Below, in pieces: positions 1 through 64,000 of a stretch of 64,000 nt of DNA. How positions within the stretch are numbered: the first letter of the stretch is position 1; each line of letters begins with the position of its first letter. The stretch covers positions 62,001 to 126,000 of the forward strand of contig JAKVAX010000007.1 of NCBI GenBank assembly GCA_022447625.1, written 5' to 3'. The notes under the pieces are model-generated. The model had not been told where the DNA came from. It worked only from the letters and a program-made list of their open reading frames with translations, and did no database searches. The DNA comes from Flavobacteriales bacterium (GTDB lineage Bacteria > Bacteroidota > Bacteroidia > Flavobacteriales_D > Sanyastnellaceae). The position numbers were made by a program, and so were the translations under genes.

Positions 1-1149
1 CCCTACGCGGTATTGTGTCTTCTCCAACACATTGGCCTCGTCATCTATTTGGCGAGGGGTAAATGAGAAGCCGAAGGTCAACTCTGAACTGTTGGCCAAC
101 TCAGGAGTGATTTCTTCGTTGTCAATTACCGTACGGTAGCTGCTCCAATCGCGCTGCTCGAAGTCCGCATAAGCAGCGAAGGTGCGTCCTTCCGGACTTA
201 AGTATTCATACCCCAAACCGTAACGCAAACGGTCAGGAATCTCAGAAATACCGCGTCCTTCAATAGCTAAACTCGTATCCAATGGGAAGATCACGCCTGA
301 GTTTGTGATGGTTTGCTCGATCGTTTCCTCCAAGCGCGTGTTCATCTCAATACTCGGCGAGTACGTCACTCCCGCTTTAATCTTGCTTCTTGAGATCAAG
401 CGCTTGTCTTTATCATAGGTCGCCTTTAGCGTTCCTTCGTAGTATGCTCCAATCTCTACTCCTGCATCTGCAAGTCGTGTGTTGCGAATGGCGCGCGTGT
501 CTATGAAAGTCACGTCATCGTAATCCACAAAACGTGTCTGGCTGATGTTTCCGAAGAAGTAGTTCACGTTAGCTCCGAAACCAAAAGAATGCTTTACCAC
601 TTTAAGACTATCGTAAGCCACACCGGTGTTATCTGTCCAGTAACGGTATTCGTGAATGTCAAATTTGCGTCCAGCGCCTAAGAATGCCTTATTGATACCA
701 CCATTGCCTTCGTATCTATAGGTGATGTCACCAATATCGTCTGTGATTTCAGAAGAGATGCTGTACCCACTCGTTGAGTAAGGTGTTACTCCCAATACAA
801 ATCCGGTTTTGGCGTTTCCGCGTTTGAAGCCGATCAGGAACTGGTCTAGGTTACCACCGCTCAATTCTTGGGTAGCGTTGCCTTGTGTCAATCGCAATTG
901 TTGAATACGCGCTGATGCTTGGAAGGTGGTGTTAAAGAGGTAACCGTAGGTTGCCGGGTTGTCTCCATTGATCATGTAGCGATCATTGAAGGCTGTGCGG
1001 CTGCCACCTAAGCTAAAGGAACCCACGTTTCCTCCTTGGTAGAGGTCACCCAATCCAAAGCGTGAATATGGCGACAGGTTAGAAAGCTGAGCCTCCGCGA
1101 ATAGCGAGCTGAGCATCAGTACAAGTAGGAGTGCAAGTTTACTTCGCAT
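1..1149 (-). CDS. Outer-membrane beta-barrel protein, partial (C-terminus beyond the window)
   Basis: The minus-strand frame is open from an ATG at 1149 to the left edge, giving about 383 codons. It begins MRSKLALLLVLMLSSLFAEA, a typical signal peptide ending at an Ala-Gln site. The mature part starts NLSPYSRFGLGDLYQGG and then alternates aromatic and polar residues, as in an outer-membrane barrel. Such proteins, loosely FadL/porin-like, often follow coaX in Bacteroidota; that family link is from memory. The start overlaps the coaX stop by 11 bases, which suggests translational coupling. The substrate cannot be told. The signal-peptide region carries a slightly altered copy of the iterated 14-bp motif (about 1093-1107). 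Confidence 0.75.
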   Translation of the reverse strand, partial: MRSKLALLLVLMLSSLFAEAQLSNLSPYSRFGLGDLYQGGNVGSFSLGGSRTAFNDRYMINGDNPATYGYLFNTTFQASARIQQLRLTQGNATQELSGGNLDQFLIGFKRGNAKTGFVLGVTPYSTSGYSISSEITDDIGDITYRYEGNGGINKAFLGAGRKFDIHEYRYWTDNTGVAYDSLKVVKHSFGFGANVNYFFGNISQTRFVDYDDVTFIDTRAIRNTRLADAGVEIGAYYEGTLKATYDKDKRLISRSKIKAGVTYSPSIEMNTRLEETIEQTITNSGVIFPLDTSLAIEGRGISEIPDRLRYGLGYEYLSPEGRTFAAYADFEQRDWSSYRTVIDNEEITPELANSSELTFGFSFTPRQIDDEANVLEKTQYRVG

Positions 1150-1867
1150 TGAAGCGTAAAATTTCGTGGTATCCCTTAAGTGTCCAATAAGGGTCTGCAA
1201 AAATGGGACTTTTTGCACCTTGGTCAAAATGAACAACATCACCACCTGTAAATACCTTGAATAAAGGGCCCAATTCATCTTCATAAGCTTGAGTCATTGC
1301 GTTGATCTCTTGAATCCAACCGTTCAGCGTGCCACTTTGCAATGCTTTTTGGGTGGAGTCACCGATCAAAGCAACCTCCTCTGGAATGTCAACCTCTGGT
1401 AAACGAGCAGTCATTTGGTTCATTGCCTTGGTTCTCATCAACAATCCCGGAGAAATTGCACCTCCAATGAAGGTGTTCTCATGTAAGATGTCGTAAGTCA
1501 CGCATGTACCCATGTCTACCACCAAAGCATTTCCTGCGCTGGCCACCGCTGCCATCACCACGTTCGCGAGGCGATCGCTTCCAACAGTAGCGCGTGAGTC
1601 ATAATGCACTTCGATCGGCAATGGTGTGACGGCGTCAAAGACCAAGACGTTACACTTAGCCTTCAATTCATTGATAAAAGCTTCGTTAAAATTTCCGGAA
1701 GCGGCATAGAAAACGTTCTCGATGTCATCTAGTGAGTAGCTTTCTTCGACTGTCTTAATAGACAGATTCGCCTCATCATTGATTTCCATAAGGTCCACAA
1801 GGGAATTGGATTCGTCGAAGAAGGCGAGTTTGACGCGTGTATTGCCGTGGTCGATCACCAGATTCAT
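1139..1867 (-). CDS. coaX: Type III pantothenate kinase
   Basis: The 242-residue protein should phosphorylate pantothenate in the first step of coenzyme A synthesis. It has the ASKHA-fold signatures of the CoaX family: an N-terminal nucleotide-binding loop (LVIDHGNTRVKLA, residues 3-15), the VGSDRLAN motif near residue 96, and VVDMGTCVTYD near residue 116 followed by GGAISPGL. Length is normal for the family. It lies 1 base from gldD upstream and overlaps the outer-membrane protein gene downstream, so the three are probably one transcript. The ATG at 1867 sits just after the gldD stop and is well supported. Confidence 0.95.
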   Translation of the reverse strand: MNLVIDHGNTRVKLAFFDESNSLVDLMEINDEANLSIKTVEESYSLDDIENVFYAASGNFNEAFINELKAKCNVLVFDAVTPLPIEVHYDSRATVGSDRLANVVMAAVASAGNALVVDMGTCVTYDILHENTFIGGAISPGLLMRTKAMNQMTARLPEVDIPEEVALIGDSTQKALQSGTLNGWIQEINAMTQAYEDELGPLFKVFTGGDVVHFDQGAKSPIFADPYWTLKGYHEILRFNAK

Positions 1868-1868
1868 A

Positions 1869-2441
1869 TCACTGCCATTTGACGGTTTCCATCATGTGCG
1901 TGATGTCGCGGCGTATGAAGTCAACCACAGGTGCCAATGAATCGGCATTGGGAGCATGGTCAAAATAGAGTGAGCCACGCAGGAAGTGGTTGGTGCTATC
2001 AGTAACATAGAACTGCACAGGTGATGCTACATCTCCTTCGAGATCATACACCATTCCATGAACGCGTGTTGAATCAACATGCAGTTCAGTTCGGGCAATG
2101 GCTTCGGCCTTCATCTCGTGCTTGAATGCAAACTTGTAGGCGGCGTCAATCATCAGATGGATGTCTTGGTCTACCATCAGGTAGGTGCAGTACAAACGAG
2201 CATTGTAACGCGGCATCACGATGTTGAACCAGCAGGTGTCGTTACCTGAGTCTAAGATCTCGACCTTGCTGTATACAGGTATCTCTGTTATTAACGGACA
2301 ACGCGTCGTATATACGTCGTATGTTTTCTCTGGGAAGTCAATACGGAAGTACCCGCGCGGACGAGGCGTATAGTTCTCTTCGCAAGAAGTCAAGGTGGCG
2401 ATCAATGCGAAAAAGCAAAGAATGAGAATGTTATTCTTCAT
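1869..2441 (-). CDS. gldD: Gliding motility lipoprotein GldD
   Basis: From the ATG at 2441 the protein has 190 residues and begins MKNNILILCFFALIATLTSC, a lipoprotein signal with the lipobox Cys at residue 20. The segment PRPRGYFRIDFPEKTY just after it is a hallmark of GldD. GldD is a periplasm-facing lipoprotein needed for gliding and type IX secretion in flavobacteria; its exact role is unclear. A TTG 12 bases upstream would extend the frame, but the ATG gives the proper signal peptide. The start overlaps gldE by 11 bases, and the gldE-gldD order is the usual one. Confidence 0.92.
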   Translation of the reverse strand: MKNNILILCFFALIATLTSCEENYTPRPRGYFRIDFPEKTYDVYTTRCPLITEIPVYSKVEILDSGNDTCWFNIVMPRYNARLYCTYLMVDQDIHLMIDAAYKFAFKHEMKAEAIARTELHVDSTRVHGMVYDLEGDVASPVQFYVTDSTNHFLRGSLYFDHAPNADSLAPVVDFIRRDITHMMETVKWQ

Positions 2442-3774
2442 CAGGGAGTTCAACTTTGGTCACCTTCACTCGCTTTACTTTTCTTCTGTCTGATGCATCA
2501 ACGGTGAATTGGAGACAATCAAACTCAAAACGCTCTCCTTTCAAAGGTATTTTACCAGCCTGCTCAATTACGAAACCGGCAAGGGTGTCGCTATCACCTT
2601 TGGCCGCCTCAAACGGGTCGCCGTCAATGTCGAGCAATCGGTAAATATCGATCAAAGCGGTCTTTCCTTCGAAGATGTAGTTGTTTTCGTCGAGCTTTGA
2701 GTAGTTGATGTCTTCTTCGTCGAACTCATCGGTAATCTCACCCACGATTTCCTCGATGACATCTTCTAAGGTCACGATTCCAGAGGTTCCTCCGTATTCG
2801 TCTACAACCACAGCCAAGTGAATCTTCTTCTCTTGGAACTCGCGCAACAGGTCGTCAATCTTCTTGTTCTCAGGAACGAAGAACGGACTGCGCAACAATA
2901 CATTCCAGTTCTCAGGCTCTTTCTCAAAATGAGGGAGGAGGTCTTTCACGTATAAGATACCAGCGATCTCGTCAATACTTTCCTTAAATACAGGAATACG
3001 CGAGTAACCGCTATCGATGACTTCGTTGAAGAGATCAGCCCAGTTGGTTTCGATGTCAAACCCAGTGACATCCGTACGAGGAGTCATGATTTGCTTCACA
3101 TCTTTTGAGCCGAAGCTGACGATACCTTCTAAGATTTTCTTCTCTTCCTCACTTCGCTCTTCACTATCCGTAAGTTCCAAAGCGTGTTCCAGTTCTTCAA
3201 CCGAAATCGACGAAGTAGAATTATTTGGAAAGCGCTTTTGAATAGAACTTCCCATCCACACCAACGGTTTCCAGAAAGGGAAAAAGATACGTTCGCTCAC
3301 TTGCAAAGGCATAGCCATAAAACGAGCAAGCTGGAGGTTGTAGTTGGTCGCATAAACCTTCGGGATGACCTCGCCAAAGAGGACAATCAAGAAGGTAATT
3401 CCTGCTACGTTGATCAAGATTTCCGCGATAACGCCTAAGCTACCTGGAGGAAATATCTGCCCCATCACCACTGTAGACAGGAGAATGATGAGGATGTTAA
3501 TGAAGTTGTTGAGCACCAGAATTGTGGCCAACAAGTTGCGAGGCCCGGTTTCAATATCCGGGGCTTCAATCAAATTCAAAATACGTTCAGACGAGGTCGA
3601 CTCTTCTTCTCGTAGGGAAGCCAGTTCACTTGGGCCGATGGAAAAGAAGGCTACTTCTGAACCAGAAACCAAGGCACTACACACCAGTAACAAAAGCATG
3701 ATGAGTGTAGGCACAATAAATGCCGTGCTCAATAAGGAAGAGAATATGAAGAGAAGTTCACTCGGAGGTTCCAA
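2431..3774 (-). CDS. gldE: Gliding motility-associated protein GldE (CNNM/CorC-type)
   Basis: The protein has about 447 residues from a TTG start; no ATG fits before the first membrane segment. The N-terminal half has the CNNM/DUF21 membrane region with several helices and the conserved LVSGSEVAFFSI around residue 36. A CBS-domain pair follows (IMTPRTDV and LAVVVDEYGGTSGIVTLEDVIEE), then a CorC/HlyC-type C-terminal domain. The family is related to cation transport proteins, but GldE is known in flavobacteria as a partner that supports gliding together with GldD. Its position between ssb and gldD supports the call over a generic hemolysin-like protein. A near copy of the iterated motif lies at 3421-3434. 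Confidence 0.9.
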   Translation of the reverse strand: MEPPSELLFIFSSLLSTAFIVPTLIMLLLLVCSALVSGSEVAFFSIGPSELASLREEESTSSERILNLIEAPDIETGPRNLLATILVLNNFINILIILLSTVVMGQIFPPGSLGVIAEILINVAGITFLIVLFGEVIPKVYATNYNLQLARFMAMPLQVSERIFFPFWKPLVWMGSSIQKRFPNNSTSSISVEELEHALELTDSEERSEEEKKILEGIVSFGSKDVKQIMTPRTDVTGFDIETNWADLFNEVIDSGYSRIPVFKESIDEIAGILYVKDLLPHFEKEPENWNVLLRSPFFVPENKKIDDLLREFQEKKIHLAVVVDEYGGTSGIVTLEDVIEEIVGEITDEFDEEDINYSKLDENNYIFEGKTALIDIYRLLDIDGDPFEAAKGDSDTLAGFVIEQAGKIPLKGERFEFDCLQFTVDASDRRKVKRVKVTKVELPDEE

Positions 3775-3795
3775 ACTCTAAAGATTCGTTCAACA

Positions 3796-4251
3796 TCAGA
3801 ACGGGAGGTCGTCTGCCCCTTCGTCCATTTGACCAACTTGCGTTGTCTGTGCTGCTGGCGCTGGCTGAGCCGCTTGCGCTGGATGTGGCGCCTGCGCCTG
3901 ACGGTTGTCTTGCCCTTCAGGACGACCAAGCAACTGCATGACATCACCAACTACTTCGGTGGTGTAACGCTTCTGCCCGCTTTCATCTTCCCAAGAACGT
4001 GTGCGAATTTTTCCTTCGATGTACACCTGAGAACCTTTGTGCAGGTATTTTTCTGCAGTTTCAGCCAAACGACGCCATAGCACCACATTGTGCCATTCTG
4101 TTTGGGTGCGCTTCTCGCCAGAATTGCGATCAGTGTATGTTTCTGAAGTTGCGATTGGGAATGAGCATACGGCTACTCCGCTTTGTGTATGTCTGAGCTC
4201 AGGGTCTTTTCCGAGATTCCCTAAGAGGATTACTTTGTTTATACCTGCCAT
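3796..4251 (-). CDS. ssb: Single-stranded DNA-binding protein
   Basis: This 151-residue SSB binds single-stranded DNA during replication, repair and recombination. The N-terminal OB fold is clear ([19 protein letters not shown], then the TEWHNVVLW and [17 protein letters not shown] strands). A linker rich in Gln, Ala and Pro follows (about residues 112-138), ending in the acidic tip GADDLPF that recruits partner proteins. Length is normal. The ATG at 4251 lies only four bases from a consensus -7 box, so the message may have almost no leader. gldE and gldD downstream may share this transcript. Confidence 0.97.
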
Positions 4252-4255
4252 AAAA

Positions 4256-4263
4256 CAAAGGTA
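4256..4263 (-). promoter_or_regulatory. Bacteroidota -7 promoter box for ssb-gldE-gldD
   Basis: The minus strand reads TACCTTTG, a full match to the TAnnTTTG consensus. Four bases separate it from the ssb ATG, implying a very short or absent 5' leader. No clear -33 TTTG was seen at the usual distance. Confidence 0.6.
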
Positions 4264-4303
4264 GCAATATATAAGGCAGTTTATGTCCCCGTGGAAAACT
4301 CTT

Positions 4304-5350
4304 CTAGGACGTCCAGAAGAGGTCTTGTGCTTTGTCTATCAGGCGCGGAATTGGCAAGTTGTCAAAGGCGCCTTTCGCTACCCAAGATTCATCTTTCTTG
4401 GGCGCTATTTTTTGGTCTGTTGAAGCAATGATGAAACGCGCTTGAATTTTCCGATGGGAGAGAATGTGCTTAAAGCTTTCTGAAATATGGGTAACGATAA
4501 AGCTTTTCCCCAATGCCGATTGCAGCTGGGTAATGGCTTCTTCTTCAACGATGGCTTTCGAGTGTTCGATGCTCGGAAAGTCGTACATGTTGGCCCAAAT
4601 TCCCTTAGCGGGGCGTTTTCTCACCAACAGCTCATCCCCGTGTTTGAGTACCACATAATAAGTGTGTACTTCTTTGGTTTTCGTTTTCTTTTCTTTGAAC
4701 GGAATGCGGTCGAAGCTTCGGTCTCTTCGGGCTTGGCAATCGTTTTCCCAAGGACAAGTATTGCAAAGTGGCTTTTGTGGTTTGCAAACCAAGGCACCAA
4801 GTTCCATGACGCTCTGGTTGAAGTCTCCAGGATGGGATCTAGGCAAGATCCTGGTCATGGTTTCGCGTACTTTTTTCTCGCCTTTGGCGGAATTGATCGC
4901 GTCTTCCATGCCAATCAATCGAGAAATCACACGGAGTACATTGCCATCTACTACAGGGATAGCCTCATTGTAAGCGATGGAAGCAATGGCTGCTGCGGTG
5001 TATGGACCAATTCCCTTTAGGTTGCGTAATCCTTCCGCGCTATCGGGAAAAACACCATCATGCTCATTGACCACTTGTTTAGCAGCAAAAAGCAGGTTGC
5101 GAGCACGTGAATAGTAGCCTAGTCCTTGCCAGAGCTTCAAAACCTCTTCTTCTTCCGCGTTAGCGAGATCATGAACGGTAGAAAATCGGTCAGTAAATTT
5201 CAGGTAATAGGCCGTGCCTTGATCGATCCGAGTCTGCTGAAGAATGATCTCTGAAAGCCAAATCTTGAAGGGATTAGCGTCTTCTCGCCAAGGTAGTTGA
5301 CGCTTATTTTGCTGGTACCATAGAAGGATCTTTTCCGCCAATACTTTCAT
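4304..5350 (-). CDS. mutY: A/G-specific adenine glycosylase
   Basis: MutY removes adenine mispaired with 8-oxoguanine. From the ATG at 5350 the protein has 348 residues. The catalytic Glu lies in [13 protein letters not shown], and the helix-hairpin-helix is [14 protein letters not shown] followed by the conserved Asp in [10 protein letters not shown]. The iron-sulfur cluster loop [17 protein letters not shown] has the C-x6-C-x2-C-x5-C spacing. The C-terminal third looks like the NUDIX-type recognition domain. A TTG 15 bases upstream is a less likely start. The gene carries one exact and one near copy of the iterated motif. It starts back to back with the HU gene. Confidence 0.96.
5153..5166 (-). 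repeat. Iterated 14-bp motif, exact copy (in mutY)
   Basis: TCGCTAACGCGGAA on the minus strand, read as Leu-Ala-Asn-Ala-Glu in mutY. Confidence 0.8.
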
Positions 5351-5422
5351 CTGCTTGTAACACAAGGGATTGTTAATTGTTAAAAAGACAGAGCACTATT
5401 TTAGTTTTCAATGAAATAGGAC

Positions 5423-5430
5423 TATCTTTG
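5423..5430 (+). promoter_or_regulatory. -7 promoter box of the HU-TPR-rng gene group
   Basis: TATCTTTG matches TAnnTTTG exactly and lies 36 bases before the HU start codon. A matching TTG about 19 bases upstream is not obvious. Confidence 0.6.
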
Positions 5431-5466
5431 CGCTCCGTTTTTTGAGAACCACAAATAGAAGAAATT

Positions 5467-5757
5467 ATGACGAAGGCGGATATCGTGAACGAGATCGCAG
5501 ACAAGACTGGAATTGAGAAAGCTGACGTGCAGACTACCATCGAAGCATTTATGGCAACTGTTAAGGGGTCATTGGAAAAAGGTGAAAATGTGTACCTACG
5601 CGGATTCGGAAGTTTTGTGATCAAAACACGCGCTAAGAAGACTGGACGTAACATCCTGAAGAACACAACGATTGTTATTCCAGCACATAATATTCCTTCA
5701 TTCAAGCCTGCGAAAACATTCGTAGACGGGGTGAAGAACAAGGTCTCTGTTAAGTAA
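5467..5757 (+). CDS. HU/IHF-family DNA-binding protein
   Basis: The 96-residue protein has the full HU fold: MTKADIVNEIADKTGIEKADV at the N-terminus, then the ENVYLRGFGSFVIKTRAKKTGRN beta-arm region, and a conserved Pro-containing arm tip (IPAHNIPSFKPAKTF). It should bind and bend chromosomal DNA as a dimer. It is the first gene after a consensus promoter box. Its stop shares one base with the next start (TAATG), so translation of the TPR protein is probably coupled. HU, IHF-alpha and IHF-beta types cannot be told apart here. Confidence 0.95.
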   Translation: MTKADIVNEIADKTGIEKADVQTTIEAFMATVKGSLEKGENVYLRGFGSFVIKTRAKKTGRNILKNTTIVIPAHNIPSFKPAKTFVDGVKNKVSVK

Positions 5758-6356
5758 TGAGCGGTAGAACCGCCAAACTTGCAGTTGTACTAGGCGCAAT
5801 AGCGCTGATCGTTCTTTTTATGGTAATGCCTCGCCAGCCGGAATCGGTGGTAGAGGAAGTAGGTGAACAGAAGCCTGCATCAGCTGCTGAGATTGAACTC
5901 ATGGCAGCCGTGGAGCAAGTCCAAAATGGGGGGAACCCTATGGAAGGAATCATGCGCATCAGAGCACTGCTAGAAGAAGATTCTACGTATGCCGATGCAC
6001 ACCTTTGGTTGGGCTTCTTCAGCTTGCAGTCTGGGCAAACCGACAAAGCCGTGAGTCGCTTCAATAAAGTGAAGCAGCTTGACCCACTCAACCCAGAGCC
6101 ATTTTGGCAATTGGGAATGATGCACATCGACAAGGAAAACTATCGATCTGCGATTCCTGAGCTGGAACAGGCAGTGGTGAGAGACTCAGCTTATGTGAAT
6201 GGTATGTTCTTCATGGCGCGATGCTACGAAGAGCTTCAAATGCCAGATAGCGCTTTGTTCTACTACGAGAGTTACCTGCCTTTCGCCCCTGATACTGTGG
6301 TGACGAATCGCGTGAACGACTTTATTACAAATTTGAAAGAAGAAATAAACCGATAA
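5757..6356 (+). CDS. TPR-repeat membrane-anchored protein
   Basis: The 199-residue protein has one N-terminal membrane segment (LAVVLGAIALIVLFMVM, residues 8-24) and then tetratricopeptide repeats from about residue 75 (YADAHLWLGFFSLQSGQTDKA, then PFWQLGMMHIDKENYRSAIPELEQAV). The repeats should face the periplasm and act in protein contacts. The start overlaps the HU stop by one base. Genes of this kind are commonly seen between HU and rng in flavobacteria, but the role is unknown to me. Confidence 0.85.
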   Translation: MSGRTAKLAVVLGAIALIVLFMVMPRQPESVVEEVGEQKPASAAEIELMAAVEQVQNGGNPMEGIMRIRALLEEDSTYADAHLWLGFFSLQSGQTDKAVSRFNKVKQLDPLNPEPFWQLGMMHIDKENYRSAIPELEQAVVRDSAYVNGMFFMARCYEELQMPDSALFYYESYLPFAPDTVVTNRVNDFITNLKEEINR

Positions 6357-6359
6357 GCT

Positions 6360-6452
6360 ATGCCAAGCGGAAAGAAAAGAAAGCGTCATAAGATGTCGAC
6401 GCACAAGCGCAAGAAGAGGCTTCGTAAGAACAGACACAAGAAGAAGAAGTAA
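6360..6452 (+). CDS. Small basic protein with AURKAIP1/COX24 (mS38-type) motif
   Basis: This 30-residue ORF starts MPSGKKRKRHKMSTHKRKK and ends in a Lys run; nearly two thirds of its residues are Lys, Arg or His. The KRKRHKMSTHKRKKRLRKNRH pattern resembles the AURKAIP1/COX24 domain found at the C-terminus of mitochondrial ribosomal protein mS38. Tiny proteins of this type are annotated in Bacteroidota and are thought to be ribosomal; that is from memory. It lies 3 bases after the TPR gene and is followed by a strong hairpin, which supports it as the last gene of that short transcript. Confidence 0.8.
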   Translation: MPSGKKRKRHKMSTHKRKKRLRKNRHKKKK

Positions 6453-6458
6453 TCTGTT

Positions 6459-6496
6459 CGGGTGCGAACTAGCACCCGCAACTTTCTTTTTCTTAT
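6459..6496 (+). terminator. Intrinsic terminator after the small basic protein gene
   Basis: A 7-bp stem (CGGGTGC/GCACCCG) with a 6-base loop is followed by a T-rich run (TTTCTTTTTCTT). It lies 7 bases past the stop codon. It may be leaky, because rng follows 34 bases later without an obvious promoter. Confidence 0.75.
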
Positions 6497-6529
6497 TGTT
6501 CGAATGAAGTAACATCAAATGCGCAGCAT

Positions 6530-8083
6530 GTGAATGTAGAACTGGTCATAAATTCTACGAAAGAAGGCACTGAAATAGCCTTGCTTAATGACCGGACGCT
6601 GGTTGAATTGCACAAAGAGCATGTCAACCAAGAATATGCTGTAGGTGACCTATACGTAGGTAAGGTTCGCAAAGTATTGCCGAGCCTAAATGCAGCATTC
6701 GTGGATGTTGGATACGAGAGAGATGCGTTTTTGCATTACCTCGATCTAGGTCCACAGTTTGCCTCGATGAAATTGTACGCGAGGCGCGTTATGACGGGAA
6801 AACAGCAGTCTTCTAGTCTGGCAGACTTCCGAAAGTTGCCTGACATTGATAAGGGAGGCAAGATCAAAGATCAGCTGTCGAGCAGCCAGCAAGTGCTGGT
6901 GCAAGTCGCGAAAGAGCCTATTTCAGCCAAAGGTCCGCGCCTGACAACGGAAGTAACGTTGCCGGGTAGATTTATTGTGCTCGTGCCTTTTTCTACCAAA
7001 ATCTCCCTTTCTCAACGTATCCAAAACGAAGAAGAACGAACGCGTCTTCGTCGTTTGATGCAGAGTATCAAGCCGCCTAATTTCGGTGTGATCGTACGTA
7101 CGGTAGCCGAGAACAAAGGAGCAGCAGAACTTCACGCTGACTTGTCTGAACAAGTGAAGCGTTGGGAGTTACTTTATGACAACCTCAAGAAGAACAAAAA
7201 GCCACCTCACCGTGTGTTAGGGGAGATTGGTAAAACCAACGCGCTGTTGCGCGATATCCTAACACCGAATTTCTCTGCCATTCATGTCAACGATGAAGAC
7301 ATAGCGAATGAGGTGAAAGATTTCCTGCGCTCCATTGCTCCCGATAAAGAAGGGGTGGTGAAGCTATCGAAAGGAAAAGACCTCTTTGATACTTACCACA
7401 TCCACAAACAGATCAAAGCAACCTTTGGGAAGCAGGTAAATCTGAAGAGTGGAGCCTACTTAATTATCGAGCATACAGAGGCCATGCACGTGATTGACGT
7501 GAACAGTGGTGGGCGTAAAGGCGGTGTCAAGAATCAAGAGGAAAACGCACTCCAGACCAACCTCGAATGTGCGCGCGAAATTGCGCGGATCTTGCGCCTT
7601 CGTGATATGGGTGGAATCATTTGTATCGACTTCATCGATATGGGTGACCGTGCGAACCAGAAGAAACTATTCGAAGAGCTGAAGAAAGCCATGTCAACCG
7701 ACAAGGCAAAGCACAACATTCTTCCTCCAAGTCGTTTCGGGGTGGTAGAGATCACTCGCCAGCGTGTTCGCGAGGTGACTGATATTACTACCGCTGAGAA
7801 ATGTCCTTCTTGTGGAGGTAAGGGAGTTGTGGAAGCTCCGATCCTATTCACAGATACCATCGAAAATAACCTACGCTACCTGCGTGAGGATAAGAAGATG
7901 ACCAACATTCGTTTGGTAGTGCACCCAATGGTGGAGGCTTACCTAACGAAAGGACTCTGGAATAGCACCATCAAGAAGTGGCGTAAGCAGTACAAGATGA
8001 AGATTGCGCTTGAAGCGAACTCATCACTCCAATTCTTGGAGCATCACTTCTACGATAGTAAAGACGAAGAGATCACCCTCTGA
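6530..8083 (+). CDS. rng: Ribonuclease E/G family protein
   Basis: The 517-residue protein is an RNase G-type endonuclease for RNA processing. It has an S1-like RNA-binding region (VGDLYVGKVRKVLPSLNAAFVDVG, residues 36-59), the catalytic DNase I-like part with HVIDVNSGG and ICIDFIDMGD (metal-binding Asp residues), and a zinc-link CPSCGGKG near residue 427. It lacks the long C-terminal degradosome scaffold of RNase E. Translation most likely starts at the GTG at 6530, because no in-frame ATG lies nearby and NVELVINST is the usual family start. It ends back to back with the convergent HD gene with no gap. Confidence 0.95.
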   Translation: MNVELVINSTKEGTEIALLNDRTLVELHKEHVNQEYAVGDLYVGKVRKVLPSLNAAFVDVGYERDAFLHYLDLGPQFASMKLYARRVMTGKQQSSSLADFRKLPDIDKGGKIKDQLSSSQQVLVQVAKEPISAKGPRLTTEVTLPGRFIVLVPFSTKISLSQRIQNEEERTRLRRLMQSIKPPNFGVIVRTVAENKGAAELHADLSEQVKRWELLYDNLKKNKKPPHRVLGEIGKTNALLRDILTPNFSAIHVNDEDIANEVKDFLRSIAPDKEGVVKLSKGKDLFDTYHIHKQIKATFGKQVNLKSGAYLIIEHTEAMHVIDVNSGGRKGGVKNQEENALQTNLECAREIARILRLRDMGGIICIDFIDMGDRANQKKLFEELKKAMSTDKAKHNILPPSRFGVVEITRQRVREVTDITTAEKCPSCGGKGVVEAPILFTDTIENNLRYLREDKKMTNIRLVVHPMVEAYLTKGLWNSTIKKWRKQYKMKIALEANSSLQFLEHHFYDSKDEEITL

Positions 8084-9310
8084 TCATCTTACCTCACTCG
8101 GAAAGGCTATGAAATGCTTGAGCACTGGTTGGCTTAATGTCGACAGATTCAAGTGGTCACTTGCTTCGGCTACATCTTTCGTTGTGCCATCTTTAAACAA
8201 GATCTTGATCTCGTTGGCAGCGGAACTGTATGCTCGGTTGTCGATAGACTCTTGAATCAAGAAGTATGAAGCTTGGTGATCGTTCAAGTTGAAGGTGTTC
8301 TTGATGCGCTCAATCTTCTCAAGAACCTCAGCCTCTGAAAACTCTTCTTTTCTTAGATTAATCTTGAAAAGCTCTCGTGAGGATAGTCGCTTGCAAAGCT
8401 CCGCTAACACGGTGTCTTCATGATCTTGCCATACTTTGATGGAGCTCAAAATATCGTAGTCATCCAAACGACAGAAGGTGCTTAGAACGTCTGGGTTGCT
8501 CAGGAATTCTTCTCGAGTAAAGTCGTTGTTGAGGAAGGTCTTTAATGCCGGTGAAGCAAAGAGTGCTGCTCCTTCTTGGCTCAGTTCTTTCGCTCGCTTC
8601 AAAATATTCACCAGCATGAACTCGGCAGAAAGCACCGTCTTGTGAAGGTAAACTTGCCAGTACATTAGACGACGGGCAACGATGAACTTCTCAATCGAAT
8701 AGATTCCCTTTTCTTCAACGACCAGTTGATCATCCACCACATTCAACATCTTGATGATGCGGTCTGATCCTACTTGACCTTCCGTTACGCCCGAGTAGAA
8801 GCTGTCGCGGCGCAGGTAGTCGAGTCGATCCATGTCGAGCTGACTTGATACGAGCTGGTGTAAGAAGTGCTTTGGATAGTGATTGTTGAAGATCTCAATC
8901 GTCATATCGAGCTCACCATTCAACTCTTCGTTGAGGTAGTTCATGATGAAGACCGAGATGTCTTCGTGGCTAATCCCTTTCACCAAGGTGTGCTCTAGTG
9001 CGTGAGAGAACGGGCCATGGCCGATGTCGTGCAATAGAATAGCAGTGCAGACCGCCTTTGCCTCTTCCTCCGTGATTTCGTGACCTTTTTGACGGATCTC
9101 TTCAATGGCTCCTTGCATCAGGTGCATGGCGCCAATGGCATGATGAAAACGGTTGTGCGTCGCTCCCGGATACACCAAGTGAGATAAACCCAATTGAGAA
9201 ATTCGGCGTAAGCGTTGGAAGTAAGGATGGTCAATGAGATCTAAGAGACGTTCGTAGCGCAAAGTGATAAAGCCATAGACCGGGTCGTTCAGGATCTTAC
9301 GTTTGTTCAT
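8084..9310 (-). CDS. HD-domain phosphohydrolase (dGTPase/SAMHD1-like)
   Basis: From the ATG at 9310 the protein has 408 residues and begins MNKRKILNDPVYGFITL, the typical start of this family in Bacteroidota. The HD metal site is visible in RFHHAIGAMHLM, then LLHDIGHGPFSHALEH, then the SSQLDMDRLDYLRRD segment with the last Asp residues. The family cleaves phosphate from nucleotides such as dNTPs, but this subgroup has no proven substrate. The frame stays open upstream to 9676, but that part overlaps porX antisense and looks non-coding. It is divergent from porX, sharing a 140-base gap. Confidence 0.88.
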   Translation of the reverse strand: MNKRKILNDPVYGFITLRYERLLDLIDHPYFQRLRRISQLGLSHLVYPGATHNRFHHAIGAMHLMQGAIEEIRQKGHEITEEEAKAVCTAILLHDIGHGPFSHALEHTLVKGISHEDISVFIMNYLNEELNGELDMTIEIFNNHYPKHFLHQLVSSQLDMDRLDYLRRDSFYSGVTEGQVGSDRIIKMLNVVDDQLVVEEKGIYSIEKFIVARRLMYWQVYLHKTVLSAEFMLVNILKRAKELSQEGAALFASPALKTFLNNDFTREEFLSNPDVLSTFCRLDDYDILSSIKVWQDHEDTVLAELCKRLSSRELFKINLRKEEFSEAEVLEKIERIKNTFNLNDHQASYFLIQESIDNRAYSSAANEIKILFKDGTTKDVAEASDHLNLSTLSQPVLKHFIAFPSEVR

Positions 9311-9450
9311 GTGTTCTTGAATCTCACTGCGCAGGGCACGAAACTGCGCTACTTTGCGTTTCTTTGTGGTAGTGGCGAAATCGCCGCTCCAAATATAGCC
9401 AAAGCACCGCGGTAAGAAGGTGTCAGGCATAAATTCAGAAGCTACACTAC

Positions 9451-11007
9451 ATGTCACAAGTACGGATCCTTTGGGCAGATGACGAGATCGATCTGCTAAA
9501 ACCCCACGTTCTCTTTCTTGAACATAAAGGCTACGAGGTCGTTGCCGTGAACAATGGTGCCGAGGCAGTGGAATTGGCCGAGGAACAACACTTCGATATT
9601 GTGTTCCTCGATGAGAACATGCCTGGATTAAGTGGCCTGGAGACCCTTCAGAAGATGAAGGAAAATGATGCGACACTTCCGATCATCATGATCACCAAAA
9701 GTGAAGAGGAGCATATCATGGAAGAAGCCATTGGTTCAAAGATTTCTGACTACTTGATCAAGCCAGTGAATCCAAATCAGATTCTTCTTTCGATCAAAAA
9801 GAACCTAGATAAGAACCGCTTGGTGAGTGAGCGCACTACTTCTGGATATCGGCGACAGTTCCAGCAGATTGGAATGCAGTTGAACGATCGATTGGATTAC
9901 CACGATTGGACTGAGCTCTACAAGAAACTTGTTTACTGGGATCTTGAATTAGAAGATTCACAAGACAAGGGCATGAGTGAGGTCTTTCGCATGCAGCAGA
10001 TCGATGCGAACAACCAATTCGTTCGTTTTATCAAAGAGAATTACGAGGATTGGCTCAACGGAATTGAAGAAGCTCCGGTGATGTCACACAACCTCTTTCA
10101 GAATAAGGTGAAGCCGATCATCGAATCTACAGGTGACAAGCCAGTATTCCTCTTCTTGATCGACAACCTTCGTTATGATCAGTGGAAGACACTTCAACCA
10201 CGTATCAGCGAATTCCTTCGAGTGGAGGATGAAGAGATGTTCTATTCAATCCTACCAACGGCTACGCATTACGCTCGTAACGCGATCTTCGCTGGCTTGA
10301 TGCCCTCTGAAATTGCACGTCGCTTCCCAAATATGTGGAAGACAGAAAACGATGAGGGCGGGAAGAACAGTCACGAGGCAGACTTCTTGGCAAGTAACTT
10401 GAAGCGCATGGGAATGGATATCTCGTGGAGCTACAACAAGATCACCAACTTGAATGCCGGGAAGCGATTGGCTGACTCATTCTTCGAGCTGAAGGATAAC
10501 AAGCTAAATGTAATCGTCTACAATTTCGTAGACATGCTTTCACATGCCCGTACTGAGATGGAAGTGATCAAGGAGCTTGCTGATGATTCACCAGCTTACC
10601 GATCATTGACACAGTCATGGTTCGATCATAGTCCGTTAATTGAAATGATGCAGAAGGCAGCTGAAATGGGTGGCCACTTCATCATGACTACCGATCACGG
10701 TACGGTGCGAGTAGAAGACCCAGTGAAGATCGTTGGAGATCGCAACACCAATACGAACCTTCGTTATAAAGCAGGGCGAAACCTCAACTACAACGAGCAA
10801 GAAGTTTACGAGGTGCGTGATCCAGACGATGTCTTCTTGCCTAAATACAATGTGTCTACACACTACGTCTTCGCTACGAAGGATGATTTCTTTGTTTACC
10901 CGAACAACTACAATCACTTCGTGAAGTATTACCGCCACACCTTCCAGCACGGAGGGGTATCGATGGAAGAGATGTTGATTCCATTTATCTCATTGTCTAC
11001 GAAGTAA
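9451..11007 (+). CDS. porX: T9SS response regulator PorX (receiver plus PglZ-type phosphatase domain)
   Basis: The 518-residue protein has a receiver domain at residues 4-120, with acidic pair D10-D11, phospho-acceptor D54 in VFLDENMPG, and the IKPVNP lysine near residue 104. A helical linker follows, then a PglZ/alkaline-phosphatase-like domain from about residue 210 (PVFLFLIDNLRYDQW, ATHYARNAIFAG, NFVDMLSH, MTTDHGTVRV), whose Asp and His residues fit metal binding. This is the architecture of PorX, which with the sensor PorY regulates type IX secretion. PorY is not in the window. The stop is one base from tsaE. Confidence 0.95.
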   Translation: MSQVRILWADDEIDLLKPHVLFLEHKGYEVVAVNNGAEAVELAEEQHFDIVFLDENMPGLSGLETLQKMKENDATLPIIMITKSEEEHIMEEAIGSKISDYLIKPVNPNQILLSIKKNLDKNRLVSERTTSGYRRQFQQIGMQLNDRLDYHDWTELYKKLVYWDLELEDSQDKGMSEVFRMQQIDANNQFVRFIKENYEDWLNGIEEAPVMSHNLFQNKVKPIIESTGDKPVFLFLIDNLRYDQWKTLQPRISEFLRVEDEEMFYSILPTATHYARNAIFAGLMPSEIARRFPNMWKTENDEGGKNSHEADFLASNLKRMGMDISWSYNKITNLNAGKRLADSFFELKDNKLNVIVYNFVDMLSHARTEMEVIKELADDSPAYRSLTQSWFDHSPLIEMMQKAAEMGGHFIMTTDHGTVRVEDPVKIVGDRNTNTNLRYKAGRNLNYNEQEVYEVRDPDDVFLPKYNVSTHYVFATKDDFFVYPNNYNHFVKYYRHTFQHGGVSMEEMLIPFISLSTK

Positions 11008-11008
11008 G

Positions 11009-11428
11009 ATGAACTTTCTCGCACCTGACCTGCCAGCCATGAAAGAAGTGGCGAAGCAGTTGATTGACTTGCTGCCTAACGACGGAATCGTCGTGGTAGA
11101 AGGTGAAATGGGTGCGGGAAAAACAACCTTGATTACTCAACTGTGCGCGGTGCTTGGAGTGGAAGATAAGGTGAGTAGCCCGACATTTTCATTGGTCAAT
11201 GAATACCGAACGTCAGATGATGATTTGATCTTCCATTTTGATTTGTACCGTTTAGAAGATCCGGAGGAAGCCCTCGATTTTGGGATCGAAGAGTACTTTG
11301 ATCAAGGCGCTCTTTGTTTCATTGAATGGGCTGATCGATTGGGGGCATACCTTCCCGAAGCCCATTATGTGATATCAATTGAAGACCAAGAAGGGACGCG
11401 TTCCATCACATTTACCAAGAATCAATAG
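11009..11428 (+). CDS. tsaE: tRNA t6A37 biosynthesis ATPase TsaE
   Basis: The 139-residue protein has a Walker A motif (GEMGAGKTTL, residues 31-40), the SSPTFSLVNEY switch and HFDLYRLEDPEE motif, and the late IEWADRLG signature. All are diagnostic for TsaE, the ATPase of the TsaBCDE system that adds threonylcarbamoyl to A37 of tRNAs decoding ANN codons. It starts one base after the porX stop, so it is probably co-translated. Its partner tsaB lies at 24787-25458 in the same window. Confidence 0.96.
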   Translation: MNFLAPDLPAMKEVAKQLIDLLPNDGIVVVEGEMGAGKTTLITQLCAVLGVEDKVSSPTFSLVNEYRTSDDDLIFHFDLYRLEDPEEALDFGIEEYFDQGALCFIEWADRLGAYLPEAHYVISIEDQEGTRSITFTKNQ

Positions 11429-11508
11429 TTGATCCTTAGCATAGGTTTGAGAGCTAAACTAGCCTTCCAATTCCGTATCTTCGAGAACTAAGCTTAACAT
11501 CCCGGTCG

Positions 11509-12729
11509 ATGGATTCAAAAAAAGATGCGATCAGGGCACTTGCCCAAGAAGCGGCCCTCCTTCCACAGGAGGAAATGTTGGAGGTTGGAAAACGCCATCA
11601 GCGGCTAACCATCGGAATTCCGAAAGAAACTTCCTTTCAGGAAAAACGAGTGGCACTCGTACCAGAATCAGTAGCGATGCTTGCTGCCCATGGTCATGAA
11701 GTGATCGTAGAAACCAATGCCGGACGTGACGCTTCATTTCAAGACAAGGATTATTCTGAAGCTGGAGCGAAGATCGTTTACGATACCAAAGAAGTATTCC
11801 AAAGCAACATCATTCTGAAAGTAGCCCCACCATCATTGGAAGAGGTGAAGATGATGCCTGGAAAACAGACACTCCTTTCAGCCCTTCAGCTAACGGTGCA
11901 GCCTGTAGATTCTTTGAAGATGTTGATCAACAAAAAGATCACCGCCATTGCGTGGGATTACGTACGCGATGAAACAGGGATTTTCCCAGTGGTACGATCG
12001 ATGGGTGAAATCGCAGGAAATACTTCGGTACTGATCGCGGCAGAACACCTTTCCAATGTGAACCAAGGACAAGGACTCATGTTCGGAGGAATCTCAGGGG
12101 TTCGTCCAACAGAGGTTGTGATTCTTGGAGCTGGAACCGTAGGAGAATTTGCGGCCAGAGCAGCCATTGGCCTGGGAGCAAGCGTTAAGCTGTTTGATAA
12201 CAGCATGTACAAACTTCGTCGTATTCAGAATGACCTCGGTCAACGATTGTGGACTTCTACGATCCAACCTTCTGTGTTGGAAGAAGCACTTTCGAAAGCT
12301 GATGTTGCGATTGGAGCTTTGCGCGCACCATTCGGTCGCACACCGTGCGTGGTGACAGAGAATATGGTGAGCCAGATGAAATACGGTTCTGTGATCGTTG
12401 ACATCTCGATTGATCAAGGAGGATGTTTCGAAACGAGTCGTGTGACCAATCATGATACGCCAACCTTTAAGGAGTACGGAGTAGTTCACTACTGTGTGCC
12501 GAACGTTGCGAGTCGAGTGAGCAGAACGGCTAGCTCTGCCTTGAGCAACATCTTCGCACCAATCCTCGTGAACGTAGGGAGCGATGGCGGTTGGACTTCA
12601 GCTATCAAACGTCATCCTGGATTACGAGATGGAGTTTACCTGTTCAATGGTTCATTGGTAAATGAGATCATTGGAGAGGCATTCAACCTTCCTTACAAAC
12701 GTTTGGATCTCTTGCTAGCCGCACTCTAA
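11509..12729 (+). CDS. ald: Alanine dehydrogenase
   Basis: The 406-residue protein fits the NAD(P)-dependent alanine dehydrogenase/transhydrogenase family: GIPKETSFQEKRVALVPES at residues 36-54 (pyruvate-binding Arg and active-site region), a Rossmann loop VVILGAGTVGEFAAR near residue 205, and NVASRVSRTASSALSN near the C-terminus. It should interconvert alanine with pyruvate and ammonia. The first 33 residues extend beyond the usual start. A possible weak -7 box (TATCTTCG) lies about 25 bases upstream. It converges on the glycosyltransferase gene after 24 bases. Confidence 0.93.
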   Translation: MDSKKDAIRALAQEAALLPQEEMLEVGKRHQRLTIGIPKETSFQEKRVALVPESVAMLAAHGHEVIVETNAGRDASFQDKDYSEAGAKIVYDTKEVFQSNIILKVAPPSLEEVKMMPGKQTLLSALQLTVQPVDSLKMLINKKITAIAWDYVRDETGIFPVVRSMGEIAGNTSVLIAAEHLSNVNQGQGLMFGGISGVRPTEVVILGAGTVGEFAARAAIGLGASVKLFDNSMYKLRRIQNDLGQRLWTSTIQPSVLEEALSKADVAIGALRAPFGRTPCVVTENMVSQMKYGSVIVDISIDQGGCFETSRVTNHDTPTFKEYGVVHYCVPNVASRVSRTASSALSNIFAPILVNVGSDGGWTSAIKRHPGLRDGVYLFNGSLVNEIIGEAFNLPYKRLDLLLAAL

Positions 12730-12753
12730 ATATGAAGTGAGAATCTCTTCCGA

Positions 12754-13962
12754 TTAGTCAACAATAGATTTTAGGAAGGCCGCCATGTCTGCGGCTTGAG
12801 AAGAACGCATCCATTGTTCAATATTGCGTTGGTGTTTTTGACCTCGTCTTTCATAGCTCGATTTCAGCCCTTGATAAACGTCTTCAGGAGTGTCAGCCAC
12901 CGTACACCCAGGATGTTGGTTCAATAGTTCTTCTAAGACGTCGTGGTCATTCGGAGTGAGTAGAATTTCACTTCCTGAAGCGAGGTATTCGAAAATCTTG
13001 CTTGAGTAAACTCCTTTCATTCCATAGTGCGCAGGGAAAAGCAAAACATCGGCGCCCTGTTGAGCTGCAAACGCTTCTTCACGCGGACCACGCGGAATAC
13101 TTTGAAATGAAACCTTCGGTGCATATTCAGCGATGGATTCCTTGACGTGTTTGTCGATGTGAATCGTACTTCCCCAAAAAACGAGATCAGTTTCTGGGAA
13201 TTCAGCTATGAAACGCTCAAAGCCTTTCAAGAAAACGTCTAACCGTTGTGTGTGATACATAGTGCCACAATGCATGACTGTGAATCGGTCGAAGGAACGC
13301 GGAGCGGGACGTTCCGCCAACGGCGAAAAACCATTATGAATCACCTTGCCCTCGCTGCGAAACCAGGAGGTCAATACATCAGATAAGGGTTGTGAAACGG
13401 TAGTCCATGATGCCGCGTTTTTCATCCAACGTTTCCAATACCTCAAGGTGATATTGTCAAGGACCTTTCTACTAAAAGGGGTGATGTGATCGTTGTCAAC
13501 CAAGTAACGGTTGTTGAGCAGGTCACGGAAATCAATCACGAAGGGAATCCCAAAGGTCTGTTCAATGCGATGGGCATGGTGAATATGATAGTGCGGGCTG
13601 AATACCCCTAATACCAAATCGTATGAATGGGTTTTCAAGTGATCGCAAAGGAAATCCCACATGCGATTTTCATCGGCCTTTAATTGATACTCAGGCCTTC
13701 CTTTGAGGTATGACCACAAAGTGGCCAATGACCGAATTCCTGGGATGCGGTATACGACTGGAAGTTCCCCTGGAGTTTTAATCGTTTCCGCCGGTAGACG
13801 AAAAACCTCATAGCTCCCATCATCAGAAACACCCTCCCAATCATAGGTTACCACCGAAACGTCAATGCCATGTTCAGGAAGAAACCTTGCCCACGCCAAA
13901 GCCCGTTGACTGGCAGTGACATTCAAGGGAGGAAAGTGATATGACAGCAAAAGCAATTGCAC
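12754..13962 (-). CDS. Glycosyltransferase, GT4-like
   Basis: The protein (about 402 residues) has the two-domain GT-B layout. The N-terminal part begins VQLLLLSYHFPPLNVTASQR; the C-terminal part has MHCGTMYHTQRLDVFLKGFE and ADVLLFPAHYGMKGVYSSKIFEYLASG, where the Ser-Lys-Glu-rich motif fits the nucleotide-sugar site. It should add a sugar to a surface glycan or lipid; donor and acceptor cannot be told. The start is uncertain: the GTG at 13962 begins at the first beta strand and lies 13 bases past the flippase stop, while an ATG at 14016 would overlap the flippase gene. It pairs with the flippase as a small polysaccharide unit. Confidence 0.85.
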   Translation of the reverse strand: MQLLLLSYHFPPLNVTASQRALAWARFLPEHGIDVSVVTYDWEGVSDDGSYEVFRLPAETIKTPGELPVVYRIPGIRSLATLWSYLKGRPEYQLKADENRMWDFLCDHLKTHSYDLVLGVFSPHYHIHHAHRIEQTFGIPFVIDFRDLLNNRYLVDNDHITPFSRKVLDNITLRYWKRWMKNAASWTTVSQPLSDVLTSWFRSEGKVIHNGFSPLAERPAPRSFDRFTVMHCGTMYHTQRLDVFLKGFERFIAEFPETDLVFWGSTIHIDKHVKESIAEYAPKVSFQSIPRGPREEAFAAQQGADVLLFPAHYGMKGVYSSKIFEYLASGSEILLTPNDHDVLEELLNQHPGCTVADTPEDVYQGLKSSYERRGQKHQRNIEQWMRSSQAADMAAFLKSIVD

Positions 13963-13975
13963 AGAGCGAAGATAA

Positions 13976-15337
13976 TCAAGGAGAAAGGATGAGCTGAATG
14001 CCGAGGGCAAGTGCACAAGATGCGATGAACAGAGCTAAAGTGATCAATGCGGGCTTCCATATTGATAGGCCGGTGAGCTTCAGTGGCCATAACCCAAAGA
14101 TGAAGGTGACTGTGGCTGTGAGTACACTGTAGAAGAAGATGATATCAAGGAATGCCCACCCGAGGTATGCAGGAATGGCAATTCCGAGCAGACGCGAGAG
14201 GAATAAAAGGGCTTGAAAAATAAATAGCTCGCGCTCTTTGGCCGTTGTCAAGAACAAACTAGAGAGTGGCATTCCCGCGTAGCGGAAGAAATACGAAAGA
14301 ACCAAGAATGACGCAGCAGCGCCGGCTTCAGCCCACCGTTCAGAGAAAACGATGGCGTAAATCTCTTCACCAGCACCTCCAATAACCACAACAACACCGG
14401 CTGCAATTAGTAACAATCGGTAGTAGAGTTTAAGCGTTCGTTCTTGCAATGCTTCCGGATGATTCGGCCATAGTTCAGTACTGCGTTGAAGAAATACCGA
14501 AGCGATTCCGCTGCTGAGCAGACGCACAGGAAGGTCAAGTACAATTAAGGCGTAGGTGAAAAAGCCGGCGTAACTCGTATTGCCCGTCATCGCGGGGAGG
14601 AGTAGCACAGGAACATAGCTTGAAGCCGTATTCAATAGTCCACTGGTTAAGATGTAGCGCGGGTAATTGGCAAATTTCTCCTTGGCCTCCTGCAAAGACT
14701 CCCGACTGATGGCGTGCGTCATACGCTTCCATCCATTGTTAATCAATCCAGTCACGAAGAGCATGAATCGACCTCCATACATAATGGCGCTGGTCAAGAT
14801 GAGCCCGTCAGCTTGCGCACTGATAAATTTTCCGTAGCCCACGTTGAACAGCTTCGAACCAAGGGCCAGCGGTATCTCCACCAATGAAACCTTCTTGAAG
14901 AGTTTCTCTCGAATACTCCATTGAACCCCAATCTGATCAAGGGCCAGCAGGATAGCCAGCACAGGAATGGAGTACACCCAATAGCCTGCGTAAGTCGCAT
15001 TCATCAACTCGAGGAAGAGATCTCCAAAGGCAACAGTGATGAGAAAAAGTACCACGCCAGTCCAAACCAAGCTTCGTAAACACAGTCGTAGCAGGGCTTG
15101 CAACATGTCTTCTTCTTTTGCCAGAACAATGGCGCGTGTATACCCCAAAGTCAAAACAGTTCCGGTAATCATTACCGCAGAGTTGATGACACTAAAGGTT
15201 CCGTAAGCTTCTGGATCGTAGATTCTTGCGAGGATGGGGAAGAAGATGATCTGAATCCCCATGTTCCATAAGCTCGACATGCTCATGAAGGCAACGTTCT
15301 GCAGGAATGAATTCCGCGAACGCAGGCTTTGTAACAT
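13976..15337 (-). CDS. Polysaccharide flippase (MATE/MOP superfamily, Wzx-like)
   Basis: From the ATG at 15337 the protein has 453 residues and about 12-14 hydrophobic helices. The start MLQSLRSRNSFLQNVAFMS leads into PILARIYDPEAYGTFSV, the typical first loop of the O-antigen/polysaccharide transporter family. It should flip undecaprenyl-linked repeat units across the inner membrane. A GTG at 15397 would add 20 residues and is less likely. It is the second Wzx-like gene of the window (the other is at 42287), so it may serve a different glycan. It is followed at once by a glycosyltransferase gene. Confidence 0.87.
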   Translation of the reverse strand: MLQSLRSRNSFLQNVAFMSMSSLWNMGIQIIFFPILARIYDPEAYGTFSVINSAVMITGTVLTLGYTRAIVLAKEEDMLQALLRLCLRSLVWTGVVLFLITVAFGDLFLELMNATYAGYWVYSIPVLAILLALDQIGVQWSIREKLFKKVSLVEIPLALGSKLFNVGYGKFISAQADGLILTSAIMYGGRFMLFVTGLINNGWKRMTHAISRESLQEAKEKFANYPRYILTSGLLNTASSYVPVLLLPAMTGNTSYAGFFTYALIVLDLPVRLLSSGIASVFLQRSTELWPNHPEALQERTLKLYYRLLLIAAGVVVVIGGAGEEIYAIVFSERWAEAGAAASFLVLSYFFRYAGMPLSSLFLTTAKERELFIFQALLFLSRLLGIAIPAYLGWAFLDIIFFYSVLTATVTFIFGLWPLKLTGLSIWKPALITLALFIASCALALGIQLILSP

Positions 15338-15442
15338 TGTTCTGATCTTCTCGTTCACCTTTTTAGGTCTATCAACGGTGAGAAGATAGTATTTCACGGG
15401 TGGCTAGCAATACGCTACGATGGGCTTTTGTAACTTTCAACC

Positions 15443-18400
15443 ATGCGAAAAGCGATACTCACCCTTATCTTCTCGCTGCCTCTGCACCTCCTTGCGCAGT
15501 TGCCTCTTGAATTGGAGGGACTCGAATTGTGGGTTCGAGCTGATAGTTCGATGGAGTTGAACATCGACCGAGTGATCACTTGGTACGACCTGTCTGAGAA
15601 TGCTCGAGATCTTTCGCAAAACATCAACAATTTCCGCCCTGTAGTACTCGAAGATCAGTTGGCCGGGCATCGCACCGTCTACTTCAATGGGATCAATAAT
15701 CGTTTGGTTTTTGATGAGGTGCCCAATGCACGCAGTATCTTCTGGGTACTTAAGGAAGACGATGACGCGACAGGTGCTCGGCCACTGCTGGGACATAGCT
15801 CTACCTTCCCGTTCTTCAGGGGAGAGAACCAAGAGGTATGGCACCCCGATTTCGCTGATGAGGCGGTTCGTGATGGGGTGACTCGAGTAGGATTTGAAGC
15901 CATTGATGGTGATGTAGATCCATTGCCAGATGGGTATCAAATTGTGAGTTTGAGAACCACGGGCGACGTGGTTACCGACCAATTAGGTCAAGATCGAAAC
16001 ACCAACAACTTCTGGAAAGGGGAGATCGCTGAACTCCTTGTCTTTTCTACTGAATTGACTCCTGAGCAAGTAGAGACAGTGGAGAATTTCCTGGCTGATC
16101 ATTATTCCGTTTCGCTCAATTTGGGTGATGATATCGCTATCGCGGAAGGGTTTTGTCATACCACCTTGAGTGCCACCCCAGGCTTCTTAAGTTATGATTG
16201 GAACACAGGTGATACAGGACCTACAATCGATGTCAATAATTCTGGAATCTACGTTTGCGAAGCACTCGATGCCTTCGGACGAATTCAAGTGGATAGCATC
16301 GAAGTGACTTATCCAGGGAATACGATTCAGCAAGAACAAGGACTGATCTGTATCGGCGATAGCCTGCAGTGGAATCTTGAGCTAGATGAAGAACTCTATA
16401 CCATTGAATGGAATGATGGTGAACCGGGTGCCCATCGCTGGTTCCTCGAAGAAGGTGAGTTCTTTGCAACCATTACCGACGAGAATCTGTGCGTACTTGA
16501 GACGCCTGAGTTGATGGTTCAAGTAGATAGCTTCCCTCTAGAAGCCACGCTTGGTCCGGATGTTGAACTCTGTTCTGGGAACTTCATTTCACTTGATCCT
16601 GCCGGCGCTGAGATCACTTCCTACCTCTGGATGGAGAGTGTGGAAGATGAGCAATTGGAGATTCTAGAGACCGGTGAATACTTTGTGGAAGCTGAGAATA
16701 CCAACGGCTGCCAGGTGTTTGATACTATCATGGTCGAGATTGTTGGGCAGAGCCCGGAGGTGGTCATTTTGCAACCACCGTTCACTTGCCAAAACGTAGA
16801 AAACACTTTCCAAGCCTCGGCTTCTGCTGACGGCTTTATTACTTCATATGAATGGAATTTCGCTAACGCGGAAACGGGTAGTGGACAAATTGTAGAATGG
16901 ACTCCTGACTTCTTCGGATTTGCTGAAGTGAGTGTTTTGGTCACCGTTGAAACCGGTTGTACGGCTGAGGTGAGTGTGGAACTGAATGTGAATGCACAAC
17001 CGGAAGCCACCATTGGAGTGGGACAAGCATGTGCGAATAGTGAGATTCTGTTCTCGACGAATCCAACGGTGGAAGAAGGTTTGATTAGTTCTATTGATTG
17101 GGTCTTTGAAGGGGCTAGCGCCGAAGGGGACATCGTTTCATTTGAGACACAGGAAGCTGGGTTTTCTAATGTTTTGCTGACAGTCGACGCAACAAACGGT
17201 TGTTCCTTGTCACTTGAACAAATCATCAATGTATTCCCTTCTCCTGAGATTACGATCATCAATGAGCCGGTATGTTTTGGGGAGCTCAGTGCTTTTGAAC
17301 TCGATATTCAAGGAGGAGCTGGAAATATCGTAAGCTATGATTGGCTCTTTGGCGATGGTGCTACTTCAAGCCAAGACAGCCCGCAGCACTTCTACACCCA
17401 ACCAGGAGGTTACGTGGTAAGCGCTGAAGTAATCGCAGAAAACGGATGCCGTGGAGACAATGCCTTAACTACGCAAGTGCTGTCATTGCCTGAAGCTGAT
17501 TTTCCGGTAGGGAATGCTTGTATCGGTGAACCATATTTAATTGTAGATGCCTCTGTATCCTTCGATGATATTGATACTTGGGAGTGGGAAATTGACGAAC
17601 TCGGAAGCTTTGAAGGGGTGAGCATCTCACCAACCTTTGAATCGCTCGGCTTCCAAGAAGTTACCTTGTTCGTGACCACTGTTCAAGGGTGCAGTGATGA
17701 GATCACCAAACAAATCCCCGTCTTCGAACTGCCGGTAGCCGACTTCAGTTTTGATCCCGTCATCGGTCTGCCGCCACTTGAGGTCGACTTTATCAATGAG
17801 AGTGAAGGAGCAACTGAATTCGTTTGGAACTTCGGAACTGGTGATATCAGTGAAGAGGCCGAACCGACCTTCGTGTACAATGAAGAAGGGAGCTTTGAGA
17901 TCAATCTTTCCGCCACGAACGTCTATGGTTGTCGTGCGAACGCGAACGCTGTAATCGACGTCACGGAACCAATCCTTGACCTTCGTATGGAGGCCTTAAA
18001 TCATGTAACTACGGACTTCGGCTATCAAGTGAGTGCACTCATAGTCAATAGTGGAAACTATAGGCTTGACAGCGTAGCTTGTGTACTGACCCCAGGTAAT
18101 GGGAACACCCTCGTTGAATGGTTGAATGAACCGCTAGACGTTGGCGAAAGCAGAATCTTTACTTGGCAGAGCACCGTGCAATTAAGTGCGTCTTCGTACC
18201 CTTACTACTGCGCAGAAACCATTGCCTACTCTGAATTGGCAAGTGAACGCACCCCTGAAGACAACAGCCAATGCGGAGGCTTTACAGTTGAGTTTGAACT
18301 CACGCCGCTCTTCCCAAACCCGGCAAGAGCTGATGAGTTGCTCACCATGCGCATAATTGGCGCTACGTATATGGAAGTTCAATTCCGAGTGATTGATTTG

Positions 18401-18556
18401 GCTGGACGCGAAGTTATTCGCAGTCAAACGATCGCGATCAACCCAGGGTTCAATCAATACCAACTTGACCTCACTGGACTCAGTGAAGGGCAGTACCTTT
18501 TCTTTATTGAGGGAGTTCAGGGCGAACACGTTCAAACCCTGATGATCTGGGACTAA
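15443..18556 (+). CDS. Secreted PKD-repeat protein with T9SS type A sorting domain
   Basis: The 1037-residue protein starts with a signal peptide (MRKAILTLIFSLPLHLLAQ). Residues about 25-230 look like a LamG/concanavalin-type domain (LELWVRADSS, then FWKGEIAELLVFSTEL). Ig-like and PKD modules follow; the clearest are YDWLFGDGATSSQDSPQHFY and FVWNFGTGDISEEAEPTFVY. The last about 80 residues (LFPNPARADELLTMRI to the final IWD) form a type A sorting domain for type IX secretion. The protein should be exported to the cell surface or medium; its ligand is unknown. Two exact iterated motifs lie inside (16134, 16860). It converges with gmd with no gap. Confidence 0.9.
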   Translation: MRKAILTLIFSLPLHLLAQLPLELEGLELWVRADSSMELNIDRVITWYDLSENARDLSQNINNFRPVVLEDQLAGHRTVYFNGINNRLVFDEVPNARSIFWVLKEDDDATGARPLLGHSSTFPFFRGENQEVWHPDFADEAVRDGVTRVGFEAIDGDVDPLPDGYQIVSLRTTGDVVTDQLGQDRNTNNFWKGEIAELLVFSTELTPEQVETVENFLADHYSVSLNLGDDIAIAEGFCHTTLSATPGFLSYDWNTGDTGPTIDVNNSGIYVCEALDAFGRIQVDSIEVTYPGNTIQQEQGLICIGDSLQWNLELDEELYTIEWNDGEPGAHRWFLEEGEFFATITDENLCVLETPELMVQVDSFPLEATLGPDVELCSGNFISLDPAGAEITSYLWMESVEDEQLEILETGEYFVEAENTNGCQVFDTIMVEIVGQSPEVVILQPPFTCQNVENTFQASASADGFITSYEWNFANAETGSGQIVEWTPDFFGFAEVSVLVTVETGCTAEVSVELNVNAQPEATIGVGQACANSEILFSTNPTVEEGLISSIDWVFEGASAEGDIVSFETQEAGFSNVLLTVDATNGCSLSLEQIINVFPSPEITIINEPVCFGELSAFELDIQGGAGNIVSYDWLFGDGATSSQDSPQHFYTQPGGYVVSAEVIAENGCRGDNALTTQVLSLPEADFPVGNACIGEPYLIVDASVSFDDIDTWEWEIDELGSFEGVSISPTFESLGFQEVTLFVTTVQGCSDEITKQIPVFELPVADFSFDPVIGLPPLEVDFINESEGATEFVWNFGTGDISEEAEPTFVYNEEGSFEINLSATNVYGCRANANAVIDVTEPILDLRMEALNHVTTDFGYQVSALIVNSGNYRLDSVACVLTPGNGNTLVEWLNEPLDVGESRIFTWQSTVQLSASSYPYYCAETIAYSELASERTPEDNSQCGGFTVEFELTPLFPNPARADELLTMRIIGATYMEVQFRVIDLAGREVIRSQTIAINPGFNQYQLDLTGLSEGQYLFFIEGVQGEHVQTLMIWD
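16134..16147 (+). repeat. Iterated 14-bp motif, exact copy (in PKD protein)
   Basis: TCGCTATCGCGGAA, read as Ile-Ala-Ile-Ala-Glu. Confidence 0.8.
16860..16873 (+). repeat. Iterated 14-bp motif, second exact copy (in PKD protein)
   Basis: TCGCTAACGCGGAA, read as Phe-Ala-Asn-Ala-Glu, 726 bases from the first copy and in a different domain. Confidence 0.8.
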
Positions 18557-19645
18557 TTACTCGTTGTAGTTCAATACTTTGAATCCACCGTCGAGCAAGT
18601 GCTTGTCTTTGGCAAACAGGCGAAGGTCAGCTTGCATCATCTCTTTAACGAGTTCTTCCAGAGTTACTTCGTGTTTCCAGCCAAGTTCTTCGTTCGCACG
18701 TGTCGGGTCACCAACCAATAGGTCAACCTCCGTAGGACGGAAGTAACGAGGGTCAACTTCGATCAGCACTTTTCCGTCTGCCTTATTGATTCCTTTTTCG
18801 TTCACTCCTTCACCTTTCCATTCGAGCTCGATATTGACTTCTTTGAAGGCCAATTCTGCAAATGAACGAATGCTGTGTGTTTCACCGGTTGCAAGAACGT
18901 AGTCGTCAGCTTTGTCTTGCTGAAGCATGAGCCACATTCCCTTGATATAATCGCGGGCGTGTCCCCAGTCACGCTGAGCGTCTAGGTTACCGAGGTATAA
19001 CTTGTCTTGCAGACCAAGGCTGATACGCGCAGCGGCACGTGTGATTTTTCGTGTAACGAAGGTCTCACCACGCAACGGGCTCTCGTGGTTGAAAAGGATA
19101 CCGTTACATGCATACATGTTGTATGCTTCACGGTAGTTCTTCGTGATCCAGAATCCGTACAACTTTGCTACACCGTATGGGGAACGTGGGTAGAACGGAG
19201 TACTTTCTTTTTGAGGTACTTCTTGTACCAATCCATACAACTCAGAAGTTGAGGCTTGGTAGAAGCGTGTGTTTTCCGTGAGGCCAAGAATTCGAATAGC
19301 CTCAAGGATACGGAGCGTACCCAAGGCATCTGAATTCGCTGTGTATTCAGGTGTTTCGAAAGAAACTTTGACGTGCGACTGCGCTGCCAAGTTGTAGATC
19401 TCATCGGGTTCTGTTTCTTGAACCAAGCGGATGAGGTTGGTACTGTCAGTGAGGTCACCGTAGTGAAGGAAGAAGTTCACATTCTTCTCGTGTTGATCTT
19501 GGTAGAGGTGGTCTACACGATCAGTATTAAACAAGGATGAGCGACGCTTTACGCCGTGTACTTCGTATCCTTTATTCAACAGGAATTCTGCGAGGTAGGC
19601 CCCGTCTTGTCCTGTCACACCTGTAATAAGAGCTTTCTTTGCCAT
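18557..19645 (-). CDS. gmd: GDP-mannose 4,6-dehydratase
   Basis: From the ATG at 19645 the protein has 362 residues. It carries the extended-SDR NADP loop [15 protein letters not shown] (residues 8-22), ALITG start, the [19 protein letters not shown] segment, the active-site Ser/Thr and [10 protein letters not shown] (Tyr-x3-Lys), and RDWGHARDY near residue 205. It converts GDP-mannose to the 4-keto-6-deoxy intermediate, the first step of GDP-L-fucose synthesis. The second enzyme, fcl, is 19 kb away in this window. A consensus -7 box lies upstream (19661-19668). Confidence 0.97.
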
Positions 19646-19660
19646 AGTGCCGAATTGGGA

Positions 19661-19668
19661 CAAATGTA
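19661..19668 (-). promoter_or_regulatory. -7 promoter box for gmd
   Basis: The minus strand reads TACATTTG, matching TAnnTTTG, 15 bases upstream of the gmd ATG. No -33 element is clear. Confidence 0.5.
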
Positions 19669-19725
19669 CACAAATGGCACACTGGCTTTGTCAGAGAGTG
19701 CCCTACATTTTGAACACTGTATAGC

Positions 19726-21552
19726 TTAAGAAACGAGCTGACTCTGAAGTTCAACTAATCCGCGGTAAACACCGTTCTCGATTGTGATGAGTTCTTCGTG
19801 TTTTCCTTCCTCTACTTTTATGCCGCCATCTAAGACAATAATCTTATCTGCACTGCGGATTGTAGAAAGGCGGTGAGCAATCACCACAGAGGTTCTTCCC
19901 TTCATCAATTTATCAAGGGCATCTTGTACCAAACGTTCTGATTCACTATCCAGCGAACTCGTCGCCTCATCCAGAATCAAAATGGTTGGGTTCTTCAACA
20001 CGGCACGCGCAATGGCAATGCGTTGACGTTGTCCACCTGAAAGTTGAATTCCTCGCTCTCCCACGATGGTGTCTAAGCCATCAGGGAATTGGTCAATGAA
20101 CTGGAGTGCATTCGCCTGGGCTGCTGCCTGGTGAATCTCTTCATCGCTTGCCTCTGGGTTACCGTAGGCAATGTTTTCTTTAATGCTACCGCCGAATAGG
20201 ATCACCTCTTGGGGTACAAAGGCCATCTGAGAGCGTAGCTCGGTCAAATCATATTCACTGGCATCTACACCATCGAATTGCACCTTTCCAGCCTGAGGAA
20301 CATAGAACTGCAAGATCAACGAAGCAATCGTAGACTTACCAGCGCCTGACGGACCAACAATCGCTACATGGTCTCCAGCGCTAGCGCGGAAACTCAAGTC
20401 ATTGATCACTTGGATCTCTTTACGCGAGTCGTAGTGGAACTGCAGTCTTTGGAATTCGATTTCTCCCTTCAACGCCCGTTGCTTGAAGCTTGGCGATTCA
20501 ATCACGACTGGCTCAGGATCCAACTCAAGGATGTCCATCACGTTTTCAATGGCTCCAATTCCACGCTGTAGTTGAGCGAACTGAGCAGCAATACCACCGA
20601 TAGATCCGGCTACGAGACCGGTCATAAGTAGGAAGGAGAAGAAGTATTCGCTATCCAGTTCTCCTGCAGCCATTAAGTCGGCTCCCTTGAAAATAACCAA
20701 AGAGATGGCTCCAAAGATGAAGAGGATAATAAATGAGCTAAACGATGCTCTCCACCATGCCCCTTTCAGGGCGAATTTCTTGATTTCAGTGATGTTCCCC
20801 ATGTAACGAGTGACCTCTAATAATTCGTTGGCGAAGCTCTTAACATTGACAATACCCGTCAAGGTTTCTTGTACCACCACATTCGACTCTGCCACTTGGT
20901 CTTGCGTCTTCTTGCTCAGCTTACGAATGAATCGTCCGAAAATCACGGCAATGATGATCACCACAGGAAGGGTGCTCAACATAATGAAGGTGAGGGTAGG
21001 AGAGAAGAAGAGCAACGCAGCAATACCTCCAACAATCACGATGAGCTGTCGTAGCAACTCCGCGAGAGTAGTCGTAAAGACATCTTGAATCGAAGTGATA
21101 TCTGCGGAAATACGCGAGTTCAGATCACCCACTCGCTGCTCGTTGAAGTACTGCATCGGCATGCGAATAATCTTCTGGTAGGTGTCTTTTCGCAAGGCCA
21201 ACATCATGTTTTCCGTAATCCGCGCAAAGAGAATGACGCGAGTAAAGCTCATGATGGCTTGAATCACCAATACTGCAAAGATGATCACTGCCAAACTTCC
21301 GAGATCAGAGAAGTTAAACTCAAAATCAAAGTAAGAGCGGATATCGTCTTGCTCTGGCTGTTGAACTCCGACTCCTCCAAGCTGTCCCCAAAGACGAGTC
21401 ACCAACAGCGTGAATACCCCAGACAAGGAAATCAAGACAATACCAAAGGCAAACTGCCAACGATACGGTTTGACATATTTAAAGATGCGCGTAGCCTGCT
21501 TCAAGCTCGCTTTCGACAAACGCTTTTTCTTTTCTTTTTTCTTCTCGCTCAA
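19726..21552 (-). CDS. ABC transporter, fused membrane and ATPase domains (MsbA-like)
   Basis: The protein has about 608 residues, starting at a TTG (no in-frame ATG nearby) with a Lys-rich head MSEKKKEKKKRLSK. Residues about 30-330 form the six-helix export domain; the ATPase follows, with Walker A VGPSGAGKST, the signature LSGGQRQRIAIARA, Walker B ILILDEATSSLDSES and the H-loop VIAHRLST. Such half-transporters work as homodimers and export lipids, peptides or drugs; which one is unknown. A near copy of the iterated motif lies at 20378 in the opposite reading sense. Confidence 0.9.
   Translation of the reverse strand: MSEKKKEKKKRLSKASLKQATRIFKYVKPYRWQFAFGIVLISLSGVFTLLVTRLWGQLGGVGVQQPEQDDIRSYFDFEFNFSDLGSLAVIIFAVLVIQAIMSFTRVILFARITENMMLALRKDTYQKIIRMPMQYFNEQRVGDLNSRISADITSIQDVFTTTLAELLRQLIVIVGGIAALLFFSPTLTFIMLSTLPVVIIIAVIFGRFIRKLSKKTQDQVAESNVVVQETLTGIVNVKSFANELLEVTRYMGNITEIKKFALKGAWWRASFSSFIILFIFGAISLVIFKGADLMAAGELDSEYFFSFLLMTGLVAGSIGGIAAQFAQLQRGIGAIENVMDILELDPEPVVIESPSFKQRALKGEIEFQRLQFHYDSRKEIQVINDLSFRASAGDHVAIVGPSGAGKSTIASLILQFYVPQAGKVQFDGVDASEYDLTELRSQMAFVPQEVILFGGSIKENIAYGNPEASDEEIHQAAAQANALQFIDQFPDGLDTIVGERGIQLSGGQRQRIAIARAVLKNPTILILDEATSSLDSESERLVQDALDKLMKGRTSVVIAHRLSTIRSADKIIVLDGGIKVEEGKHEELITIENGVYRGLVELQSQLVS
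20378..20391 (+). repeat. Iterated 14-bp motif, 13/14 copy (in ABC transporter, antisense)
   Basis: GCGCTAGCGCGGAA on the strand opposite the gene; the gene itself reads Phe-Arg-Ala-Ser-Ala here, so the motif is not tied to one peptide. Confidence 0.6.
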
Positions 21553-21609
21553 GGGAATTCGATTGCAGAGTGCAAAGGTCGGAGATAGATCAGGGATAAC
21601 CTAACGGGG

Positions 21610-21627
21610 GTGTCATGGCAGTGTCAT
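21610..21627 (+). repeat. 7-4-7 direct repeat GTGTCAT, Pho-box-like
   Basis: GTGTCAT occurs twice with a 4-base spacer (21610-21616 and 21621-21627). The spacing and core resemble the enterobacterial Pho box, but the site lies on the strand opposite the adjacent ABC gene, so a regulatory role is doubtful. Confidence 0.35.
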
Positions 21628-21641
21628 TTTTAGGACGGGTC

Positions 21642-21690
21642 AGACGGTAGACTGGCCTTACTAACTCCTGTAGCCTAACGCCTAAAGGAA
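21642..21690. repeat. Degenerate intergenic repeat (GGTAGAC...CCTAACGCCTAAAG)
   Basis: The stretch between the ABC gene and ahcY (21553-21780) holds no gene. It contains GGTAGACTGG, TTACTAACTCC and CCTAACGCCTAAAGG, which resemble the heptamer repeats and following TACTAACGCCT segments at 23930 and 24297. It appears to be a decayed copy of the same intergenic element. Confidence 0.4.
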
Positions 21691-21736
21691 AGAAACACCG
21701 CGATCAGCAATCCGCATTCCGCGATCCAGTGAAAAA

Positions 21737-21760
21737 AAAGCCCCGCTAACGCAGGGCTTT
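21737..21760 (-). terminator. Intrinsic terminator of ahcY
   Basis: A 10-bp stem (AAAGCCCCGC/GCAGGGCTTT, one mismatch or wobble) with a 4-base loop is followed on the minus strand by a run of eight T. It lies about 20 bases past the ahcY stop and is T-flanked on both sides, so it may work in both directions. Confidence 0.85.
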
Positions 21761-21780
21761 TTATCCATATAAACGTCTTC

Positions 21781-23100
21781 TTAGTATCGGTAGTGCTCTG
21801 GCTTGTATGGCCCTTCTACTTCAACTCCGATGTATTTCGCTTGCTCATTTGTAAGCGTTTCTAGCTCTACACCAATCTTCCCAAGGTGTAGACGAGCTAC
21901 CTTCTCATCAAGGTGCTTCGGAAGAATGTATACATCGTTTTCGTAGTTCGAGTGGTTCTGCCATAGCTCGATCTGTGCCAAAGTCTGGTTTGTGAAGCTG
22001 TTAGACATCACAAATGATGGGTGACCTGTTGCACATCCAAGGTTCACTAGACGTCCTTCAGCAAGTAGGATCAAATCCTTCCCGTTGATTGTGTACTTGT
22101 CTACCTGCGGCTTGATCGTGTCTTTAGAAGCACCGTGGTTGTCGTTCAACCATGCTACGTCGATCTCGTTATCGAAGTGACCGATATTACAAACGATCGC
22201 TTTGTCTTTCATATTTTCGAAGTGACGACCAATTAGGATATCCTTGTTACCTGTTGCGGTTACAACAATGTCACCTTCAGCAACAGCGTCATCCATCTTC
22301 TTTACTTCGTATCCGTCCATAGCCGCTTGAAGTGCACAGATAGGATCAATCTCCGTTACAATTACTCGACAGCCAGCGTTACGAAGAGATTCAGCGGAAC
22401 CTTTACCTACGTCACCGTATCCAGCCACAACAGCTACTTTACCAGCCATCATGATGTCAGTCGCACGACGGATCGCATCTACACAAGATTCACGACATCC
22501 GTACTTGTTGTCAAATTTCGATTTTGTTACTGAGTCATTTACATTAATCGCAGGCATTGGCAATGTTCCAGCCTTCACGCGATCATATAAACGAAGTACA
22601 CCAGTAGTCGTCTCTTCCGAGATTCCTTTGATGTCAGATGCCAACTCAGGATACTTATCAAGTACTACGTTTGTTAGGTCACCTCCGTCATCAAGGATCA
22701 TGTTCAATGGCTTGCGGTCAGCTCCGAAATGAAGCGTCTGCTCGATACACCACTCATACTCCTCTTCTGTCATGCCTTTCCATGCGTAAACAGGGATACC
22801 AGCAGCAGCGATCGCCGCCGCAGCGTGATCTTGAGTTGAGAAGATGTTACAAGAAGACCATTGCACATCAGCACCAAGCTCAATCAATGTCTCGATTAGT
22901 ACTGCTGTCTGGATCGTCATGTGAAGACACCCGGAAATACGTGAACCTGCAAGAGGCTTCGACGCTCCAAATTCTTCACGAAGTGACATCAAACCTGGCA
23001 TCTCTGCCTCTGCTAATTTGATCTCTTTACGTCCCCAATCGGCAAGAGTAATGTCTTTTACCTTGTATGAAAGGACTTCATTCTGTGTGGGTACACTCAT
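21781..23100 (-). CDS. ahcY: Adenosylhomocysteinase
   Basis: The 439-residue enzyme splits S-adenosylhomocysteine into adenosine and homocysteine in the methyl cycle. It shows the family signatures: [52 protein letters not shown], the NAD loop [16 protein letters not shown] near residue 225, and the C-terminal tail [10 protein letters not shown]. Length and start are normal. A consensus -7 box lies 35 bases upstream and a strong terminator follows, so it is probably a single-gene transcript. Confidence 0.98.
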
Positions 23101-23135
23101 TTGATTACCTTGTATTTACGTTGTAATTCTAGCTG

Positions 23136-23143
23136 CAAAGATA
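23136..23143 (-). promoter_or_regulatory. -7 promoter box for ahcY
   Basis: The minus strand reads TATCTTTG, an exact TAnnTTTG match, 35 bases from the ATG. No clear TTTG was seen at the -33 position. Confidence 0.6.
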
Positions 23144-23237
23144 CGATTTTCTAAGGAGAGCGTTCCTTACGAAGGTCAATATCTAATCAGTTGTCAACTG
23201 CATGACAAGCAACTAGGTACTTTGTTCACTTGAAGTT

Positions 23238-23245
23238 TACCTTTG
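23238..23245 (+). promoter_or_regulatory. -7 box abutting the phosphopantetheinyl transferase start
   Basis: TACCTTTG matches the consensus and ends 5 bases before the ATG at 23251. If transcription starts at the normal distance, the message would be nearly leaderless. This also argues against the longer frame beginning at 23230. Confidence 0.5.
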
Positions 23246-23250
23246 CACTT

Positions 23251-23868
23251 ATGCCGTTAAAGCTCCATTTGAGACATAGTGATGACTTTCAGATTGCCTT
23301 TTGGCACCTCGAAGAGACCCTGGAAGAGCTTCAAAGCACTTGTACACTTACTCCCGCAGACGAGGCTGAGTTTATCAAACTCAACCATGAAAAGCGTAAA
23401 CGAGAGTGGTTGGCTTCTCGTGCGGCGTTGCGTATTGGTCTCGCTAGCGCGGAATCGGTGCAGTACGCACCCACCGGCAAACCGAAACTGGAGAGCTCTG
23501 AAATGAGCCTCTCACATTGCCTCCCTATCGCAGGGGCCCTCATTCATCCCACGCATGCGGGAATGGATATTCAGATTCCCGATGAAAAAATCGGCCGCAT
23601 TCGAACCAAGTTCGCTCACCCCGAAGAACGCGGAGCCGCAGAACAAAGCGATCGTGAGCTAGACTACCTCACCATTCTCTGGTCTGCCAAAGAAGCCCTC
23701 TTTAAGGTATACGGTCAAGGTCTCCACTTCGCAGAGCAAATACGCATCGATCAATTCAAGGTAGGTCAACGAGAACTCACAGCCACAGTACACAGAGAAG
23801 GAAAATCGATCCAACACCAACTCAGTTGTTTTCAGCTGATGGGTCATTGGGTGGTGTACGTTTGTTAG
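23251..23868 (+). CDS. 4'-phosphopantetheinyl transferase
   Basis: From the ATG at 23251 the protein has 205 residues. The superfamily signature is clear: AGMDIQIPDEKIGRI with the metal-binding Asp, and TILWSAKEALFKVYGQGLHF with the W-x-x-K-E-A core. It should transfer the phosphopantetheine arm from coenzyme A to a carrier protein such as ACP. The length resembles Sfp-type rather than the short AcpS type, but the target is not shown. It carries an exact copy of the iterated motif at 23441. Confidence 0.9.
   Translation: MPLKLHLRHSDDFQIAFWHLEETLEELQSTCTLTPADEAEFIKLNHEKRKREWLASRAALRIGLASAESVQYAPTGKPKLESSEMSLSHCLPIAGALIHPTHAGMDIQIPDEKIGRIRTKFAHPEERGAAEQSDRELDYLTILWSAKEALFKVYGQGLHFAEQIRIDQFKVGQRELTATVHREGKSIQHQLSCFQLMGHWVVYVC
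23441..23454 (+). repeat. Iterated 14-bp motif, exact copy (in phosphopantetheinyl transferase)
   Basis: TCGCTAGCGCGGAA, read as Leu-Ala-Ser-Ala-Glu. Confidence 0.8.
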
Positions 23869-23876
23869 GAGATGGT

Positions 23877-23890
23877 GGTTCGTGGTTCGT
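23877..23890. repeat. Heptamer tandem repeat, two units of GGTTCGT
   Basis: Two perfect GGTTCGT units lie directly behind the phosphopantetheinyl transferase stop. Their 7-base period matches the GACCGTG repeats nearby. Confidence 0.5.
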
Positions 23891-23929
23891 GGAAATGTAC
23901 TGATTATTCTGACTATACTGTTTTCGGTA

Positions 23930-23946
23930 GACCGTAGACCGTGGAC
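23930..23946. repeat. Heptamer tandem repeat GACCGTA/GACCGTG
   Basis: GACCGTA and GACCGTG stand in tandem followed by GAC. About ten bases on comes TACTAACGCCT, which also follows the larger array at 24299. The rest of the 153-base gap before rpmH holds only the rpmH terminator. Confidence 0.55.
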
Positions 23947-23973
23947 GGGGTATCTACTAACGCCTTTTGAGCA

Positions 23974-24000
23974 CAAAAAAAGCCCCGCAAATGCAAGGCT
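23974..24000 (-). terminator. Intrinsic terminator of rpmH
   Basis: In the minus-strand RNA, AGCCUUGC pairs with GCGGGGCU through an AUUU loop and is followed by seven T. The G-U pairs form only in this direction, which supports the rpmH assignment. Confidence 0.8.
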
Positions 24001-24021
24001 TCAAATATCGTAGGGTCGTTA

Positions 24022-24189
24022 TTAACGTTCGATTCCTTTGTGACGGCGCTCATCAGAAACTGAAAGACGCTTACGTCCTTTCTTACGACGTGAAGAAAGT
24101 ACGCGACGACCGTTAGCTGTAGCCATACGACTACGGAATCCGTGCTTGTTACGACGCTTGCGCTTTGATGGTTGGAATGTTCTTTTCAT
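24022..24189 (-). CDS. rpmH: Large ribosomal subunit protein bL34
   Basis: This 55-residue ORF starts [20 protein letters not shown] and continues [20 protein letters not shown], the unmistakable bL34 sequence. It ends a few residues beyond the usual bL34 length (KGIER tail). It has a consensus promoter (-7 TATCTTTG with a TTTG 19 bases upstream) and a terminator, so it is probably transcribed alone. In many bacteria rpmH sits near dnaA and rnpA; neither is seen here. Confidence 0.97.
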
Positions 24190-24225
24190 CGTTTCTTCTT
24201 TTACCGCCTTTTCTCAAAGGGAGTG

Positions 24226-24256
24226 CAAAGATAATACATTCATTCAATGGTACAAA
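24226..24256 (-). promoter_or_regulatory. Promoter of rpmH (-7 and -33 boxes)
   Basis: On the minus strand TTTTG is followed after 19 bases by TATCTTTG (24226-24233). Both elements and their spacing match the Bacteroidota consensus, making this the best promoter in the window. Confidence 0.7.
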
Positions 24257-24298
24257 AGAGGGAAGCACTTTTTTTAAGTACAAAGATAGGTATTAGTA

Positions 24299-24326
24299 GA
24301 CCGTGGACCGTGGACCGTGGACCGTA
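24299..24326. repeat. Heptamer tandem array, three GACCGTG plus one GACCGTA
   Basis: Three perfect GACCGTG units and one GACCGTA unit run without gaps. After them come TACTAACGCCTAAAG and a CTAAAGCCTTTAG near-palindrome that reach the end of the lipoprotein gene at 24355. Confidence 0.8.
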
Positions 24327-24354
24327 GATCATACTAACGCCTAAAGCCTTTAGC

Positions 24355-24771
24355 CTAGTTAGTAACTGTCAACACTGGCGGTGACCAAATCGTATTGTAC
24401 TGATGAAGACCTCTTCCTGCAGGGCCGTTGGCTACGGAGCCATCGACGATGACCCATTGTGATTCGGAGCAAGGATCAGAGATGAGGATGTTGTCGTCGT
24501 CTACGGTGACTTGACAGCCATCGTCAATGTTGTAGGTGCTGTGACGATCAAAGACCAAGAATTCATCCTGGTTTTTGCGATAAATGATGAGTCCACGTGA
24601 CCCGCCTGAAGTGTATACCCATCCTGCTGGTGCGGTAATATCAATGTAGGCAGGTAGATTGGTATCGATCTGGAAGTTTACCTGAACGAACGGGATTTGG
24701 GTTTCTTCATTGCATCTTGATCCACTGAGGGCGAGCACGATAAGAAAGAGTACTGACAATCGCTTAAGCAT
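24355..24771 (-). CDS. Rieske-fold-like lipoprotein lacking cluster ligands
   Basis: The 138-residue protein begins with a signal peptide and a Cys near residue 20 (LALSGSRCNEE), so it may be lipid-anchored, although the lipobox is weak. The later part resembles periplasmic Rieske proteins of flavobacteria: LVFDRHSTYNID, then DGCQVTVDDDNILISDPCSES, then VDGSVANGPAGRGLHQY. In a real Rieske site the two loops would carry Cys-x-His and Cys-x2-His; here they do not. It should therefore not hold an iron-sulfur cluster. The match is by eye and moderate. It lies 15 bases after tsaB. Confidence 0.6.
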   Translation of the reverse strand: MLKRLSVLFLIVLALSGSRCNEETQIPFVQVNFQIDTNLPAYIDITAPAGWVYTSGGSRGLIIYRKNQDEFLVFDRHSTYNIDDGCQVTVDDDNILISDPCSESQWVIVDGSVANGPAGRGLHQYNTIWSPPVLTVTN

Positions 24772-24786
24772 ACTACAAAGTAACGA

Positions 24787-25458
24787 TCAAAGCAGCGATT
24801 TTGGCTTCCCTGCGACGAATTCTTTCAAATAGTATGGTTCAAAGTATGCTGGGTCTACGGTTTTTTTCTTCGCTAGCACGGAATGGGCTAACAGCGACAT
24901 CCCCTTTGCGGAAGGGAGGAATGAAGCATTGAATTTCATAGATGGGTGCTGTAGGAATCCCTCACATTTGCCAGCACCGTCTCCCAATGTGAGCACTGTG
25001 CCTGAGAGATGATTAAAACTCTCTTCTAAGACTTCCAAGGCTTGTGCTTCCTGTAGAGTGTTTCCAGTAGCATCGAAAGTAGCGGTGTATACCTCCATGC
25101 GACGAGCGTCTATCATGGGGAGGTAGTAATCAAAACCTGGATGTTCTTCCCGAGCTTGGGCCGCCATATGCTCCAATGTTGAAAGTGCGATCAACGGCAG
25201 ATCCAATGCGAAACACAATCCTTTCGAGGCAGCGGTTCCGATGCGTAAACCAGTGTAAGATCCTGGTCCTTTACTGATCGCTATCGCCGAAAGGTCTTTT
25301 GAACGATCACCAATAACCTCTTTGATTAATATATGGAGTCGCTCAGCGTGGATGTACTTTTGGCTGTGTTCTTCTTTCAAGCTGATCAGCCCACTTTCAT
25401 CCGAAAGGGCAACTGAACAGTTCTTGGTGGCACTTTCAATACTGAGAATTAGGCTCAT
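24787..25458 (-). CDS. tsaB: tRNA t6A37 biosynthesis protein TsaB
   Basis: The 223-residue protein starts MSLILSIESATKNCSVALS and has the ISKGPGSYTGLRIGTAASKG motif near residue 63 and MIDARRMEVYTA near residue 115, typical of TsaB (YeaZ). It is the scaffold partner of TsaD in making threonylcarbamoyladenosine in tRNA. It overlaps the HlyD gene by 4 bases, so it is probably coupled to the efflux genes upstream. Near copies of the iterated motif lie at 24870 and 25278 in the opposite reading sense. Confidence 0.95.
   Translation of the reverse strand: MSLILSIESATKNCSVALSDESGLISLKEEHSQKYIHAERLHILIKEVIGDRSKDLSAIAISKGPGSYTGLRIGTAASKGLCFALDLPLIALSTLEHMAAQAREEHPGFDYYLPMIDARRMEVYTATFDATGNTLQEAQALEVLEESFNHLSGTVLTLGDGAGKCEGFLQHPSMKFNASFLPSAKGMSLLAHSVLAKKKTVDPAYFEPYYLKEFVAGKPKSLL
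24870..24883 (+). repeat. Iterated 14-bp motif, 13/14 copy (in tsaB, antisense)
   Basis: TCGCTAGCACGGAA, one base changed, on the strand opposite tsaB. Confidence 0.5.
25278..25291 (+). repeat. Iterated 14-bp motif, second 13/14 copy (in tsaB, antisense)
   Basis: TCGCTATCGCCGAA, one base changed, on the strand opposite tsaB. Confidence 0.5.
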
Positions 25459-26810
25459 TCTTCAGACTCCTCGTCTTTTGCGCGACTGTTCTTCACCTTC
25501 ACGCGCTTTCCGTTTTTAAGGTTTTCAGAAACCTCTTTGTACGGGCCGCTGATGATGACATCGCCGTCTTCCAATCCATCAATGATCTCGATGTACTTGC
25601 TGTCTTGAAGTCCGGTTTCAACTACGCGAATCACAGATTGGCCGTTTTCCAATACGAACACGCAAGTAAGGTCTTCCTTGTCATCTTCCTCATCGTCGTC
25701 TGAATCATCATTGCCACTGTTCATGTATTGGCTGTATGCGTTCGACGCTGTATCTGAACGGGTAGTTACCGCTTTGATAGGAATCGCGAGAACATCTTCT
25801 GCTTTATCCGTCATGATTTCCACCGTAGCCGACATACCCGGACGGAAAGGAGAGAGGTGTTCTTCACCTTCATTCATCAGGTGTTTGTAGCTCGATGGAA
25901 GAATACGCACCTTCACAGAGAAGTTGGTTACCTGATCCATACTTAGGGCAGATGAGGTCAGGGAATTGAGGGCTGTATTACTAATCTCAGTGACCACGCC
26001 TTTGAATTCTTCGTCGATGTAAGCATCAACTTCAACCATGGCTGTATCACCAAGAGAGACGAGCACAATGTCGCTTTCGTTGACTTCCACATTCACCTCC
26101 ATGCTGCTGAGGTTCGATACTTTCATGATCGTCTCTCCTTGCATCATGCTAGTTCCCAGAACAGCTTCACCTACTTCCTTGGTCAACGCTGTCACGGTTC
26201 CACCCATGGGAGCTTTGAGCTCCGTACGTTTAAGGTTATCTGCCGCTTCACGGTATGACGCTTCCGCGCTAGCGATAGAAAACTGAGCCGATTTTATGCT
26301 CTGTTCAGCAGCTTCAACTTCAGCCTTACTCACTTCAAAATTCGAAAGTGCTTGGTCATAGTCTGCTTGAGAAATAGCCCCTTGTTCGAACAATTGCTGG
26401 CTACGTTCAAAAGAACGCTCAGCCGCGAGGAATTGCGCCTCAGATTGAAGTTTACGCGCCTTCGAAGAAGCCAGCGTAGCGCGAGAGGTATTCACCGCCG
26501 CCTGCGCACGGCCTAAAGCCGATTGGTAGATGTCAGGGTTGATGCCGACCAAGAGATCGCCAGGACCAACCAAATCACCTTCTTTCACTGGAAGGTCAAG
26601 GATCAGTCCGCTTACCTCAGCAGAGATCATTACCTCCACTTCTGGTTGGATCTTACCGCTAGCAGAAACGGTTTCAGTTATCGTACGAATCGATGTATCA
26701 TCCGTTGAGACTTCCACCCCTTTGCGTTTCCCTCCAAAAACAGAGGCGAGCACAGCAATGAGGATGATCACCCCAAGAGAGATCAGAATGATTTTGACTG
26801 TTTTAGACAT
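25455..26810 (-). CDS. HlyD/MacA-type periplasmic adaptor (membrane fusion protein)
   Basis: The 451-residue protein has one N-terminal membrane helix (IILISLGVIILIAVLASVFGG), a biotinyl-lipoyl half-motif (VSASGKIQPEVEVMISAEVSG), a long coiled coil with SQADYDQALSNFEVSKAEVE, a second lipoyl part and a beta-barrel. An unusual acidic run (residues about 369-381, mostly Asp and Glu) sits in a loop. It should link an inner-membrane pump to the TolC protein encoded just upstream. No MacB-type permease is in the window. Its start overlaps the TolC stop by one base. Confidence 0.92.
   Translation of the reverse strand: MSKTVKIILISLGVIILIAVLASVFGGKRKGVEVSTDDTSIRTITETVSASGKIQPEVEVMISAEVSGLILDLPVKEGDLVGPGDLLVGINPDIYQSALGRAQAAVNTSRATLASSKARKLQSEAQFLAAERSFERSQQLFEQGAISQADYDQALSNFEVSKAEVEAAEQSIKSAQFSIASAEASYREAADNLKRTELKAPMGGTVTALTKEVGEAVLGTSMMQGETIMKVSNLSSMEVNVEVNESDIVLVSLGDTAMVEVDAYIDEEFKGVVTEISNTALNSLTSSALSMDQVTNFSVKVRILPSSYKHLMNEGEEHLSPFRPGMSATVEIMTDKAEDVLAIPIKAVTTRSDTASNAYSQYMNSGNDDSDDDEEDDKEDLTCVFVLENGQSVIRVVETGLQDSKYIEIIDGLEDGDVIISGPYKEVSENLKNGKRVKVKNSRAKDEESEE
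26262..26275 (-). repeat. Iterated 14-bp motif, exact copy (in HlyD-type adaptor)
   Basis: TCGCTAGCGCGGAA on the minus strand, read as Ile-Ala-Ser-Ala-Glu in the coiled coil. Confidence 0.8.
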
Positions 26811-28243
26811 TAGCGTAGCGTTATAGGTTGTCCCATGTAGAATTCAACCACTTTGACTCTAAATAGGTAGTCGTATTTGTTACGGATCAAATCTGCACGT
26901 GCATTGTCTAGACGCACGCGAGAAGTAGTGAACTCAACAATGGTAGAGGCCCCTTCTTCGAAACGAACTGTGGCGTATTCCATCGCTTTTTCTGCAGCGC
27001 TCACACTCAGCTCAGCAGCTCGGTAGCTGTTTAAGGCGGCAAGTGCATCCGCATAAGCCGATTCTACGCTTTGTGTCAAGGTCAACTTCGCCTGCTCAAG
27101 GTTGAGCTCAGCGGTTTCCATGTTGATTTGGGCGCGTTGCACGTTTCCGTGCGTAGAGAAGCCGTTGAAAATTGGAATAGACAGACTAAAGAAGAGACTA
27201 GAGTTTACGTTATCTCTGATCTGATCATTGAATGCTTTCGTTTCGAAGCCATCTGAATAAGTGAAGTCTTGAGTGACAACGAGGTCGCCGCTTCCTTCTA
27301 CAAACCCAATTGGAATTGTTCCTGCAGGTACCAATTCACCTTGGGGAACTGATGTTGCTCCAGAATAACCTGAACCGTATGAGTAGCTCGCTGATAGGTT
27401 AGGAGACATGCCACCTTTGGCGATTTGAATGCCAGTTTGCGCACTGGCCACAGAAGCTTCTGCGCTCTTGATTTCAGGGAAACTGTTCACAGCCATGTTT
27501 GTGGCAGTTTCGGAAGAGCCAGGAAGAGTCAATGTGCCAAGGTCACTTAAGTCTGGGGCGACAATGCTGAATGATCCGGCTTCTTCGCTTGGAACTAAGA
27601 TCAGCTGACGCAGTGAGAGGTAAGCGAGATTACGGTTGTTCTCAGCAGTAATGACACTTGCTTGATCACTTGAATATTGCGCTTGAATATCTAGAAGGTC
27701 ACCTTCAGGAGCGGAACCCACTTCAACCAATTTTTGAATACGATCTAGTTGTTGTTCCGTTGACTGAAGGTTGCTCTGCGCAATCTTCAAGAACTCTTCT
27801 TGGAATAATACATTGAGGTAAGTATTCGCCACATTTAACGCAATGTCGTTTTGCATGCGCAAGAGGTTTTGCTTCTGCGCTTCAAAGTCTTGTGTGCTTT
27901 GCTTGTAGCGATTTAGGTTCTGAAACCCATTGAAAATAGTCAGACGTGTGCTCAATCCAAGGCTGTTGCTTCGGATACGTTCAGAGGCGAACTGGTTGGT
28001 GAACGGGTCAATGGTTTGACCCCAGTTATATCCGTGGGACGCTGATGCGTTCAACGACGGTAGCATTGTACCAAAGTTTTGAAGCTTGTTGACCGCATTC
28101 AATTCAAGCTGCAGTTCGCTTTGCTTGATTGAGATGTTGTTCGCGAAGGCGTGATCAATACAACGCTTCAAAGACCATGGTTCCTGCGCCTGCAAAGAGA
28201 CTGCGAGGAATAGGCCAAGAGAAAGAGTTAGAATTTTGGACAT
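26810..28243 (-). CDS. TolC-family outer-membrane efflux protein
   Basis: From the ATG at 28243 the protein has 477 residues with signal peptide MSKILTLSLGLFLAVSLQAQ. Two OEP repeats are visible: the first starts WSLKRCIDHAFANNISIKQSEL and the second around KSAEASVASAQTGIQIAKGG, with long helices such as NLEQAKLTLTQSVESAYADAL. It should form the trimeric outer-membrane channel for the adaptor encoded next to it. A TTG at 28264 is an unlikely start. Confidence 0.93.
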   Translation of the reverse strand: MSKILTLSLGLFLAVSLQAQEPWSLKRCIDHAFANNISIKQSELQLELNAVNKLQNFGTMLPSLNASASHGYNWGQTIDPFTNQFASERIRSNSLGLSTRLTIFNGFQNLNRYKQSTQDFEAQKQNLLRMQNDIALNVANTYLNVLFQEEFLKIAQSNLQSTEQQLDRIQKLVEVGSAPEGDLLDIQAQYSSDQASVITAENNRNLAYLSLRQLILVPSEEAGSFSIVAPDLSDLGTLTLPGSSETATNMAVNSFPEIKSAEASVASAQTGIQIAKGGMSPNLSASYSYGSGYSGATSVPQGELVPAGTIPIGFVEGSGDLVVTQDFTYSDGFETKAFNDQIRDNVNSSLFFSLSIPIFNGFSTHGNVQRAQINMETAELNLEQAKLTLTQSVESAYADALAALNSYRAAELSVSAAEKAMEYATVRFEEGASTIVEFTTSRVRLDNARADLIRNKYDYLFRVKVVEFYMGQPITLR

Positions 28244-28326
28244 GGCAATTGTGTTCAATGACAAACATAGCCATATCCTATGCCCTGTATGTGGGCATTA
28301 TTATGAACGATTGTTAATCAGGGGCG

Positions 28327-28346
28327 AACGGCAAGTGCCTGCCGTT
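28327..28346. other. Hairpin downstream of the OmpA-type gene
   Basis: AACGGCA and TGCCGTT pair through a 6-base loop just past the stop of the OmpA-type gene. No T-run follows, so it is not a good intrinsic terminator; it may protect an mRNA end. Confidence 0.4.
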
Positions 28347-28353
28347 TAGCGTA

Positions 28354-29079
28354 TCAGATCGCGGTGAGCTCGATCTCAATGCGGCGGTTAGCCTCATTTT
28401 GCCAGTCAGTAACTGGGTCTGGGTAGATCATCTCTGTGTTTCCAGCTCCTTTTGTCGTGACACGAGATTCTTCAATACCACGACCAATCAAATAATCACG
28501 CACTGCTGCGGCACGAGACTCACTTGCCTTGAAGTAGAAACGCTGACTTCTCTTGTTATCAGGACCATTGACATGTCCGATCACAACAATCTTAATCGTT
28601 GGATTGATCTTCATGAATTCTACCAATTCTTCAAGGGCAGGCTTGCTCTTGTGGTAGATTTCAGTTTTATCACCTAGGAATGTAATGTCGCGCACGTCAG
28701 TCTTTTGACCAACAGCCAACGGGCGAAGTGCAACATCTTGCTTGTGGATCTTTACTTCTTCTGGCCAGAACTTCTCTGAGTAGTACATGTATCCTTGCTT
28801 GACACACGATACAGTGTAAAGTCGGTAATTACGGATCTCAAAAGTGGTGTCTTCCACTGCTTCCATTGTGACCCCTTTGCGAGGGTTAAGTCCGTATATA
28901 TTGACATCGGCTGTCATTGATTCGCGTGAATCCGCGTCAAAAACAGTCAATTCCATTTGCTGTTGTTGGATAGAACGCTCGTTGTTCTCGATACTACGTT
29001 CTTGAACAAATTGAGCATGAAGTAAGCCAGGAGCAAACGCTCCCATGAGCAAAGTAAGAGTGAGGATAACCTTATTCAT
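28354..29079 (-). CDS. OmpA-family peptidoglycan-binding protein
   Basis: The 241-residue protein has signal peptide MNKVILTLTLLMGAFAPGLLHA and a C-terminal OmpA domain (about residues 130-241): DITFLGDKTEIYHKSKPALEEL, IVVIGHVNGPDNK, ESRAAAVRDYLIGRGI, and ANRRIEIEL. The central part (VFDADSRESMTADVNIYG) resembles a carboxypeptidase-regulatory-like strand. It probably anchors an outer-membrane complex to peptidoglycan. It stands alone between the efflux pair and the oxidase block. Confidence 0.88.
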   Translation of the reverse strand: MNKVILTLTLLMGAFAPGLLHAQFVQERSIENNERSIQQQQMELTVFDADSRESMTADVNIYGLNPRKGVTMEAVEDTTFEIRNYRLYTVSCVKQGYMYYSEKFWPEEVKIHKQDVALRPLAVGQKTDVRDITFLGDKTEIYHKSKPALEELVEFMKINPTIKIVVIGHVNGPDNKRSQRFYFKASESRAAAVRDYLIGRGIEESRVTTKGAGNTEMIYPDPVTDWQNEANRRIEIELTAI

Positions 29080-29175
29080 AACATACCGTTGTACTGCTTT
29101 CCCGTCTTAAAGGTTAGCGTTTTAATGAAATATTTGTAGGACAGTACTTACAAATATGTTGCCCAAATAGGATGC

Positions 29176-29403
29176 TTAGGCTTTCAAGGTAGGTTTTTTT
29201 CGGTAAAAAGCGAGAAAACCAATCACCATCAAAAGGTATGGGATCCCCATCAGATAAAGGATTCCGGAATTTAGTCCTTTGCCAATTCCTCCTGAATCTG
29301 CAGAATCTTCCGCCACTGCTTTACACATAACACACTGAGCTTCTGAAAATTCCGGAATTGAGACAAAGAGTATCATGATGATAAGAATGACCCATCTTTT
29401 CAT
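29176..29403 (-). CDS. Small membrane protein with CxxC motif, end of the oxidase block
   Basis: From the ATG at 29403 the protein has 75 residues: a signal-like helix (MKRWVILIIMILFVSIPEFSEA), then QCVMCKAVAEDS with a Cys-x2-Cys pair, then a second helix (ILYLMGIPYLLMVIGFLAFY). A consensus -7 box lies four bases upstream. It is the last gene behind the oxidase assembly block, so a role in copper or redox handling is possible, but I do not recognise the family with certainty. Confidence 0.75.
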   Translation of the reverse strand: MKRWVILIIMILFVSIPEFSEAQCVMCKAVAEDSADSGGIGKGLNSGILYLMGIPYLLMVIGFLAFYRKKPTLKA

Positions 29404-29407
29404 AGAG

Positions 29408-29415
29408 CAAAGATA
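29408..29415 (-). promoter_or_regulatory. -7 box abutting the small CxxC membrane protein
   Basis: The minus strand reads TATCTTTG, four bases before the ATG at 29403, which predicts a near-leaderless message. Confidence 0.5.
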
Positions 29416-29417
29416 AC

Positions 29418-29981
29418 TTAGAACGGTGAGAATGGATAGAAGGGAGAAATCATAAAGTAGACGATCACTCCGGTCAAGGTCACGTATAACCAAAGAGGAA
29501 AAGTGTACTTCACAATTTTGCGGTGCTTATCGATTCTTCCTGCCAAGGCATGAGTGAAAGCGAAGAGTACAAGAGGTACGATCGCCGCAGATAACACAAT
29601 GTGCGAGAACAAGATGAAGTAGTAGATCGTCTTCACGGTTCCTTCCCCACCATATGGTGTGTGGCTAGTGGTAGCGTGAAAGATCACATAAGAAACCAGG
29701 AAGAGCGCCGAGAAAGTCATGCCCAGCGTGGTTAGTTTGCGGTGAGCCTCTACATTCTTGTTCTTAATCGCGACCAAGGCGGCGATCAACAAAAGGAAGG
29801 TGCTTCCATTCAACAAGGCATTCAACATAGGGAGGAAGTACAGGGTAGACTTCGTTCCCTCGTCTAATTCAGGAGTTGGAATGTAACGCAACACCGTCAC
29901 AACAATCGGAATGACCAGGCTGATAGCGATAACAAACTTACGAGCGGTGCGCTCGTTTTGGATGAATACAGGTGCGTTCAT
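29418..29981 (-). CDS. DUF420 membrane protein (oxidase-associated)
   Basis: The 187-residue protein has about five hydrophobic segments and the DUF420 pattern: LPMLNALLNGSTFLLL, AHRKLTTLGMTFSALFLVSYV, YYFILFSHIVLSA with conserved His residues, and KHRKIVKYTFPLWLYVTLTGVIVYFM. DUF420 genes are regularly found with cytochrome oxidase assembly genes; the His residues suggest heme or copper contact, but the function is not proven. It overlaps the SCO gene by 4 bases. Confidence 0.9.
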   Translation of the reverse strand: MNAPVFIQNERTARKFVIAISLVIPIVVTVLRYIPTPELDEGTKSTLYFLPMLNALLNGSTFLLLIAALVAIKNKNVEAHRKLTTLGMTFSALFLVSYVIFHATTSHTPYGGEGTVKTIYYFILFSHIVLSAAIVPLVLFAFTHALAGRIDKHRKIVKYTFPLWLYVTLTGVIVYFMISPFYPFSPF

Positions 29982-30643
29982 GGTTCTTGTAATAAGCGCT
30001 TGATATCAATAAACAGTTGATTTACCTCAGATGTTGACGTCCCGTCGTAATAACCTCGGATGTGTTTATTCTCGTCGATCAAAGCAAAAGTGTCTGAGTG
30101 AAAGAAACCACCGGCAGCGGTATCTGATTCCAGTGCAGTGAGGTAGTACCCGAAGCGTGCTTGGTCATAGATGTCATTCTTATCTCCGGTGGCAAACTTC
30201 CAGTAAGTAGTGTCTGCGCCCATGCGCGCAGCATACGCATCCAGAATCTCTGGCGAGTCATACTCAGGATTGACGCTATGTGATAGGATGCGAATCTCGC
30301 CCCACATCCCTTCGTTCTTCAATTTGTCTTGCAGACGTGAAAGCTGAGATGACATCACTGGGCAGATTGTTGGGCAGGTTGTAAAGAAGAAATCAGCTAC
30401 GTAGATGTGACCTTCGTAATTTTTGTGGGATACTTCTTTCCTTGATTGGTCAGTGAAAGCAAAAGGAGGGACCTCGAAGTAAACGGTATCGGCTAACATT
30501 GAACCATCATCCTGCTTAACGAGCTGGATGTCGTGATTCCCAAAGTAGGGCAAGGGTTGTTGTGTTGCTGAGTCTTGAACGTCTGCTTCGCAGGAAGCGA
30601 GAAGTAGACTAATTCCCAGAATCAGAGCGCTTCCTTTCTTCAT
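29978..30643 (-). CDS. SCO1/SenC-type copper chaperone lipoprotein
   Basis: The 221-residue protein starts with a lipoprotein signal (MKKGSALILGISLLLASC). The thioredoxin-like domain has the copper motif TTCPTICPVMSSQL (Cys-x3-Cys) near residue 90 and the distal His in GGFFHSDTFALID near residue 180. It should deliver copper to the CuA site of cytochrome oxidase. The start lies 35 bases inside the upstream SCO-like gene, but the lipobox fixes this ATG. Confidence 0.94.
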   Translation of the reverse strand: MKKGSALILGISLLLASCEADVQDSATQQPLPYFGNHDIQLVKQDDGSMLADTVYFEVPPFAFTDQSRKEVSHKNYEGHIYVADFFFTTCPTICPVMSSQLSRLQDKLKNEGMWGEIRILSHSVNPEYDSPEILDAYAARMGADTTYWKFATGDKNDIYDQARFGYYLTALESDTAAGGFFHSDTFALIDENKHIRGYYDGTSTSEVNQLFIDIKRLLQEP

Positions 30644-31298
30644 ACGCTTCGATATCTATCTCTTTCTTTAGAAGGGCGATGTCTTCAATAGCATCCTTGA
30701 TCTGTTCTTCAAGGTTTCCGTTATACTCTCCGCGGATATGTCCTTCCGTATCAACCAGCTTGAACATTGCCGTATGGGTAGGGTCGTCTATCAAGAATCC
30801 TTCTGTTACGACTGAGTTGATCTCCTCTTGATTTCCAGTTAGGAACTGCCATTTTCCATCGTAGTCATTGTACTGTTCCATTTGTTCGACATACTCCTTC
30901 AATACCTCTGGAGTATCATGTGCAGCGTCTAGGGTGAAACAAACAAGGTAGATGTCTGATTCATGGCGGTAACGGAAGTTCGGCCACAGCAGTCGGCTAG
31001 TAATCTTGCGAATGTGTGGAGAGTTGGTTCCGTAGAAAGCAGCCAACCAAACCTTACCCTGGAGTGAGTCGAGCGTTACGATTTCGCCTTCCTGGTTCGT
31101 TAGACTAAAGTCAGGAAGTCTGTGGTATACTGTATCACCTTCAACAGAGGTATCGACCGTTTTCGGACCGAAGTACGGGAGTGTGTTGAAGTGATGCGAG
31201 CTAGCTTTTCCGAAGAAAAGGAGCAATGCGAGGGGAAACAAAAAAAGTACATCTGTGAGTAAGATGTACTTTTTCCAATCAATTTTTATCTGTGCCAT
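30609..31298 (-). CDS. SCO-like protein without the copper-binding cysteines
   Basis: The 229-residue protein has one N-terminal membrane helix (LLTDVLFLFPLALLLFFG) and the same layout as the SCO protein next to it (FGPKTVD, then HRLPDFSLTNQEGEIVTLDSLQGKVWLAAFY). At the place of Cys-x3-Cys it reads GTNSPHIRK, so both copper cysteines are missing. A His remains in DPTHTAMFKLVD. It may have a structural or redox-free role in oxidase assembly. It overlaps the true SCO gene by 35 bases. Confidence 0.85.
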   Translation of the reverse strand: MAQIKIDWKKYILLTDVLFLFPLALLLFFGKASSHHFNTLPYFGPKTVDTSVEGDTVYHRLPDFSLTNQEGEIVTLDSLQGKVWLAAFYGTNSPHIRKITSRLLWPNFRYRHESDIYLVCFTLDAAHDTPEVLKEYVEQMEQYNDYDGKWQFLTGNQEEINSVVTEGFLIDDPTHTAMFKLVDTEGHIRGEYNGNLEEQIKDAIEDIALLKKEIDIEAYEERKRSDSGN

Positions 31299-31676
31299 TT
31301 ATTTCCAAACGTCCCAAAGGTCAAAGTGGGAGATTCCTTCGGTAAGTGCAATAAAGATCAAGTACGCTATGAAGATCACATAAGGAACTAAGATCACGCG
31401 GCGAAGGTTCTTACGCTCATCGCCTAGGTGCATGAATGACATTACGATGTATCCAGCTTTGAATAACGTCAAGATAATGAATGACCACTTGATCGCTGTC
31501 CATGTGAATGTTTCGCTTCTCTTAAAGATGATACCCATAGCTACCTCTGCAACGGTAATTGCAGTCAGGATAGCCGTAACCTTCCATACATTCTTTCGGA
31601 TCTTCTTACCTGCTTCCTCACTGTGGTGGGCCTGCATTGAGTAAGAATCATTTACAATTAGATCGTCTCTTTCCAT
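31299..31676 (-). CDS. Cytochrome c oxidase subunit IV family protein
   Basis: The 125-residue protein has three membrane helices (VWKVTAILTAITVAEVAMGI, then WSFIILTLFKAGYIVMSFMHLG, then VILVPYVIFIAYLIFIALTEG). YIVMSFMHLGDE is typical of prokaryotic subunit IV (COX4/CyoD-like). It lies between subunit III and the SCO pair and directly abuts the SCO-like gene. It is a small accessory subunit of the terminal oxidase. Confidence 0.9.
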   Translation of the reverse strand: MERDDLIVNDSYSMQAHHSEEAGKKIRKNVWKVTAILTAITVAEVAMGIIFKRSETFTWTAIKWSFIILTLFKAGYIVMSFMHLGDERKNLRRVILVPYVIFIAYLIFIALTEGISHFDLWDVWK

Positions 31677-31694
31677 GACAAGTAGGTTCTAGGA

Positions 31695-32690
31695 TCAAAC
31701 AAGGTAGAAGAAAGTGAATACGAATACCCATACAAGGTCTACGAAGTGCCAATAAAGACCAATCTTTTCAACCATCTCGTAGTGTCCGCGCTTTTCGTAA
31801 ATCCCTTGGATTACGAGAAACCAGATGATGATATTAATCACCACACCAGAGAATACGTGGAATCCGTGGAAACCAGTAATGAAGAAGAAGAAGTTGCTGT
31901 ACTGTTGTTGCACACCGTACTCGTTCTCTGAAAGATTCGCACCGAAGACGAACTGATCAGAACTACGAGCGTTCCACAGTTTCATCATTTCAGCCCCTTC
32001 TACTGTTGCTCTGTTTTCGATGTACTTGTTTACTGTCAAGTACTCTAGCGTTGCTTCGTGGCTGTGAGCACCAAGAGACATAGCCGTTACTGAACCACCA
32101 GCAGTGGTCACAGATACATTGGGCGAGCCTTCAACGTATTCTTCCATGATATTCCCGAAGTGGTGGTCCATGTAGACACGGTCTCCAGCTAGCATATCAA
32201 ATTGCATGGTCTCTCCATTGGCCAATGTGCCTGTTACGGTAACATTTTCAGAAAGCTGGAAAGCTCCACCAGAACCATGAATGAAGTGTGACCACTCCCA
32301 AGCCTGTGAACCAAGGAAGATGAATCCACCAACGATCGTCCAGCCGAGCCACTTAATGACTCCTTTTTTGTCGTTTCGGTGACCAGCTTCTACCCCAAGA
32401 ACCATCGTTACAGAGGATACAATGAGAATAAATGTCATCAAGGCCACGTACGCCAATGGGTACTGACCTTCAAGGCCTGGAAGTGCTTCGAACACTTGTT
32501 CACCAATTGGCCACGGGCTCTCTGAACCGTGACGGATAAAACCGTAAGCAGTGAGGAGTCCTCCGAATGTCAGTGCATCTGACACTAGGAAGTACCACAT
32601 CATCATCTTACCGTAACTTACACTGAAAGGTGAACGCCCGCCACCCCACAGTACTTCTTTTGGAATTTCTTTTGTCGCTTCGCCTGCCAT
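31695..32690 (-). CDS. Cytochrome c oxidase subunit III (long form)
   Basis: The 331-residue protein starts MAGEATKEIPKEVLWGGGRS and has seven or so helices, with the GSQAWEW motif in the fourth and GFHGFHVFSGVVINI and YWHFVDLVWVFVFTFFY at the end, both typical of subunit III. A hydrophilic insert (about residues 135-245) separates helix four and five; inserts of this kind occur in flavobacterial homologues. It belongs to the core membrane part of the heme-copper oxidase. Confidence 0.94.
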   Translation of the reverse strand: MAGEATKEIPKEVLWGGGRSPFSVSYGKMMMWYFLVSDALTFGGLLTAYGFIRHGSESPWPIGEQVFEALPGLEGQYPLAYVALMTFILIVSSVTMVLGVEAGHRNDKKGVIKWLGWTIVGGFIFLGSQAWEWSHFIHGSGGAFQLSENVTVTGTLANGETMQFDMLAGDRVYMDHHFGNIMEEYVEGSPNVSVTTAGGSVTAMSLGAHSHEATLEYLTVNKYIENRATVEGAEMMKLWNARSSDQFVFGANLSENEYGVQQQYSNFFFFITGFHGFHVFSGVVINIIIWFLVIQGIYEKRGHYEMVEKIGLYWHFVDLVWVFVFTFFYLV

Positions 32691-32712
32691 AGCCAGGAAA
32701 TTTGCCGCAATT

Positions 32713-33342
32713 TTAATGAATTAAGAACAAAAAGACGAACAAATACAGCCATAATATGCCCAAGAAATGCCAGTACATTCCATTGGTGTGTAGACTAATG
32801 GTTTCGTTCTGATTGATTTTACCCTTACTAATTCGCACAATGTTAATCACAAGGTATACAAATCCGAACACAAGGTGCAGGATGTGAATACCAATCAATG
32901 CCCAAATATATGAACCGTTTGAGTTCGTTTGTTGGTGCACTTTTTTAGTAATAGGCTCTGCTAGAAGCACGTCGTCTGATGCGTAAAACTCGCCATCATC
33001 GTAAATTAATTTTTTTCCGTCTTTGTGCACGTAGTAATCCACGCCGTACTCACCGCTCACCTTGTCTAGACTATTCCAGCGGTAAGCTTCAAGACCTTGT
33101 CCATTTTGAGCCACAGTCCATCCCATTCCTTTTGAATGGAGTTCGTCCCAAGCTGCTTTTTGAGTGAGCGTGAAAGACACACCCAAAACTAGGGTGGCAA
33201 TCATCATGGCCATTGAAAGTCCTTTGTTTCCAGACTTCATTGCTCGAAGTGCCATCCAAATGGTCAAACTCGAGATGATAATGATCACATTACTGATCCA
33301 AAGTGAGGTAGGTGGGTTGATGTGAACCCAGAACTCACCCAT
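32713..33342 (-). CDS. Cytochrome c oxidase subunit III (short form)
   Basis: The 209-residue protein is a second subunit III: helices WISNVIIIISSLTIWMALRA and MAMMIATLVLGVSFTLTQKAAWDEL, then a soluble insert, then YIWALIGIHILHLVFGFVYLVI and MYWHFLGILWLYLFVFLFLIH. The last segment is the family signature. Two subunit III genes in a row are common in Bacteroidota. The start lies 5 bases after the stop of the 52-residue gene. Confidence 0.9.
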   Translation of the reverse strand: MGEFWVHINPPTSLWISNVIIIISSLTIWMALRAMKSGNKGLSMAMMIATLVLGVSFTLTQKAAWDELHSKGMGWTVAQNGQGLEAYRWNSLDKVSGEYGVDYYVHKDGKKLIYDDGEFYASDDVLLAEPITKKVHQQTNSNGSYIWALIGIHILHLVFGFVYLVINIVRISKGKINQNETISLHTNGMYWHFLGILWLYLFVFLFLIH

Positions 33343-33347
33343 GCTGC

Positions 33348-33506
33348 TTACGATGAAGCTGAGGTGAATCCTCCGAATAACATGACGATAGCGAAGATGA
33401 TGAAGTACATCAACATCTTTTTCGTCCTCACTTTTACGTCAGGATCGAAATCTGCAAATACGTCTTTTTTGCCACGGGGCTGTTGGTTTGAAGAATCTTC
33501 GTTCAT
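33348..33506 (-). CDS. Small single-helix membrane protein in the oxidase block
   Basis: This 52-residue ORF begins MNEDSSNQQPRGKKDVFADF and ends with one hydrophobic helix (MYFIIFAIVMLFGGFTSAS). It sits between ctaB (3 bases) and subunit III (5 bases), too tight to be chance. It may be a small oxidase subunit or assembly factor. I do not know its family. Confidence 0.75.
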   Translation of the reverse strand: MNEDSSNQQPRGKKDVFADFDPDVKVRTKKMLMYFIIFAIVMLFGGFTSASS

Positions 33507-33509
33507 TCT

Positions 33510-34421
33510 TTAGAGTTTGTCAATGACATACATTATTTGAACGATCGGAAGGTAGATGAATGAAGCAAACATCAGGATTTTGGCGTCTTTGGTGTCGGTG
33601 CTCTTGTAAAGCTTCCATGCGTACCAGGCGAAGATGGCACCACAAGCAGCTACAACGGCTGCTCCCCAGTTACCGATCATTGGTGCCTCGGCGGGCAAAG
33701 CCCAAGGAAGTAAACTCACAGGGATTAGAACCATGCTATACAGAAAGATCTGGAAAGCAGATGACTTGGTACGACCTCCATTAAATGGAAGAAGCTTGTA
33801 CCCAGCCTTCGTGTAGTCTTCGTGCGCAACCCAAGCAATGGCCCAGAAGTGAGGGAATTGCCACATGAACTGCGTAGCAAACAAGGTTCCTGGTTCAACA
33901 TTGAAGTCACCAGTTGCGGCAACATATCCAAGCATTGGTGGAATCGCTCCAGGGAATGCTCCGATAAATACAGCAAGTGGACTACGTTGCTTCATAGGTG
34001 TGTACAAGAACACGTAGAAGAAGATGGCAATCGCTCCGAGAAGACCACTTAAAGGGTTGAGGAATTGCCACAAAATCAGGATTCCTGCGAGGCCACTGAC
34101 AGTAGCTAAGGTGATTCCCTCTGCCACACCCATTCTGCCAGTTGGAAGCGGGCGATTCTGTGTGCGTTTCATCAAGCCGTCAAGATCTCTCTCCCAGACT
34201 TGATTCAATCCGTTACTTGCTCCAGTGAGTAGGAATCCACCAACAACAAGGGCCGAAACAGCAAACCAACTGACTTGCTCAGCCCCCATGAGGTAGCCTA
34301 GGAATGATGACAGAACAACGATAAATGTCAGGCGCACCTTGAAAAAGGCGGCGATATCTTTCAATCGATCTCCGAAGGAGTAGCTACGAGAAATTGACTC
34401 AGCTGACTTTAGGTTCTCCAT
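33510..34421 (-). CDS. ctaB: Protoheme IX farnesyltransferase
   Basis: From the ATG at 34421 the protein has 303 residues, nine or so helices, and the UbiA-family motif GLNQVWERDLDGLMKRTQNRPLP (N-x3-E-x-D-x2-D with basic tail), followed by the second Asp-rich loop near WVAHEDYTKAGYKLLPF. It makes heme O from protoheme for the oxidase. A -7 box lies 10 bases upstream, so ctaB probably leads the whole block to 29418. Subunits I and II are not in the window. Confidence 0.95.
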   Translation of the reverse strand: MENLKSAESISRSYSFGDRLKDIAAFFKVRLTFIVVLSSFLGYLMGAEQVSWFAVSALVVGGFLLTGASNGLNQVWERDLDGLMKRTQNRPLPTGRMGVAEGITLATVSGLAGILILWQFLNPLSGLLGAIAIFFYVFLYTPMKQRSPLAVFIGAFPGAIPPMLGYVAATGDFNVEPGTLFATQFMWQFPHFWAIAWVAHEDYTKAGYKLLPFNGGRTKSSAFQIFLYSMVLIPVSLLPWALPAEAPMIGNWGAAVVAACGAIFAWYAWKLYKSTDTKDAKILMFASFIYLPIVQIMYVIDKL

Positions 34422-34430
34422 AATCGGGGG

Positions 34431-34438
34431 CAAAGTTA
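34431..34438 (-). promoter_or_regulatory. -7 promoter box for the ctaB-oxidase block
   Basis: The minus strand reads TAACTTTG, matching TAnnTTTG, 9 bases from the ctaB ATG. Confidence 0.5.
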
Positions 34439-34476
34439 CTTATAAAAACTATCTATTCCCCCGGATGTTGAATAAA

Positions 34477-35982
34477 TCAAATATCTCGGTATGGACGTAC
34501 CAAACTCGTCCTTACACCGACCATTAACCATGCATCAAATGGTGAATCCAGTGAGTTGAAGACTTTTCGAACGCCAATGCCACCCACGGCTGAAAGGCCA
34601 TAAAAGTCGAGCGGACGTTCATATTCTCCAATGAACTGCAGAAGGGTGTTCTTTTCTCCTTGCGCAATACGGTTGTCATAGGCTTGCCATGGATCGGCGT
34701 AAGAAGTGAAGACATCACCTCCATAGTTTAGTCCTTCTTTATCACGTCCAAAGCTTCCAAGAATGAAGGTGCCATGGAGTATTTCGTTTTCTCGAATCCA
34801 TTTCGCTCGTGAGACCCACTCAATGAAGTTGGTTTCAAGCGGGTGTGCTAATGATTGATTTAAATGGCCGTAGCTCTGCACTTCACTTCCGTGTGTATAG
34901 GTGAACGGACGAACCAAGTTGAATTCTGTTTGAAGCATCAGACTGTCTTTGAACAGGTCCCAGCTCTTTGCTCCAATTTGCCATGCAAACTTGTTGCCCC
35001 ACCAACCAGCGCCTCGTCGCAATTCTGCCATGAGGAATTCATCGAAATACAACTGCGTGTAAAGCTGAACTTTCGTAGTGATCTCAATGCGCATCTCCAG
35101 TCCTAGCAGTGCATTATCTGCTGAACCTTGAGCAAACTCAACCGGACGATAGAAGATGAATGGATTCAAATACGCTGGTTCAAATCCGCGTTGCGAAAGT
35201 GTGTCTTGGGCTTGCCAGACGATCGCCTCGTACAAGGTTAGGTTGACGCGATGATTGATGTTCCAGCTTAAGGAATGCAAGGCCATGTACTTACGACGTC
35301 GCTCCTGGGTGAGCTCGTCGAGGTTGTCCATACCGGTGAAAAGATTCGTGTATTTAATCTTCCACACTTTGGTGGTGAAACGTCCGTAGTAATAAGGAGC
35401 GGCATTGTTGCTGAGAATCATGGAACGGTATCCATTTCCCCAGAAGTGTTTGTCACGGCCGATGTCTAGATTGAAGAACTTTCCGATGCGCATTCCTGCA
35501 GAGGCAGTCCAGTAATGCGTTCCAAAGGCATCTCCAATAGGTGTGACTTCACCCAGCCCTGGCAGTGTTCGCTTGTGCTTTGCGAATAGCTGAAGGTGAT
35601 CAGGGAAGTACAAGTATCCAAACTGATAACCTGTATTGAGGTAAAAGCGATCATTGAAAACACCAGTGAAATGGGCTCCAAGTGATCCAAACCCTGCAAC
35701 GCCGAAGCTCGGGCTGGCAGAACCGCCACCCATTAAGTCTGCAACAGGTTTGATGGTGTATCTCAATCCGTCACCTTTCAAGAGGCTTGAGTCTGCTGTT
35801 AATGTCACTAGCGTGGAATCTAGGAACGGACTTAGCGGACGAATATGCGTGTGGTGTGGTTTGCTCGTATGAATACGATGCTCTGTTTCGCTCAGATTCT
35901 CCCAGTGCTGATAACCAGTAGGGATTTGCGATTCCGCGATCAGCGAAAAAAGAAAAAAGGCTAAAAGGATGCCGTATCTCAT
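34477..35982 (-). CDS. Capsule assembly Wzi-family outer-membrane protein
   Basis: The 501-residue protein has a signal peptide (MRYGILLAFFLFSLIAES) and a beta-rich body. It shares the segment DKHFWGNGYRSMILSNNAAPYY with the paralogue at 37188 ([22 protein letters not shown]), a hallmark of the Wzi/capsule assembly family. Wzi is a barrel that helps attach capsule to the cell surface. It overlaps the WecA-type gene by 4 bases. A 15-base variant of the iterated motif (35932-35946) lies in the signal peptide. Confidence 0.85.
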   Translation of the reverse strand: MRYGILLAFFLFSLIAESQIPTGYQHWENLSETEHRIHTSKPHHTHIRPLSPFLDSTLVTLTADSSLLKGDGLRYTIKPVADLMGGGSASPSFGVAGFGSLGAHFTGVFNDRFYLNTGYQFGYLYFPDHLQLFAKHKRTLPGLGEVTPIGDAFGTHYWTASAGMRIGKFFNLDIGRDKHFWGNGYRSMILSNNAAPYYYGRFTTKVWKIKYTNLFTGMDNLDELTQERRRKYMALHSLSWNINHRVNLTLYEAIVWQAQDTLSQRGFEPAYLNPFIFYRPVEFAQGSADNALLGLEMRIEITTKVQLYTQLYFDEFLMAELRRGAGWWGNKFAWQIGAKSWDLFKDSLMLQTEFNLVRPFTYTHGSEVQSYGHLNQSLAHPLETNFIEWVSRAKWIRENEILHGTFILGSFGRDKEGLNYGGDVFTSYADPWQAYDNRIAQGEKNTLLQFIGEYERPLDFYGLSAVGGIGVRKVFNSLDSPFDAWLMVGVRTSLVRPYRDI

Positions 35983-37097
35983 GCCGCCTGCTCTCCGATT
36001 TTTGCTTTCATCTTCTTTTCCTCCTTCGTTGGGATGAAGAAGATTCCTTGCGCTAATGCCAATGCCACACCTCCAACAATCAGGAAGCTAATATTCGGCC
36101 TATTCGCAGGCATCAAGAAAGCCAAGACGATGATGAATGCAGTATAACCATAAAGACACAATACCGTCTGACGATGGTTCAAGCCCAATGAGAGAAGGCG
36201 GTGGTGGATATGGTTCTTGTCAGCACTAAAAGGTGAGCGACCTTGAATAGTGCGAATAAAGAATACGCGGATGGTGTCAATCAATGGATAAGCGAGAATA
36301 GCCATAGCCAGTACGGGCTTGGATACTCCACGAATTTCTGCTGGAAGACGGTCAACAGGGAAATCAATCATCTGTGTAGCCAAGACATAAATGACCACAC
36401 CGATGGTTAAGGAGCCGGAGTCTCCCATGAATATTCGGGCGGGATTGAAGTTGAAGACCAGGAAGCCCAACAAGGCTCCTCCAAGACCAGCTGCTAGCAA
36501 GGCTAACGGGAGGTCCATGGTTTGGTAGAACCAGTAGGCAAAAGTGAAACTAGCTATCAGTCCAATTCCTCCTGCGAGTCCGTCTACCCCATCGATCAAG
36601 TTGATCGCATTTACAATCACGATATAAACAAAAACAGAGAAGAGGTAGCTGATGTAATCAGGCATATCGTTGATTCCGAACAGTCCACAGAAATCACGGA
36701 TTCGGATGTCAGCCATAAATACCAGAATAGCACCAACAACCATGTGAACCATGAGTTTCTTACTCGGGCTCACACCAATGATGTCATCTTTCAACCCAAG
36801 GAAGAATAAGATGAACATGCTGGCCACAAGGAATTTGAATTCGTGCAGTGCGCGCAGTGGATCGTAAACCATTCCTAGTTCGTAGGCACTAGAAGAAGGG
36901 AACCACAGACTGAACCCAAGAATAGTTCCGGCGAAAATGAGGATACCCCCAATCGTCGGTACACTTCGTCGGTGAAGCTTACGCTTGTCACCAGGTTCAT
37001 CAACCAGGTGCTTGAGTTTCGCCACCTTAATCAATGAAGGCATGGCGATGATCACCAAGAATAGTGCGGTCAGGAAGCCAAGTGCGATCTCTTTCAC
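35979..37097 (-). CDS. Undecaprenyl-phosphate sugar-1-phosphate transferase (WecA-type)
   Basis: The 372-residue protein has about ten helices and the family motifs: DEPGDKRKLHRRSVPTIGG (residues 34-52), NAINLIDGVDGLAGG, FNFNPARIFMGDSGSLTIG and DKNHIHHRLLSLG. It should start a glycan repeat unit by moving HexNAc-1-phosphate to the lipid carrier. The start is a GTG at 37097. It sits between the two Wzi-type genes and overlaps the downstream one by 4 bases. The exact sugar is not shown. Confidence 0.93.
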   Translation of the reverse strand: MKEIALGFLTALFLVIIAMPSLIKVAKLKHLVDEPGDKRKLHRRSVPTIGGILIFAGTILGFSLWFPSSSAYELGMVYDPLRALHEFKFLVASMFILFFLGLKDDIIGVSPSKKLMVHMVVGAILVFMADIRIRDFCGLFGINDMPDYISYLFSVFVYIVIVNAINLIDGVDGLAGGIGLIASFTFAYWFYQTMDLPLALLAAGLGGALLGFLVFNFNPARIFMGDSGSLTIGVVIYVLATQMIDFPVDRLPAEIRGVSKPVLAMAILAYPLIDTIRVFFIRTIQGRSPFSADKNHIHHRLLSLGLNHRQTVLCLYGYTAFIIVLAFLMPANRPNISFLIVGGVALALAQGIFFIPTKEEKKMKAKIGEQAA

Positions 37098-37187
37098 GAT
37101 TGTACGCTTTGTTCAAAATTAGGCAAACCCTAGTGGAATGCCATGTAAGTATTTCCCACTATTCCATGTAAGCTATGTCGTAAGTGC

Positions 37188-38741
37188 TTAAATGTCATAG
37201 TATCTATTAAAGAGAGCCAGACGGAATTGCATGTAGTAGTACGAGCTATTTAGAGCACCTGTCTCTGTCTCTCGACTTCGCCAACTCCATCCGAGTATCA
37301 TGTTCAAATTTGTTGTCGGGTTCATCAGGTACCCAAAGCGTAAATCGCTCAAGAGGGTGGTTCCTGGTTCATGCAACGATGAAAGCACAATGTCAGGGGG
37401 CACTGCAATGTTCCCTCGGTTTCCACCGTCATGAATCTGGTACACACCTTTCCATTCTGACCATAATCGCTTCACGCCATGGCGCAGAATCACCACGTAT
37501 TCCTTGAAATTCGTGCCGAGAGGGTGTGCTAAACCCTGATTCATATGAGAGTACGATTGCAACGGATTCCGGTGAGTGAAGATGCCTTGGCCACCCTCGT
37601 TGTACTCAAATTGCAAACTCATATTGTGGAAGGGAAACTCTCTCCAATGAAAGCCAGCTTGGAAACCAGTGAACCGTAATTCTTCCTGATCGGCAACTCC
37701 TTGTCCGTACAAATACAGATGGTCTGTAATCTTTGCTTTCAGATTCACCCCGACCACGGAATTCTGCAAACTGTCTAGGCCATAGATGCCAGTAGCAGCA
37801 AATGGCACGGGAATAAAGAACGGCGCAGGATAGGCCTTTGTACCGGTGGAGTCCCAACGCTGCCAAATCACTCCTTCATACAAGCCCACCTCAAAGCGAG
37901 GATGCGGGATGATATTCAAATAGCGGAAGGTGAATCCTTTTTTCTTGAAAAGTGATTCCGGGACTTCCCCCAAGGGCAGTCGCTCAAGATTGTTCAATTC
38001 GGCATTGACGGAGGTGAATTGAATCCTGTTTTTCCAAAAAGTTCCTTGTAAACGTAAGAACGGATAGTTAAAAGCAACATCTGAGAGGAGCATTGAACGG
38101 TAGCCATTCCCAATGAAGTGCTTGCCTTGTCCAAAATGTACTTGAAGCCAATCAGTGGCTTTGACACTCACTATTCCCGTAGCAGAGTTGTAGTCTCTAG
38201 CGTTTGACTCCAGTTCCTTAAATCGACCTTGCCCTGGGATAACCGCGAGGGAGTCAGTCAAATTGAACATCCAGTTTCTGAACTGGGTCTGGTTTTCAAA
38301 GACGGTGGCATGAATTCCCACGCGTTCTCCAATTTGACCGTAGAAGGCTAGGCCTCGGGTATTGTTGAAGATTTGAACCGTGTCTTGCCAAGATGAGGTG
38401 TCGCCAAAATCGCGACCGAGGTTGAGATCAAGAACGATATCCATGTAGAACTGAAAGTCGTCTTCTTCAATTTGGATGAGATGATCGCGGTGGAATTTAA
38501 CCTCCGCAGTGTTGAAGTAACGACGGTCACAAATGTCGAAGCGCGGCACACTATCCCAAGTGAATTGGTCGTAGTGAAACGGCTTCATTGACGTGTGGAG
38601 CGTAGTATCTATGCCAGAAATAGACCACTCAATAGCCGTGGTCATGTGGCGCTCCAATGGGGTTTGAAAAATCTGGGCTGAAACGGAAGTTCCAACCAAA
38701 AGGGTGCATAGGGTGATTGCGTACGTTAAGCTGCGAATCAC
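37188..38741 (-). CDS. Second Wzi-family capsule assembly protein
   Basis: The 517-residue protein starts at a GTG, with signal peptide [22 protein letters not shown]. It has the [20 protein letters not shown] signature and ends in an aromatic strand ([16 protein letters not shown]), as expected for an outer-membrane barrel. Its start overlaps the fcl stop by 4 bases, so it is probably co-transcribed. It is a diverged paralogue of the protein at 34477. Confidence 0.85.
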
Positions 38742-39670
38742 GCGAAGTCGAGTTGCTTAAAGTCTTCGTACACCATGGCAATACCTTCCTTCAGGTCAAT
38801 TTCGTGCTTCCAGCCCATGCCGTTAATCAATCCAACGTTCATGAGTTTACGCGGAGTTCCATCAGGTTTGGTTGCATCCCATGCAATTTCGCCTTCGAAA
38901 CCAACGGTTTGTTTAATGGTTTCTGCGAGTTCTTTAATCGTTACATCAACACCGGTTCCAATGTTCACGAAGAGTTTTTCGTCGTAATTCTTCATCAAGA
39001 ACATGCATGCCTTTGCGAGGTCGTTCACATGTAAGAACTCACGTTTCGGTGATCCTGAACCCCAAACCGGTACGCTGGGATGACCTTCTTCTTTCGCTGT
39101 ATGGAACTTGCGAATCAGCGCAGGAAGAACGTGAGAGGTCTGCAGGTCGTAATTGTCATTAGGGCCATACAAGTTGGTTGGCATGGCTGAAATGAAATTG
39201 CAGCCGTATTGATCTCGGTAGGCTTCGCAAAGCTTGATGCCCGCGATTTTAGCAATGGCGTATGGTTCGTTTGTTGGCTCGAGTGACCCCGTGAGCAAAG
39301 CGTTTTCAGTCAAAGGTTGCTCAGCGAATTTCGGGTAGATGCAAGAGCTTCCAAGGAAAAGGAGTTTTGTCACCTTGTGCACGTAACTCGCGTGAATGAT
39401 GTTCGATTCAATCATCAAGTTGTTGTACAGGAATTCCGCGCGATAAATATTGTTGGCGTGAATGCCGCCTACTTTGGCTGCCGCCAAGAGTACGTAATCG
39501 GGTTTCTCCGTTTCGAAGAACGCGTTCACCTTGGCTTGATCCATCAAGTCAAGTTCTGAAGACGTGCGGTAAACAATGTTGTTGAACCCTTCGGATTCTA
39601 ACTGACGAACGATTGCTGAGCCCACCATTCCTCGGTGACCTGCAACGTAAATCTTGCTCGATTTTTCCAC
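38738..39670 (-). CDS. fcl: GDP-L-fucose synthase
   Basis: The 310-residue extended SDR begins at a GTG; an in-frame TAA lies directly before it, so no other upstream start is possible. It has the NADP loop [16 protein letters not shown], the [15 protein letters not shown] segment with the active Ser, the [12 protein letters not shown] Tyr-x3-Lys motif, and [10 protein letters not shown]. It carries out the epimerase and reductase steps that finish GDP-L-fucose. It pairs functionally with gmd at 18557. Confidence 0.96.
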
Positions 39671-39693
39671 TTAGCTAAGTTCCAATTTCAAAG

Positions 39694-39701
39694 CAAAATT
39701 A
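39694..39701 (-). promoter_or_regulatory. -7 promoter box for fcl
   Basis: The minus strand reads TAATTTTG, a TAnnTTTG match, 24 bases before the fcl start. A near copy of the iterated motif lies 16 bases further upstream (39717). Confidence 0.45.
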
Positions 39702-39716
39702 CGTCGAATAGTACGA

Positions 39717-39730
39717 TTCCGCGCTAGCGT
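39717..39730 (-). repeat. Iterated 14-bp motif, 13/14 intergenic copy
   Basis: ACGCTAGCGCGGAA in the gap between the ligase gene and fcl, the only clear copy outside genes. It sits just upstream of the fcl -7 box. Confidence 0.65.
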
Positions 39731-39766
39731 GAAAAGAAGCATTGAACGAATTAATGTTCAAAGCCT

Positions 39767-41224
39767 TTAGAGGGAAATTTTCCCAGCCTGTTCTTCCTCT
39801 GGCTTCTCTTTGCCATTGTGAAAGATGTCTACCGCAACCAATACCGCAATAAATCCCCAAAAAGGAGCACTGGCTTTGTCGGTGTCGAGGTAGTTATTCA
39901 AGACTCCGTGAACGAAGTAGGTGATCAAGCCTAAGAAAGAGCTGAAGATGATCAGTTTGAGTTCGTAAGAAGTGTTGGTATATGCGAGTCTAAAGGCTAA
40001 CGCCGAAATCAATAAGACCAAAAAGACCATATTGGCCATTCCTAAAACGCCCTGCTCACTTAACGGACCCAGATATTCTGAGTGAGCATTCCCACCATCG
40101 GCATTGTTGGTGCTAATGATGGTCAAATCTTGACTACGCTGGAAGGGAGCGTAAACGAATTGGTAAACCCCAGGGCCCCAACCGACAACTGGTCGTTGTT
40201 CGAACATCGCTAGTGCGCAATTCCAGCGATTCAAGCGTTCGAGGTTGGAAGCATCACTTGATACGTTCGAGATGGATTCAACGTGCTCTGCTAAATCATC
40301 TGACGAGTCTTGTTTGTTTCGCTCTAGGGAGATTAAGAGCTGGTCTTGCGCTACCCAAACGAAACTTACCAAGGCGGCAAACACTACCACAAGGGTGCGT
40401 AGTTTGATACGTAGCAACATGAAAACCATCAAAGCCCCAGCAGCGGCAATGCTCACCCACGCTGCGCGCGTATATGATAGGATGATACCAATGCAGAGAA
40501 CTCCAAAGAAGATTAGAAGAATGGCACGAAGCAGTGGATTCATCTTGCGGCTCAGCAGCATGGCAACAGCCACAGGGAAGAACATCGCCAGCACAGCCCC
40601 ATAAGAGGTGTGGTCTTTAAAGAATGGCTCCATTACCCAGTGGCCAGGGTCTTTTTCAAAACCATAGCCGGCATGTCGGATCACAGTATAAGAAATCACC
40701 CCAATGAGCGGGATGAGGTAGGTCAGGTAGAATTTTCGGATGTTCCCGAAATTCTGGAAGATGTGAACCATTATGAAGTAGAACCCAGCAATGAACCACA
40801 TCTTTACCAAAAGAAACTTGAGGGAAACGACGGGCATTTCGCTGGTTAGACTCGTGATGGCCATCCACGCCAAATAGAAATACAGGAACAAGCTGACAGG
40901 ATGAAGAAAGATTCTTCGGTCAATACTTTTTCCACTCAGAAGCTTGAAGATGAATATGATCAGAACCCCTGCTAATAAGGGTTCTGTGGGGAGATAGAAG
41001 CCTATTCCTCCTAGGTCCATTTGTTCCAGGTTCAAACTGAATGGAACACAGGCTACGATGAAGAACATGAGCCAATCAAGACGCATGAATGCAGCCCAAA
41101 CAATAGCGAGTACAAGCGGCAGCAAGGCGAAGAAATAGAACTCTAGGGCAACACACACTGCATTCATTGCAATGAATGCACCGGCGGTGATCCAGTTCCA
41201 TAAATGTTGCTGACGAGTGATCAT
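39767..41224 (-). CDS. O-antigen ligase/polymerase family membrane protein (Wzy/WaaL)
   Basis: The 485-residue protein has about twelve hydrophobic helices and the Wzy_C loop motif near residues 350-390: RPVVGWGPGVYQFVYAPF and NADGGNAHSEYLGPLSEQGVLG. This loop with Arg and His residues is typical of O-antigen ligases and polymerases. It should polymerise glycan repeat units or join the glycan to a lipid; which of the two cannot be told. It starts one base after the stop of the split Wzz gene. Confidence 0.9.
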   Translation of the reverse strand: MITRQQHLWNWITAGAFIAMNAVCVALEFYFFALLPLVLAIVWAAFMRLDWLMFFIVACVPFSLNLEQMDLGGIGFYLPTEPLLAGVLIIFIFKLLSGKSIDRRIFLHPVSLFLYFYLAWMAITSLTSEMPVVSLKFLLVKMWFIAGFYFIMVHIFQNFGNIRKFYLTYLIPLIGVISYTVIRHAGYGFEKDPGHWVMEPFFKDHTSYGAVLAMFFPVAVAMLLSRKMNPLLRAILLIFFGVLCIGIILSYTRAAWVSIAAAGALMVFMLLRIKLRTLVVVFAALVSFVWVAQDQLLISLERNKQDSSDDLAEHVESISNVSSDASNLERLNRWNCALAMFEQRPVVGWGPGVYQFVYAPFQRSQDLTIISTNNADGGNAHSEYLGPLSEQGVLGMANMVFLVLLISALAFRLAYTNTSYELKLIIFSSFLGLITYFVHGVLNNYLDTDKASAPFWGFIAVLVAVDIFHNGKEKPEEEQAGKISL

Positions 41225-41225
41225 C

Positions 41226-41417
41226 TTAGATACGCCCTTCGCTCTTCAACTTGCGGTAGTTCTCGAAGGTCAGGATGGCGATCACCGAGAATACAAATGC
41301 TGAAAGCACGCTCATTGCTACAATCAACCAACGCACCGGGTAGGCCTTCTTATCTGCAGCAGCAGCGCGGTCTACGATGAATGTTGATGGCAGCTTAGAA
41401 GTAGCATCAATCTGCAT
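41226..41417 (-). pseudogene. C-terminal fragment of Wzz chain-length regulator
   Basis: The 63-residue frame begins MQIDATSKLPSTFIVDRA and holds one membrane helix (WLIVAMSVLSAFVFSVIAIL). It corresponds to the end of a Wzz/BexD protein, which has a second helix just like this. It is in the same frame as the larger part upstream and begins with ATG directly after its TAG stop (41418-41420). It may be expressed by restart, or the gene may be broken. Confidence 0.8.
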
Positions 41418-42251
41418 CTAATCGTAACGCTTCTTCAGAATGGCTTCACGGTCATAGGCTGCTTCCAATAGGTTGGTCAGCTTATTGAAGGCATTCGCGT
41501 GTCCTGAAATGATGACCATTTTTTCGCGAATGTTTTCTGCACGTGCAGGTTGCCCTTCAGCAAGAGCCGTTGCGTATTGGTCGTTCAATCCCTCAATCTG
41601 CGTGATGTAGTCATAGATCCCGAGGTCATAAAGTACCCCCATGGAATCTTCCATGATGCGAATCTCTTCTTGCACTTGATGGTATGAACTCTTCGCGTAC
41701 TGGAAAGCGTCATTTGCACGTGCATTACGCATGTCGTTGGCTACTGAATCTGTCAAGTAAGCAATGTCGTTGGCTATATCACGCGCCAAGGTGTTCAGCT
41801 TGTCTAACACTTCGATCTCGATCGACCCGAATTTCGTGAGACGCGTAGATACGTTTCCGTCGTATTCTTTCTGCATCAAGGTATTCGCTCCAGGGGTGTC
41901 GCGCTCAATTTCGTAGTGGTCCCAGAGGTTGTGCTTTTCAATGATTCGAATACGAATACGGTCTGAATTCATGATCTGAAGCAGACGCTCAGCATCTTCC
42001 TTTTCACCGTATTCAAGAAGGTCATTCTTCTTCGTTTCCTCGTAGAACTGCTCACCGATCGAGTGTTGTGGTGTGGCAAACATGACCACCGCAGACCGGA
42101 ATTTCTCTTCGATGATAAATGATGCGATAGCCGCAGCTACGGCAGCGATGAAACAAATACCGACTAAATAGAATCGCCATTTGAATAGGAAAACAAGCAG
42201 GTTGGTGGAGTCCAGGGAAGTCCCTGAGTTGTTGGTTGTCTCTGACTGCAT
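41418..42251 (-). pseudogene. N-terminal part of Wzz chain-length regulator, ended by an amber codon
   Basis: From the ATG at 42251 the protein has 277 residues: a cytosolic tail, a first membrane helix (FYLVGICFIAAVAAAIASFII), and a periplasmic coiled-coil region with ILKKRYD at the end. It lacks the second helix, which is coded directly behind the TAG in the same frame. Readthrough would give about 341 residues, a normal Wzz size. Wzz proteins set the length of surface glycan chains. The neighbouring wzy and wzx genes fit. A TTG at 42257 is less likely as the start. Confidence 0.8.
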
Positions 42252-42273
42252 GGTCAAGGGTCAAAAGTTTTGG

Positions 42274-42281
42274 CAAAAGTA
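42274..42281 (-). promoter_or_regulatory. -7 promoter box for the wzz-wzy genes
   Basis: The minus strand reads TACTTTTG, matching TAnnTTTG, 22 bases before the Wzz ATG, in the gap after the flippase gene. Confidence 0.45.
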
Positions 42282-42286
42282 AGGGT

Positions 42287-43729
42287 TCACATGCGATCTG
42301 CTAACAAAGAGCGCACATATACCAATCTTAGGAGTCCGGTTAGGAAGGAACTTACAACTGCTACCCCCAGGAATCCTGCAAATTCTAACTCCCATGCTAG
42401 GTCAATTATTGTGGTCACCCATGCAGAAGTTGCTAAGATACTTAAGAATAGGAGGCTACGTAAGAATACGCCATTTTGTAGCTTGATCTTTACCAGCCTG
42501 TAGCACAGGATGATTTGTACTATGGCTACTAATATTTGGGTGGCTAAACTGGCTAGCGCCGAACCGGTAGAAGTATGTTCTGGAATGAGGATACAGTTCA
42601 AAACGATGTTCAGAATGACAGCGCTTCCTGCAATTCTATTCATGGCCTTCATGTCTCCGTTTGCTGTCAATAGGGTTCCCCATAGATAGGTCATCATCAT
42701 GAAGAAGAAAGAGATCATGAGCAACATGAATGGACTGCTCGCGGCTTCAATCTCAGCGTCGTAGACCAGGCTTAGGATTTCGGATGGCCATAGGGCACAA
42801 GTGAACGACATGATACTCCCACCCACCAAGATCAAGCGAAAGGCATTGCTCACTAGGGGAGTAGTATCTTCTTTATGCTTTAGCTGTTTCGATAGAAGTG
42901 GTAGTAACAGCGTAGCGAAAAGGAAGCCAACCATATTCGAAGCCTCGAATAAACGATACCCCATCGCATAAACACCTGAGTGATAATCACCATCTGGAAG
43001 CATACGCTCGAGCATTACTGAATCGGTTTTGTAATAAACCATCATCAGCAAGACCAGTAATGCATAAGGAAGACTTTCTTTCAGAATAACACGATTCACG
43101 CGTGGTTTCCAGCGCAATTGAATCTTTCCGGCTTTCTGAATAACCATGACCAGCGCAACCACCATTCCAACCGCATAGGCTATCGTTTGGCCGTAAACCA
43201 GCAAGTAGATATTGAAGCCCTCTTCCGCCGGTGAGGCGAAAAGAACAGCACCCAGGCCTAAAAGGAGAATCGCTCGGTCAAGCACCGATACCACCGCATC
43301 GCGTGAGAAAAGCATCATGCCACTCAGATTAGAACGCAGGTATAGAATGCTGGCTGATAATAGTTGGTTCAGTCCAAGCCATGCCAGAAGTTTAAGGTCT
43401 GCGCCTTCGTATTGTAAAATGAGCGCCGCACCTATGAGTAGCACGAAATACAAGGCAACAAGAGAAAGTCTTAACAACGCAACACTATTGAAATAGCTAG
43501 CTACCATATGTTGTTTTCTCGCGACACTTCGACTCGTAAAGGTGTTGATGCCCAGATCTAAGAAAATGTTCAGAAGAAAAGAGAGGTTGAGCAGGGCTGC
43601 GTAGTTTCCGAACACTTCTGCTCCCACTCGGTTCTGCACCTCCGTTTCTACGAATAGCAAATACGCTGGCTTGATCATCAAGTTCAGCAGAAGGAGCAGC
43701 GATAAGTTAGTAAGGAAGGTTCGTTGCAT
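42287..43729 (-). CDS. Oligosaccharide flippase, Wzx-like
   Basis: The 480-residue protein has about fourteen helices and starts MQRTFLTNLSLLLLLNLMIKP, then VGAEVFGNYAALLNLSFLLNIFLDLGINTF, the typical first repeat of polysaccharide transporters. It should move lipid-linked repeat units across the inner membrane. It stands next to the split wzz and wzy genes, as in a Wzx/Wzy pathway. The start is close (75 bases) to the divergent glycosyltransferase. Confidence 0.88.
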   Translation of the reverse strand: MQRTFLTNLSLLLLLNLMIKPAYLLFVETEVQNRVGAEVFGNYAALLNLSFLLNIFLDLGINTFTSRSVARKQHMVASYFNSVALLRLSLVALYFVLLIGAALILQYEGADLKLLAWLGLNQLLSASILYLRSNLSGMMLFSRDAVVSVLDRAILLLGLGAVLFASPAEEGFNIYLLVYGQTIAYAVGMVVALVMVIQKAGKIQLRWKPRVNRVILKESLPYALLVLLMMVYYKTDSVMLERMLPDGDYHSGVYAMGYRLFEASNMVGFLFATLLLPLLSKQLKHKEDTTPLVSNAFRLILVGGSIMSFTCALWPSEILSLVYDAEIEAASSPFMLLMISFFFMMMTYLWGTLLTANGDMKAMNRIAGSAVILNIVLNCILIPEHTSTGSALASLATQILVAIVQIILCYRLVKIKLQNGVFLRSLLFLSILATSAWVTTIIDLAWELEFAGFLGVAVVSSFLTGLLRLVYVRSLLADRM

Positions 43730-43804
43730 GCGTCACGGTCAGCGGTCGAAAGTTAGTGATAAGCGCCAAGTCATCACGTGTGCAATTCCAGTATATTCGC
43801 CGAG

Positions 43805-44929
43805 ATGTTCAAGATAGCGGTGAATACACGTTTGTTGCGTCCCGGAAGACTCGAAGGAATTGGTTGGTTTACTTGGGAGTCCTTCCGAAGAATAGCCTTG
43901 GCACATCCGGAAGTGGAGTTCCATTTTTTCTTTGATGAAAACCCACCTTCCGAGTTCATTCCTAGTGACAACGTGATTGGTCATCGTGTATTACCTCCGG
44001 CACGAAGGAGATTCCTCTACCGCTGGTGGTTCGATTACTCCATTCCACGAAAGTTGAAGTCTTTGGAGGTTGATCTATTTGTGTCTCCTGATGGTTTCGC
44101 TTCGCTCCGAACTGATGTTCCACAATTGGTAGTGATGCATGATTTGAATTTCGAACACTTACCGCATCTGCTACCGCCGAAGGTATCTGAGTTTTATCAG
44201 AAGATGTTTCCTCAGTATGCGGCAAAAGCAGAACGAATTGCCACCGTTTCTGAGTACTCGAAGAAAGACATTGTAAGTCATTATGCTGTGCCGTCGCATC
44301 GTATTGACGTAGTTGGGAATGGAGTGAATGAACAGTATCGACCATTGAGTCAAGAGGAGCGGATTGAAGTCAGAGCCAATTTCTCTGACGAGAAACCCTA
44401 CTTCGTCTACGTCGGTTCCTTGAATCCGCGGAAGAATATACCGCGTTTGTTGCGAGCTTTTGAAGTCTTTAAGAATGATACAGGCTCTGATTACAAGTTG
44501 CTCATTGTTGGCCAACCCATGTGGAAGGGGTCGGAAATCGAAGAAGTTGTAAAGGCAATGTTGCACCGTGAAGACGTGTCTTTTCTGGGGAGAAGAGCGC
44601 CAGATGAACTGGCACTCATTGTTGGCGCAGCGCGAGCTATGGTTTTTGTTCCGCTATTTGAAGGATTTGGAATTCCTGCAATCGAGGCTTTTGCGGCTGG
44701 AGTGCCATTGGTGACAAGTAACGTCACTTCGCTTCCAGAAGTAGCAGGAGATGCGGCAATCTTGGTTGATCCTAAAAGTGTTAGTGAGATTGCTGGGGCC
44801 ATGAAGCGAATCAAAAGCGACAGCGACTTGCGTGATGATCTCATCGAAAGAGGCTATGCAAGAACCGAGCTATATACATGGGATAAAACCGCAGAGCTTC
44901 TGTGGAAAAGTATCGAAGCCGCCCTATAA
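43805..44929 (+). CDS. Glycosyltransferase, GT4 family
   Basis: From the ATG at 43805 the protein has 374 residues and the GT-B fold: MFKIAVNTRLLRPGRLEGIG at the first loop, IATVSEYSKKDIVSHY mid-protein, the NPRKNIPRLLRAFE segment, and FVPLFEGFGIPAIEAFAAG, which is the E-x7-E nucleotide-sugar motif. It should add a sugar, perhaps mannose or a related hexose, to a surface glycan. A longer frame from 43778 is open but starts outside the fold. Confidence 0.92.
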   Translation: MFKIAVNTRLLRPGRLEGIGWFTWESFRRIALAHPEVEFHFFFDENPPSEFIPSDNVIGHRVLPPARRRFLYRWWFDYSIPRKLKSLEVDLFVSPDGFASLRTDVPQLVVMHDLNFEHLPHLLPPKVSEFYQKMFPQYAAKAERIATVSEYSKKDIVSHYAVPSHRIDVVGNGVNEQYRPLSQEERIEVRANFSDEKPYFVYVGSLNPRKNIPRLLRAFEVFKNDTGSDYKLLIVGQPMWKGSEIEEVVKAMLHREDVSFLGRRAPDELALIVGAARAMVFVPLFEGFGIPAIEAFAAGVPLVTSNVTSLPEVAGDAAILVDPKSVSEIAGAMKRIKSDSDLRDDLIERGYARTELYTWDKTAELLWKSIEAAL

Positions 44930-44962
44930 GCCGCGCGTCTTGAATCTTCTACCTTCGAGCTC

Positions 44963-45562
44963 ATGGGATTGAAGAATTATATGCACAAAGAAATGATCGA
45001 AGCTGGTTGCGATGAAGCTGGCAGAGGCTGTTTAGCTGGGCCGGTGGTGGCAGCGGCCGTTATTCTCGATCCTTCCAATCCTATTAAAGGCCTCGATGAT
45101 TCCAAGAAGCTTTCAGAAAAGAAACGAGAGGTTCTTCGTGTAGAGATTGAAGAAAAAGCGCTGGCATGGGCTGTTGGATTCATGACCCCAAAAGAAATTG
45201 ATGAGTTGAATATCCTCAAGGCTAGTTTTTATTCGATGCACCGAGCGCTTGAACAGCTGAAGGTATCTCCGGAGCATATTCTGGTTGATGGAAATCGTTT
45301 CATCGCATATCACGAGGTGCCACATACGACCGTGATCAAAGGAGATGGAAAGTATAAATCGATTGCTGCGGCAAGTATTTTGGCGAAGACACATCGCGAT
45401 GAGATGATGAAACGCTTTCACGAAGACTTCCCGCATTATTTATGGAACTCGAATAAAGGGTATCCAAGTCCAAGTCATCGAGCAGCAATTAAAGAGCATG
45501 GTCCTTGCGAGCATCACCGCATGAGTTTCCAGCTACTTCCCTCACAGTTAGAGCTTTTCTAA
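44963..45562 (+). CDS. rnhB: Ribonuclease HII
   Basis: The 199-residue enzyme removes RNA from RNA-DNA hybrids and starts repair at misplaced ribonucleotides. Its motifs are complete: AGCDEAGRGCLAGPVVAAAV (first two acids), LDDSKKLSEKKRE, LVDGNRF, and KGDGKYKSIAAASILAKTHRDE with the last acids. The ATGs at 44981 and 44993 are alternative starts. It is 33 bases behind the glycosyltransferase gene. Confidence 0.95.
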   Translation: MGLKNYMHKEMIEAGCDEAGRGCLAGPVVAAAVILDPSNPIKGLDDSKKLSEKKREVLRVEIEEKALAWAVGFMTPKEIDELNILKASFYSMHRALEQLKVSPEHILVDGNRFIAYHEVPHTTVIKGDGKYKSIAAASILAKTHRDEMMKRFHEDFPHYLWNSNKGYPSPSHRAAIKEHGPCEHHRMSFQLLPSQLELF

Positions 45563-45714
45563 TTCTTTCAATGTAAAGGAAATGTTAAGCTCAAGTTAAC
45601 AATGTTAAGAATCCGTGTGCTGAAAACGGCGCTAACTCACTCACCGGGGATTATTTGAGGTTTATCATTGAGTTAAGGCTACTCGTCGAGCTTTCAGATG
45701 CATTTAGGGTCATG

Positions 45715-45722
45715 TAGTTTTG
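45715..45722 (+). promoter_or_regulatory. Promoter of the large repeat protein
   Basis: TAGTTTTG matches the -7 consensus. TTTC, one base off TTTG, lies 19 bases upstream. The leader would be about 50 bases. The gap from 45563 to 45777 otherwise holds no gene. Confidence 0.55.
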
Positions 45723-45777
45723 CCTTACTTATCCGAGGACAAACCAAAAGTAGAATAACCTAAATTCATTTTGTACG

Positions 45778-48700
45778 ATGAAAAGACTATTAACCTTCAT
45801 TGCTCTACTAGCAGGTGTTTTTGCACTTTCTACAGCGCAAGCACAGGTCAATATCATTGACGAACAACTTCGCGACGGTGCAGCACCAGCGGGTTGGGGT
45901 GTGACTGATGTGGCCTTCACAACTTCAGCAGGTGGGTACGCCAACTTTACGGGCACTACCGGAGTACTTGAGACAACAGTAGTTGATCTTACTCCTTATA
46001 CAACTGTAGACCTAACTTTTACGGTAGCAAAATTTGGTTCTGGTGATAATGGACCAATTACTGTGGAAGTATCTGATGATGGTGGTGCGACTTTTACAGC
46101 TCAAACTTTTGATTCGCCAACACCAACTTCTTCAACTTACCTTACTTCTGGTCCTACTACGATCACTGCAACGGGCAACAACGTGGTGATTCGCTTCAGC
46201 GCTGTGAACAGTGCTTCAAACAAGCGAGTGCGTGACGTAGTTCTTGTAGGATTTGCAGGTGGAACGCCGGGATGTACTGATGCTACAGCATGTAACTACG
46301 ATATGTCAGCGACTATCGATGACGGTTCTTGTGAATTTGTAAGCTGTGCTGGATGTACAGACGCTACAGCATGTAACTATGATATGTCAGCTACGATTGA
46401 TGACGCTTCTTGTTTCTTCGTAGGTGATGCCTGTGATGATGGTGATGCTGCCACGATCAACGATTTGGTGCAAGCTGATTGTGGTTGTGCAGGTACTCTA
46501 GTATCTACAGTTGATTTGATCATTACTGAGATTCACTACAACGGAAACGACGGTGCAGGATTCCCTGACGTAGATTACGAGTATGTAGAGATCTACAATA
46601 ACGAAGCAGGAGCAGTTGATTTGACTGATTTTGCCATGGGCGGAATCACTTTCACTTTCCCAGCAGGAGCTTCTGTCGCGGCTGGCGAATTTGTAATCGT
46701 AGCTCTTGATCCAGCATTCTACACAGGAAACGGTTATCAGGTGTTCGGTCCTGCAACAGGAGGTCTTTCTAACGGCGGAGAGACGGTATCTGTCTTTGAT
46801 AACAACGGTGTACTTGTTGACGATGTGACATACGATGATGGAAACGGATGGCCAACTTCTCCTGATGGATCTGGTCCTTCATTGGAGCTCGCTGATCTAG
46901 CAGCTGACAACAACGATGCAGCAAACTGGCAAGCATCATGTGATGATAATGGAACTCCAGGTGCTGCGAACAGCACGCTTCCTTGTAACCCTTCAGTACC
47001 AGGAACCATCGTTGAGATTCAAACTGGAGTTATCGCAACTGGAACAACAGTAGAGACTAACGGTATCGTTACAGGGGTTTACGCTTCGCTGTACACAATC
47101 CAAGATGGAACAGGGGCAAACTCTGGAATCTGGGTTGAAGGTACAGGAGTTGCTCTAGGAGATGACGTAACTGTAGTTGGTGACGTTGCTGAATCATTCG
47201 ACTTAACCATCATTCAGAACGCACTAGTGACAATCAATACTTCAGGAAACGCTCTTCCCGCAGCACAGCTTCTTAGCACACTTGCTATCAACGATGAGCA
47301 GTGGGAAGGAGTGCTCGTTGAAACAACAGGATTGGTTGATAACGGTGATCTAGGATTCGGTGAGTGGAGCATTGATGATGCTTCAGGACCAGTTCGTATC
47401 GACGACGTGAACGGTGTAGCTGTTACTCCAACAATGGTGGGTGACCAGTACACAGTGATCGGACCATTGTACTACTCTTTCGGTAACTACAAGATTGCTC
47501 CGCGTGATAACGCAACAGATATCTTGAAGTGGGGGTGTACAGATGTAGCTTTCCCTAACTACGATCCAGCAGCGGTGATCGATGATGGCTCTTGTGGTGT
47601 TGTTCCAGGATGTACTGATCCAACGGCTGACAACTACGATCCAGCGGCGACGATTGATGATGGTTCTTGTGTCATCAGTGGTTGTACAGATCCAACAGCA
47701 TTGAACTACAATGCCAATGCGAACAACGACGATGGTTCTTGTTACTTCACACTACCAAACTTGGTGATCAACGAGATCCATTACAACCCTTGTACAGCAC
47801 AAGGTGATGATACAGTATACGAGTTTGTAGAAATCTACAATGCAGATGCAGTTTCTGTAGACCTAGAAGGAGTCACATTCTCTGCAGGTATCGACTTCAC
47901 TTTCGGTGCTGGTGCTACGATCGCAGCTGGTGAGTACATCATCGTAGCTGTAACGGCTGCTACTTACGCAGGAAACGGTTACCAAGTATTTGAAGCAAAC
48001 TCTGGTGGCTTCTCTAACGGAGGAGAAACAGTGACAATCGCAGATGCATTTGGAAACATCATCGATACAGTTCCTTTCGACGATGGAAACGGATGGCCAA
48101 CTTCTCCTGATGGAGGGTGTCCTTCATTGGAATTGATCGATCCAGGATTGGATAACACTGACCCTGCAAACTGGCAAGGCTCATACGTAGACAACGGAAC
48201 TCCAGGAGCCGTAAATTCTATGCCTCCTCCATCTACGAACTACACAATCTTCGAAATCCAATCAGATGTTGACGTTGATGGTGGTTCAAACAAGTCAGGT
48301 GAATACGTCACTACTTCAGGTGTAGTAACGGGCGTATACTCAAACGGTCAGTTCGCTATGCAAGATGGTACGGGAGCTTACTCAGGTATCTGGGTTGAAG
48401 GTACAGGTGTTGCTCTAGGTGACGAAGTTGATGTCACTGGTACTGTAACTGAGTCTTTCGGATTGACATTGATCTCAAATACCGCATTCATCACAGTATT
48501 GACAAGCGGAAACGCCCTTCCAGCTCCTCAGCTATTGGTAACGAACGGTATCAACGACGAGCAGTGGGAAGGTGTTCTTGTTTCTGTAACAGGACCAGTT
48601 TCTAACGGTGATGTTGGTTTCGGAGAATGGGCAGTGAACGACGGGTCTGGTGACGGACTAGTTGATGACCTAGGAATCCTTCTAGCGCCAGTTGACGCAG

Positions 48701-49734
48701 GTGTTACTTACACAGTGACTGGACCGAACTACTTCAGCTTCGGAGCATTTAAGATGCAGCCACGTGATTTGAACGATACACAGCGTTGGGGATGTACAGA
48801 TAACTCATTCCCGAACTTCGATCCTCTTGCGGTGATCGACGATGGTTCTTGTGGAAACCTCCCAGGATGTACTGATCCAGCAGCTGATAACTACGATCCT
48901 ACTGCAACAGTAGATGATGGTTCTTGCGTGTTCTCAGGGTGTACAGACCCAACTGCATTAAACTACAACGCTGCAGCCACTATCGATGACGGTTCTTGTT
49001 ACTTCACGCTACCAAACTTGGTAATCAACGAGATTCACTACAACCCATGTGTGCCACAAGGCGAAGATTTCGATTACGAGTTCGTTGAGATCTACAACGC
49101 AGAAGCAACAACAGTTGATTTGGAAGGATTCACCTTCGCAGCTGGTTTCGACTTTACATTCCCTGCAGGAGCACAGATGGCAGCTGGTGAGTACATCATC
49201 GTTGCTGTAACTGCTGCAACATATGCTGGTAATGGTTACCAGGTGTTTGAAGTTGAATTCGGAAACTTGGGTAACGGTGGTGAGACAATTCAATTGGCTG
49301 ACGCATTCGGAAACGTTATTGATGAAGTGACCTACGGTGTTCAAGCTCCATGGCCAATAGATCCAAATGGTGCATGTGTTTCGCTCGAGCTAATCGAAGA
49401 ATCTTTGGATAATACAGATGGTTCTAACTGGCAAAGCTCTTATGTTCTTTTCGGAACACCTGGAGCGCAGAACTCATCACTTGTTAATGGATGTACTGAC
49501 CCTACTGCATGCAACTACGACGCTGCGGCCAATGTAGACGATGGTTCTTGTGACTTCGCTAGCTGCTTCGGTTGTACTTACCCAACGGCAGACAACTACG
49601 ATGCAACAGCAACAGTAGACGACGGATCATGTGTATTTACGAACTCTTGTCCTGAAGACTTAAACCAGGATGGTATCGTGAACGCAGCTGACCTTCTTCA
49701 ATTCCTAGGGGCCTTCGGGGCTGCTTGTGAATAA
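45778..49734 (+). CDS. Large secreted protein with lamin-tail, OB-like and ten Cys-rich repeats
   Basis: The 1318-residue protein has a signal peptide (MKRLLTFIALLAGVFALSTA). A beta-rich domain fills residues 24-160. Three lamin-tail-like domains start near 246, 661 and 1080 (LVINEIHYNP). Two OB-like domains start near 409 and 822 (GIWVEGTGVALGD in each). Ten copies of a 21-residue unit of the form GCTDxxxxNYDxxAxxDDGSC lie between them. The end, DLNQDGIVNAADLLQFLGAF, is a dockerin-like calcium loop, and there is no type A or B sorting domain of the usual kind. It is probably secreted and adhesive or matrix-forming; activity is unknown. Confidence 0.88.
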   Translation: MKRLLTFIALLAGVFALSTAQAQVNIIDEQLRDGAAPAGWGVTDVAFTTSAGGYANFTGTTGVLETTVVDLTPYTTVDLTFTVAKFGSGDNGPITVEVSDDGGATFTAQTFDSPTPTSSTYLTSGPTTITATGNNVVIRFSAVNSASNKRVRDVVLVGFAGGTPGCTDATACNYDMSATIDDGSCEFVSCAGCTDATACNYDMSATIDDASCFFVGDACDDGDAATINDLVQADCGCAGTLVSTVDLIITEIHYNGNDGAGFPDVDYEYVEIYNNEAGAVDLTDFAMGGITFTFPAGASVAAGEFVIVALDPAFYTGNGYQVFGPATGGLSNGGETVSVFDNNGVLVDDVTYDDGNGWPTSPDGSGPSLELADLAADNNDAANWQASCDDNGTPGAANSTLPCNPSVPGTIVEIQTGVIATGTTVETNGIVTGVYASLYTIQDGTGANSGIWVEGTGVALGDDVTVVGDVAESFDLTIIQNALVTINTSGNALPAAQLLSTLAINDEQWEGVLVETTGLVDNGDLGFGEWSIDDASGPVRIDDVNGVAVTPTMVGDQYTVIGPLYYSFGNYKIAPRDNATDILKWGCTDVAFPNYDPAAVIDDGSCGVVPGCTDPTADNYDPAATIDDGSCVISGCTDPTALNYNANANNDDGSCYFTLPNLVINEIHYNPCTAQGDDTVYEFVEIYNADAVSVDLEGVTFSAGIDFTFGAGATIAAGEYIIVAVTAATYAGNGYQVFEANSGGFSNGGETVTIADAFGNIIDTVPFDDGNGWPTSPDGGCPSLELIDPGLDNTDPANWQGSYVDNGTPGAVNSMPPPSTNYTIFEIQSDVDVDGGSNKSGEYVTTSGVVTGVYSNGQFAMQDGTGAYSGIWVEGTGVALGDEVDVTGTVTESFGLTLISNTAFITVLTSGNALPAPQLLVTNGINDEQWEGVLVSVTGPVSNGDVGFGEWAVNDGSGDGLVDDLGILLAPVDAGVTYTVTGPNYFSFGAFKMQPRDLNDTQRWGCTDNSFPNFDPLAVIDDGSCGNLPGCTDPAADNYDPTATVDDGSCVFSGCTDPTALNYNAAATIDDGSCYFTLPNLVINEIHYNPCVPQGEDFDYEFVEIYNAEATTVDLEGFTFAAGFDFTFPAGAQMAAGEYIIVAVTAATYAGNGYQVFEVEFGNLGNGGETIQLADAFGNVIDEVTYGVQAPWPIDPNGACVSLELIEESLDNTDGSNWQSSYVLFGTPGAQNSSLVNGCTDPTACNYDAAANVDDGSCDFASCFGCTYPTADNYDATATVDDGSCVFTNSCPEDLNQDGIVNAADLLQFLGAFGAACE

Positions 49735-49758
49735 GTAGAAGGAAAGATACTGAATACA

Positions 49759-49783
49759 AAAAGGGGGCGTTTAGCCCCCTTTT
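49759..49783. terminator. Bidirectional terminator between the repeat protein and the MORN-like gene
   Basis: A perfect 10-bp stem (AAAAGGGGGC/GCCCCCTTTT) with a 5-base loop carries A on one side and T on the other. It lies 24 bases past the repeat protein stop and just touches the stop codon of the convergent gene. Confidence 0.9.
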
Positions 49784-50205
49784 CATTCTTCCATTCTAGC
49801 AACGAGTAATTTGTCGTTGGCGAAATATAGCCGGTACGACGACTCGGAGTAGTATCCTTGGATGAACCACTCGCCAATCTTCTGGCCCTGGTCAAATTCA
49901 GCTCTACCAGTGACTTTTCCATCTAGGTCCCAAGTGAGCCAAATCCCATCCCGTTTATTCTCGTGATAAGAACCTGACATGGTCAGCTTCCCATTCTCAT
50001 TGTAGAATAGGGCTAGCTGATGCAGGTATCCGTTTTCAAAGTTCAACACACGGCTTACTTCACCATTTGGGTGAAAGATCTCAAGTTGTCCTTGCAGAGG
50101 GAGGCTGTCGGATGAACAGTACTGGTCATTGACCATAATGAACTCTTGAGCATGCGTTGAAGCACTAAATAGGATGGCAATAAGTATGAATTTCAGTCTT
50201 GCCAT
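49783..50205 (-). CDS. Secreted MORN-repeat-like (YwqK-type) protein
   Basis: The 140-residue protein has signal peptide MARLKFILIAILFSASTHA and MORN-variant repeats: IFHPNGEVSRVLNFENGYL, FYNENGKLTMSGSYHENKRDG, then TWDLDGKVTGRAEFDQGQKIG. Such repeats are common in secreted Bacteroidota proteins, and their function is mostly unknown. It shares a 205-base gap with the Na/phosphate symporter gene, which holds two phased repeat sets. Confidence 0.75.
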   Translation of the reverse strand: MARLKFILIAILFSASTHAQEFIMVNDQYCSSDSLPLQGQLEIFHPNGEVSRVLNFENGYLHQLALFYNENGKLTMSGSYHENKRDGIWLTWDLDGKVTGRAEFDQGQKIGEWFIQGYYSESSYRLYFANDKLLVARMEE

Positions 50206-50213
50206 AATGCTAA

Positions 50214-50243
50214 GTTAATAAAAAGTTAACATAAAAGAAACAT
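50214..50243. promoter_or_regulatory. Phased direct repeats, Pho-box-like (set 1)
   Basis: GTTAATA, GTTAACAT and GAAACAT stand with their AA(C/T)A cores 11 bases apart. The 11-base period and TTAACA core fit PhoB/PhoP-type binding sites. The set is nearest to the MORN-like gene. Confidence 0.45.
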
Positions 50244-50323
50244 TTAAATATGCTTAAATGACTGAAAATTAGTTTTATAGGATAAATCCTACAGGTTAAA
50301 CCCTATGGTGTTAAGTTAGATAC

Positions 50324-50363
50324 GTAACATTAAGATAACATTAAGCGTGCGCACGTTTAACAC
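50324..50363 (+). promoter_or_regulatory. Phased direct repeats, Pho-box-like (set 2)
   Basis: AACAT cores at 50326 and 50337 are 11 bases apart within AACATTAAG units, and AACAC at 50359 keeps the phase at 22 bases. They lie about 50-85 bases upstream of the Na/phosphate symporter start. Confidence 0.5.
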
Positions 50364-50410
50364 GCTCTTTGTCACTTTGGCCTCTTAATTCATCCTATTT
50401 TGGCCTGCTG

Positions 50411-52096
50411 ATGAACTTTCTTCTCGACATTCTTTCAATTACGGGAGCACTTGGTCTTTTCATCTTTGGGATGAAGGTCATGAGTGATGGTGTACAGAAG
50501 GCCGCCGGAGCTTCGATGCGCCGAGTGTTGGAAGCTATGACTAAGAGTCAAGGAAGAGCAATTGCCAGCGGTTTTCTAACTACCGCCGTTCTTCAGTCAT
50601 CATCGGCCACCACGGTGATGGTCGTGAGCTTCGTGAATGGAGGGTTGCTAAGGCTCCGTGAAGCTGTAGGGGTGATCATGGGAGCCAATATTGGTACTAC
50701 AGTCACCGCTTGGGTGGTGGCTTTGGCGTTAGGAAGTCTCTCCATCGGTCAGTTCACGCTCCCAATCATTGCGCTAGCACTTCCGTTTCTATTTCTCAAG
50801 AAAGAACGCCTCCGTAATTCTGGAGAAGCCATCATCGGATTCGCAATTCTTTTTGTTGGTCTGCAGTTTCTTCAGGAAGCCGTTCCCAACCTGAAGAACC
50901 AACCTGACGGAATCGGATTCCTCGTGCCGTACATTGATATGGGCTTCCTGTCAAATGTCATTTTTGTCTTCGTAGGAACCATTGTTACCCTCATCGTTCA
51001 ATCTTCGAGTGCTGCGATCGCATTGACGTTGACCTTGCTTTCGACGGGAATCATCCCTGTAGAACTTGCAGCGGCCATGGTGCTGGGTGAAAATATTGGA
51101 ACTACCATCACCGCGAACATCGCTGCTGTCATTGCCAATCGCTCAGGGAAGCTTGCAGCACGAGCGCACTCCATCTTTAATGTGATTGGGGTGATTTGGA
51201 TGCTGCCCCTGATGCCGTTGTTCTTGAAAGGGCTGCAGTCCACCTTTGTGGATATGTTCGACGCCATGGAAGTATTCACAGGGAGAAACCATGATAAGGT
51301 GCTCATCGCGTTGTTCCACACCACCTTCAACTTACTGAATACCCTAGTCTTGGTTGGTTTCACTCCGCTGATTATTCGTGTGAGCGAGCGAATGGTCCGT
51401 AAGCCACAGGGTAAAGAGAACTTCAAGCTCGAGTTTATTGGAGCCGGGGTTGTAGGCACTCCTGAACTCGCAATTCTTGAAGCACAGCGTGAAGTAGAAA
51501 GATTCGCACGTGTAACGGCTAGCCTTAACGGAAGCCTTCAACGTCTTTTAGCAACGACCGATCAAAGCAAGCGAAACGCCATTATCGATGAGATCCGTCT
51601 CGGTGAAGAGGTGACGGATAAATTCGAAGTGGAGGTATCAAATTACCTTACTGAACTGAGCAGGGAAGAGCTTTCTGATTCTGCCAGTATTCGTATTCGT
51701 GGTCTAATGGGCGCTAGCGCGGATTTGGAACGGATAGGAGATTTATACTTCCGCGTAGCGATGAATCTCGAGAGCAAACAGATGAAGAAGGTGTACTTCG
51801 TTCCAAAGCAACGCCAGAATCTGAAGAATATGACTGACTTGCTCGAACAAGCGTTCGATATCATGTTGAGTAATCTCGATGAGGGCACCACAGCGGTGAA
51901 TACACAACTAGCTCAGGAAAAAGAAGACGAAGTCAACGCCTTGCGTGATCAGTTACGTCGCAAGCACCTCAAAGATGTCGCTAAAGGACGTTATTCTATC
52001 GAAAGTGGTGTTTTCTACATGGATACATTCACAACCCTGGAAGAGATTGCGGATCACATTGTCAGTGTGACTGAAGGGCTCACCAACGCTTACTAA
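50411..52096 (+). CDS. Na+/phosphate symporter with PhoU-like C-terminal domain
   Basis: From the ATG at 50411 the protein has 561 residues. Two inverted Na/Pi repeats are seen: VLQSSSATTVMVVSFVNGG and GANIGTTVTAW in the first, IVQSSSAAIALTLTLLSTG and GENIGTTITAN in the second. The last about 200 residues (from AQREVERFARVTAS) form a PhoU-like helical bundle. It should take up phosphate with sodium at the inner membrane, which fits a marine host. The frame upstream to 50369 is open, but the ATG fits the family start. Variant iterated motifs lie at 51711 and 51749. Confidence 0.93.
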   Translation: MNFLLDILSITGALGLFIFGMKVMSDGVQKAAGASMRRVLEAMTKSQGRAIASGFLTTAVLQSSSATTVMVVSFVNGGLLRLREAVGVIMGANIGTTVTAWVVALALGSLSIGQFTLPIIALALPFLFLKKERLRNSGEAIIGFAILFVGLQFLQEAVPNLKNQPDGIGFLVPYIDMGFLSNVIFVFVGTIVTLIVQSSSAAIALTLTLLSTGIIPVELAAAMVLGENIGTTITANIAAVIANRSGKLAARAHSIFNVIGVIWMLPLMPLFLKGLQSTFVDMFDAMEVFTGRNHDKVLIALFHTTFNLLNTLVLVGFTPLIIRVSERMVRKPQGKENFKLEFIGAGVVGTPELAILEAQREVERFARVTASLNGSLQRLLATTDQSKRNAIIDEIRLGEEVTDKFEVEVSNYLTELSREELSDSASIRIRGLMGASADLERIGDLYFRVAMNLESKQMKKVYFVPKQRQNLKNMTDLLEQAFDIMLSNLDEGTTAVNTQLAQEKEDEVNALRDQLRRKHLKDVAKGRYSIESGVFYMDTFTTLEEIADHIVSVTEGLTNAY

Positions 52097-52602
52097 GGCT
52101 TCAAGAAGGCAGGTGTCGTAATGGTGTTTGAAATATTCAACGCGCGGTCGACGAGCTTCACTTCAAATCGAGCGGTGTCAAATTCACTGATTAGCGAGTA
52201 TACCGGCATGTCTACCTTGATTTCACCATTCAGTGCCTTGTTTTGCCCTGAAGGCGTCACGCGTGGAACACGGTAGTAAAATGGAATTTGACCCTGTTCT
52301 GGGTCAAGGGGGATGTATACCCATTCGCCATTCTGAAGTTCGTAATATTCTAGAAAGAGGTTGTAGTAGAATTCACAGCCGACGGGGCAGAATACATCCA
52401 ACGTATCTTCTTGATCGAGGCCTACATCACCGTCACCATCCGTGAAAGCGATAATGAGATCTGCCGCGTCTTCGGCTTTAGGAGTGAGTGATTCAAAAGC
52501 GATCACAGGTTCCGGCGGAAACTCCGCTGGTTCTAAGCAAGACCAGAGTGTTCCTATGAAGAACAAACTAAAAAGCAGATAAATAGATCGATTGAATTTC
52601 AT
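52093..52602 (-). CDS. Predicted lipoprotein, unknown function
   Basis: From the ATG at 52602 the protein has 169 residues and a lipoprotein signal (MKFNRSIYLLFSLFFIGTLWSC). The body is beta-rich, with an acidic calcium-loop-like FTDGDGDVGLDQEDTLD near residue 52 and two Cys (FCPVGCEF). It resembles small Bacteroidota lipoproteins with a DGDGD segment whose role is unknown. It overlaps the phosphate symporter end by 4 bases, and its start lies 22 bases from the divergent LuxE-like gene. Confidence 0.75.
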   Translation of the reverse strand: MKFNRSIYLLFSLFFIGTLWSCLEPAEFPPEPVIAFESLTPKAEDAADLIIAFTDGDGDVGLDQEDTLDVFCPVGCEFYYNLFLEYYELQNGEWVYIPLDPEQGQIPFYYRVPRVTPSGQNKALNGEIKVDMPVYSLISEFDTARFEVKLVDRALNISNTITTPAFLKP

Positions 52603-52624
52603 GTCATCCCTACATTTGTTGTGC

Positions 52625-53629
52625 ATGTTCACCGATACACAAAGCTACATTCAGCATCTTGCATCGATTAGCTCGATGCGAGAGTTTAACGAATTAGCCC
52701 TGGCGTTATTTCGCTATCAAGCGAAGTATTGCTCAGTGTACAACCAATTCATCCAAGAATTGGGCATCCATCCAACTAAGATACAAGCGATCGAGGAAAT
52801 TCCCTTCCTACCCATCGAAGTATTCAAATCGCACGAGGTACAAACGGATCATTTCGAGGCGCAGGCCATCTTTACAAGCAGCGGAACCTCGGGGATGAGC
52901 ACCAGCCAGCATTTTGTGCGTGATCTGTCGCTTTATGAATGGAGCTTCTTTCAAGCATTTGAGCAAGCTTATCATAAGCACAGTACCTGGGATGACTGGT
53001 GCATCCTAGCCCTTTTGCCGTCATATATGGAGCGTTCTGGCTCCAGTTTGATCTACATGGCAGAGAAGATGGTTGACCTCACTCAGCGCAATGGTTCGGG
53101 TTTTTATCTCAATGCAGACGAGGCGCTTTTTGCCGCGATCGATCAAGCAAAATCCAAAGGTAAAAAGGCCCTGCTCTTGGGTGTTACTTTCGCCTTACTC
53201 GCTATCGCGGAACGTCAACAAGTTGACTTCGACGGTGTGGTGGTCATGGAAACAGGAGGGATGAAAGGCATGCGAAAAGAAATGGTACGCGAAGAGCTAC
53301 ACGGATTTCTTCAGTCTCGGATGAATGTGTCGGCTATACACAGCGAATACGGAATGACGGAATTACTAAGTCAAGCCTACAGTAAAGGACAAGGAATTTT
53401 CGAAGCCCCGCCTTGGATGAGGGTAATGATCAGGCAAGTTGATGATCCCTTTGGCTGGGAAACGCACCGCAAGACAGGAGGAGTAAATGTCATCGACTTA
53501 GCTAGCCGTGATAGCTGTGCCTTCATTGCTACTTCTGACTTGGGAAGGGTGTCTTCAGATGGCTCTTTCGAAATTCTTGGACGCTTTGATCATGCGGATG
53601 TGCGAGGTTGCAACCTTCTTTTGGCTTGA
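52625..53629 (+). CDS. LuxE/PaaK-family acyltransferase (acyl-protein synthetase-like)
   Basis: The 334-residue protein belongs to the LuxE-like branch of the adenylate-forming superfamily. It has IPFLPIEVFKSHEV, the nucleotide loop IFTSSGTSGMSTSQH near residue 87, VVMETGGMKGMRKEM, and SEYGMTELLSQAYS, with an end VSSDGSFEILGRFDHADVRG. Such enzymes activate carboxylic acids as AMP esters. No luxCD genes are near, so bioluminescence is not implied. An exact iterated motif lies at 53199. The ATG at 52601 is an alternative start. Confidence 0.88.
   Translation: MFTDTQSYIQHLASISSMREFNELALALFRYQAKYCSVYNQFIQELGIHPTKIQAIEEIPFLPIEVFKSHEVQTDHFEAQAIFTSSGTSGMSTSQHFVRDLSLYEWSFFQAFEQAYHKHSTWDDWCILALLPSYMERSGSSLIYMAEKMVDLTQRNGSGFYLNADEALFAAIDQAKSKGKKALLLGVTFALLAIAERQQVDFDGVVVMETGGMKGMRKEMVREELHGFLQSRMNVSAIHSEYGMTELLSQAYSKGQGIFEAPPWMRVMIRQVDDPFGWETHRKTGGVNVIDLASRDSCAFIATSDLGRVSSDGSFEILGRFDHADVRGCNLLLA
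53199..53212 (+). repeat. Iterated 14-bp motif, exact copy (in LuxE-like gene)
   Basis: TCGCTATCGCGGAA, read as Leu-Ala-Ile-Ala-Glu. Confidence 0.8.
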
Positions 53630-53656
53630 TGGAATAGTTATTGATGTACTTACAGC

Positions 53657-54169
53657 ATGAAAAAGACCGTACTTCTTTTTTTTTTGCTTGGTGCAACCAT
53701 TCCAATACTATTGTCGTCTTGCTCAAGCAGAGTGTTGGTCAACAACGTTATGCGAAGTGAGCTTCATCTCACTAGGAACCAACTCATCGGGCTCCCTGTT
53801 GAGAATTCTGGAAAGATAACTTTGTACGCTGCAGAACCATCAGCTAGTCTGTATTCCAGCGGTGCAATACCTCAAGAGGTCACCATTCCCAAAGGAACCC
53901 CAGGTGTAGTTGTTTTCGCTTTTGCCAATAAGCTCGTAGTCCGTTTTGAATACGGAGAAGGTAAGACTCTGGTCTTTGGAGCAAACGATGAATACACAGA
54001 GTATAAGTTGATGGCAGAAAACTGGGAAGAAGGTCACGGATCTCTTTCATACGGCGGGGCAGTCTATTTTGCTGGGCCAGGCAGCAGCGACGTTTCGCTG
54101 GTAGTCGATTTGAAAGACGTCGGAGTTACAAGAAATAAGCACCACAAGGTGCGCGGAATAGAATATTAA
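53657..54169 (+). CDS. Predicted lipoprotein, unknown function
   Basis: The 170-residue protein has a lipoprotein signal (MKKTVLLFFLLGATIPILLSSC, Cys at 22). The rest is beta-rich without a known motif (TLYAAEPSASLYSSG, then VVFAFANKLVVRFEYGEG). The gene contains a run of nine T at 53679-53687, a spot where length could change. It has its own terminator and lies 27 bases behind the LuxE-like gene. Confidence 0.75.
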   Translation: MKKTVLLFFLLGATIPILLSSCSSRVLVNNVMRSELHLTRNQLIGLPVENSGKITLYAAEPSASLYSSGAIPQEVTIPKGTPGVVVFAFANKLVVRFEYGEGKTLVFGANDEYTEYKLMAENWEEGHGSLSYGGAVYFAGPGSSDVSLVVDLKDVGVTRNKHHKVRGIEY

Positions 54170-54216
54170 GATGCTGTAGGTCATCTTCTTTGATGGCCTA
54201 ACACATGATTTCCTAG

Positions 54217-54252
54217 AAATGCGGAGTGGTAACGACCTTCTCCGCATTTTTT
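54217..54252 (+). terminator. Intrinsic terminator after the 53657 lipoprotein gene
   Basis: AAATGCGGAG pairs with CTCCGCATTT around a loop that itself contains GGT/ACC, followed by a T-run. It lies about 47 bases behind the lipoprotein stop. Confidence 0.8.
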
Positions 54253-54337
54253 ATGTGAAGAGATTGTTAACGACGAATATTTGCAATAGTCGATTCACGG
54301 AGGTAGTTTGCGCACCGAAAACGCTGGTAGAGAATCG

Positions 54338-55387
54338 ATGAATGAATTGATCATGATGCTCGGCTTCGCACTCGCTGCTTACTCAGTAGTGGGGAACGAT
54401 AGCATCCAAACTCTAGGTACTTTCCTGGTCTCAAATGAGCGCAGGAAATGGTGGCAACTTTGGTTGTTTGCCGGTGGACTTATGGCCATTGTCGTGACCA
54501 CGGGGTACCTCGGCTATGGAGAACTCTTAGGAGGAAAAGGAGCAGACCTCACCTTTGGTAAGTTTGACGGTGTTTTCAAAGACGGAACGGAGTTCCCGAA
54601 GATGTCTTTCTGGTATCTCTTACCACCACTAGCACTCTTGTTTATTACCCGATTCGGTGTACCAGTAAGTACAACCTTCCTTGTGCTCACATTCTTTGCC
54701 CCGAAAGCCCTTCCTTCTATGCTCACAAAGTCTTTGGGTGGATATGGTGTCGCCTTTATCTTCGCGATCATCATGTTCATGCTTCTGAGTCGCGTGACAG
54801 AAAGGCTATTCCTCAAACACCCGTTCGATGGAGAAGACAAAGGATTGTGGACGAATCGCAAGTTCTGGGTTGGACTGCAGTGGGCTTCCACTGGTTTTCT
54901 TTGGAGCCAATGGTTGACGCAAGACTTGGTGAACATCATGGTGTACCTAGGTGATCCCGATGAAGTATCTCTAGGTACGTTCATCTATGCCTTAGGGATA
55001 CTTCTGGTAATGCTGGCTTATATTTTCTACCGTAGAGGTGGGAAGATTCAAGAAATCGTTCGTGCGAAAACGAACACTCAAGACATTCGTTCAGCAACCT
55101 TCATTGATTTCTTCTACGGACTAGTACTCTTACTCTTCAAGTTCGATACGTTAGGTATCGGTGCTCAGATTCCGATGAGCACGACATGGGTATTCCTAGG
55201 GATGCTTGCCGGACGTGAAGTAGCCATGCGTATCCGCTTGGAAGAAGTTACCAAGGACGGAAAGAAAGTATGGGGTATGGTATTCGCTGATCTTGGAAAA
55301 GCGACTATCGGACTCGTAGTATCCGTGCTACTTGTAGTCTTTCTTTACGTTGTAGAAGGACGTGATTTAGCTCCATTGCTAGACTAA
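54338..55387 (+). CDS. Divergent PiT-like inorganic phosphate transporter (predicted)
   Basis: From the ATG at 54338 the protein has 349 residues and nine or so helices. Two PiT-type repeats can be traced: SVVGNDSIQTLGTFLV with FGVPVSTTFLVLTFF in the first, and WLTQDLVNIMVYLG with AQIPMSTTWVFLGMLAGRE in the second. True PiT proteins read GAND-x2-N and PVSTTH, so some residues differ. A role in phosphate or another anion uptake is an inference. A TTG at 54308 would add 10 residues. Confidence 0.65.
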   Translation: MNELIMMLGFALAAYSVVGNDSIQTLGTFLVSNERRKWWQLWLFAGGLMAIVVTTGYLGYGELLGGKGADLTFGKFDGVFKDGTEFPKMSFWYLLPPLALLFITRFGVPVSTTFLVLTFFAPKALPSMLTKSLGGYGVAFIFAIIMFMLLSRVTERLFLKHPFDGEDKGLWTNRKFWVGLQWASTGFLWSQWLTQDLVNIMVYLGDPDEVSLGTFIYALGILLVMLAYIFYRRGGKIQEIVRAKTNTQDIRSATFIDFFYGLVLLLFKFDTLGIGAQIPMSTTWVFLGMLAGREVAMRIRLEEVTKDGKKVWGMVFADLGKATIGLVVSVLLVVFLYVVEGRDLAPLLD

Positions 55388-55394
55388 CGATTCC

Positions 55395-55412
55395 GCCCGA
55401 TAGGGCTTTAAA
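55395..55412. terminator. Weak hairpin between convergent genes
   Basis: GCCC and GGGC pair around GATA and are followed by TTTAAAA, in the 37-base gap between the PiT-like gene and tyrS. The stem is short, so this is a weak candidate. Confidence 0.35.
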
Positions 55413-55424
55413 ATCGCTTTAAGC

Positions 55425-56702
55425 TTACTCAGCAACACTCAACAAGAAGAACTTCTTCTTACCGCGCTGTAGTACGACGAATTTGTCGTTGATCAGGTCT
55501 GTTGATGAGATCATTTTACCCATCTCCACTTTTTCGGTGTTCACCTTCACGCTATGCTCATTGAGTGCACGACGAGCTTCCCCATTGCTGTCTAGGAAGT
55601 TTGTCTTCGCACCTAAAGCTTCAATGATGTCCAAACCATCGTTCACCTCAGAACGCGACACTTCAGCATGTGGAATCCCGCTGAAGACCTGAAGAATTTC
55701 GTTGTTTGACAATCCTTCGAGTTGTTCTTTGGTTCCTTTTCCGAAAAGAAGAGAAGTGGCAGCCAAAGCATTCTGAAGACCGTTCTCGCCGTGGATTCGA
55801 CGTGTAACATCTTCTGCCAGGGCTTTTTGTAGCACACGCGCACCAGGGTTCGGTGCATGTTCTGCCTCGATAGCCTCAATTTCTTCCTTGCTCATCAATG
55901 TGAATATACGGATGTACTTAGACGCATCTTCATCACTTGCTGAGATCCAGTATTGGTAGAACTTGTATGGTGAAGTCTTTTCAGCATCAAGCCAGACGTT
56001 GCCACCTTCTGATTTACCAAATTTACTTCCATCTGCTTTCGTTATCAGTGGTGCGGTTAGAGCAAACGCTTCTCCAGCACCTTTCTTACGGATCATTTCT
56101 GTTCCAGTAACGATGTTACCCCACTGGTCAGAACCACCCATTTGAATCTTCACCCCTTGGTGCTTCCATAGGTAGTAAAAGTCATATCCTTGAACAAGCT
56201 GATAAGTGAACTCAGTGAAGCTCATGCCGCTTTCTAGACGCTTTTTCACTGAGTCTTTTGCCATCATGTAGTTCACCGTGATGTGTTTTCCGACATCGCG
56301 AATGAAGTCAAGGAAGGTGAAGTCTTTGAACCAATCGTAGTTGTTCACTACCTCGGCGCTATTCTCACCGCAATCGAAGTCTAGGAAATGCTCTAGCTGC
56401 TTGCGCTGACAGGCGAGGTTGTGGTTGATTGATTCTACATCAAGAAGCTGACGTTCTGCTGTCTTTCCACTTGGGTCACCTACCATTCCAGTAGCACCAC
56501 CAACCAAGGCGATTGGCTTGTGTCCTGCGCGTTGTAAGTGCACCAACAACATGATCGGAACCAAGTTTCCAATGTGCAATGAATCAGCGGTGGGGTCAAA
56601 TCCAACATAGCCTGCAGTCAACTCTTTTTCAAGTTGCTCTTCGATTCCTGGCATCATGTCGTGGAGTAATCCTCTCCACTTGAGTTCGTCGATCAAGTTC
56701 AT
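55425..56702 (-). CDS. tyrS: Tyrosine--tRNA ligase
   Basis: From the ATG at 56702 the protein has 425 residues. It has the class I motifs: YVGFDPTADSLHIGNLVPIM (HIGH-type) and KADGSKFGKSEGG (KMSKS-type, here KFGKS), with QLVQGYDFYYLWKHQGVKIQMGGSDQWGN between them. The C-terminus has an S4-type RNA-binding domain. It attaches tyrosine to its tRNA. A -7 box lies 20 bases upstream. The frame is open further to 56789, but that part runs into murF. Confidence 0.97.
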   Translation of the reverse strand: MNLIDELKWRGLLHDMMPGIEEQLEKELTAGYVGFDPTADSLHIGNLVPIMLLVHLQRAGHKPIALVGGATGMVGDPSGKTAERQLLDVESINHNLACQRKQLEHFLDFDCGENSAEVVNNYDWFKDFTFLDFIRDVGKHITVNYMMAKDSVKKRLESGMSFTEFTYQLVQGYDFYYLWKHQGVKIQMGGSDQWGNIVTGTEMIRKKGAGEAFALTAPLITKADGSKFGKSEGGNVWLDAEKTSPYKFYQYWISASDEDASKYIRIFTLMSKEEIEAIEAEHAPNPGARVLQKALAEDVTRRIHGENGLQNALAATSLLFGKGTKEQLEGLSNNEILQVFSGIPHAEVSRSEVNDGLDIIEALGAKTNFLDSNGEARRALNEHSVKVNTEKVEMGKMISSTDLINDKFVVLQRGKKKFFLLSVAE

Positions 56703-56722
56703 TTCAAGTGTATTTCGAGCTG

Positions 56723-56730
56723 CAAAGATA
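56723..56730 (-). promoter_or_regulatory. -7 promoter box for tyrS
   Basis: The minus strand reads TATCTTTG, 20 bases before the tyrS ATG and just behind the murF stop. Confidence 0.55.
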
Positions 56731-56736
56731 GCACAC

Positions 56737-58017
56737 TCAAAGGAGCTCTGCGGCACGTTCGAGACGCATTCCTCGTGAGCCTTTGACAAGTATGCTTCGT
56801 TGCTGAGGAAGATTCGCCTTCAATCGTTCAATCAGCTCATCCGTGGTTTCAACAAATGCATCTCCATTTCCAACCTTTGCGAAGTGTGATCCAACGAAGA
56901 TGACTTCGAGGTTGAGTTTCTCGGTTAAGGCGACCACTTTGCGGTGTTCTTCATCTGCCACATCTCCCAATTCAAACATATCTCCCAGGATGCATAGCTT
57001 GTTCTCATCCTTTCCTTTTGCAAACGACTCCAAGGCATTAAGCATGGAGGTAGGGTTCGCATTGTAGGCGTCCATGATCAAGGTGTTGTGCTTTCCTTGT
57101 TTACGTTCTGATCGGTTGTTATCGGGTTTGTATTCCGCGATAGCGTGATTAATAGCCTCTGGCTTAACGCCGAAGTAAATACCCATGGCAATGGCAGCGG
57201 CAATGTTATTCAGGTTGTATTCACCCGTCAATTGCGTTTGAACCTTCGGACTGGTATATGCATCGTGAGTCCAGGCGATGCTCAGGAGTGGATCTGTGTC
57301 AAGTAAATAGACCTCTGGGGTATCTACACTCGTTCCGTATAAAATGCGCTCCATGCCTTCTGAAATGGCTAGGAGGATAGGGTCAGTACAGTTGATAAAG
57401 ACAGGGCGATTCTTTTCTTTCAAGTGATCGAAGAGTTCTTTCTTTCCTTTCCGAACCCCTTCGAGTCCACCGAAACCTTCGAGGTGTGCTTTACCAATAT
57501 TCGTGATGTAACCGAAATCTGGATCAGAAAGGGTGCTGAGGAACTGAATTTCCTTCTGGGCATTGGCGCCCATTTCGATCACAGCAAATTCATGATTATC
57601 GGTCATTTCAAGAAGGCTCAACGGAACACCAATGTGGTTGTTGAGGTTGCCTTTGGTGGCGTAGGTAGAATAGGTGGAAGCTAGTACTTCACGAATGAGT
57701 TCTTTGGAAGTCGTTTTACCATTGCTTCCAGTGAGCCCAATGATTTTTCCTTTGAACTGCTGACGGTGGTACTTCGCCAATTCTTGAAGCGCCGTTAAAA
57801 CATCCTCTACAAGAAAAGTCTGTTCCGCGTTAGCGAATTCAGCTTCATCAATAACGGCCAAAGCACAGCCTGCATCAAGCGCTTGCTGCGCGTATTGGTT
57901 ACCATTGAAACGCTCACCTTTGAGGGCGAAAAAGATCTTGCCGTCTGTAGCCTGGCGTGTATCAGTGGTGACTCCGGTAGAGCGGAGGTAGTGTTCGTAG
58001 AGTTCTTCTGTACGCAT
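56737..58017 (-). CDS. murF: UDP-N-acetylmuramoyl-tripeptide--D-alanyl-D-alanine ligase
   Basis: From the ATG at 58017 the protein has 426 residues. It has the Mur ligase motifs: VTTDTRQATDGKIFFALKG at the N-terminus, the ATP loop LTGSNGKTTSKELI near residue 99, NLNNHIGVPLSLL, EMGANAQKEI, and DAYNANPTSMLNALESF in the C-terminal half. It adds D-Ala-D-Ala to the peptidoglycan precursor. It carries one exact (57823) and one 13/14 (57133) iterated motif. It lies just downstream of a terminator after gldJ. Confidence 0.96.
   Translation of the reverse strand: MRTEELYEHYLRSTGVTTDTRQATDGKIFFALKGERFNGNQYAQQALDAGCALAVIDEAEFANAEQTFLVEDVLTALQELAKYHRQQFKGKIIGLTGSNGKTTSKELIREVLASTYSTYATKGNLNNHIGVPLSLLEMTDNHEFAVIEMGANAQKEIQFLSTLSDPDFGYITNIGKAHLEGFGGLEGVRKGKKELFDHLKEKNRPVFINCTDPILLAISEGMERILYGTSVDTPEVYLLDTDPLLSIAWTHDAYTSPKVQTQLTGEYNLNNIAAAIAMGIYFGVKPEAINHAIAEYKPDNNRSERKQGKHNTLIMDAYNANPTSMLNALESFAKGKDENKLCILGDMFELGDVADEEHRKVVALTEKLNLEVIFVGSHFAKVGNGDAFVETTDELIERLKANLPQQRSILVKGSRGMRLERAAELL
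57133..57146 (-). repeat. Iterated 14-bp motif, 13/14 copy (in murF)
   Basis: ACGCTATCGCGGAA on the minus strand, read as His-Ala-Ile-Ala-Glu. Confidence 0.7.
57823..57836 (-). repeat. Iterated 14-bp motif, exact copy (in murF)
   Basis: TCGCTAACGCGGAA on the minus strand, read as Phe-Ala-Asn-Ala-Glu, 690 bases from the other murF copy. Confidence 0.8.
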
Positions 58018-58031
58018 GTACCAAAAATAAA

Positions 58032-58059
58032 AAGCCCCGTCATTCACATGACAGGGCTT
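58032..58059 (-). terminator. Intrinsic terminator of gldJ
   Basis: A 12-bp stem (AAGCCCCGTCAT/ATGACAGGGCTT, one wobble in the minus-strand RNA) with a 4-base loop is followed by TTTTTATTTTT. It lies 19 bases past the gldJ stop and 15 bases before murF. Confidence 0.9.
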
Positions 58060-58077
58060 CTCTATAATTTCATCAGC

Positions 58078-59841
58078 TTATTCCTGTGAGAAACCTACTG
58101 GTGATCCCACGCGGGTCATTGCACATCGGAAACCGATGGTAGATGACGCCTGGCGCTCGTCAAGGAAACGACGTGTTCCAGGGATCGTGTAGTAAGCACG
58201 GTCTCTCCAAGAACCACCTTTGTACACACGTGTACGGTTAGTGATCAATGAAGAAGGACCCCAAGGAGTACCGTTCTGTGCATCGTACATGCGGAAGTCG
58301 TTGTTCAATGCATCTTCGTTACCGTAGTAGATTGAGCTTTCGAAATCACCATCACGGTAATCGATATTGTCAGCCTTACGGTAGTTACGTCGGTCAATGT
58401 TTTCTGCAACGGTTACGTCACGAGTACGAATGTCACCCGGAGTGTGCTCGATGTACTGTGAGATACCATCGCGAAGGTCTGGAGCAGACTTCGCATCGCT
58501 AGAAGAGATCAAGTCCATTCCATCCTGAATTCGCTGGTTTGCTTCATCAGTCTTACGGTCTTTGATGTCTTGCTTCGCTTGCTCAACGTAAGTAACAAGG
58601 TTGTCGATCAAGTTCTGATCTTCATCCGTAAGACGTCCAGCTGCTTTCTTTTGATATTCCTGTAGGAAGTACTCTACTCCAGGGATATCGTAAACAACGA
58701 AGTCAAACTTGTCTTCGATGTCACCTTCTGAGTTCAATACTTTCGTCTGGTAAACATTACCACGGAAAGGACGGAACTCGCTTTTATCTTGCGGAGACAG
58801 AGGACGGTAAACATCCATTACCCATTCAGAAACGTTTCCAGCCATGTTGTATAGACCGTAGTCGTTCGGAGCGTACTGGTATACTGGAGCAGTGATTTCT
58901 GCGTTGTCATTCAAGGCACCAGCAACTCCCATGAAGTCACCTCGTCCACGAACGAAGTTTGCGTTCATCTGTCCGTAGAATTTACCACCGTTGTCGTCGT
59001 TACGCACGTAGTGACCGTTCCAAGGGTAAGTGCGGCGATCAGAGATCAACTCTTGGTAAGAGTTTCCGATCAAACCAAGGGCAGCGTACTCCCACTCAGC
59101 TTCAGTTGGTAGTCGGTAACGCGGTAGAAGGATACCATCCTCCATACGAACGTTACGGTAACCGCTTGAGTTTGGACGAAGATCTTCGATTCCGTCAGCT
59201 GCTTTTTCTCCTTCGTATTGACCAGCGTAGTAAGCGTCAGTTGTGAAGTGATCTTCATCAACCTGTGCTTCAGGATTGTGCACCAATAAACCTTCACGAA
59301 TGAGGATAACCTCATTTACTCGATCCGATCTCCAAGCACAATAATCATTCGCTTGCAACCAGTTTACACCAACTACCGGGTAGTCACGGTACGCAGGGTG
59401 ACGCAGGTAGTACTCAACGAAAGGCTCGTTGTACTCCATTTTCTCACGCCATACGAGGGCGTCTGGAAGGGCTTTGTTTACGATTTCAGGGTATGAATCA
59501 CCGTAGATGCGTTCCAGCCAGAACAGGTATTCCAACCACATAAAGTTGGTAACCTCTGTTTCATCCATGTAGAATGAAGATACAGTTACACGGCGTGGGA
59601 TGTTATCCCAGTTGTACCCGAGGTCGTCTTCGACACGTCCCATCGTGAAGGTTCCCCCTTCTACTAGGACGAGACCTGGTCCTGTTTCTTGCTCTACGAA
59701 CGGTGGACGTTCAAATCCTCCATTACTTGGGTCGTTGTAGCTCCAGCCTGTAGCACCTGAGCGCTCTTTAGCACATGAAGCTAGCAACAATACTCCCATA
59801 AGAGCAGCAAAAACAGAAAGTGAATTGCTCAATTTCATCAT
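58078..59841 (-). CDS. gldJ: Gliding motility lipoprotein GldJ (SUMF1/FGE-fold)
   Basis: From the ATG at 59841 the protein has 587 residues and a lipoprotein signal ending LLLASCAKE. The formylglycine-generating-enzyme-like fold is split: VLVEGGTFTMGRVEDD, DETEVTNFMW, VVGVNWLQANDYCAWRSDRVNE and RLPTEAEWEYAA come first; YNMAGNVSEWVMDVYRPL follows; YKGGSWRDRAYY and GFRCAM lie at the end. A long insert sits between. This is the GldJ layout, a core lipoprotein that stabilises the gliding and type IX machine. The ATG at 59838 is an equal alternative. Confidence 0.94.
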   Translation of the reverse strand: MMKLSNSLSVFAALMGVLLLASCAKERSGATGWSYNDPSNGGFERPPFVEQETGPGLVLVEGGTFTMGRVEDDLGYNWDNIPRRVTVSSFYMDETEVTNFMWLEYLFWLERIYGDSYPEIVNKALPDALVWREKMEYNEPFVEYYLRHPAYRDYPVVGVNWLQANDYCAWRSDRVNEVILIREGLLVHNPEAQVDEDHFTTDAYYAGQYEGEKAADGIEDLRPNSSGYRNVRMEDGILLPRYRLPTEAEWEYAALGLIGNSYQELISDRRTYPWNGHYVRNDDNGGKFYGQMNANFVRGRGDFMGVAGALNDNAEITAPVYQYAPNDYGLYNMAGNVSEWVMDVYRPLSPQDKSEFRPFRGNVYQTKVLNSEGDIEDKFDFVVYDIPGVEYFLQEYQKKAAGRLTDEDQNLIDNLVTYVEQAKQDIKDRKTDEANQRIQDGMDLISSSDAKSAPDLRDGISQYIEHTPGDIRTRDVTVAENIDRRNYRKADNIDYRDGDFESSIYYGNEDALNNDFRMYDAQNGTPWGPSSLITNRTRVYKGGSWRDRAYYTIPGTRRFLDERQASSTIGFRCAMTRVGSPVGFSQE

Positions 59842-59891
59842 GATTTCTTGGTTCAATACGTTTTCCTTGCGAATTGAATTCCTTATTTAAA

Positions 59892-60875
59892 CTAGAAAGA
59901 AGGGCAGGATATTGTTCTGAACTTCCTTCTCTTCGGACGACAGTCAAACTGGATAGTCATACTAATCTCATGTGAACCGCCAGTAGCAGGCGTAAGTTCA
60001 GATACAGTTACGTCGTAGCTGTATCCGAAGCGGATCACATCAGTCTGGATACCTACCAGCACGATGAATGCGTCACGATAATCGCTGAAGAAAAGCGCGC
60101 GATACCACACACCACCAACGATTGGTCCTTTGTTTACGTACAATCCGAGATTTAGTTGCTGAAATTCTCCTTGTCTTCTGTAAAGAATATTCGGAGAGAT
60201 GTTCGACTCGCTGTATCTGCTGCGGCGATCGATCGGAATAACCGCACCGGCGTGACCGGTCCATTTCATTGGAAGCTTGCTCTCTCCAACCACCAGAGAT
60301 TCGTTAGGTTCATTGAGGTGGTGAACTGCGACCCCTGCGTAGAAACGCTCGCTGAAACCGAGTAGTCCCGCAGAGAAATCGACGTTGTTGATTGCTCCTC
60401 CACGTGGAATATCCTGTGTTTCGTAGATGAAACCTTTACGTGGGTCAATCTGATCCCCAAACTGGAGTTGGCTCCAATCAACAGACTTCTGGAAGTATGT
60501 CGCCTGGAATCCAGCCTTTAGGGAAAACGTTCTTGAAATAGCTTGTTGGTACGAGTAAATACCACTTACAGTGGTTGTATTCAACGTACGTCCTGCGCGG
60601 TCGTTTGTAACCAACAGCCCGAGCCCACCAGAAATGGTCTCAACGTGTTGGTCATAACTTGCACTTGTAGTCACAAACGTACCACTAAGTGCAGGCCACT
60701 GGTTACGGTAATTCATAACCAATCGTGGACAACGTGCTGTACCAGCAAAGGCAGGGTTGAGGTACAATGGGTTGGCATAAAACTGTGTAAACTCAGGATC
60801 CTGGGCTTTTGCCTCTGGAATCAAGGTTACAATCATGCCGAGCAGCACTCCGATAACTAATATCTGTCGCTTCAT
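59892..60875 (-). CDS. PorP/SprF-family type IX secretion membrane protein
   Basis: From the ATG at 60875 the protein has 327 residues and signal peptide MKRQILVIGVLLGMIVTLIP. The family start is clear: DPEFTQFYANPLYLNPAFAG, then CPRLVMNYRNQWPAL, then the SASYDQHVETISGGLGLLVTNDRAG strand set. PorP/SprF proteins are outer-membrane barrels that attach cargo or machinery at the surface. It lies 50 bases from gldJ and is divergent from porU. Whether it is the core PorP or a SprF-type paralogue cannot be told. Confidence 0.92.
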   Translation of the reverse strand: MKRQILVIGVLLGMIVTLIPEAKAQDPEFTQFYANPLYLNPAFAGTARCPRLVMNYRNQWPALSGTFVTTSASYDQHVETISGGLGLLVTNDRAGRTLNTTTVSGIYSYQQAISRTFSLKAGFQATYFQKSVDWSQLQFGDQIDPRKGFIYETQDIPRGGAINNVDFSAGLLGFSERFYAGVAVHHLNEPNESLVVGESKLPMKWTGHAGAVIPIDRRSRYSESNISPNILYRRQGEFQQLNLGLYVNKGPIVGGVWYRALFFSDYRDAFIVLVGIQTDVIRFGYSYDVTVSELTPATGGSHEISMTIQFDCRPKRRKFRTISCPSF

Positions 60876-61016
60876 CTCCTTCAATTTGAGTCAGCTTCTC
60901 CGCTAAATGAGCAATAATACGAAAAAAATTCACAGAGGAATTCGCAGTCTTTCTGCAATAAGGAGACTAAGTGTTCGTTTAATTTGTTGCTTGAACCAAG
61001 GCAATTGACCTAAGTA

Positions 61017-64000
61017 ATGAAGTATTTACTCTTAGTTTTTACGACCATCTTGGCCTCTTTTTCAGGGCGCTCTCAACGTTCGATTGATGTTCAGTACTCT
61101 ATTGAATGGACTGATAAACAGGGCGAAACGCCTGTCCCTGTTGGGGGGGTTGGGTTTGAAACGGCCCTTTGGGAAGACGAACTTCCGACGGCTCTTTTCA
61201 CAAAAGAAATTCAGGGGAATGCTTCGCGGGTTCAATTGATTCTTGAGAACCTAGAGTCTGAAATAATCAATGAAAATGAGCTGACGGCCCGACAAATTCA
61301 GCTTCTTCCTACACAAGTTGTTCTCGAACCAACAGTGAAACAAGGAAGAACTGATTACTACGTGCAGATTCGAATCATCCCTATTTGGCGCGATCCGCAG
61401 ACAGGCGTGATTCGTCGTTTGCTTTCGTTCGATGGTCTTTTAGAATTTACTCCAGGGCGATCTGTTACAGGTCGCGCACTAAGCTGGGCTCCGAACAGTG
61501 TGCTTGCTGAGGGTACCTTTTATAAACTCGCTATCGCGGAAGACGGAATCTACCGCATTGACCGCACGTTCCTACAGTCAATGGGGGTTGACATCAATGC
61601 ACTCGATCCAAATCAGATCAATATCTACGGTAATGGAGGGGCACTACTTCCGTTTGACAATGAAGTTGACCGACCAACAGGTCTAAGAAAGAATGCGATT
61701 TATGTTGAAGGTGCTGATGATGGTAGTTTCGATTCCAATGATTTCATTCTTTTTTACGGAAGAGGAGCAGATTCATGGGCCTATGACGAAGGAGACGACA
61801 TTTACCGCCATACACGTCACCACTATTCTGATTCAGCATATTATTTCATGCGTATTGATGATGTTGATCCTTTGCGTATCGCTAGCGCGGAAGATCCGGG
61901 AACTGCTAACCAGACGTCGAACGCTTTTACTGATCACCAGTTCCTAGAGAATGAGAATGTAAACTTGGCCAAGTCAGGTCGTGAGTTCTACGGAGACAAC
62001 TTCACGAATGGTCAGCCCGTACCGTTTGCCTTTGCCGCTCCAAATTTGTTGAGTGATCAAGGCTACTTTGAATCACGCGTGGCTATTCGTTCAATGGATG
62101 TCTCGAGCACCTTCGATATGACCATCTTTGGTGAATCGGTTGGGTTAACAGCTTCTCCAACGAGTGATGGAGCCACATCAAACTTTGCAAACATTGCGGT
62201 CGCGAGCACGAACTTCATTCCTTCGGGGGATCAAGTAAGTGTGACAGTTCAGCTCGATCAAGCGACACCTGATGCTGAAGGCTGGATCGATTACCTCATG
62301 TGGAATGCACGTCGTGAATTATCCATGGCAGGAAGCCAAATGGAATTTCGCGACCCAACCGTGACAGGAGCTGGGAACGTGACGGAATTTACCATGGAGA
62401 ATGCGTTCACGGTAAGTCAAGTCTGGGACATTACAGACTTTGTGGTTCCTCAACTAATTCCATTTACACCAGATCAGAACGATCCTTCTACGATCAGTTT
62501 TACTGCAACTACAGAAGAAAATAAAGAATTTATCGCGTTCGGGAATTTCAATTTCTTAGAACCAGTGAGCCATGGTCAAATCGAAAACCAAAATCTTCAC
62601 GCACTGACAGACATCGACCTTGTTGTTTTGACCAACGAGCGATTCCTGCCGGTGGCAGAAGAATATATTGCCATTCATGAAGAAGATGGTTTGACAATCG
62701 CATTGGTCGATTTATACCAAGTGTTTAATGAGTTCTCTAGTGGGAACCCAGATGTGACTGGAGTGAAGATGCTCATGAAGATGCTCTTCGATCGTGCAAA
62801 TGGAGATGTGTCTCTGATGCCAAAGTATCTTCAGATTTTGGGTGATGGATCCTTTCAGAACCGTCACGTGAAGAACGATGCGGCAACCATCATTACTTAT
62901 CAAAGTCTGAGGTCGAATAGTCCGGTATTCTCGTACGTGAGTGATGACTATTTCGGATTCTTATCTGATGATGCTAGTGAGGCGCTAGGTGACCTTATGG
63001 ACATTGGGGTAGGAAGAATTCCTTGTCAGAATGTGACGGAAGGCTTGGGCTACCTTAACAAGTTACGCAGCTACCGTTCAGGGAATACAAGCACTGACGG
63101 TGATGCCTACTGTATTGGTGATGATGCTCTTTCTCCTTATGGAGCATGGCGAAACGTGATCACTTTCGTAGCTGATGACTACGATGGAAATGGAGCACCA
63201 ATTGAGATTAACCACATGAGTAATAGTGAAGAACACAATGACACTATTATTTCCCGTCATAACGATTACGATATTGTAAAAATTTACATGGACGCTTACC
63301 AGCAGAATTCAACTCCTGGTGGTGAACGTTACCCAGATGCAGAAGATGCTATTCGCCGCCGCGTGCAAAATGGATCACTCATCGTCAATTACATTGGCCA
63401 CGGTGGTGAGCGCGGTTGGGCGCACGAACGTGTATTGAATACGACAACGATTCAAGAATGGACGAACTTCAACAGTCTTCCAGTATTCGTTACAGCGACG
63501 TGCGAGTTGGCTCGTTTTGATGACCCTGAGTTCAAATCAGCAGGAGAGTTGCTCATTATGAATCCGAATGGAGGAGCTGTAGCCATGTTGACCACCACCC
63601 GTATCGTATTCTCAGGAAGCAATCAGCAATTGAACCGTGCCTTTTTCAAGGTCGCTCTTGAAGATGAAGATATCGAAGAGTTGACCCTTGGCTTCATTTG
63701 TATGGAGACCAAAAACGATGATGGTGTAACAGATTCGTCGAACAAGCGAAACTTCAGTTTGTTAGGAGACGTGGCCCTGAAGATGGTATATCCAAAAGTT
63801 GACGTATACACGACCGAGATTAACGGAGTGGCAATTGATCCGCTGCAGCCTGATACGGTGCGCTCTCTGCAAGAGGTGACCATTAAAGGATACGTAGGTG
63901 CTACTGATGGAACGAAGCTGACGGATTTCAATGGCTTCGTTTACCCAACGGTTTACGACAAGAAGTCAGAAGTGACGACACTGAACAATGACGGAGGTTC
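61017..64000 (+). CDS. porU: Type IX secretion sortase PorU, partial (C-terminus beyond the window)
   Basis: The plus-strand frame from the ATG at 61017 stays open to the window end, 994 codons. It has signal peptide MKYLLLVFTTILASFSG, a beta-rich N-terminal region with FYKLAIAEDGIYRID and INIYGNGGALLPFDNEVD, and a C25 gingipain-type peptidase domain. The catalytic His 795 lies in NYIGHGGERGW and the Cys 829 in VTATCELARFDDP. PorU removes the sorting domain of type IX cargo and links it to lipopolysaccharide. Two exact iterated motifs lie in the N-terminal part. porV usually follows but lies outside. Confidence 0.95.
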   Translation, partial: MKYLLLVFTTILASFSGRSQRSIDVQYSIEWTDKQGETPVPVGGVGFETALWEDELPTALFTKEIQGNASRVQLILENLESEIINENELTARQIQLLPTQVVLEPTVKQGRTDYYVQIRIIPIWRDPQTGVIRRLLSFDGLLEFTPGRSVTGRALSWAPNSVLAEGTFYKLAIAEDGIYRIDRTFLQSMGVDINALDPNQINIYGNGGALLPFDNEVDRPTGLRKNAIYVEGADDGSFDSNDFILFYGRGADSWAYDEGDDIYRHTRHHYSDSAYYFMRIDDVDPLRIASAEDPGTANQTSNAFTDHQFLENENVNLAKSGREFYGDNFTNGQPVPFAFAAPNLLSDQGYFESRVAIRSMDVSSTFDMTIFGESVGLTASPTSDGATSNFANIAVASTNFIPSGDQVSVTVQLDQATPDAEGWIDYLMWNARRELSMAGSQMEFRDPTVTGAGNVTEFTMENAFTVSQVWDITDFVVPQLIPFTPDQNDPSTISFTATTEENKEFIAFGNFNFLEPVSHGQIENQNLHALTDIDLVVLTNERFLPVAEEYIAIHEEDGLTIALVDLYQVFNEFSSGNPDVTGVKMLMKMLFDRANGDVSLMPKYLQILGDGSFQNRHVKNDAATIITYQSLRSNSPVFSYVSDDYFGFLSDDASEALGDLMDIGVGRIPCQNVTEGLGYLNKLRSYRSGNTSTDGDAYCIGDDALSPYGAWRNVITFVADDYDGNGAPIEINHMSNSEEHNDTIISRHNDYDIVKIYMDAYQQNSTPGGERYPDAEDAIRRRVQNGSLIVNYIGHGGERGWAHERVLNTTTIQEWTNFNSLPVFVTATCELARFDDPEFKSAGELLIMNPNGGAVAMLTTTRIVFSGSNQQLNRAFFKVALEDEDIEELTLGFICMETKNDDGVTDSSNKRNFSLLGDVALKMVYPKVDVYTTEINGVAIDPLQPDTVRSLQEVTIKGYVGATDGTKLTDFNGFVYPTVYDKKSEVTTLNNDGG
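61528..61541 (+). repeat. Iterated 14-bp motif, exact copy (in porU)
   Basis: TCGCTATCGCGGAA, read as Leu-Ala-Ile-Ala-Glu. Confidence 0.8.
61879..61892 (+). repeat. Iterated 14-bp motif, second exact copy (in porU)
   Basis: TCGCTAGCGCGGAA, read as Ile-Ala-Ser-Ala-Glu, 351 bases from the first porU copy. Confidence 0.8.

Follow-up and report, generated by a model that had tools for sequence, protein, structure and literature searches.

The 64-kb stretch of a Flavobacteriales genome analysed here (the window) carries a 14-bp word scattered through unrelated genes, which raises the question of what kind of iterated signal this word represents and by what means it spread.

Abundance and clade limits of the word

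The nine exact copies of the 14-mer and the five with one change listed in a preliminary description of the window were all found in place, giving 14 matches as against a mean of 0.05 and a maximum of 1 in 100 dinucleotide shuffles of the window. The weaker variants named with them include three within two mismatches of the word (3421, 5033, and 51711) and three that lie beyond two (1093, 35932, and 51749). The proposed genome-wide signal is borne out by 410 exact 14-mers in the home genome (180 on the plus and 230 on the minus strand; 0 for the reversed-pattern control). While the 14-mer is thus found genome-wide, the true core is the 13-bp CGCTAnCGCGGAA (667 copies in the home genome), with the leading T merely preferred: in copies that depart from the word at no more than one base, picked by their similarity to it, this T is present in 82% of a home-genome sample and 60% in the sister species. 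The sister species has 770 copies of the core, as against at most two in each of the other 112 of the 114 family genomes and at most four per genome in 394 sampled genomes of the phylum. Such strong, clade-limited, genome-wide over-representation is a property of DNA-uptake sequences (DUS/USS). The open-licence literature yielded no description of such a motif for this group, in line with the earlier statement to that effect.

Stem pairing in the hairpin motif

The motif is a hairpin, namely a T-rich leader followed by [NNC]TAnC[GNN]GAA, rather than a fixed word: its stems are interchangeable and strictly paired, which displaces the initial reading as a fixed 14-mer. Exactly complementary stems are present in 292 of the 349 [NNC]TAnC[GNN]GAA strings in 1.16 Mb (~22 expected), and in 70 of the 127 such strings with stems other than CGC (~8 expected). 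The paired strings include CGC (222), GGC (31), CAC (16), CTC (7), and CCC (5) stems, and five altered loop/tail combinations gave no pairing signal (18 of 260 paired versus 16 expected). The strings in these tests, and in those on two relatives below, were not preselected as paired; a separate pair count on copies chosen as paired is circular. Perfect stems number 100 versus 4.7 and 215 versus 8.0 expected by shuffling, and stems with one G.T pair 11 versus 6.2 and 18 versus 12.0 (0 in G001, a congener without the word); the stems are Watson-Crick only, with G.T (G.U) pairs hardly tolerated. This DNA-level signal occurs most often as the 14-mer; it consists of a loop closed by a short stem of strict Watson-Crick pairs, with the T-rich leader before it and a purine-rich tail behind. 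Fold prediction on three window examples gave the hairpin as the best fold in two (-2.4 kcal/mol) and another fold in the third (z-scores of the three: -0.1, -1.0, and 0.3), and by this modelling the three-bp stem of the home genome is weak. In the sampled chromosome the paired family reaches ~0.25 sites per kb, which extrapolates to ~1,000 per genome.

The window also holds base-pair-compensated sites absent from the preliminary list (17113, 39995, 42551, 35806, and perhaps 8048), and the stem is broken in two of the one-change copies (24870 and 25278). The sites are as follows:

5153..5165, minus strand: CGC stem, in a mutY-like gene (HhH-GPD + NUDIX_4)
8048..8060, minus strand: possible site, TAC stem, paired, chance origin possible
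16135..16147, plus strand: CGC stem, in a PKD/Por_Secre_tail protein gene
16861..16873, plus strand: CGC stem, in the same PKD/Por_Secre_tail protein gene as 16135..16147
17113..17125, plus strand: compensated site, GGC stem, identical string in the sister species
20379..20391, plus strand: CGC stem, antisense within an ABC transporter gene
23442..23454, plus strand: CGC stem, within predicted ORF 23230-23868
26262..26274, minus strand: CGC stem, in an HlyD-family gene
35806..35818, plus strand: compensated site, CAC stem, stem identical in the sister species
39717..39729, minus strand: CGC stem, intergenic
39995..40007, plus strand: compensated site, GGC stem, stem identical in the sister species
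42551..42563, plus strand: compensated site, GGC stem, stem identical in the sister species
53200..53212, plus strand: CGC stem, within a predicted gene
57133..57145, minus strand: CGC stem, within a predicted gene
57823..57835, minus strand: CGC stem, in the same predicted gene as 57133..57145
61529..61541, plus strand: CGC stem, within a predicted gene
61880..61892, plus strand: CGC stem, in the same predicted gene as 61529..61541

A compensatory stem change is seen at none of the 44 sites that both sister species have kept intact. HIP1, to which the word had been likened, is a fixed palindrome of double-stranded DNA; the fixed palindrome is missing here, as only the n=G copies contain a palindrome of double-stranded DNA, and loop and tail are asymmetric and the stems variable. 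The likeness to HIP1, GCGATCGC of cyanobacteria (record of PMC4390886), lies in a highly iterated, GC-rich, clade-limited word.

Dialects in related genomes

At least three dialects of the hairpin signal exist in this one Bacteroidota family. That of G001 is CnnCGC[RAAA]GCGnnG+GATG: its RAAA + GA[TA]G strings (n=97) comprise 33 with perfect six-bp stems, one with a single mismatch, and none with two (the G001 copy set fell from 41 to 40 on removal of one duplicate). That of G016, from another genus of the family, is CNNCC[TnnC/TnnAC]GGNNG+GATG, with perfect five-bp stems in 27 of 168 strings (chance <1). In both, most stem positions vary freely and pairing is kept, and covariance models of the two dialects detect each other. 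Model R2 was built from 15 of 28 G016 copies, an alignment of the 28 (A2) having been discarded with its four- and five-base loops out of register. It matched all 63 candidates scored in G016, 45 of the 63 from G001 (best E 1e-7), at least 17 in G007, at least 16 in G026, at least 13 in the sister species, at least 10 in the home genome, and 0-4 in the rest of the 114 genomes, these counts being floors as at most 63 candidates were scored per genome. Matches of the other model, R1, in G016 are individually weak (its seven leading matches beyond G001 have E 0.011-0.1). Beyond the family, R2 has at least one match in each of four genomes (from a search of the order that covered 199 genomes, those of the family among them, with at most 36 candidates scored in each, so that these too are floors). 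G007 and G026 are only probable dialect bearers, because 90 kb of G007 yielded too few copies. Hairpin-like words with a GCAAATG end form a weaker family in G008, which we do not count among the dialects, and generic scans of G003, G010, G013, G021, and G050 (61-137 kb each) found no loop-and-tail class this strong. Loop excesses in G021 (AATT, GAAA), G050 (ACGT), and a mixed Bacteroidota set (RAAA, 13 versus 1.3) may represent terminators or other elements. Separately, CGGACAA is enriched 1.2-3.3 fold in 12 of 12 sets.

This covariation bears on an ordinary sequence-specific uptake word of double-stranded DNA, with the stem variants as mere variant words. The home dialect (home genome and sister species) has the sharp mismatch spectrum and coding-frame preference that would suit such a word, as would its in-place spread on both strands; however, both arms change together, as in the 70 paired non-CGC strings, and the G001 and G016 stems pair despite their free variation, leaving this reading largely refuted and, in our estimate, highly unlikely.

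Placement, spread, and possible readers

By a simple custom gene caller, rather than standard annotation, 191 of 222 core copies are coding (134 sense and 57 antisense, or 2.4 to 1) and 31 are not wholly within a gene. A codon- or protein-level cause is ruled out by the unrelated genes, both strands, and intergenic copies involved; one copy arises by codon choice within a conserved SSALA stretch of what we take to be carbamoyl phosphate synthase. An RNA element acting in mRNA stability, processing, or regulation would account for a hairpin and for sense copies being commoner, but with 57 of the 191 coding copies antisense and G.U pairs hardly tolerated, it is the least probable of the readings considered. 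In the home and sister genomes, copies occur within and between genes in proportion and on both strands, without the noncoding excess reported for DUS/USS (excerpt of PMC1939737), whereas G001 has about twice its expected intergenic share (10 of 41).

The initial view that the copies are no inserted element agrees with the alignments: none of 25 orthologue alignments is gapped in the motif, nor is any between the sister species, whose copies differ by substitutions without gaps. Insertion is thereby ruled out for these two genomes, which provide the evidence for origin in place apart from three sites checked in G001. The fixed positions of the motif differ by ~2% between the sister species and the flanks by 7%; the signal is maintained.

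Chi and KOPS, also suggested at the outset, are short, strand-polarised signals. The motif resembles them in being iterated across the chromosome, but in 0.8 Mb of the sister chromosome (~10 kb of this 800 kb sample reads N) the 156 copies divide into 80 on the plus and 76 on the minus strand, none of six segments is biased, and the missing polarity relative to replication rules them out. Copy spacing is as expected at random, and close pairs are not in excess. Four sister-species copies in locus L009 are spaced 861 bp apart, a tandem repeat by spacing. Copies are evenly distributed (variance/mean 0.83 in 40 segments of 20 kb each), show no strand bias, and are conserved, which would be consistent with a chromosome-maintenance signal, with extruded hairpins across the chromosome as docking points for a nucleoid, repair, or recombination protein that binds structure. 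However, the sampled sister chromosome showed no gradient towards ori or ter, all but two of the 114 family genomes lack the home dialect (at most two core copies each), and the G016-type model has many matches in few genera, so that the signal looks too labile for core maintenance; we regard this reading as unlikely.

The hairpin with its covarying stem, its fixed tag at one foot (GATG or GAA; CATC or TTC preceding the hairpin on the opposite strand), hundreds of copies, and lineage-specific families recall the REPs (GTAG- and CGTC-tagged palindromic repeats) and RAYT (TnpA-REP). They could accordingly be the single-strand substrate of a host-adapted HUH (Y1, RAYT-like) endonuclease, as REP is for TnpA-REP. 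Y1_Tnp genes are present in 9 of 12 genomes searched, including G000 (home), G001, G002 (sister), and G016; two of three G008 Y1 loci each have two GCAAATG words within 2.4-3.3 kb, somewhat above average density; and atypical secondary structures are reported to flank Bacteroidetes subclass 2.6 (excerpt of PMC6006769). REPs, however, are inserted, mostly intergenic, often paired, and in many cases tied to a Y1 transposase gene (excerpts of PMC3733652 and PMC6006769), whereas the copies here are in place, chiefly genic, and single. Moreover, the Y1 matches of G000 (L121) and G002 (L128) are not alike by BLAST, no local-dialect copy lies within 1.5 kb on each side of these or of the G001 Y1 locus (L125), and at weak RAYT-like places in G000 (C3) and G001 (L025) the nearest copies are 3.8 and 1.2 kb away, as density predicts. 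The G016 Y1 locus has no copy of the scanned patterns, G016's own dialect not being among them. The RAYT-REP reading is disfavoured, and an HUH reader appears quite unlikely. Rickettsia palindromic elements likewise lie within protein genes (excerpt of PMC3733652), but as in-frame insertions, whereas no length change occurs here.

Uptake-type sequences, among the likenesses first offered, come closest in manner of spread, i.e., in place, on both strands, and without polarity. The DUS/USS known to us are each a fixed word in which no stem covaries. The motif shares with Neisseriaceae DUS and Pasteurellaceae USS the hundreds of copies on both strands, the lack of chromosomal polarity, dialects among relatives, and the coding-frame preference; it differs in phylum and in its covarying stem, and is no fixed word, since stems interchange if paired. 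We know of no uptake sequence recognised by pairing. As is reported for uptake-enhancing sequences (excerpt of PMC1939737), there is no orientation bias, and change is by point mutation rather than insertion. A ComEC domain is present in 10 of 10 genomes searched and is therefore not discriminating. PF00437 (the type II secretion/type IV pilus-type ATPase) was detected in 7 of 80 relatives (G000, G002, G008, G027, G053, G058, and G073) but not in G001 or G016, though both have dialects; a pilus receptor therefore cannot be general, and the pilus link was dropped as a general cause, DUS/USS-type systems being expected to have a pilus-type uptake machine in every bearer.

We tentatively favour the hairpin as a mark of self DNA that is recognised in single-stranded form, with transformation or recombination as the likeliest setting. 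Given that pairing, rather than stem sequence, is conserved, the folded single strand (or a cruciform) might be recognised by a protein contacting loop and tail. The strand-blind occurrence, lack of replication polarity, in-place coding and noncoding accumulation, and change of dialect between relatives make spread through self-preference in DNA import or recombination the most likely route: incoming single-stranded DNA bearing the hairpin would be retained or integrated better, and transformation would thereby write the signal into the genome of the population, as uptake bias does for DUS/USS. More tentatively still, this might constitute a folded-ssDNA self-recognition code of ~1,000 in-place hairpins per genome, with a dialect co-evolving with a putative reader, as a structure-based second solution to the task of DUS/USS.

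The hairpin motif fits no known kind, spreading in place as DNA-uptake sequences do and being kept by pairing as REP hairpins are. To our knowledge, the iterated genome signals described so far are fixed words, and the families of tagged hairpins known from genomes owe their spread to insertion; for each nearby family the motif lacks a tested defining feature. The motif joins in-place presence in protein genes with conservation of base-pairing and with dialects, and makes it testable whether bacteria distinguish self from foreign on folded single-stranded DNA. The binding partners of the dialect hairpins would offer a route to a putative reader protein, possibly a specificity factor so far missing from DNA transformation in Bacteroidota.

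Counts and placement of the repeated word

All nine exact copies of the 14-mer that the preliminary description placed in the window are real, as are its five copies with a single change; of its six weak variants, three have at most two mismatches and the other three exceed that. The motif was also said to behave like an iterated signal, and indeed the home genome G000 (3.9 Mb, 76 contigs; the window is C67:62001-126000) contains 410 copies of the 14-mer and none of the reversed pattern. Its placement in the Bacteroidota, probably Flavobacteriales, is suggested by Por_Secre_tail and related proteins. The mismatch spectrum of the 14-mer is sharp: a 362-kb portion of G000 has 52, 25, 36, and 91 copies at 0, 1, 2, and 3 mismatches, whereas 40 shuffled words average 0.03, 0.35, 5, and 68. 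Among copies with up to one mismatch, positions 2–5 and 8–14 are nearly invariant, position 6 is A in 94–97%, position 7 is free with G preferred, and position 1 merely prefers T. The 13-bp core without this leading position numbers 667 in G000 and 770 in the complete chromosome of the sister species G002. G001, which is assigned to the same genus, has a single copy; none of the remaining 111 of the 114 family genomes has more than two, and in a phylum-wide draw of 395 genomes none of the other 394 exceeds four.

Our own gene caller assigns 88% of the sequence to coding DNA, and about that fraction of core copies falls inside genes: 57 of 66 for the G000 sample and 134 of 156 for the G002 sample. 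The 191 coding copies include 124 in sense, as the codons xxC GCT AnC GCG GAA, and 57 in antisense, with none in sense frame 0 (a stop if n is A or G) or antisense frame 1 (always a stop). Both strands are used without bias along the chromosome (80 plus vs 76 minus, G002 sample), and copies are spaced as if at random, close pairs not being in excess.

Certain other words also stand out. GATCGATC (18 observed vs 63 expected, G002 sample) and GAAGCTTC (35 vs 108, G002 sample; 18 vs 47, G000 sample) are under-represented, a scarcity that resembles that of avoided restriction sites. The 7-mer CGGACAA is 1.2–3.3 fold over Markov expectation in all 12 sequence sets, highest in the family genome G007, possibly as a Chi-like or codon effect.

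A hairpin with free arms and its dialects

The word is the commonest form of a hairpin. With loop and tail alone fixed ([NNN]TAnC[NNN]GAA), non-CGC arms that are complementary occur far above chance, namely GGC (7 and 24 in the G000 and G002 samples, respectively), CAC (7 and 9), and CTC (3 and 4). Across both samples (1.16 Mb), 292 of 349 [NNC]TAnC[GNN]GAA strings are paired, with ~22 expected, vs 18 of 260 for five altered loops or tails (16 expected). The window holds 17 members of this family, five with a non-CGC stem. The six bases 5' of the stem form a T-rich leader (47–49% T vs ~30%), which is also present at intergenic and antisense copies. Perfect stems far outnumber the shuffled expectation (100 vs 4.7; 215 vs 8.0), and one-G.T stems barely exceed it (11 vs 6.2; 18 vs 12.0). 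An element acting at the RNA level is unlikely, because 57 of the 191 copies in coding DNA are antisense and G.U pairs are scarcely tolerated.

Relatives carry their own dialects. G001, lacking the word, has CnnCGC[RAAA]GCGnnG followed by GATG, with the inner bases preferred rather than fixed; among 97 RAAA + GA[TA]G strings, 33 have a perfect six-bp stem, one has a single mismatch, none has two, and the rest have at least three. Its 41 copies in 180 kb comprise 20 sense and 11 antisense genic ones and 10 intergenic ones, about twice the noncoding share; nine alignments covering three sites contain no site gaps, and in mutY a G001 copy overlaps the codons of a G002 copy. G016, from another genus, has a T-rich stretch, CNNCC[TnnC or TnnAC]GGNNG, and GATG, with a perfect five-bp stem in 27 of 168 loop-and-tail strings (<1 expected). 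The first seven non-G001 matches of a covariance model built from G001 copies (26 loci searched) are G016 copies, each weak (E 0.011–0.1). A model built from G016 copies (114 family genomes, E up to 1) matched at least 63 times in G016 (63 of 63 scored candidates), at least 45 in G001 (45 of 63; best E 1e-7), and at least 17, 16, 13, and 10 times in G007, G026, G002, and G000, respectively, with 0–4 scored in the remaining genomes. At E up to 0.01 across 199 genomes of the order, only these six have more than one match among those listed.

In a further family genome, G008, dispersed words GC(ACAAG|CTTCG|CATTCG|GACAAGC)GCAAATG at loci L082–L099, several after T-rich stretches, are perhaps a fourth dialect. 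A long regular array in G007 (L102; period 70–75 bp, repeat containing ACTCCGTCAGGAGT) is by its look a CRISPR array, and in G001 repeats at L022–L023 dominate the k-mer counts there.

Origin in place and the likely reader

Over 189 kb at 92.7% identity between G000 and G002, 44 of 56 paired-family sites are intact in both genomes and 12 are broken by substitution, none by a gap; fixed site positions differ by ~2% and flanks by 7%. The broken sites are lopsided (11 intact in G002 only, one in G000 only), possibly a sign that the signal is being lost from the home genome. That the motif is not an inserted element, as originally stated, is borne out by the absence of site gaps between the sister genomes and in 25 of 25 distant-relative alignments, several of which share a gene. 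Against the more distant relatives, residue conservation is lower inside the motif (58/125) than around it (440/743), as in DASAE vs QAPFD and SAIAE vs AEWLS; together with the lack of gaps, this indicates that the signal was superimposed on the proteins, chiefly where their sequence is variable.

REP sequences are likewise hairpins tagged at one foot, but they are described as inserted, mostly extragenic, and in many cases linked to genes for Y1 HUH endonucleases (PMC3733652, PMC6006769). Such a REP/Y1-type system is a less probable explanation of these hairpins. No copies lie within 1.5 kb either side of the Y1 matches in G000, G002, and G001, but GCAAATG words at two of the three Y1 loci of G008 keep it in play. 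In a stem-loop survey of 40 bacterial genomes, two thirds of the families are reported as intergenic, and one small family, in various genes and different frames, is likened to Rickettsia elements (PMC2267715). We found no previously described hairpin or uptake motif for this group in the open-licence literature.

The paired structure, the presence in place, the strand symmetry, the conservation, and the dialects are all directly observed. Since a duplex reader should not need complementary arms of free sequence, we infer that what is read is DNA folded as a single strand or extruded as a cruciform. Counting against the proposal that such a reader acts in DNA transfer are the weak stem in G000, the failure so far to see a compensated stem change between G000 and G002, and the failure to find a pilus-type ATPase in either G001 or G016. 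In G000 (L076, L080; contig C46) and G002 (L012; C1 near 2.2 Mb), a PF00437 ATPase sits in a cluster resembling type II secretion/type IV pilus loci, together with prepilin-like and prepilin-peptidase-like proteins and a secretin-like protein (by eye). The G002 cluster lies next to a giant Rhs/YD-repeat-like gene; that region, the lowest in GC of all those sampled, has one hairpin site vs a mean of five.

The DNA uptake sequences DUS and USS are described as evolving by point mutation without orientation bias (PMC1939737), and a Bacteroidota species is reported to favor its own DNA in transformation, the candidate words listed there being only A/T-rich (PMC7965970). Strand-blind processes involving single-stranded DNA include transformation and conjugation, and a preference in either would inscribe the hairpin in existing genomic sequence, as happens with DUS/USS.
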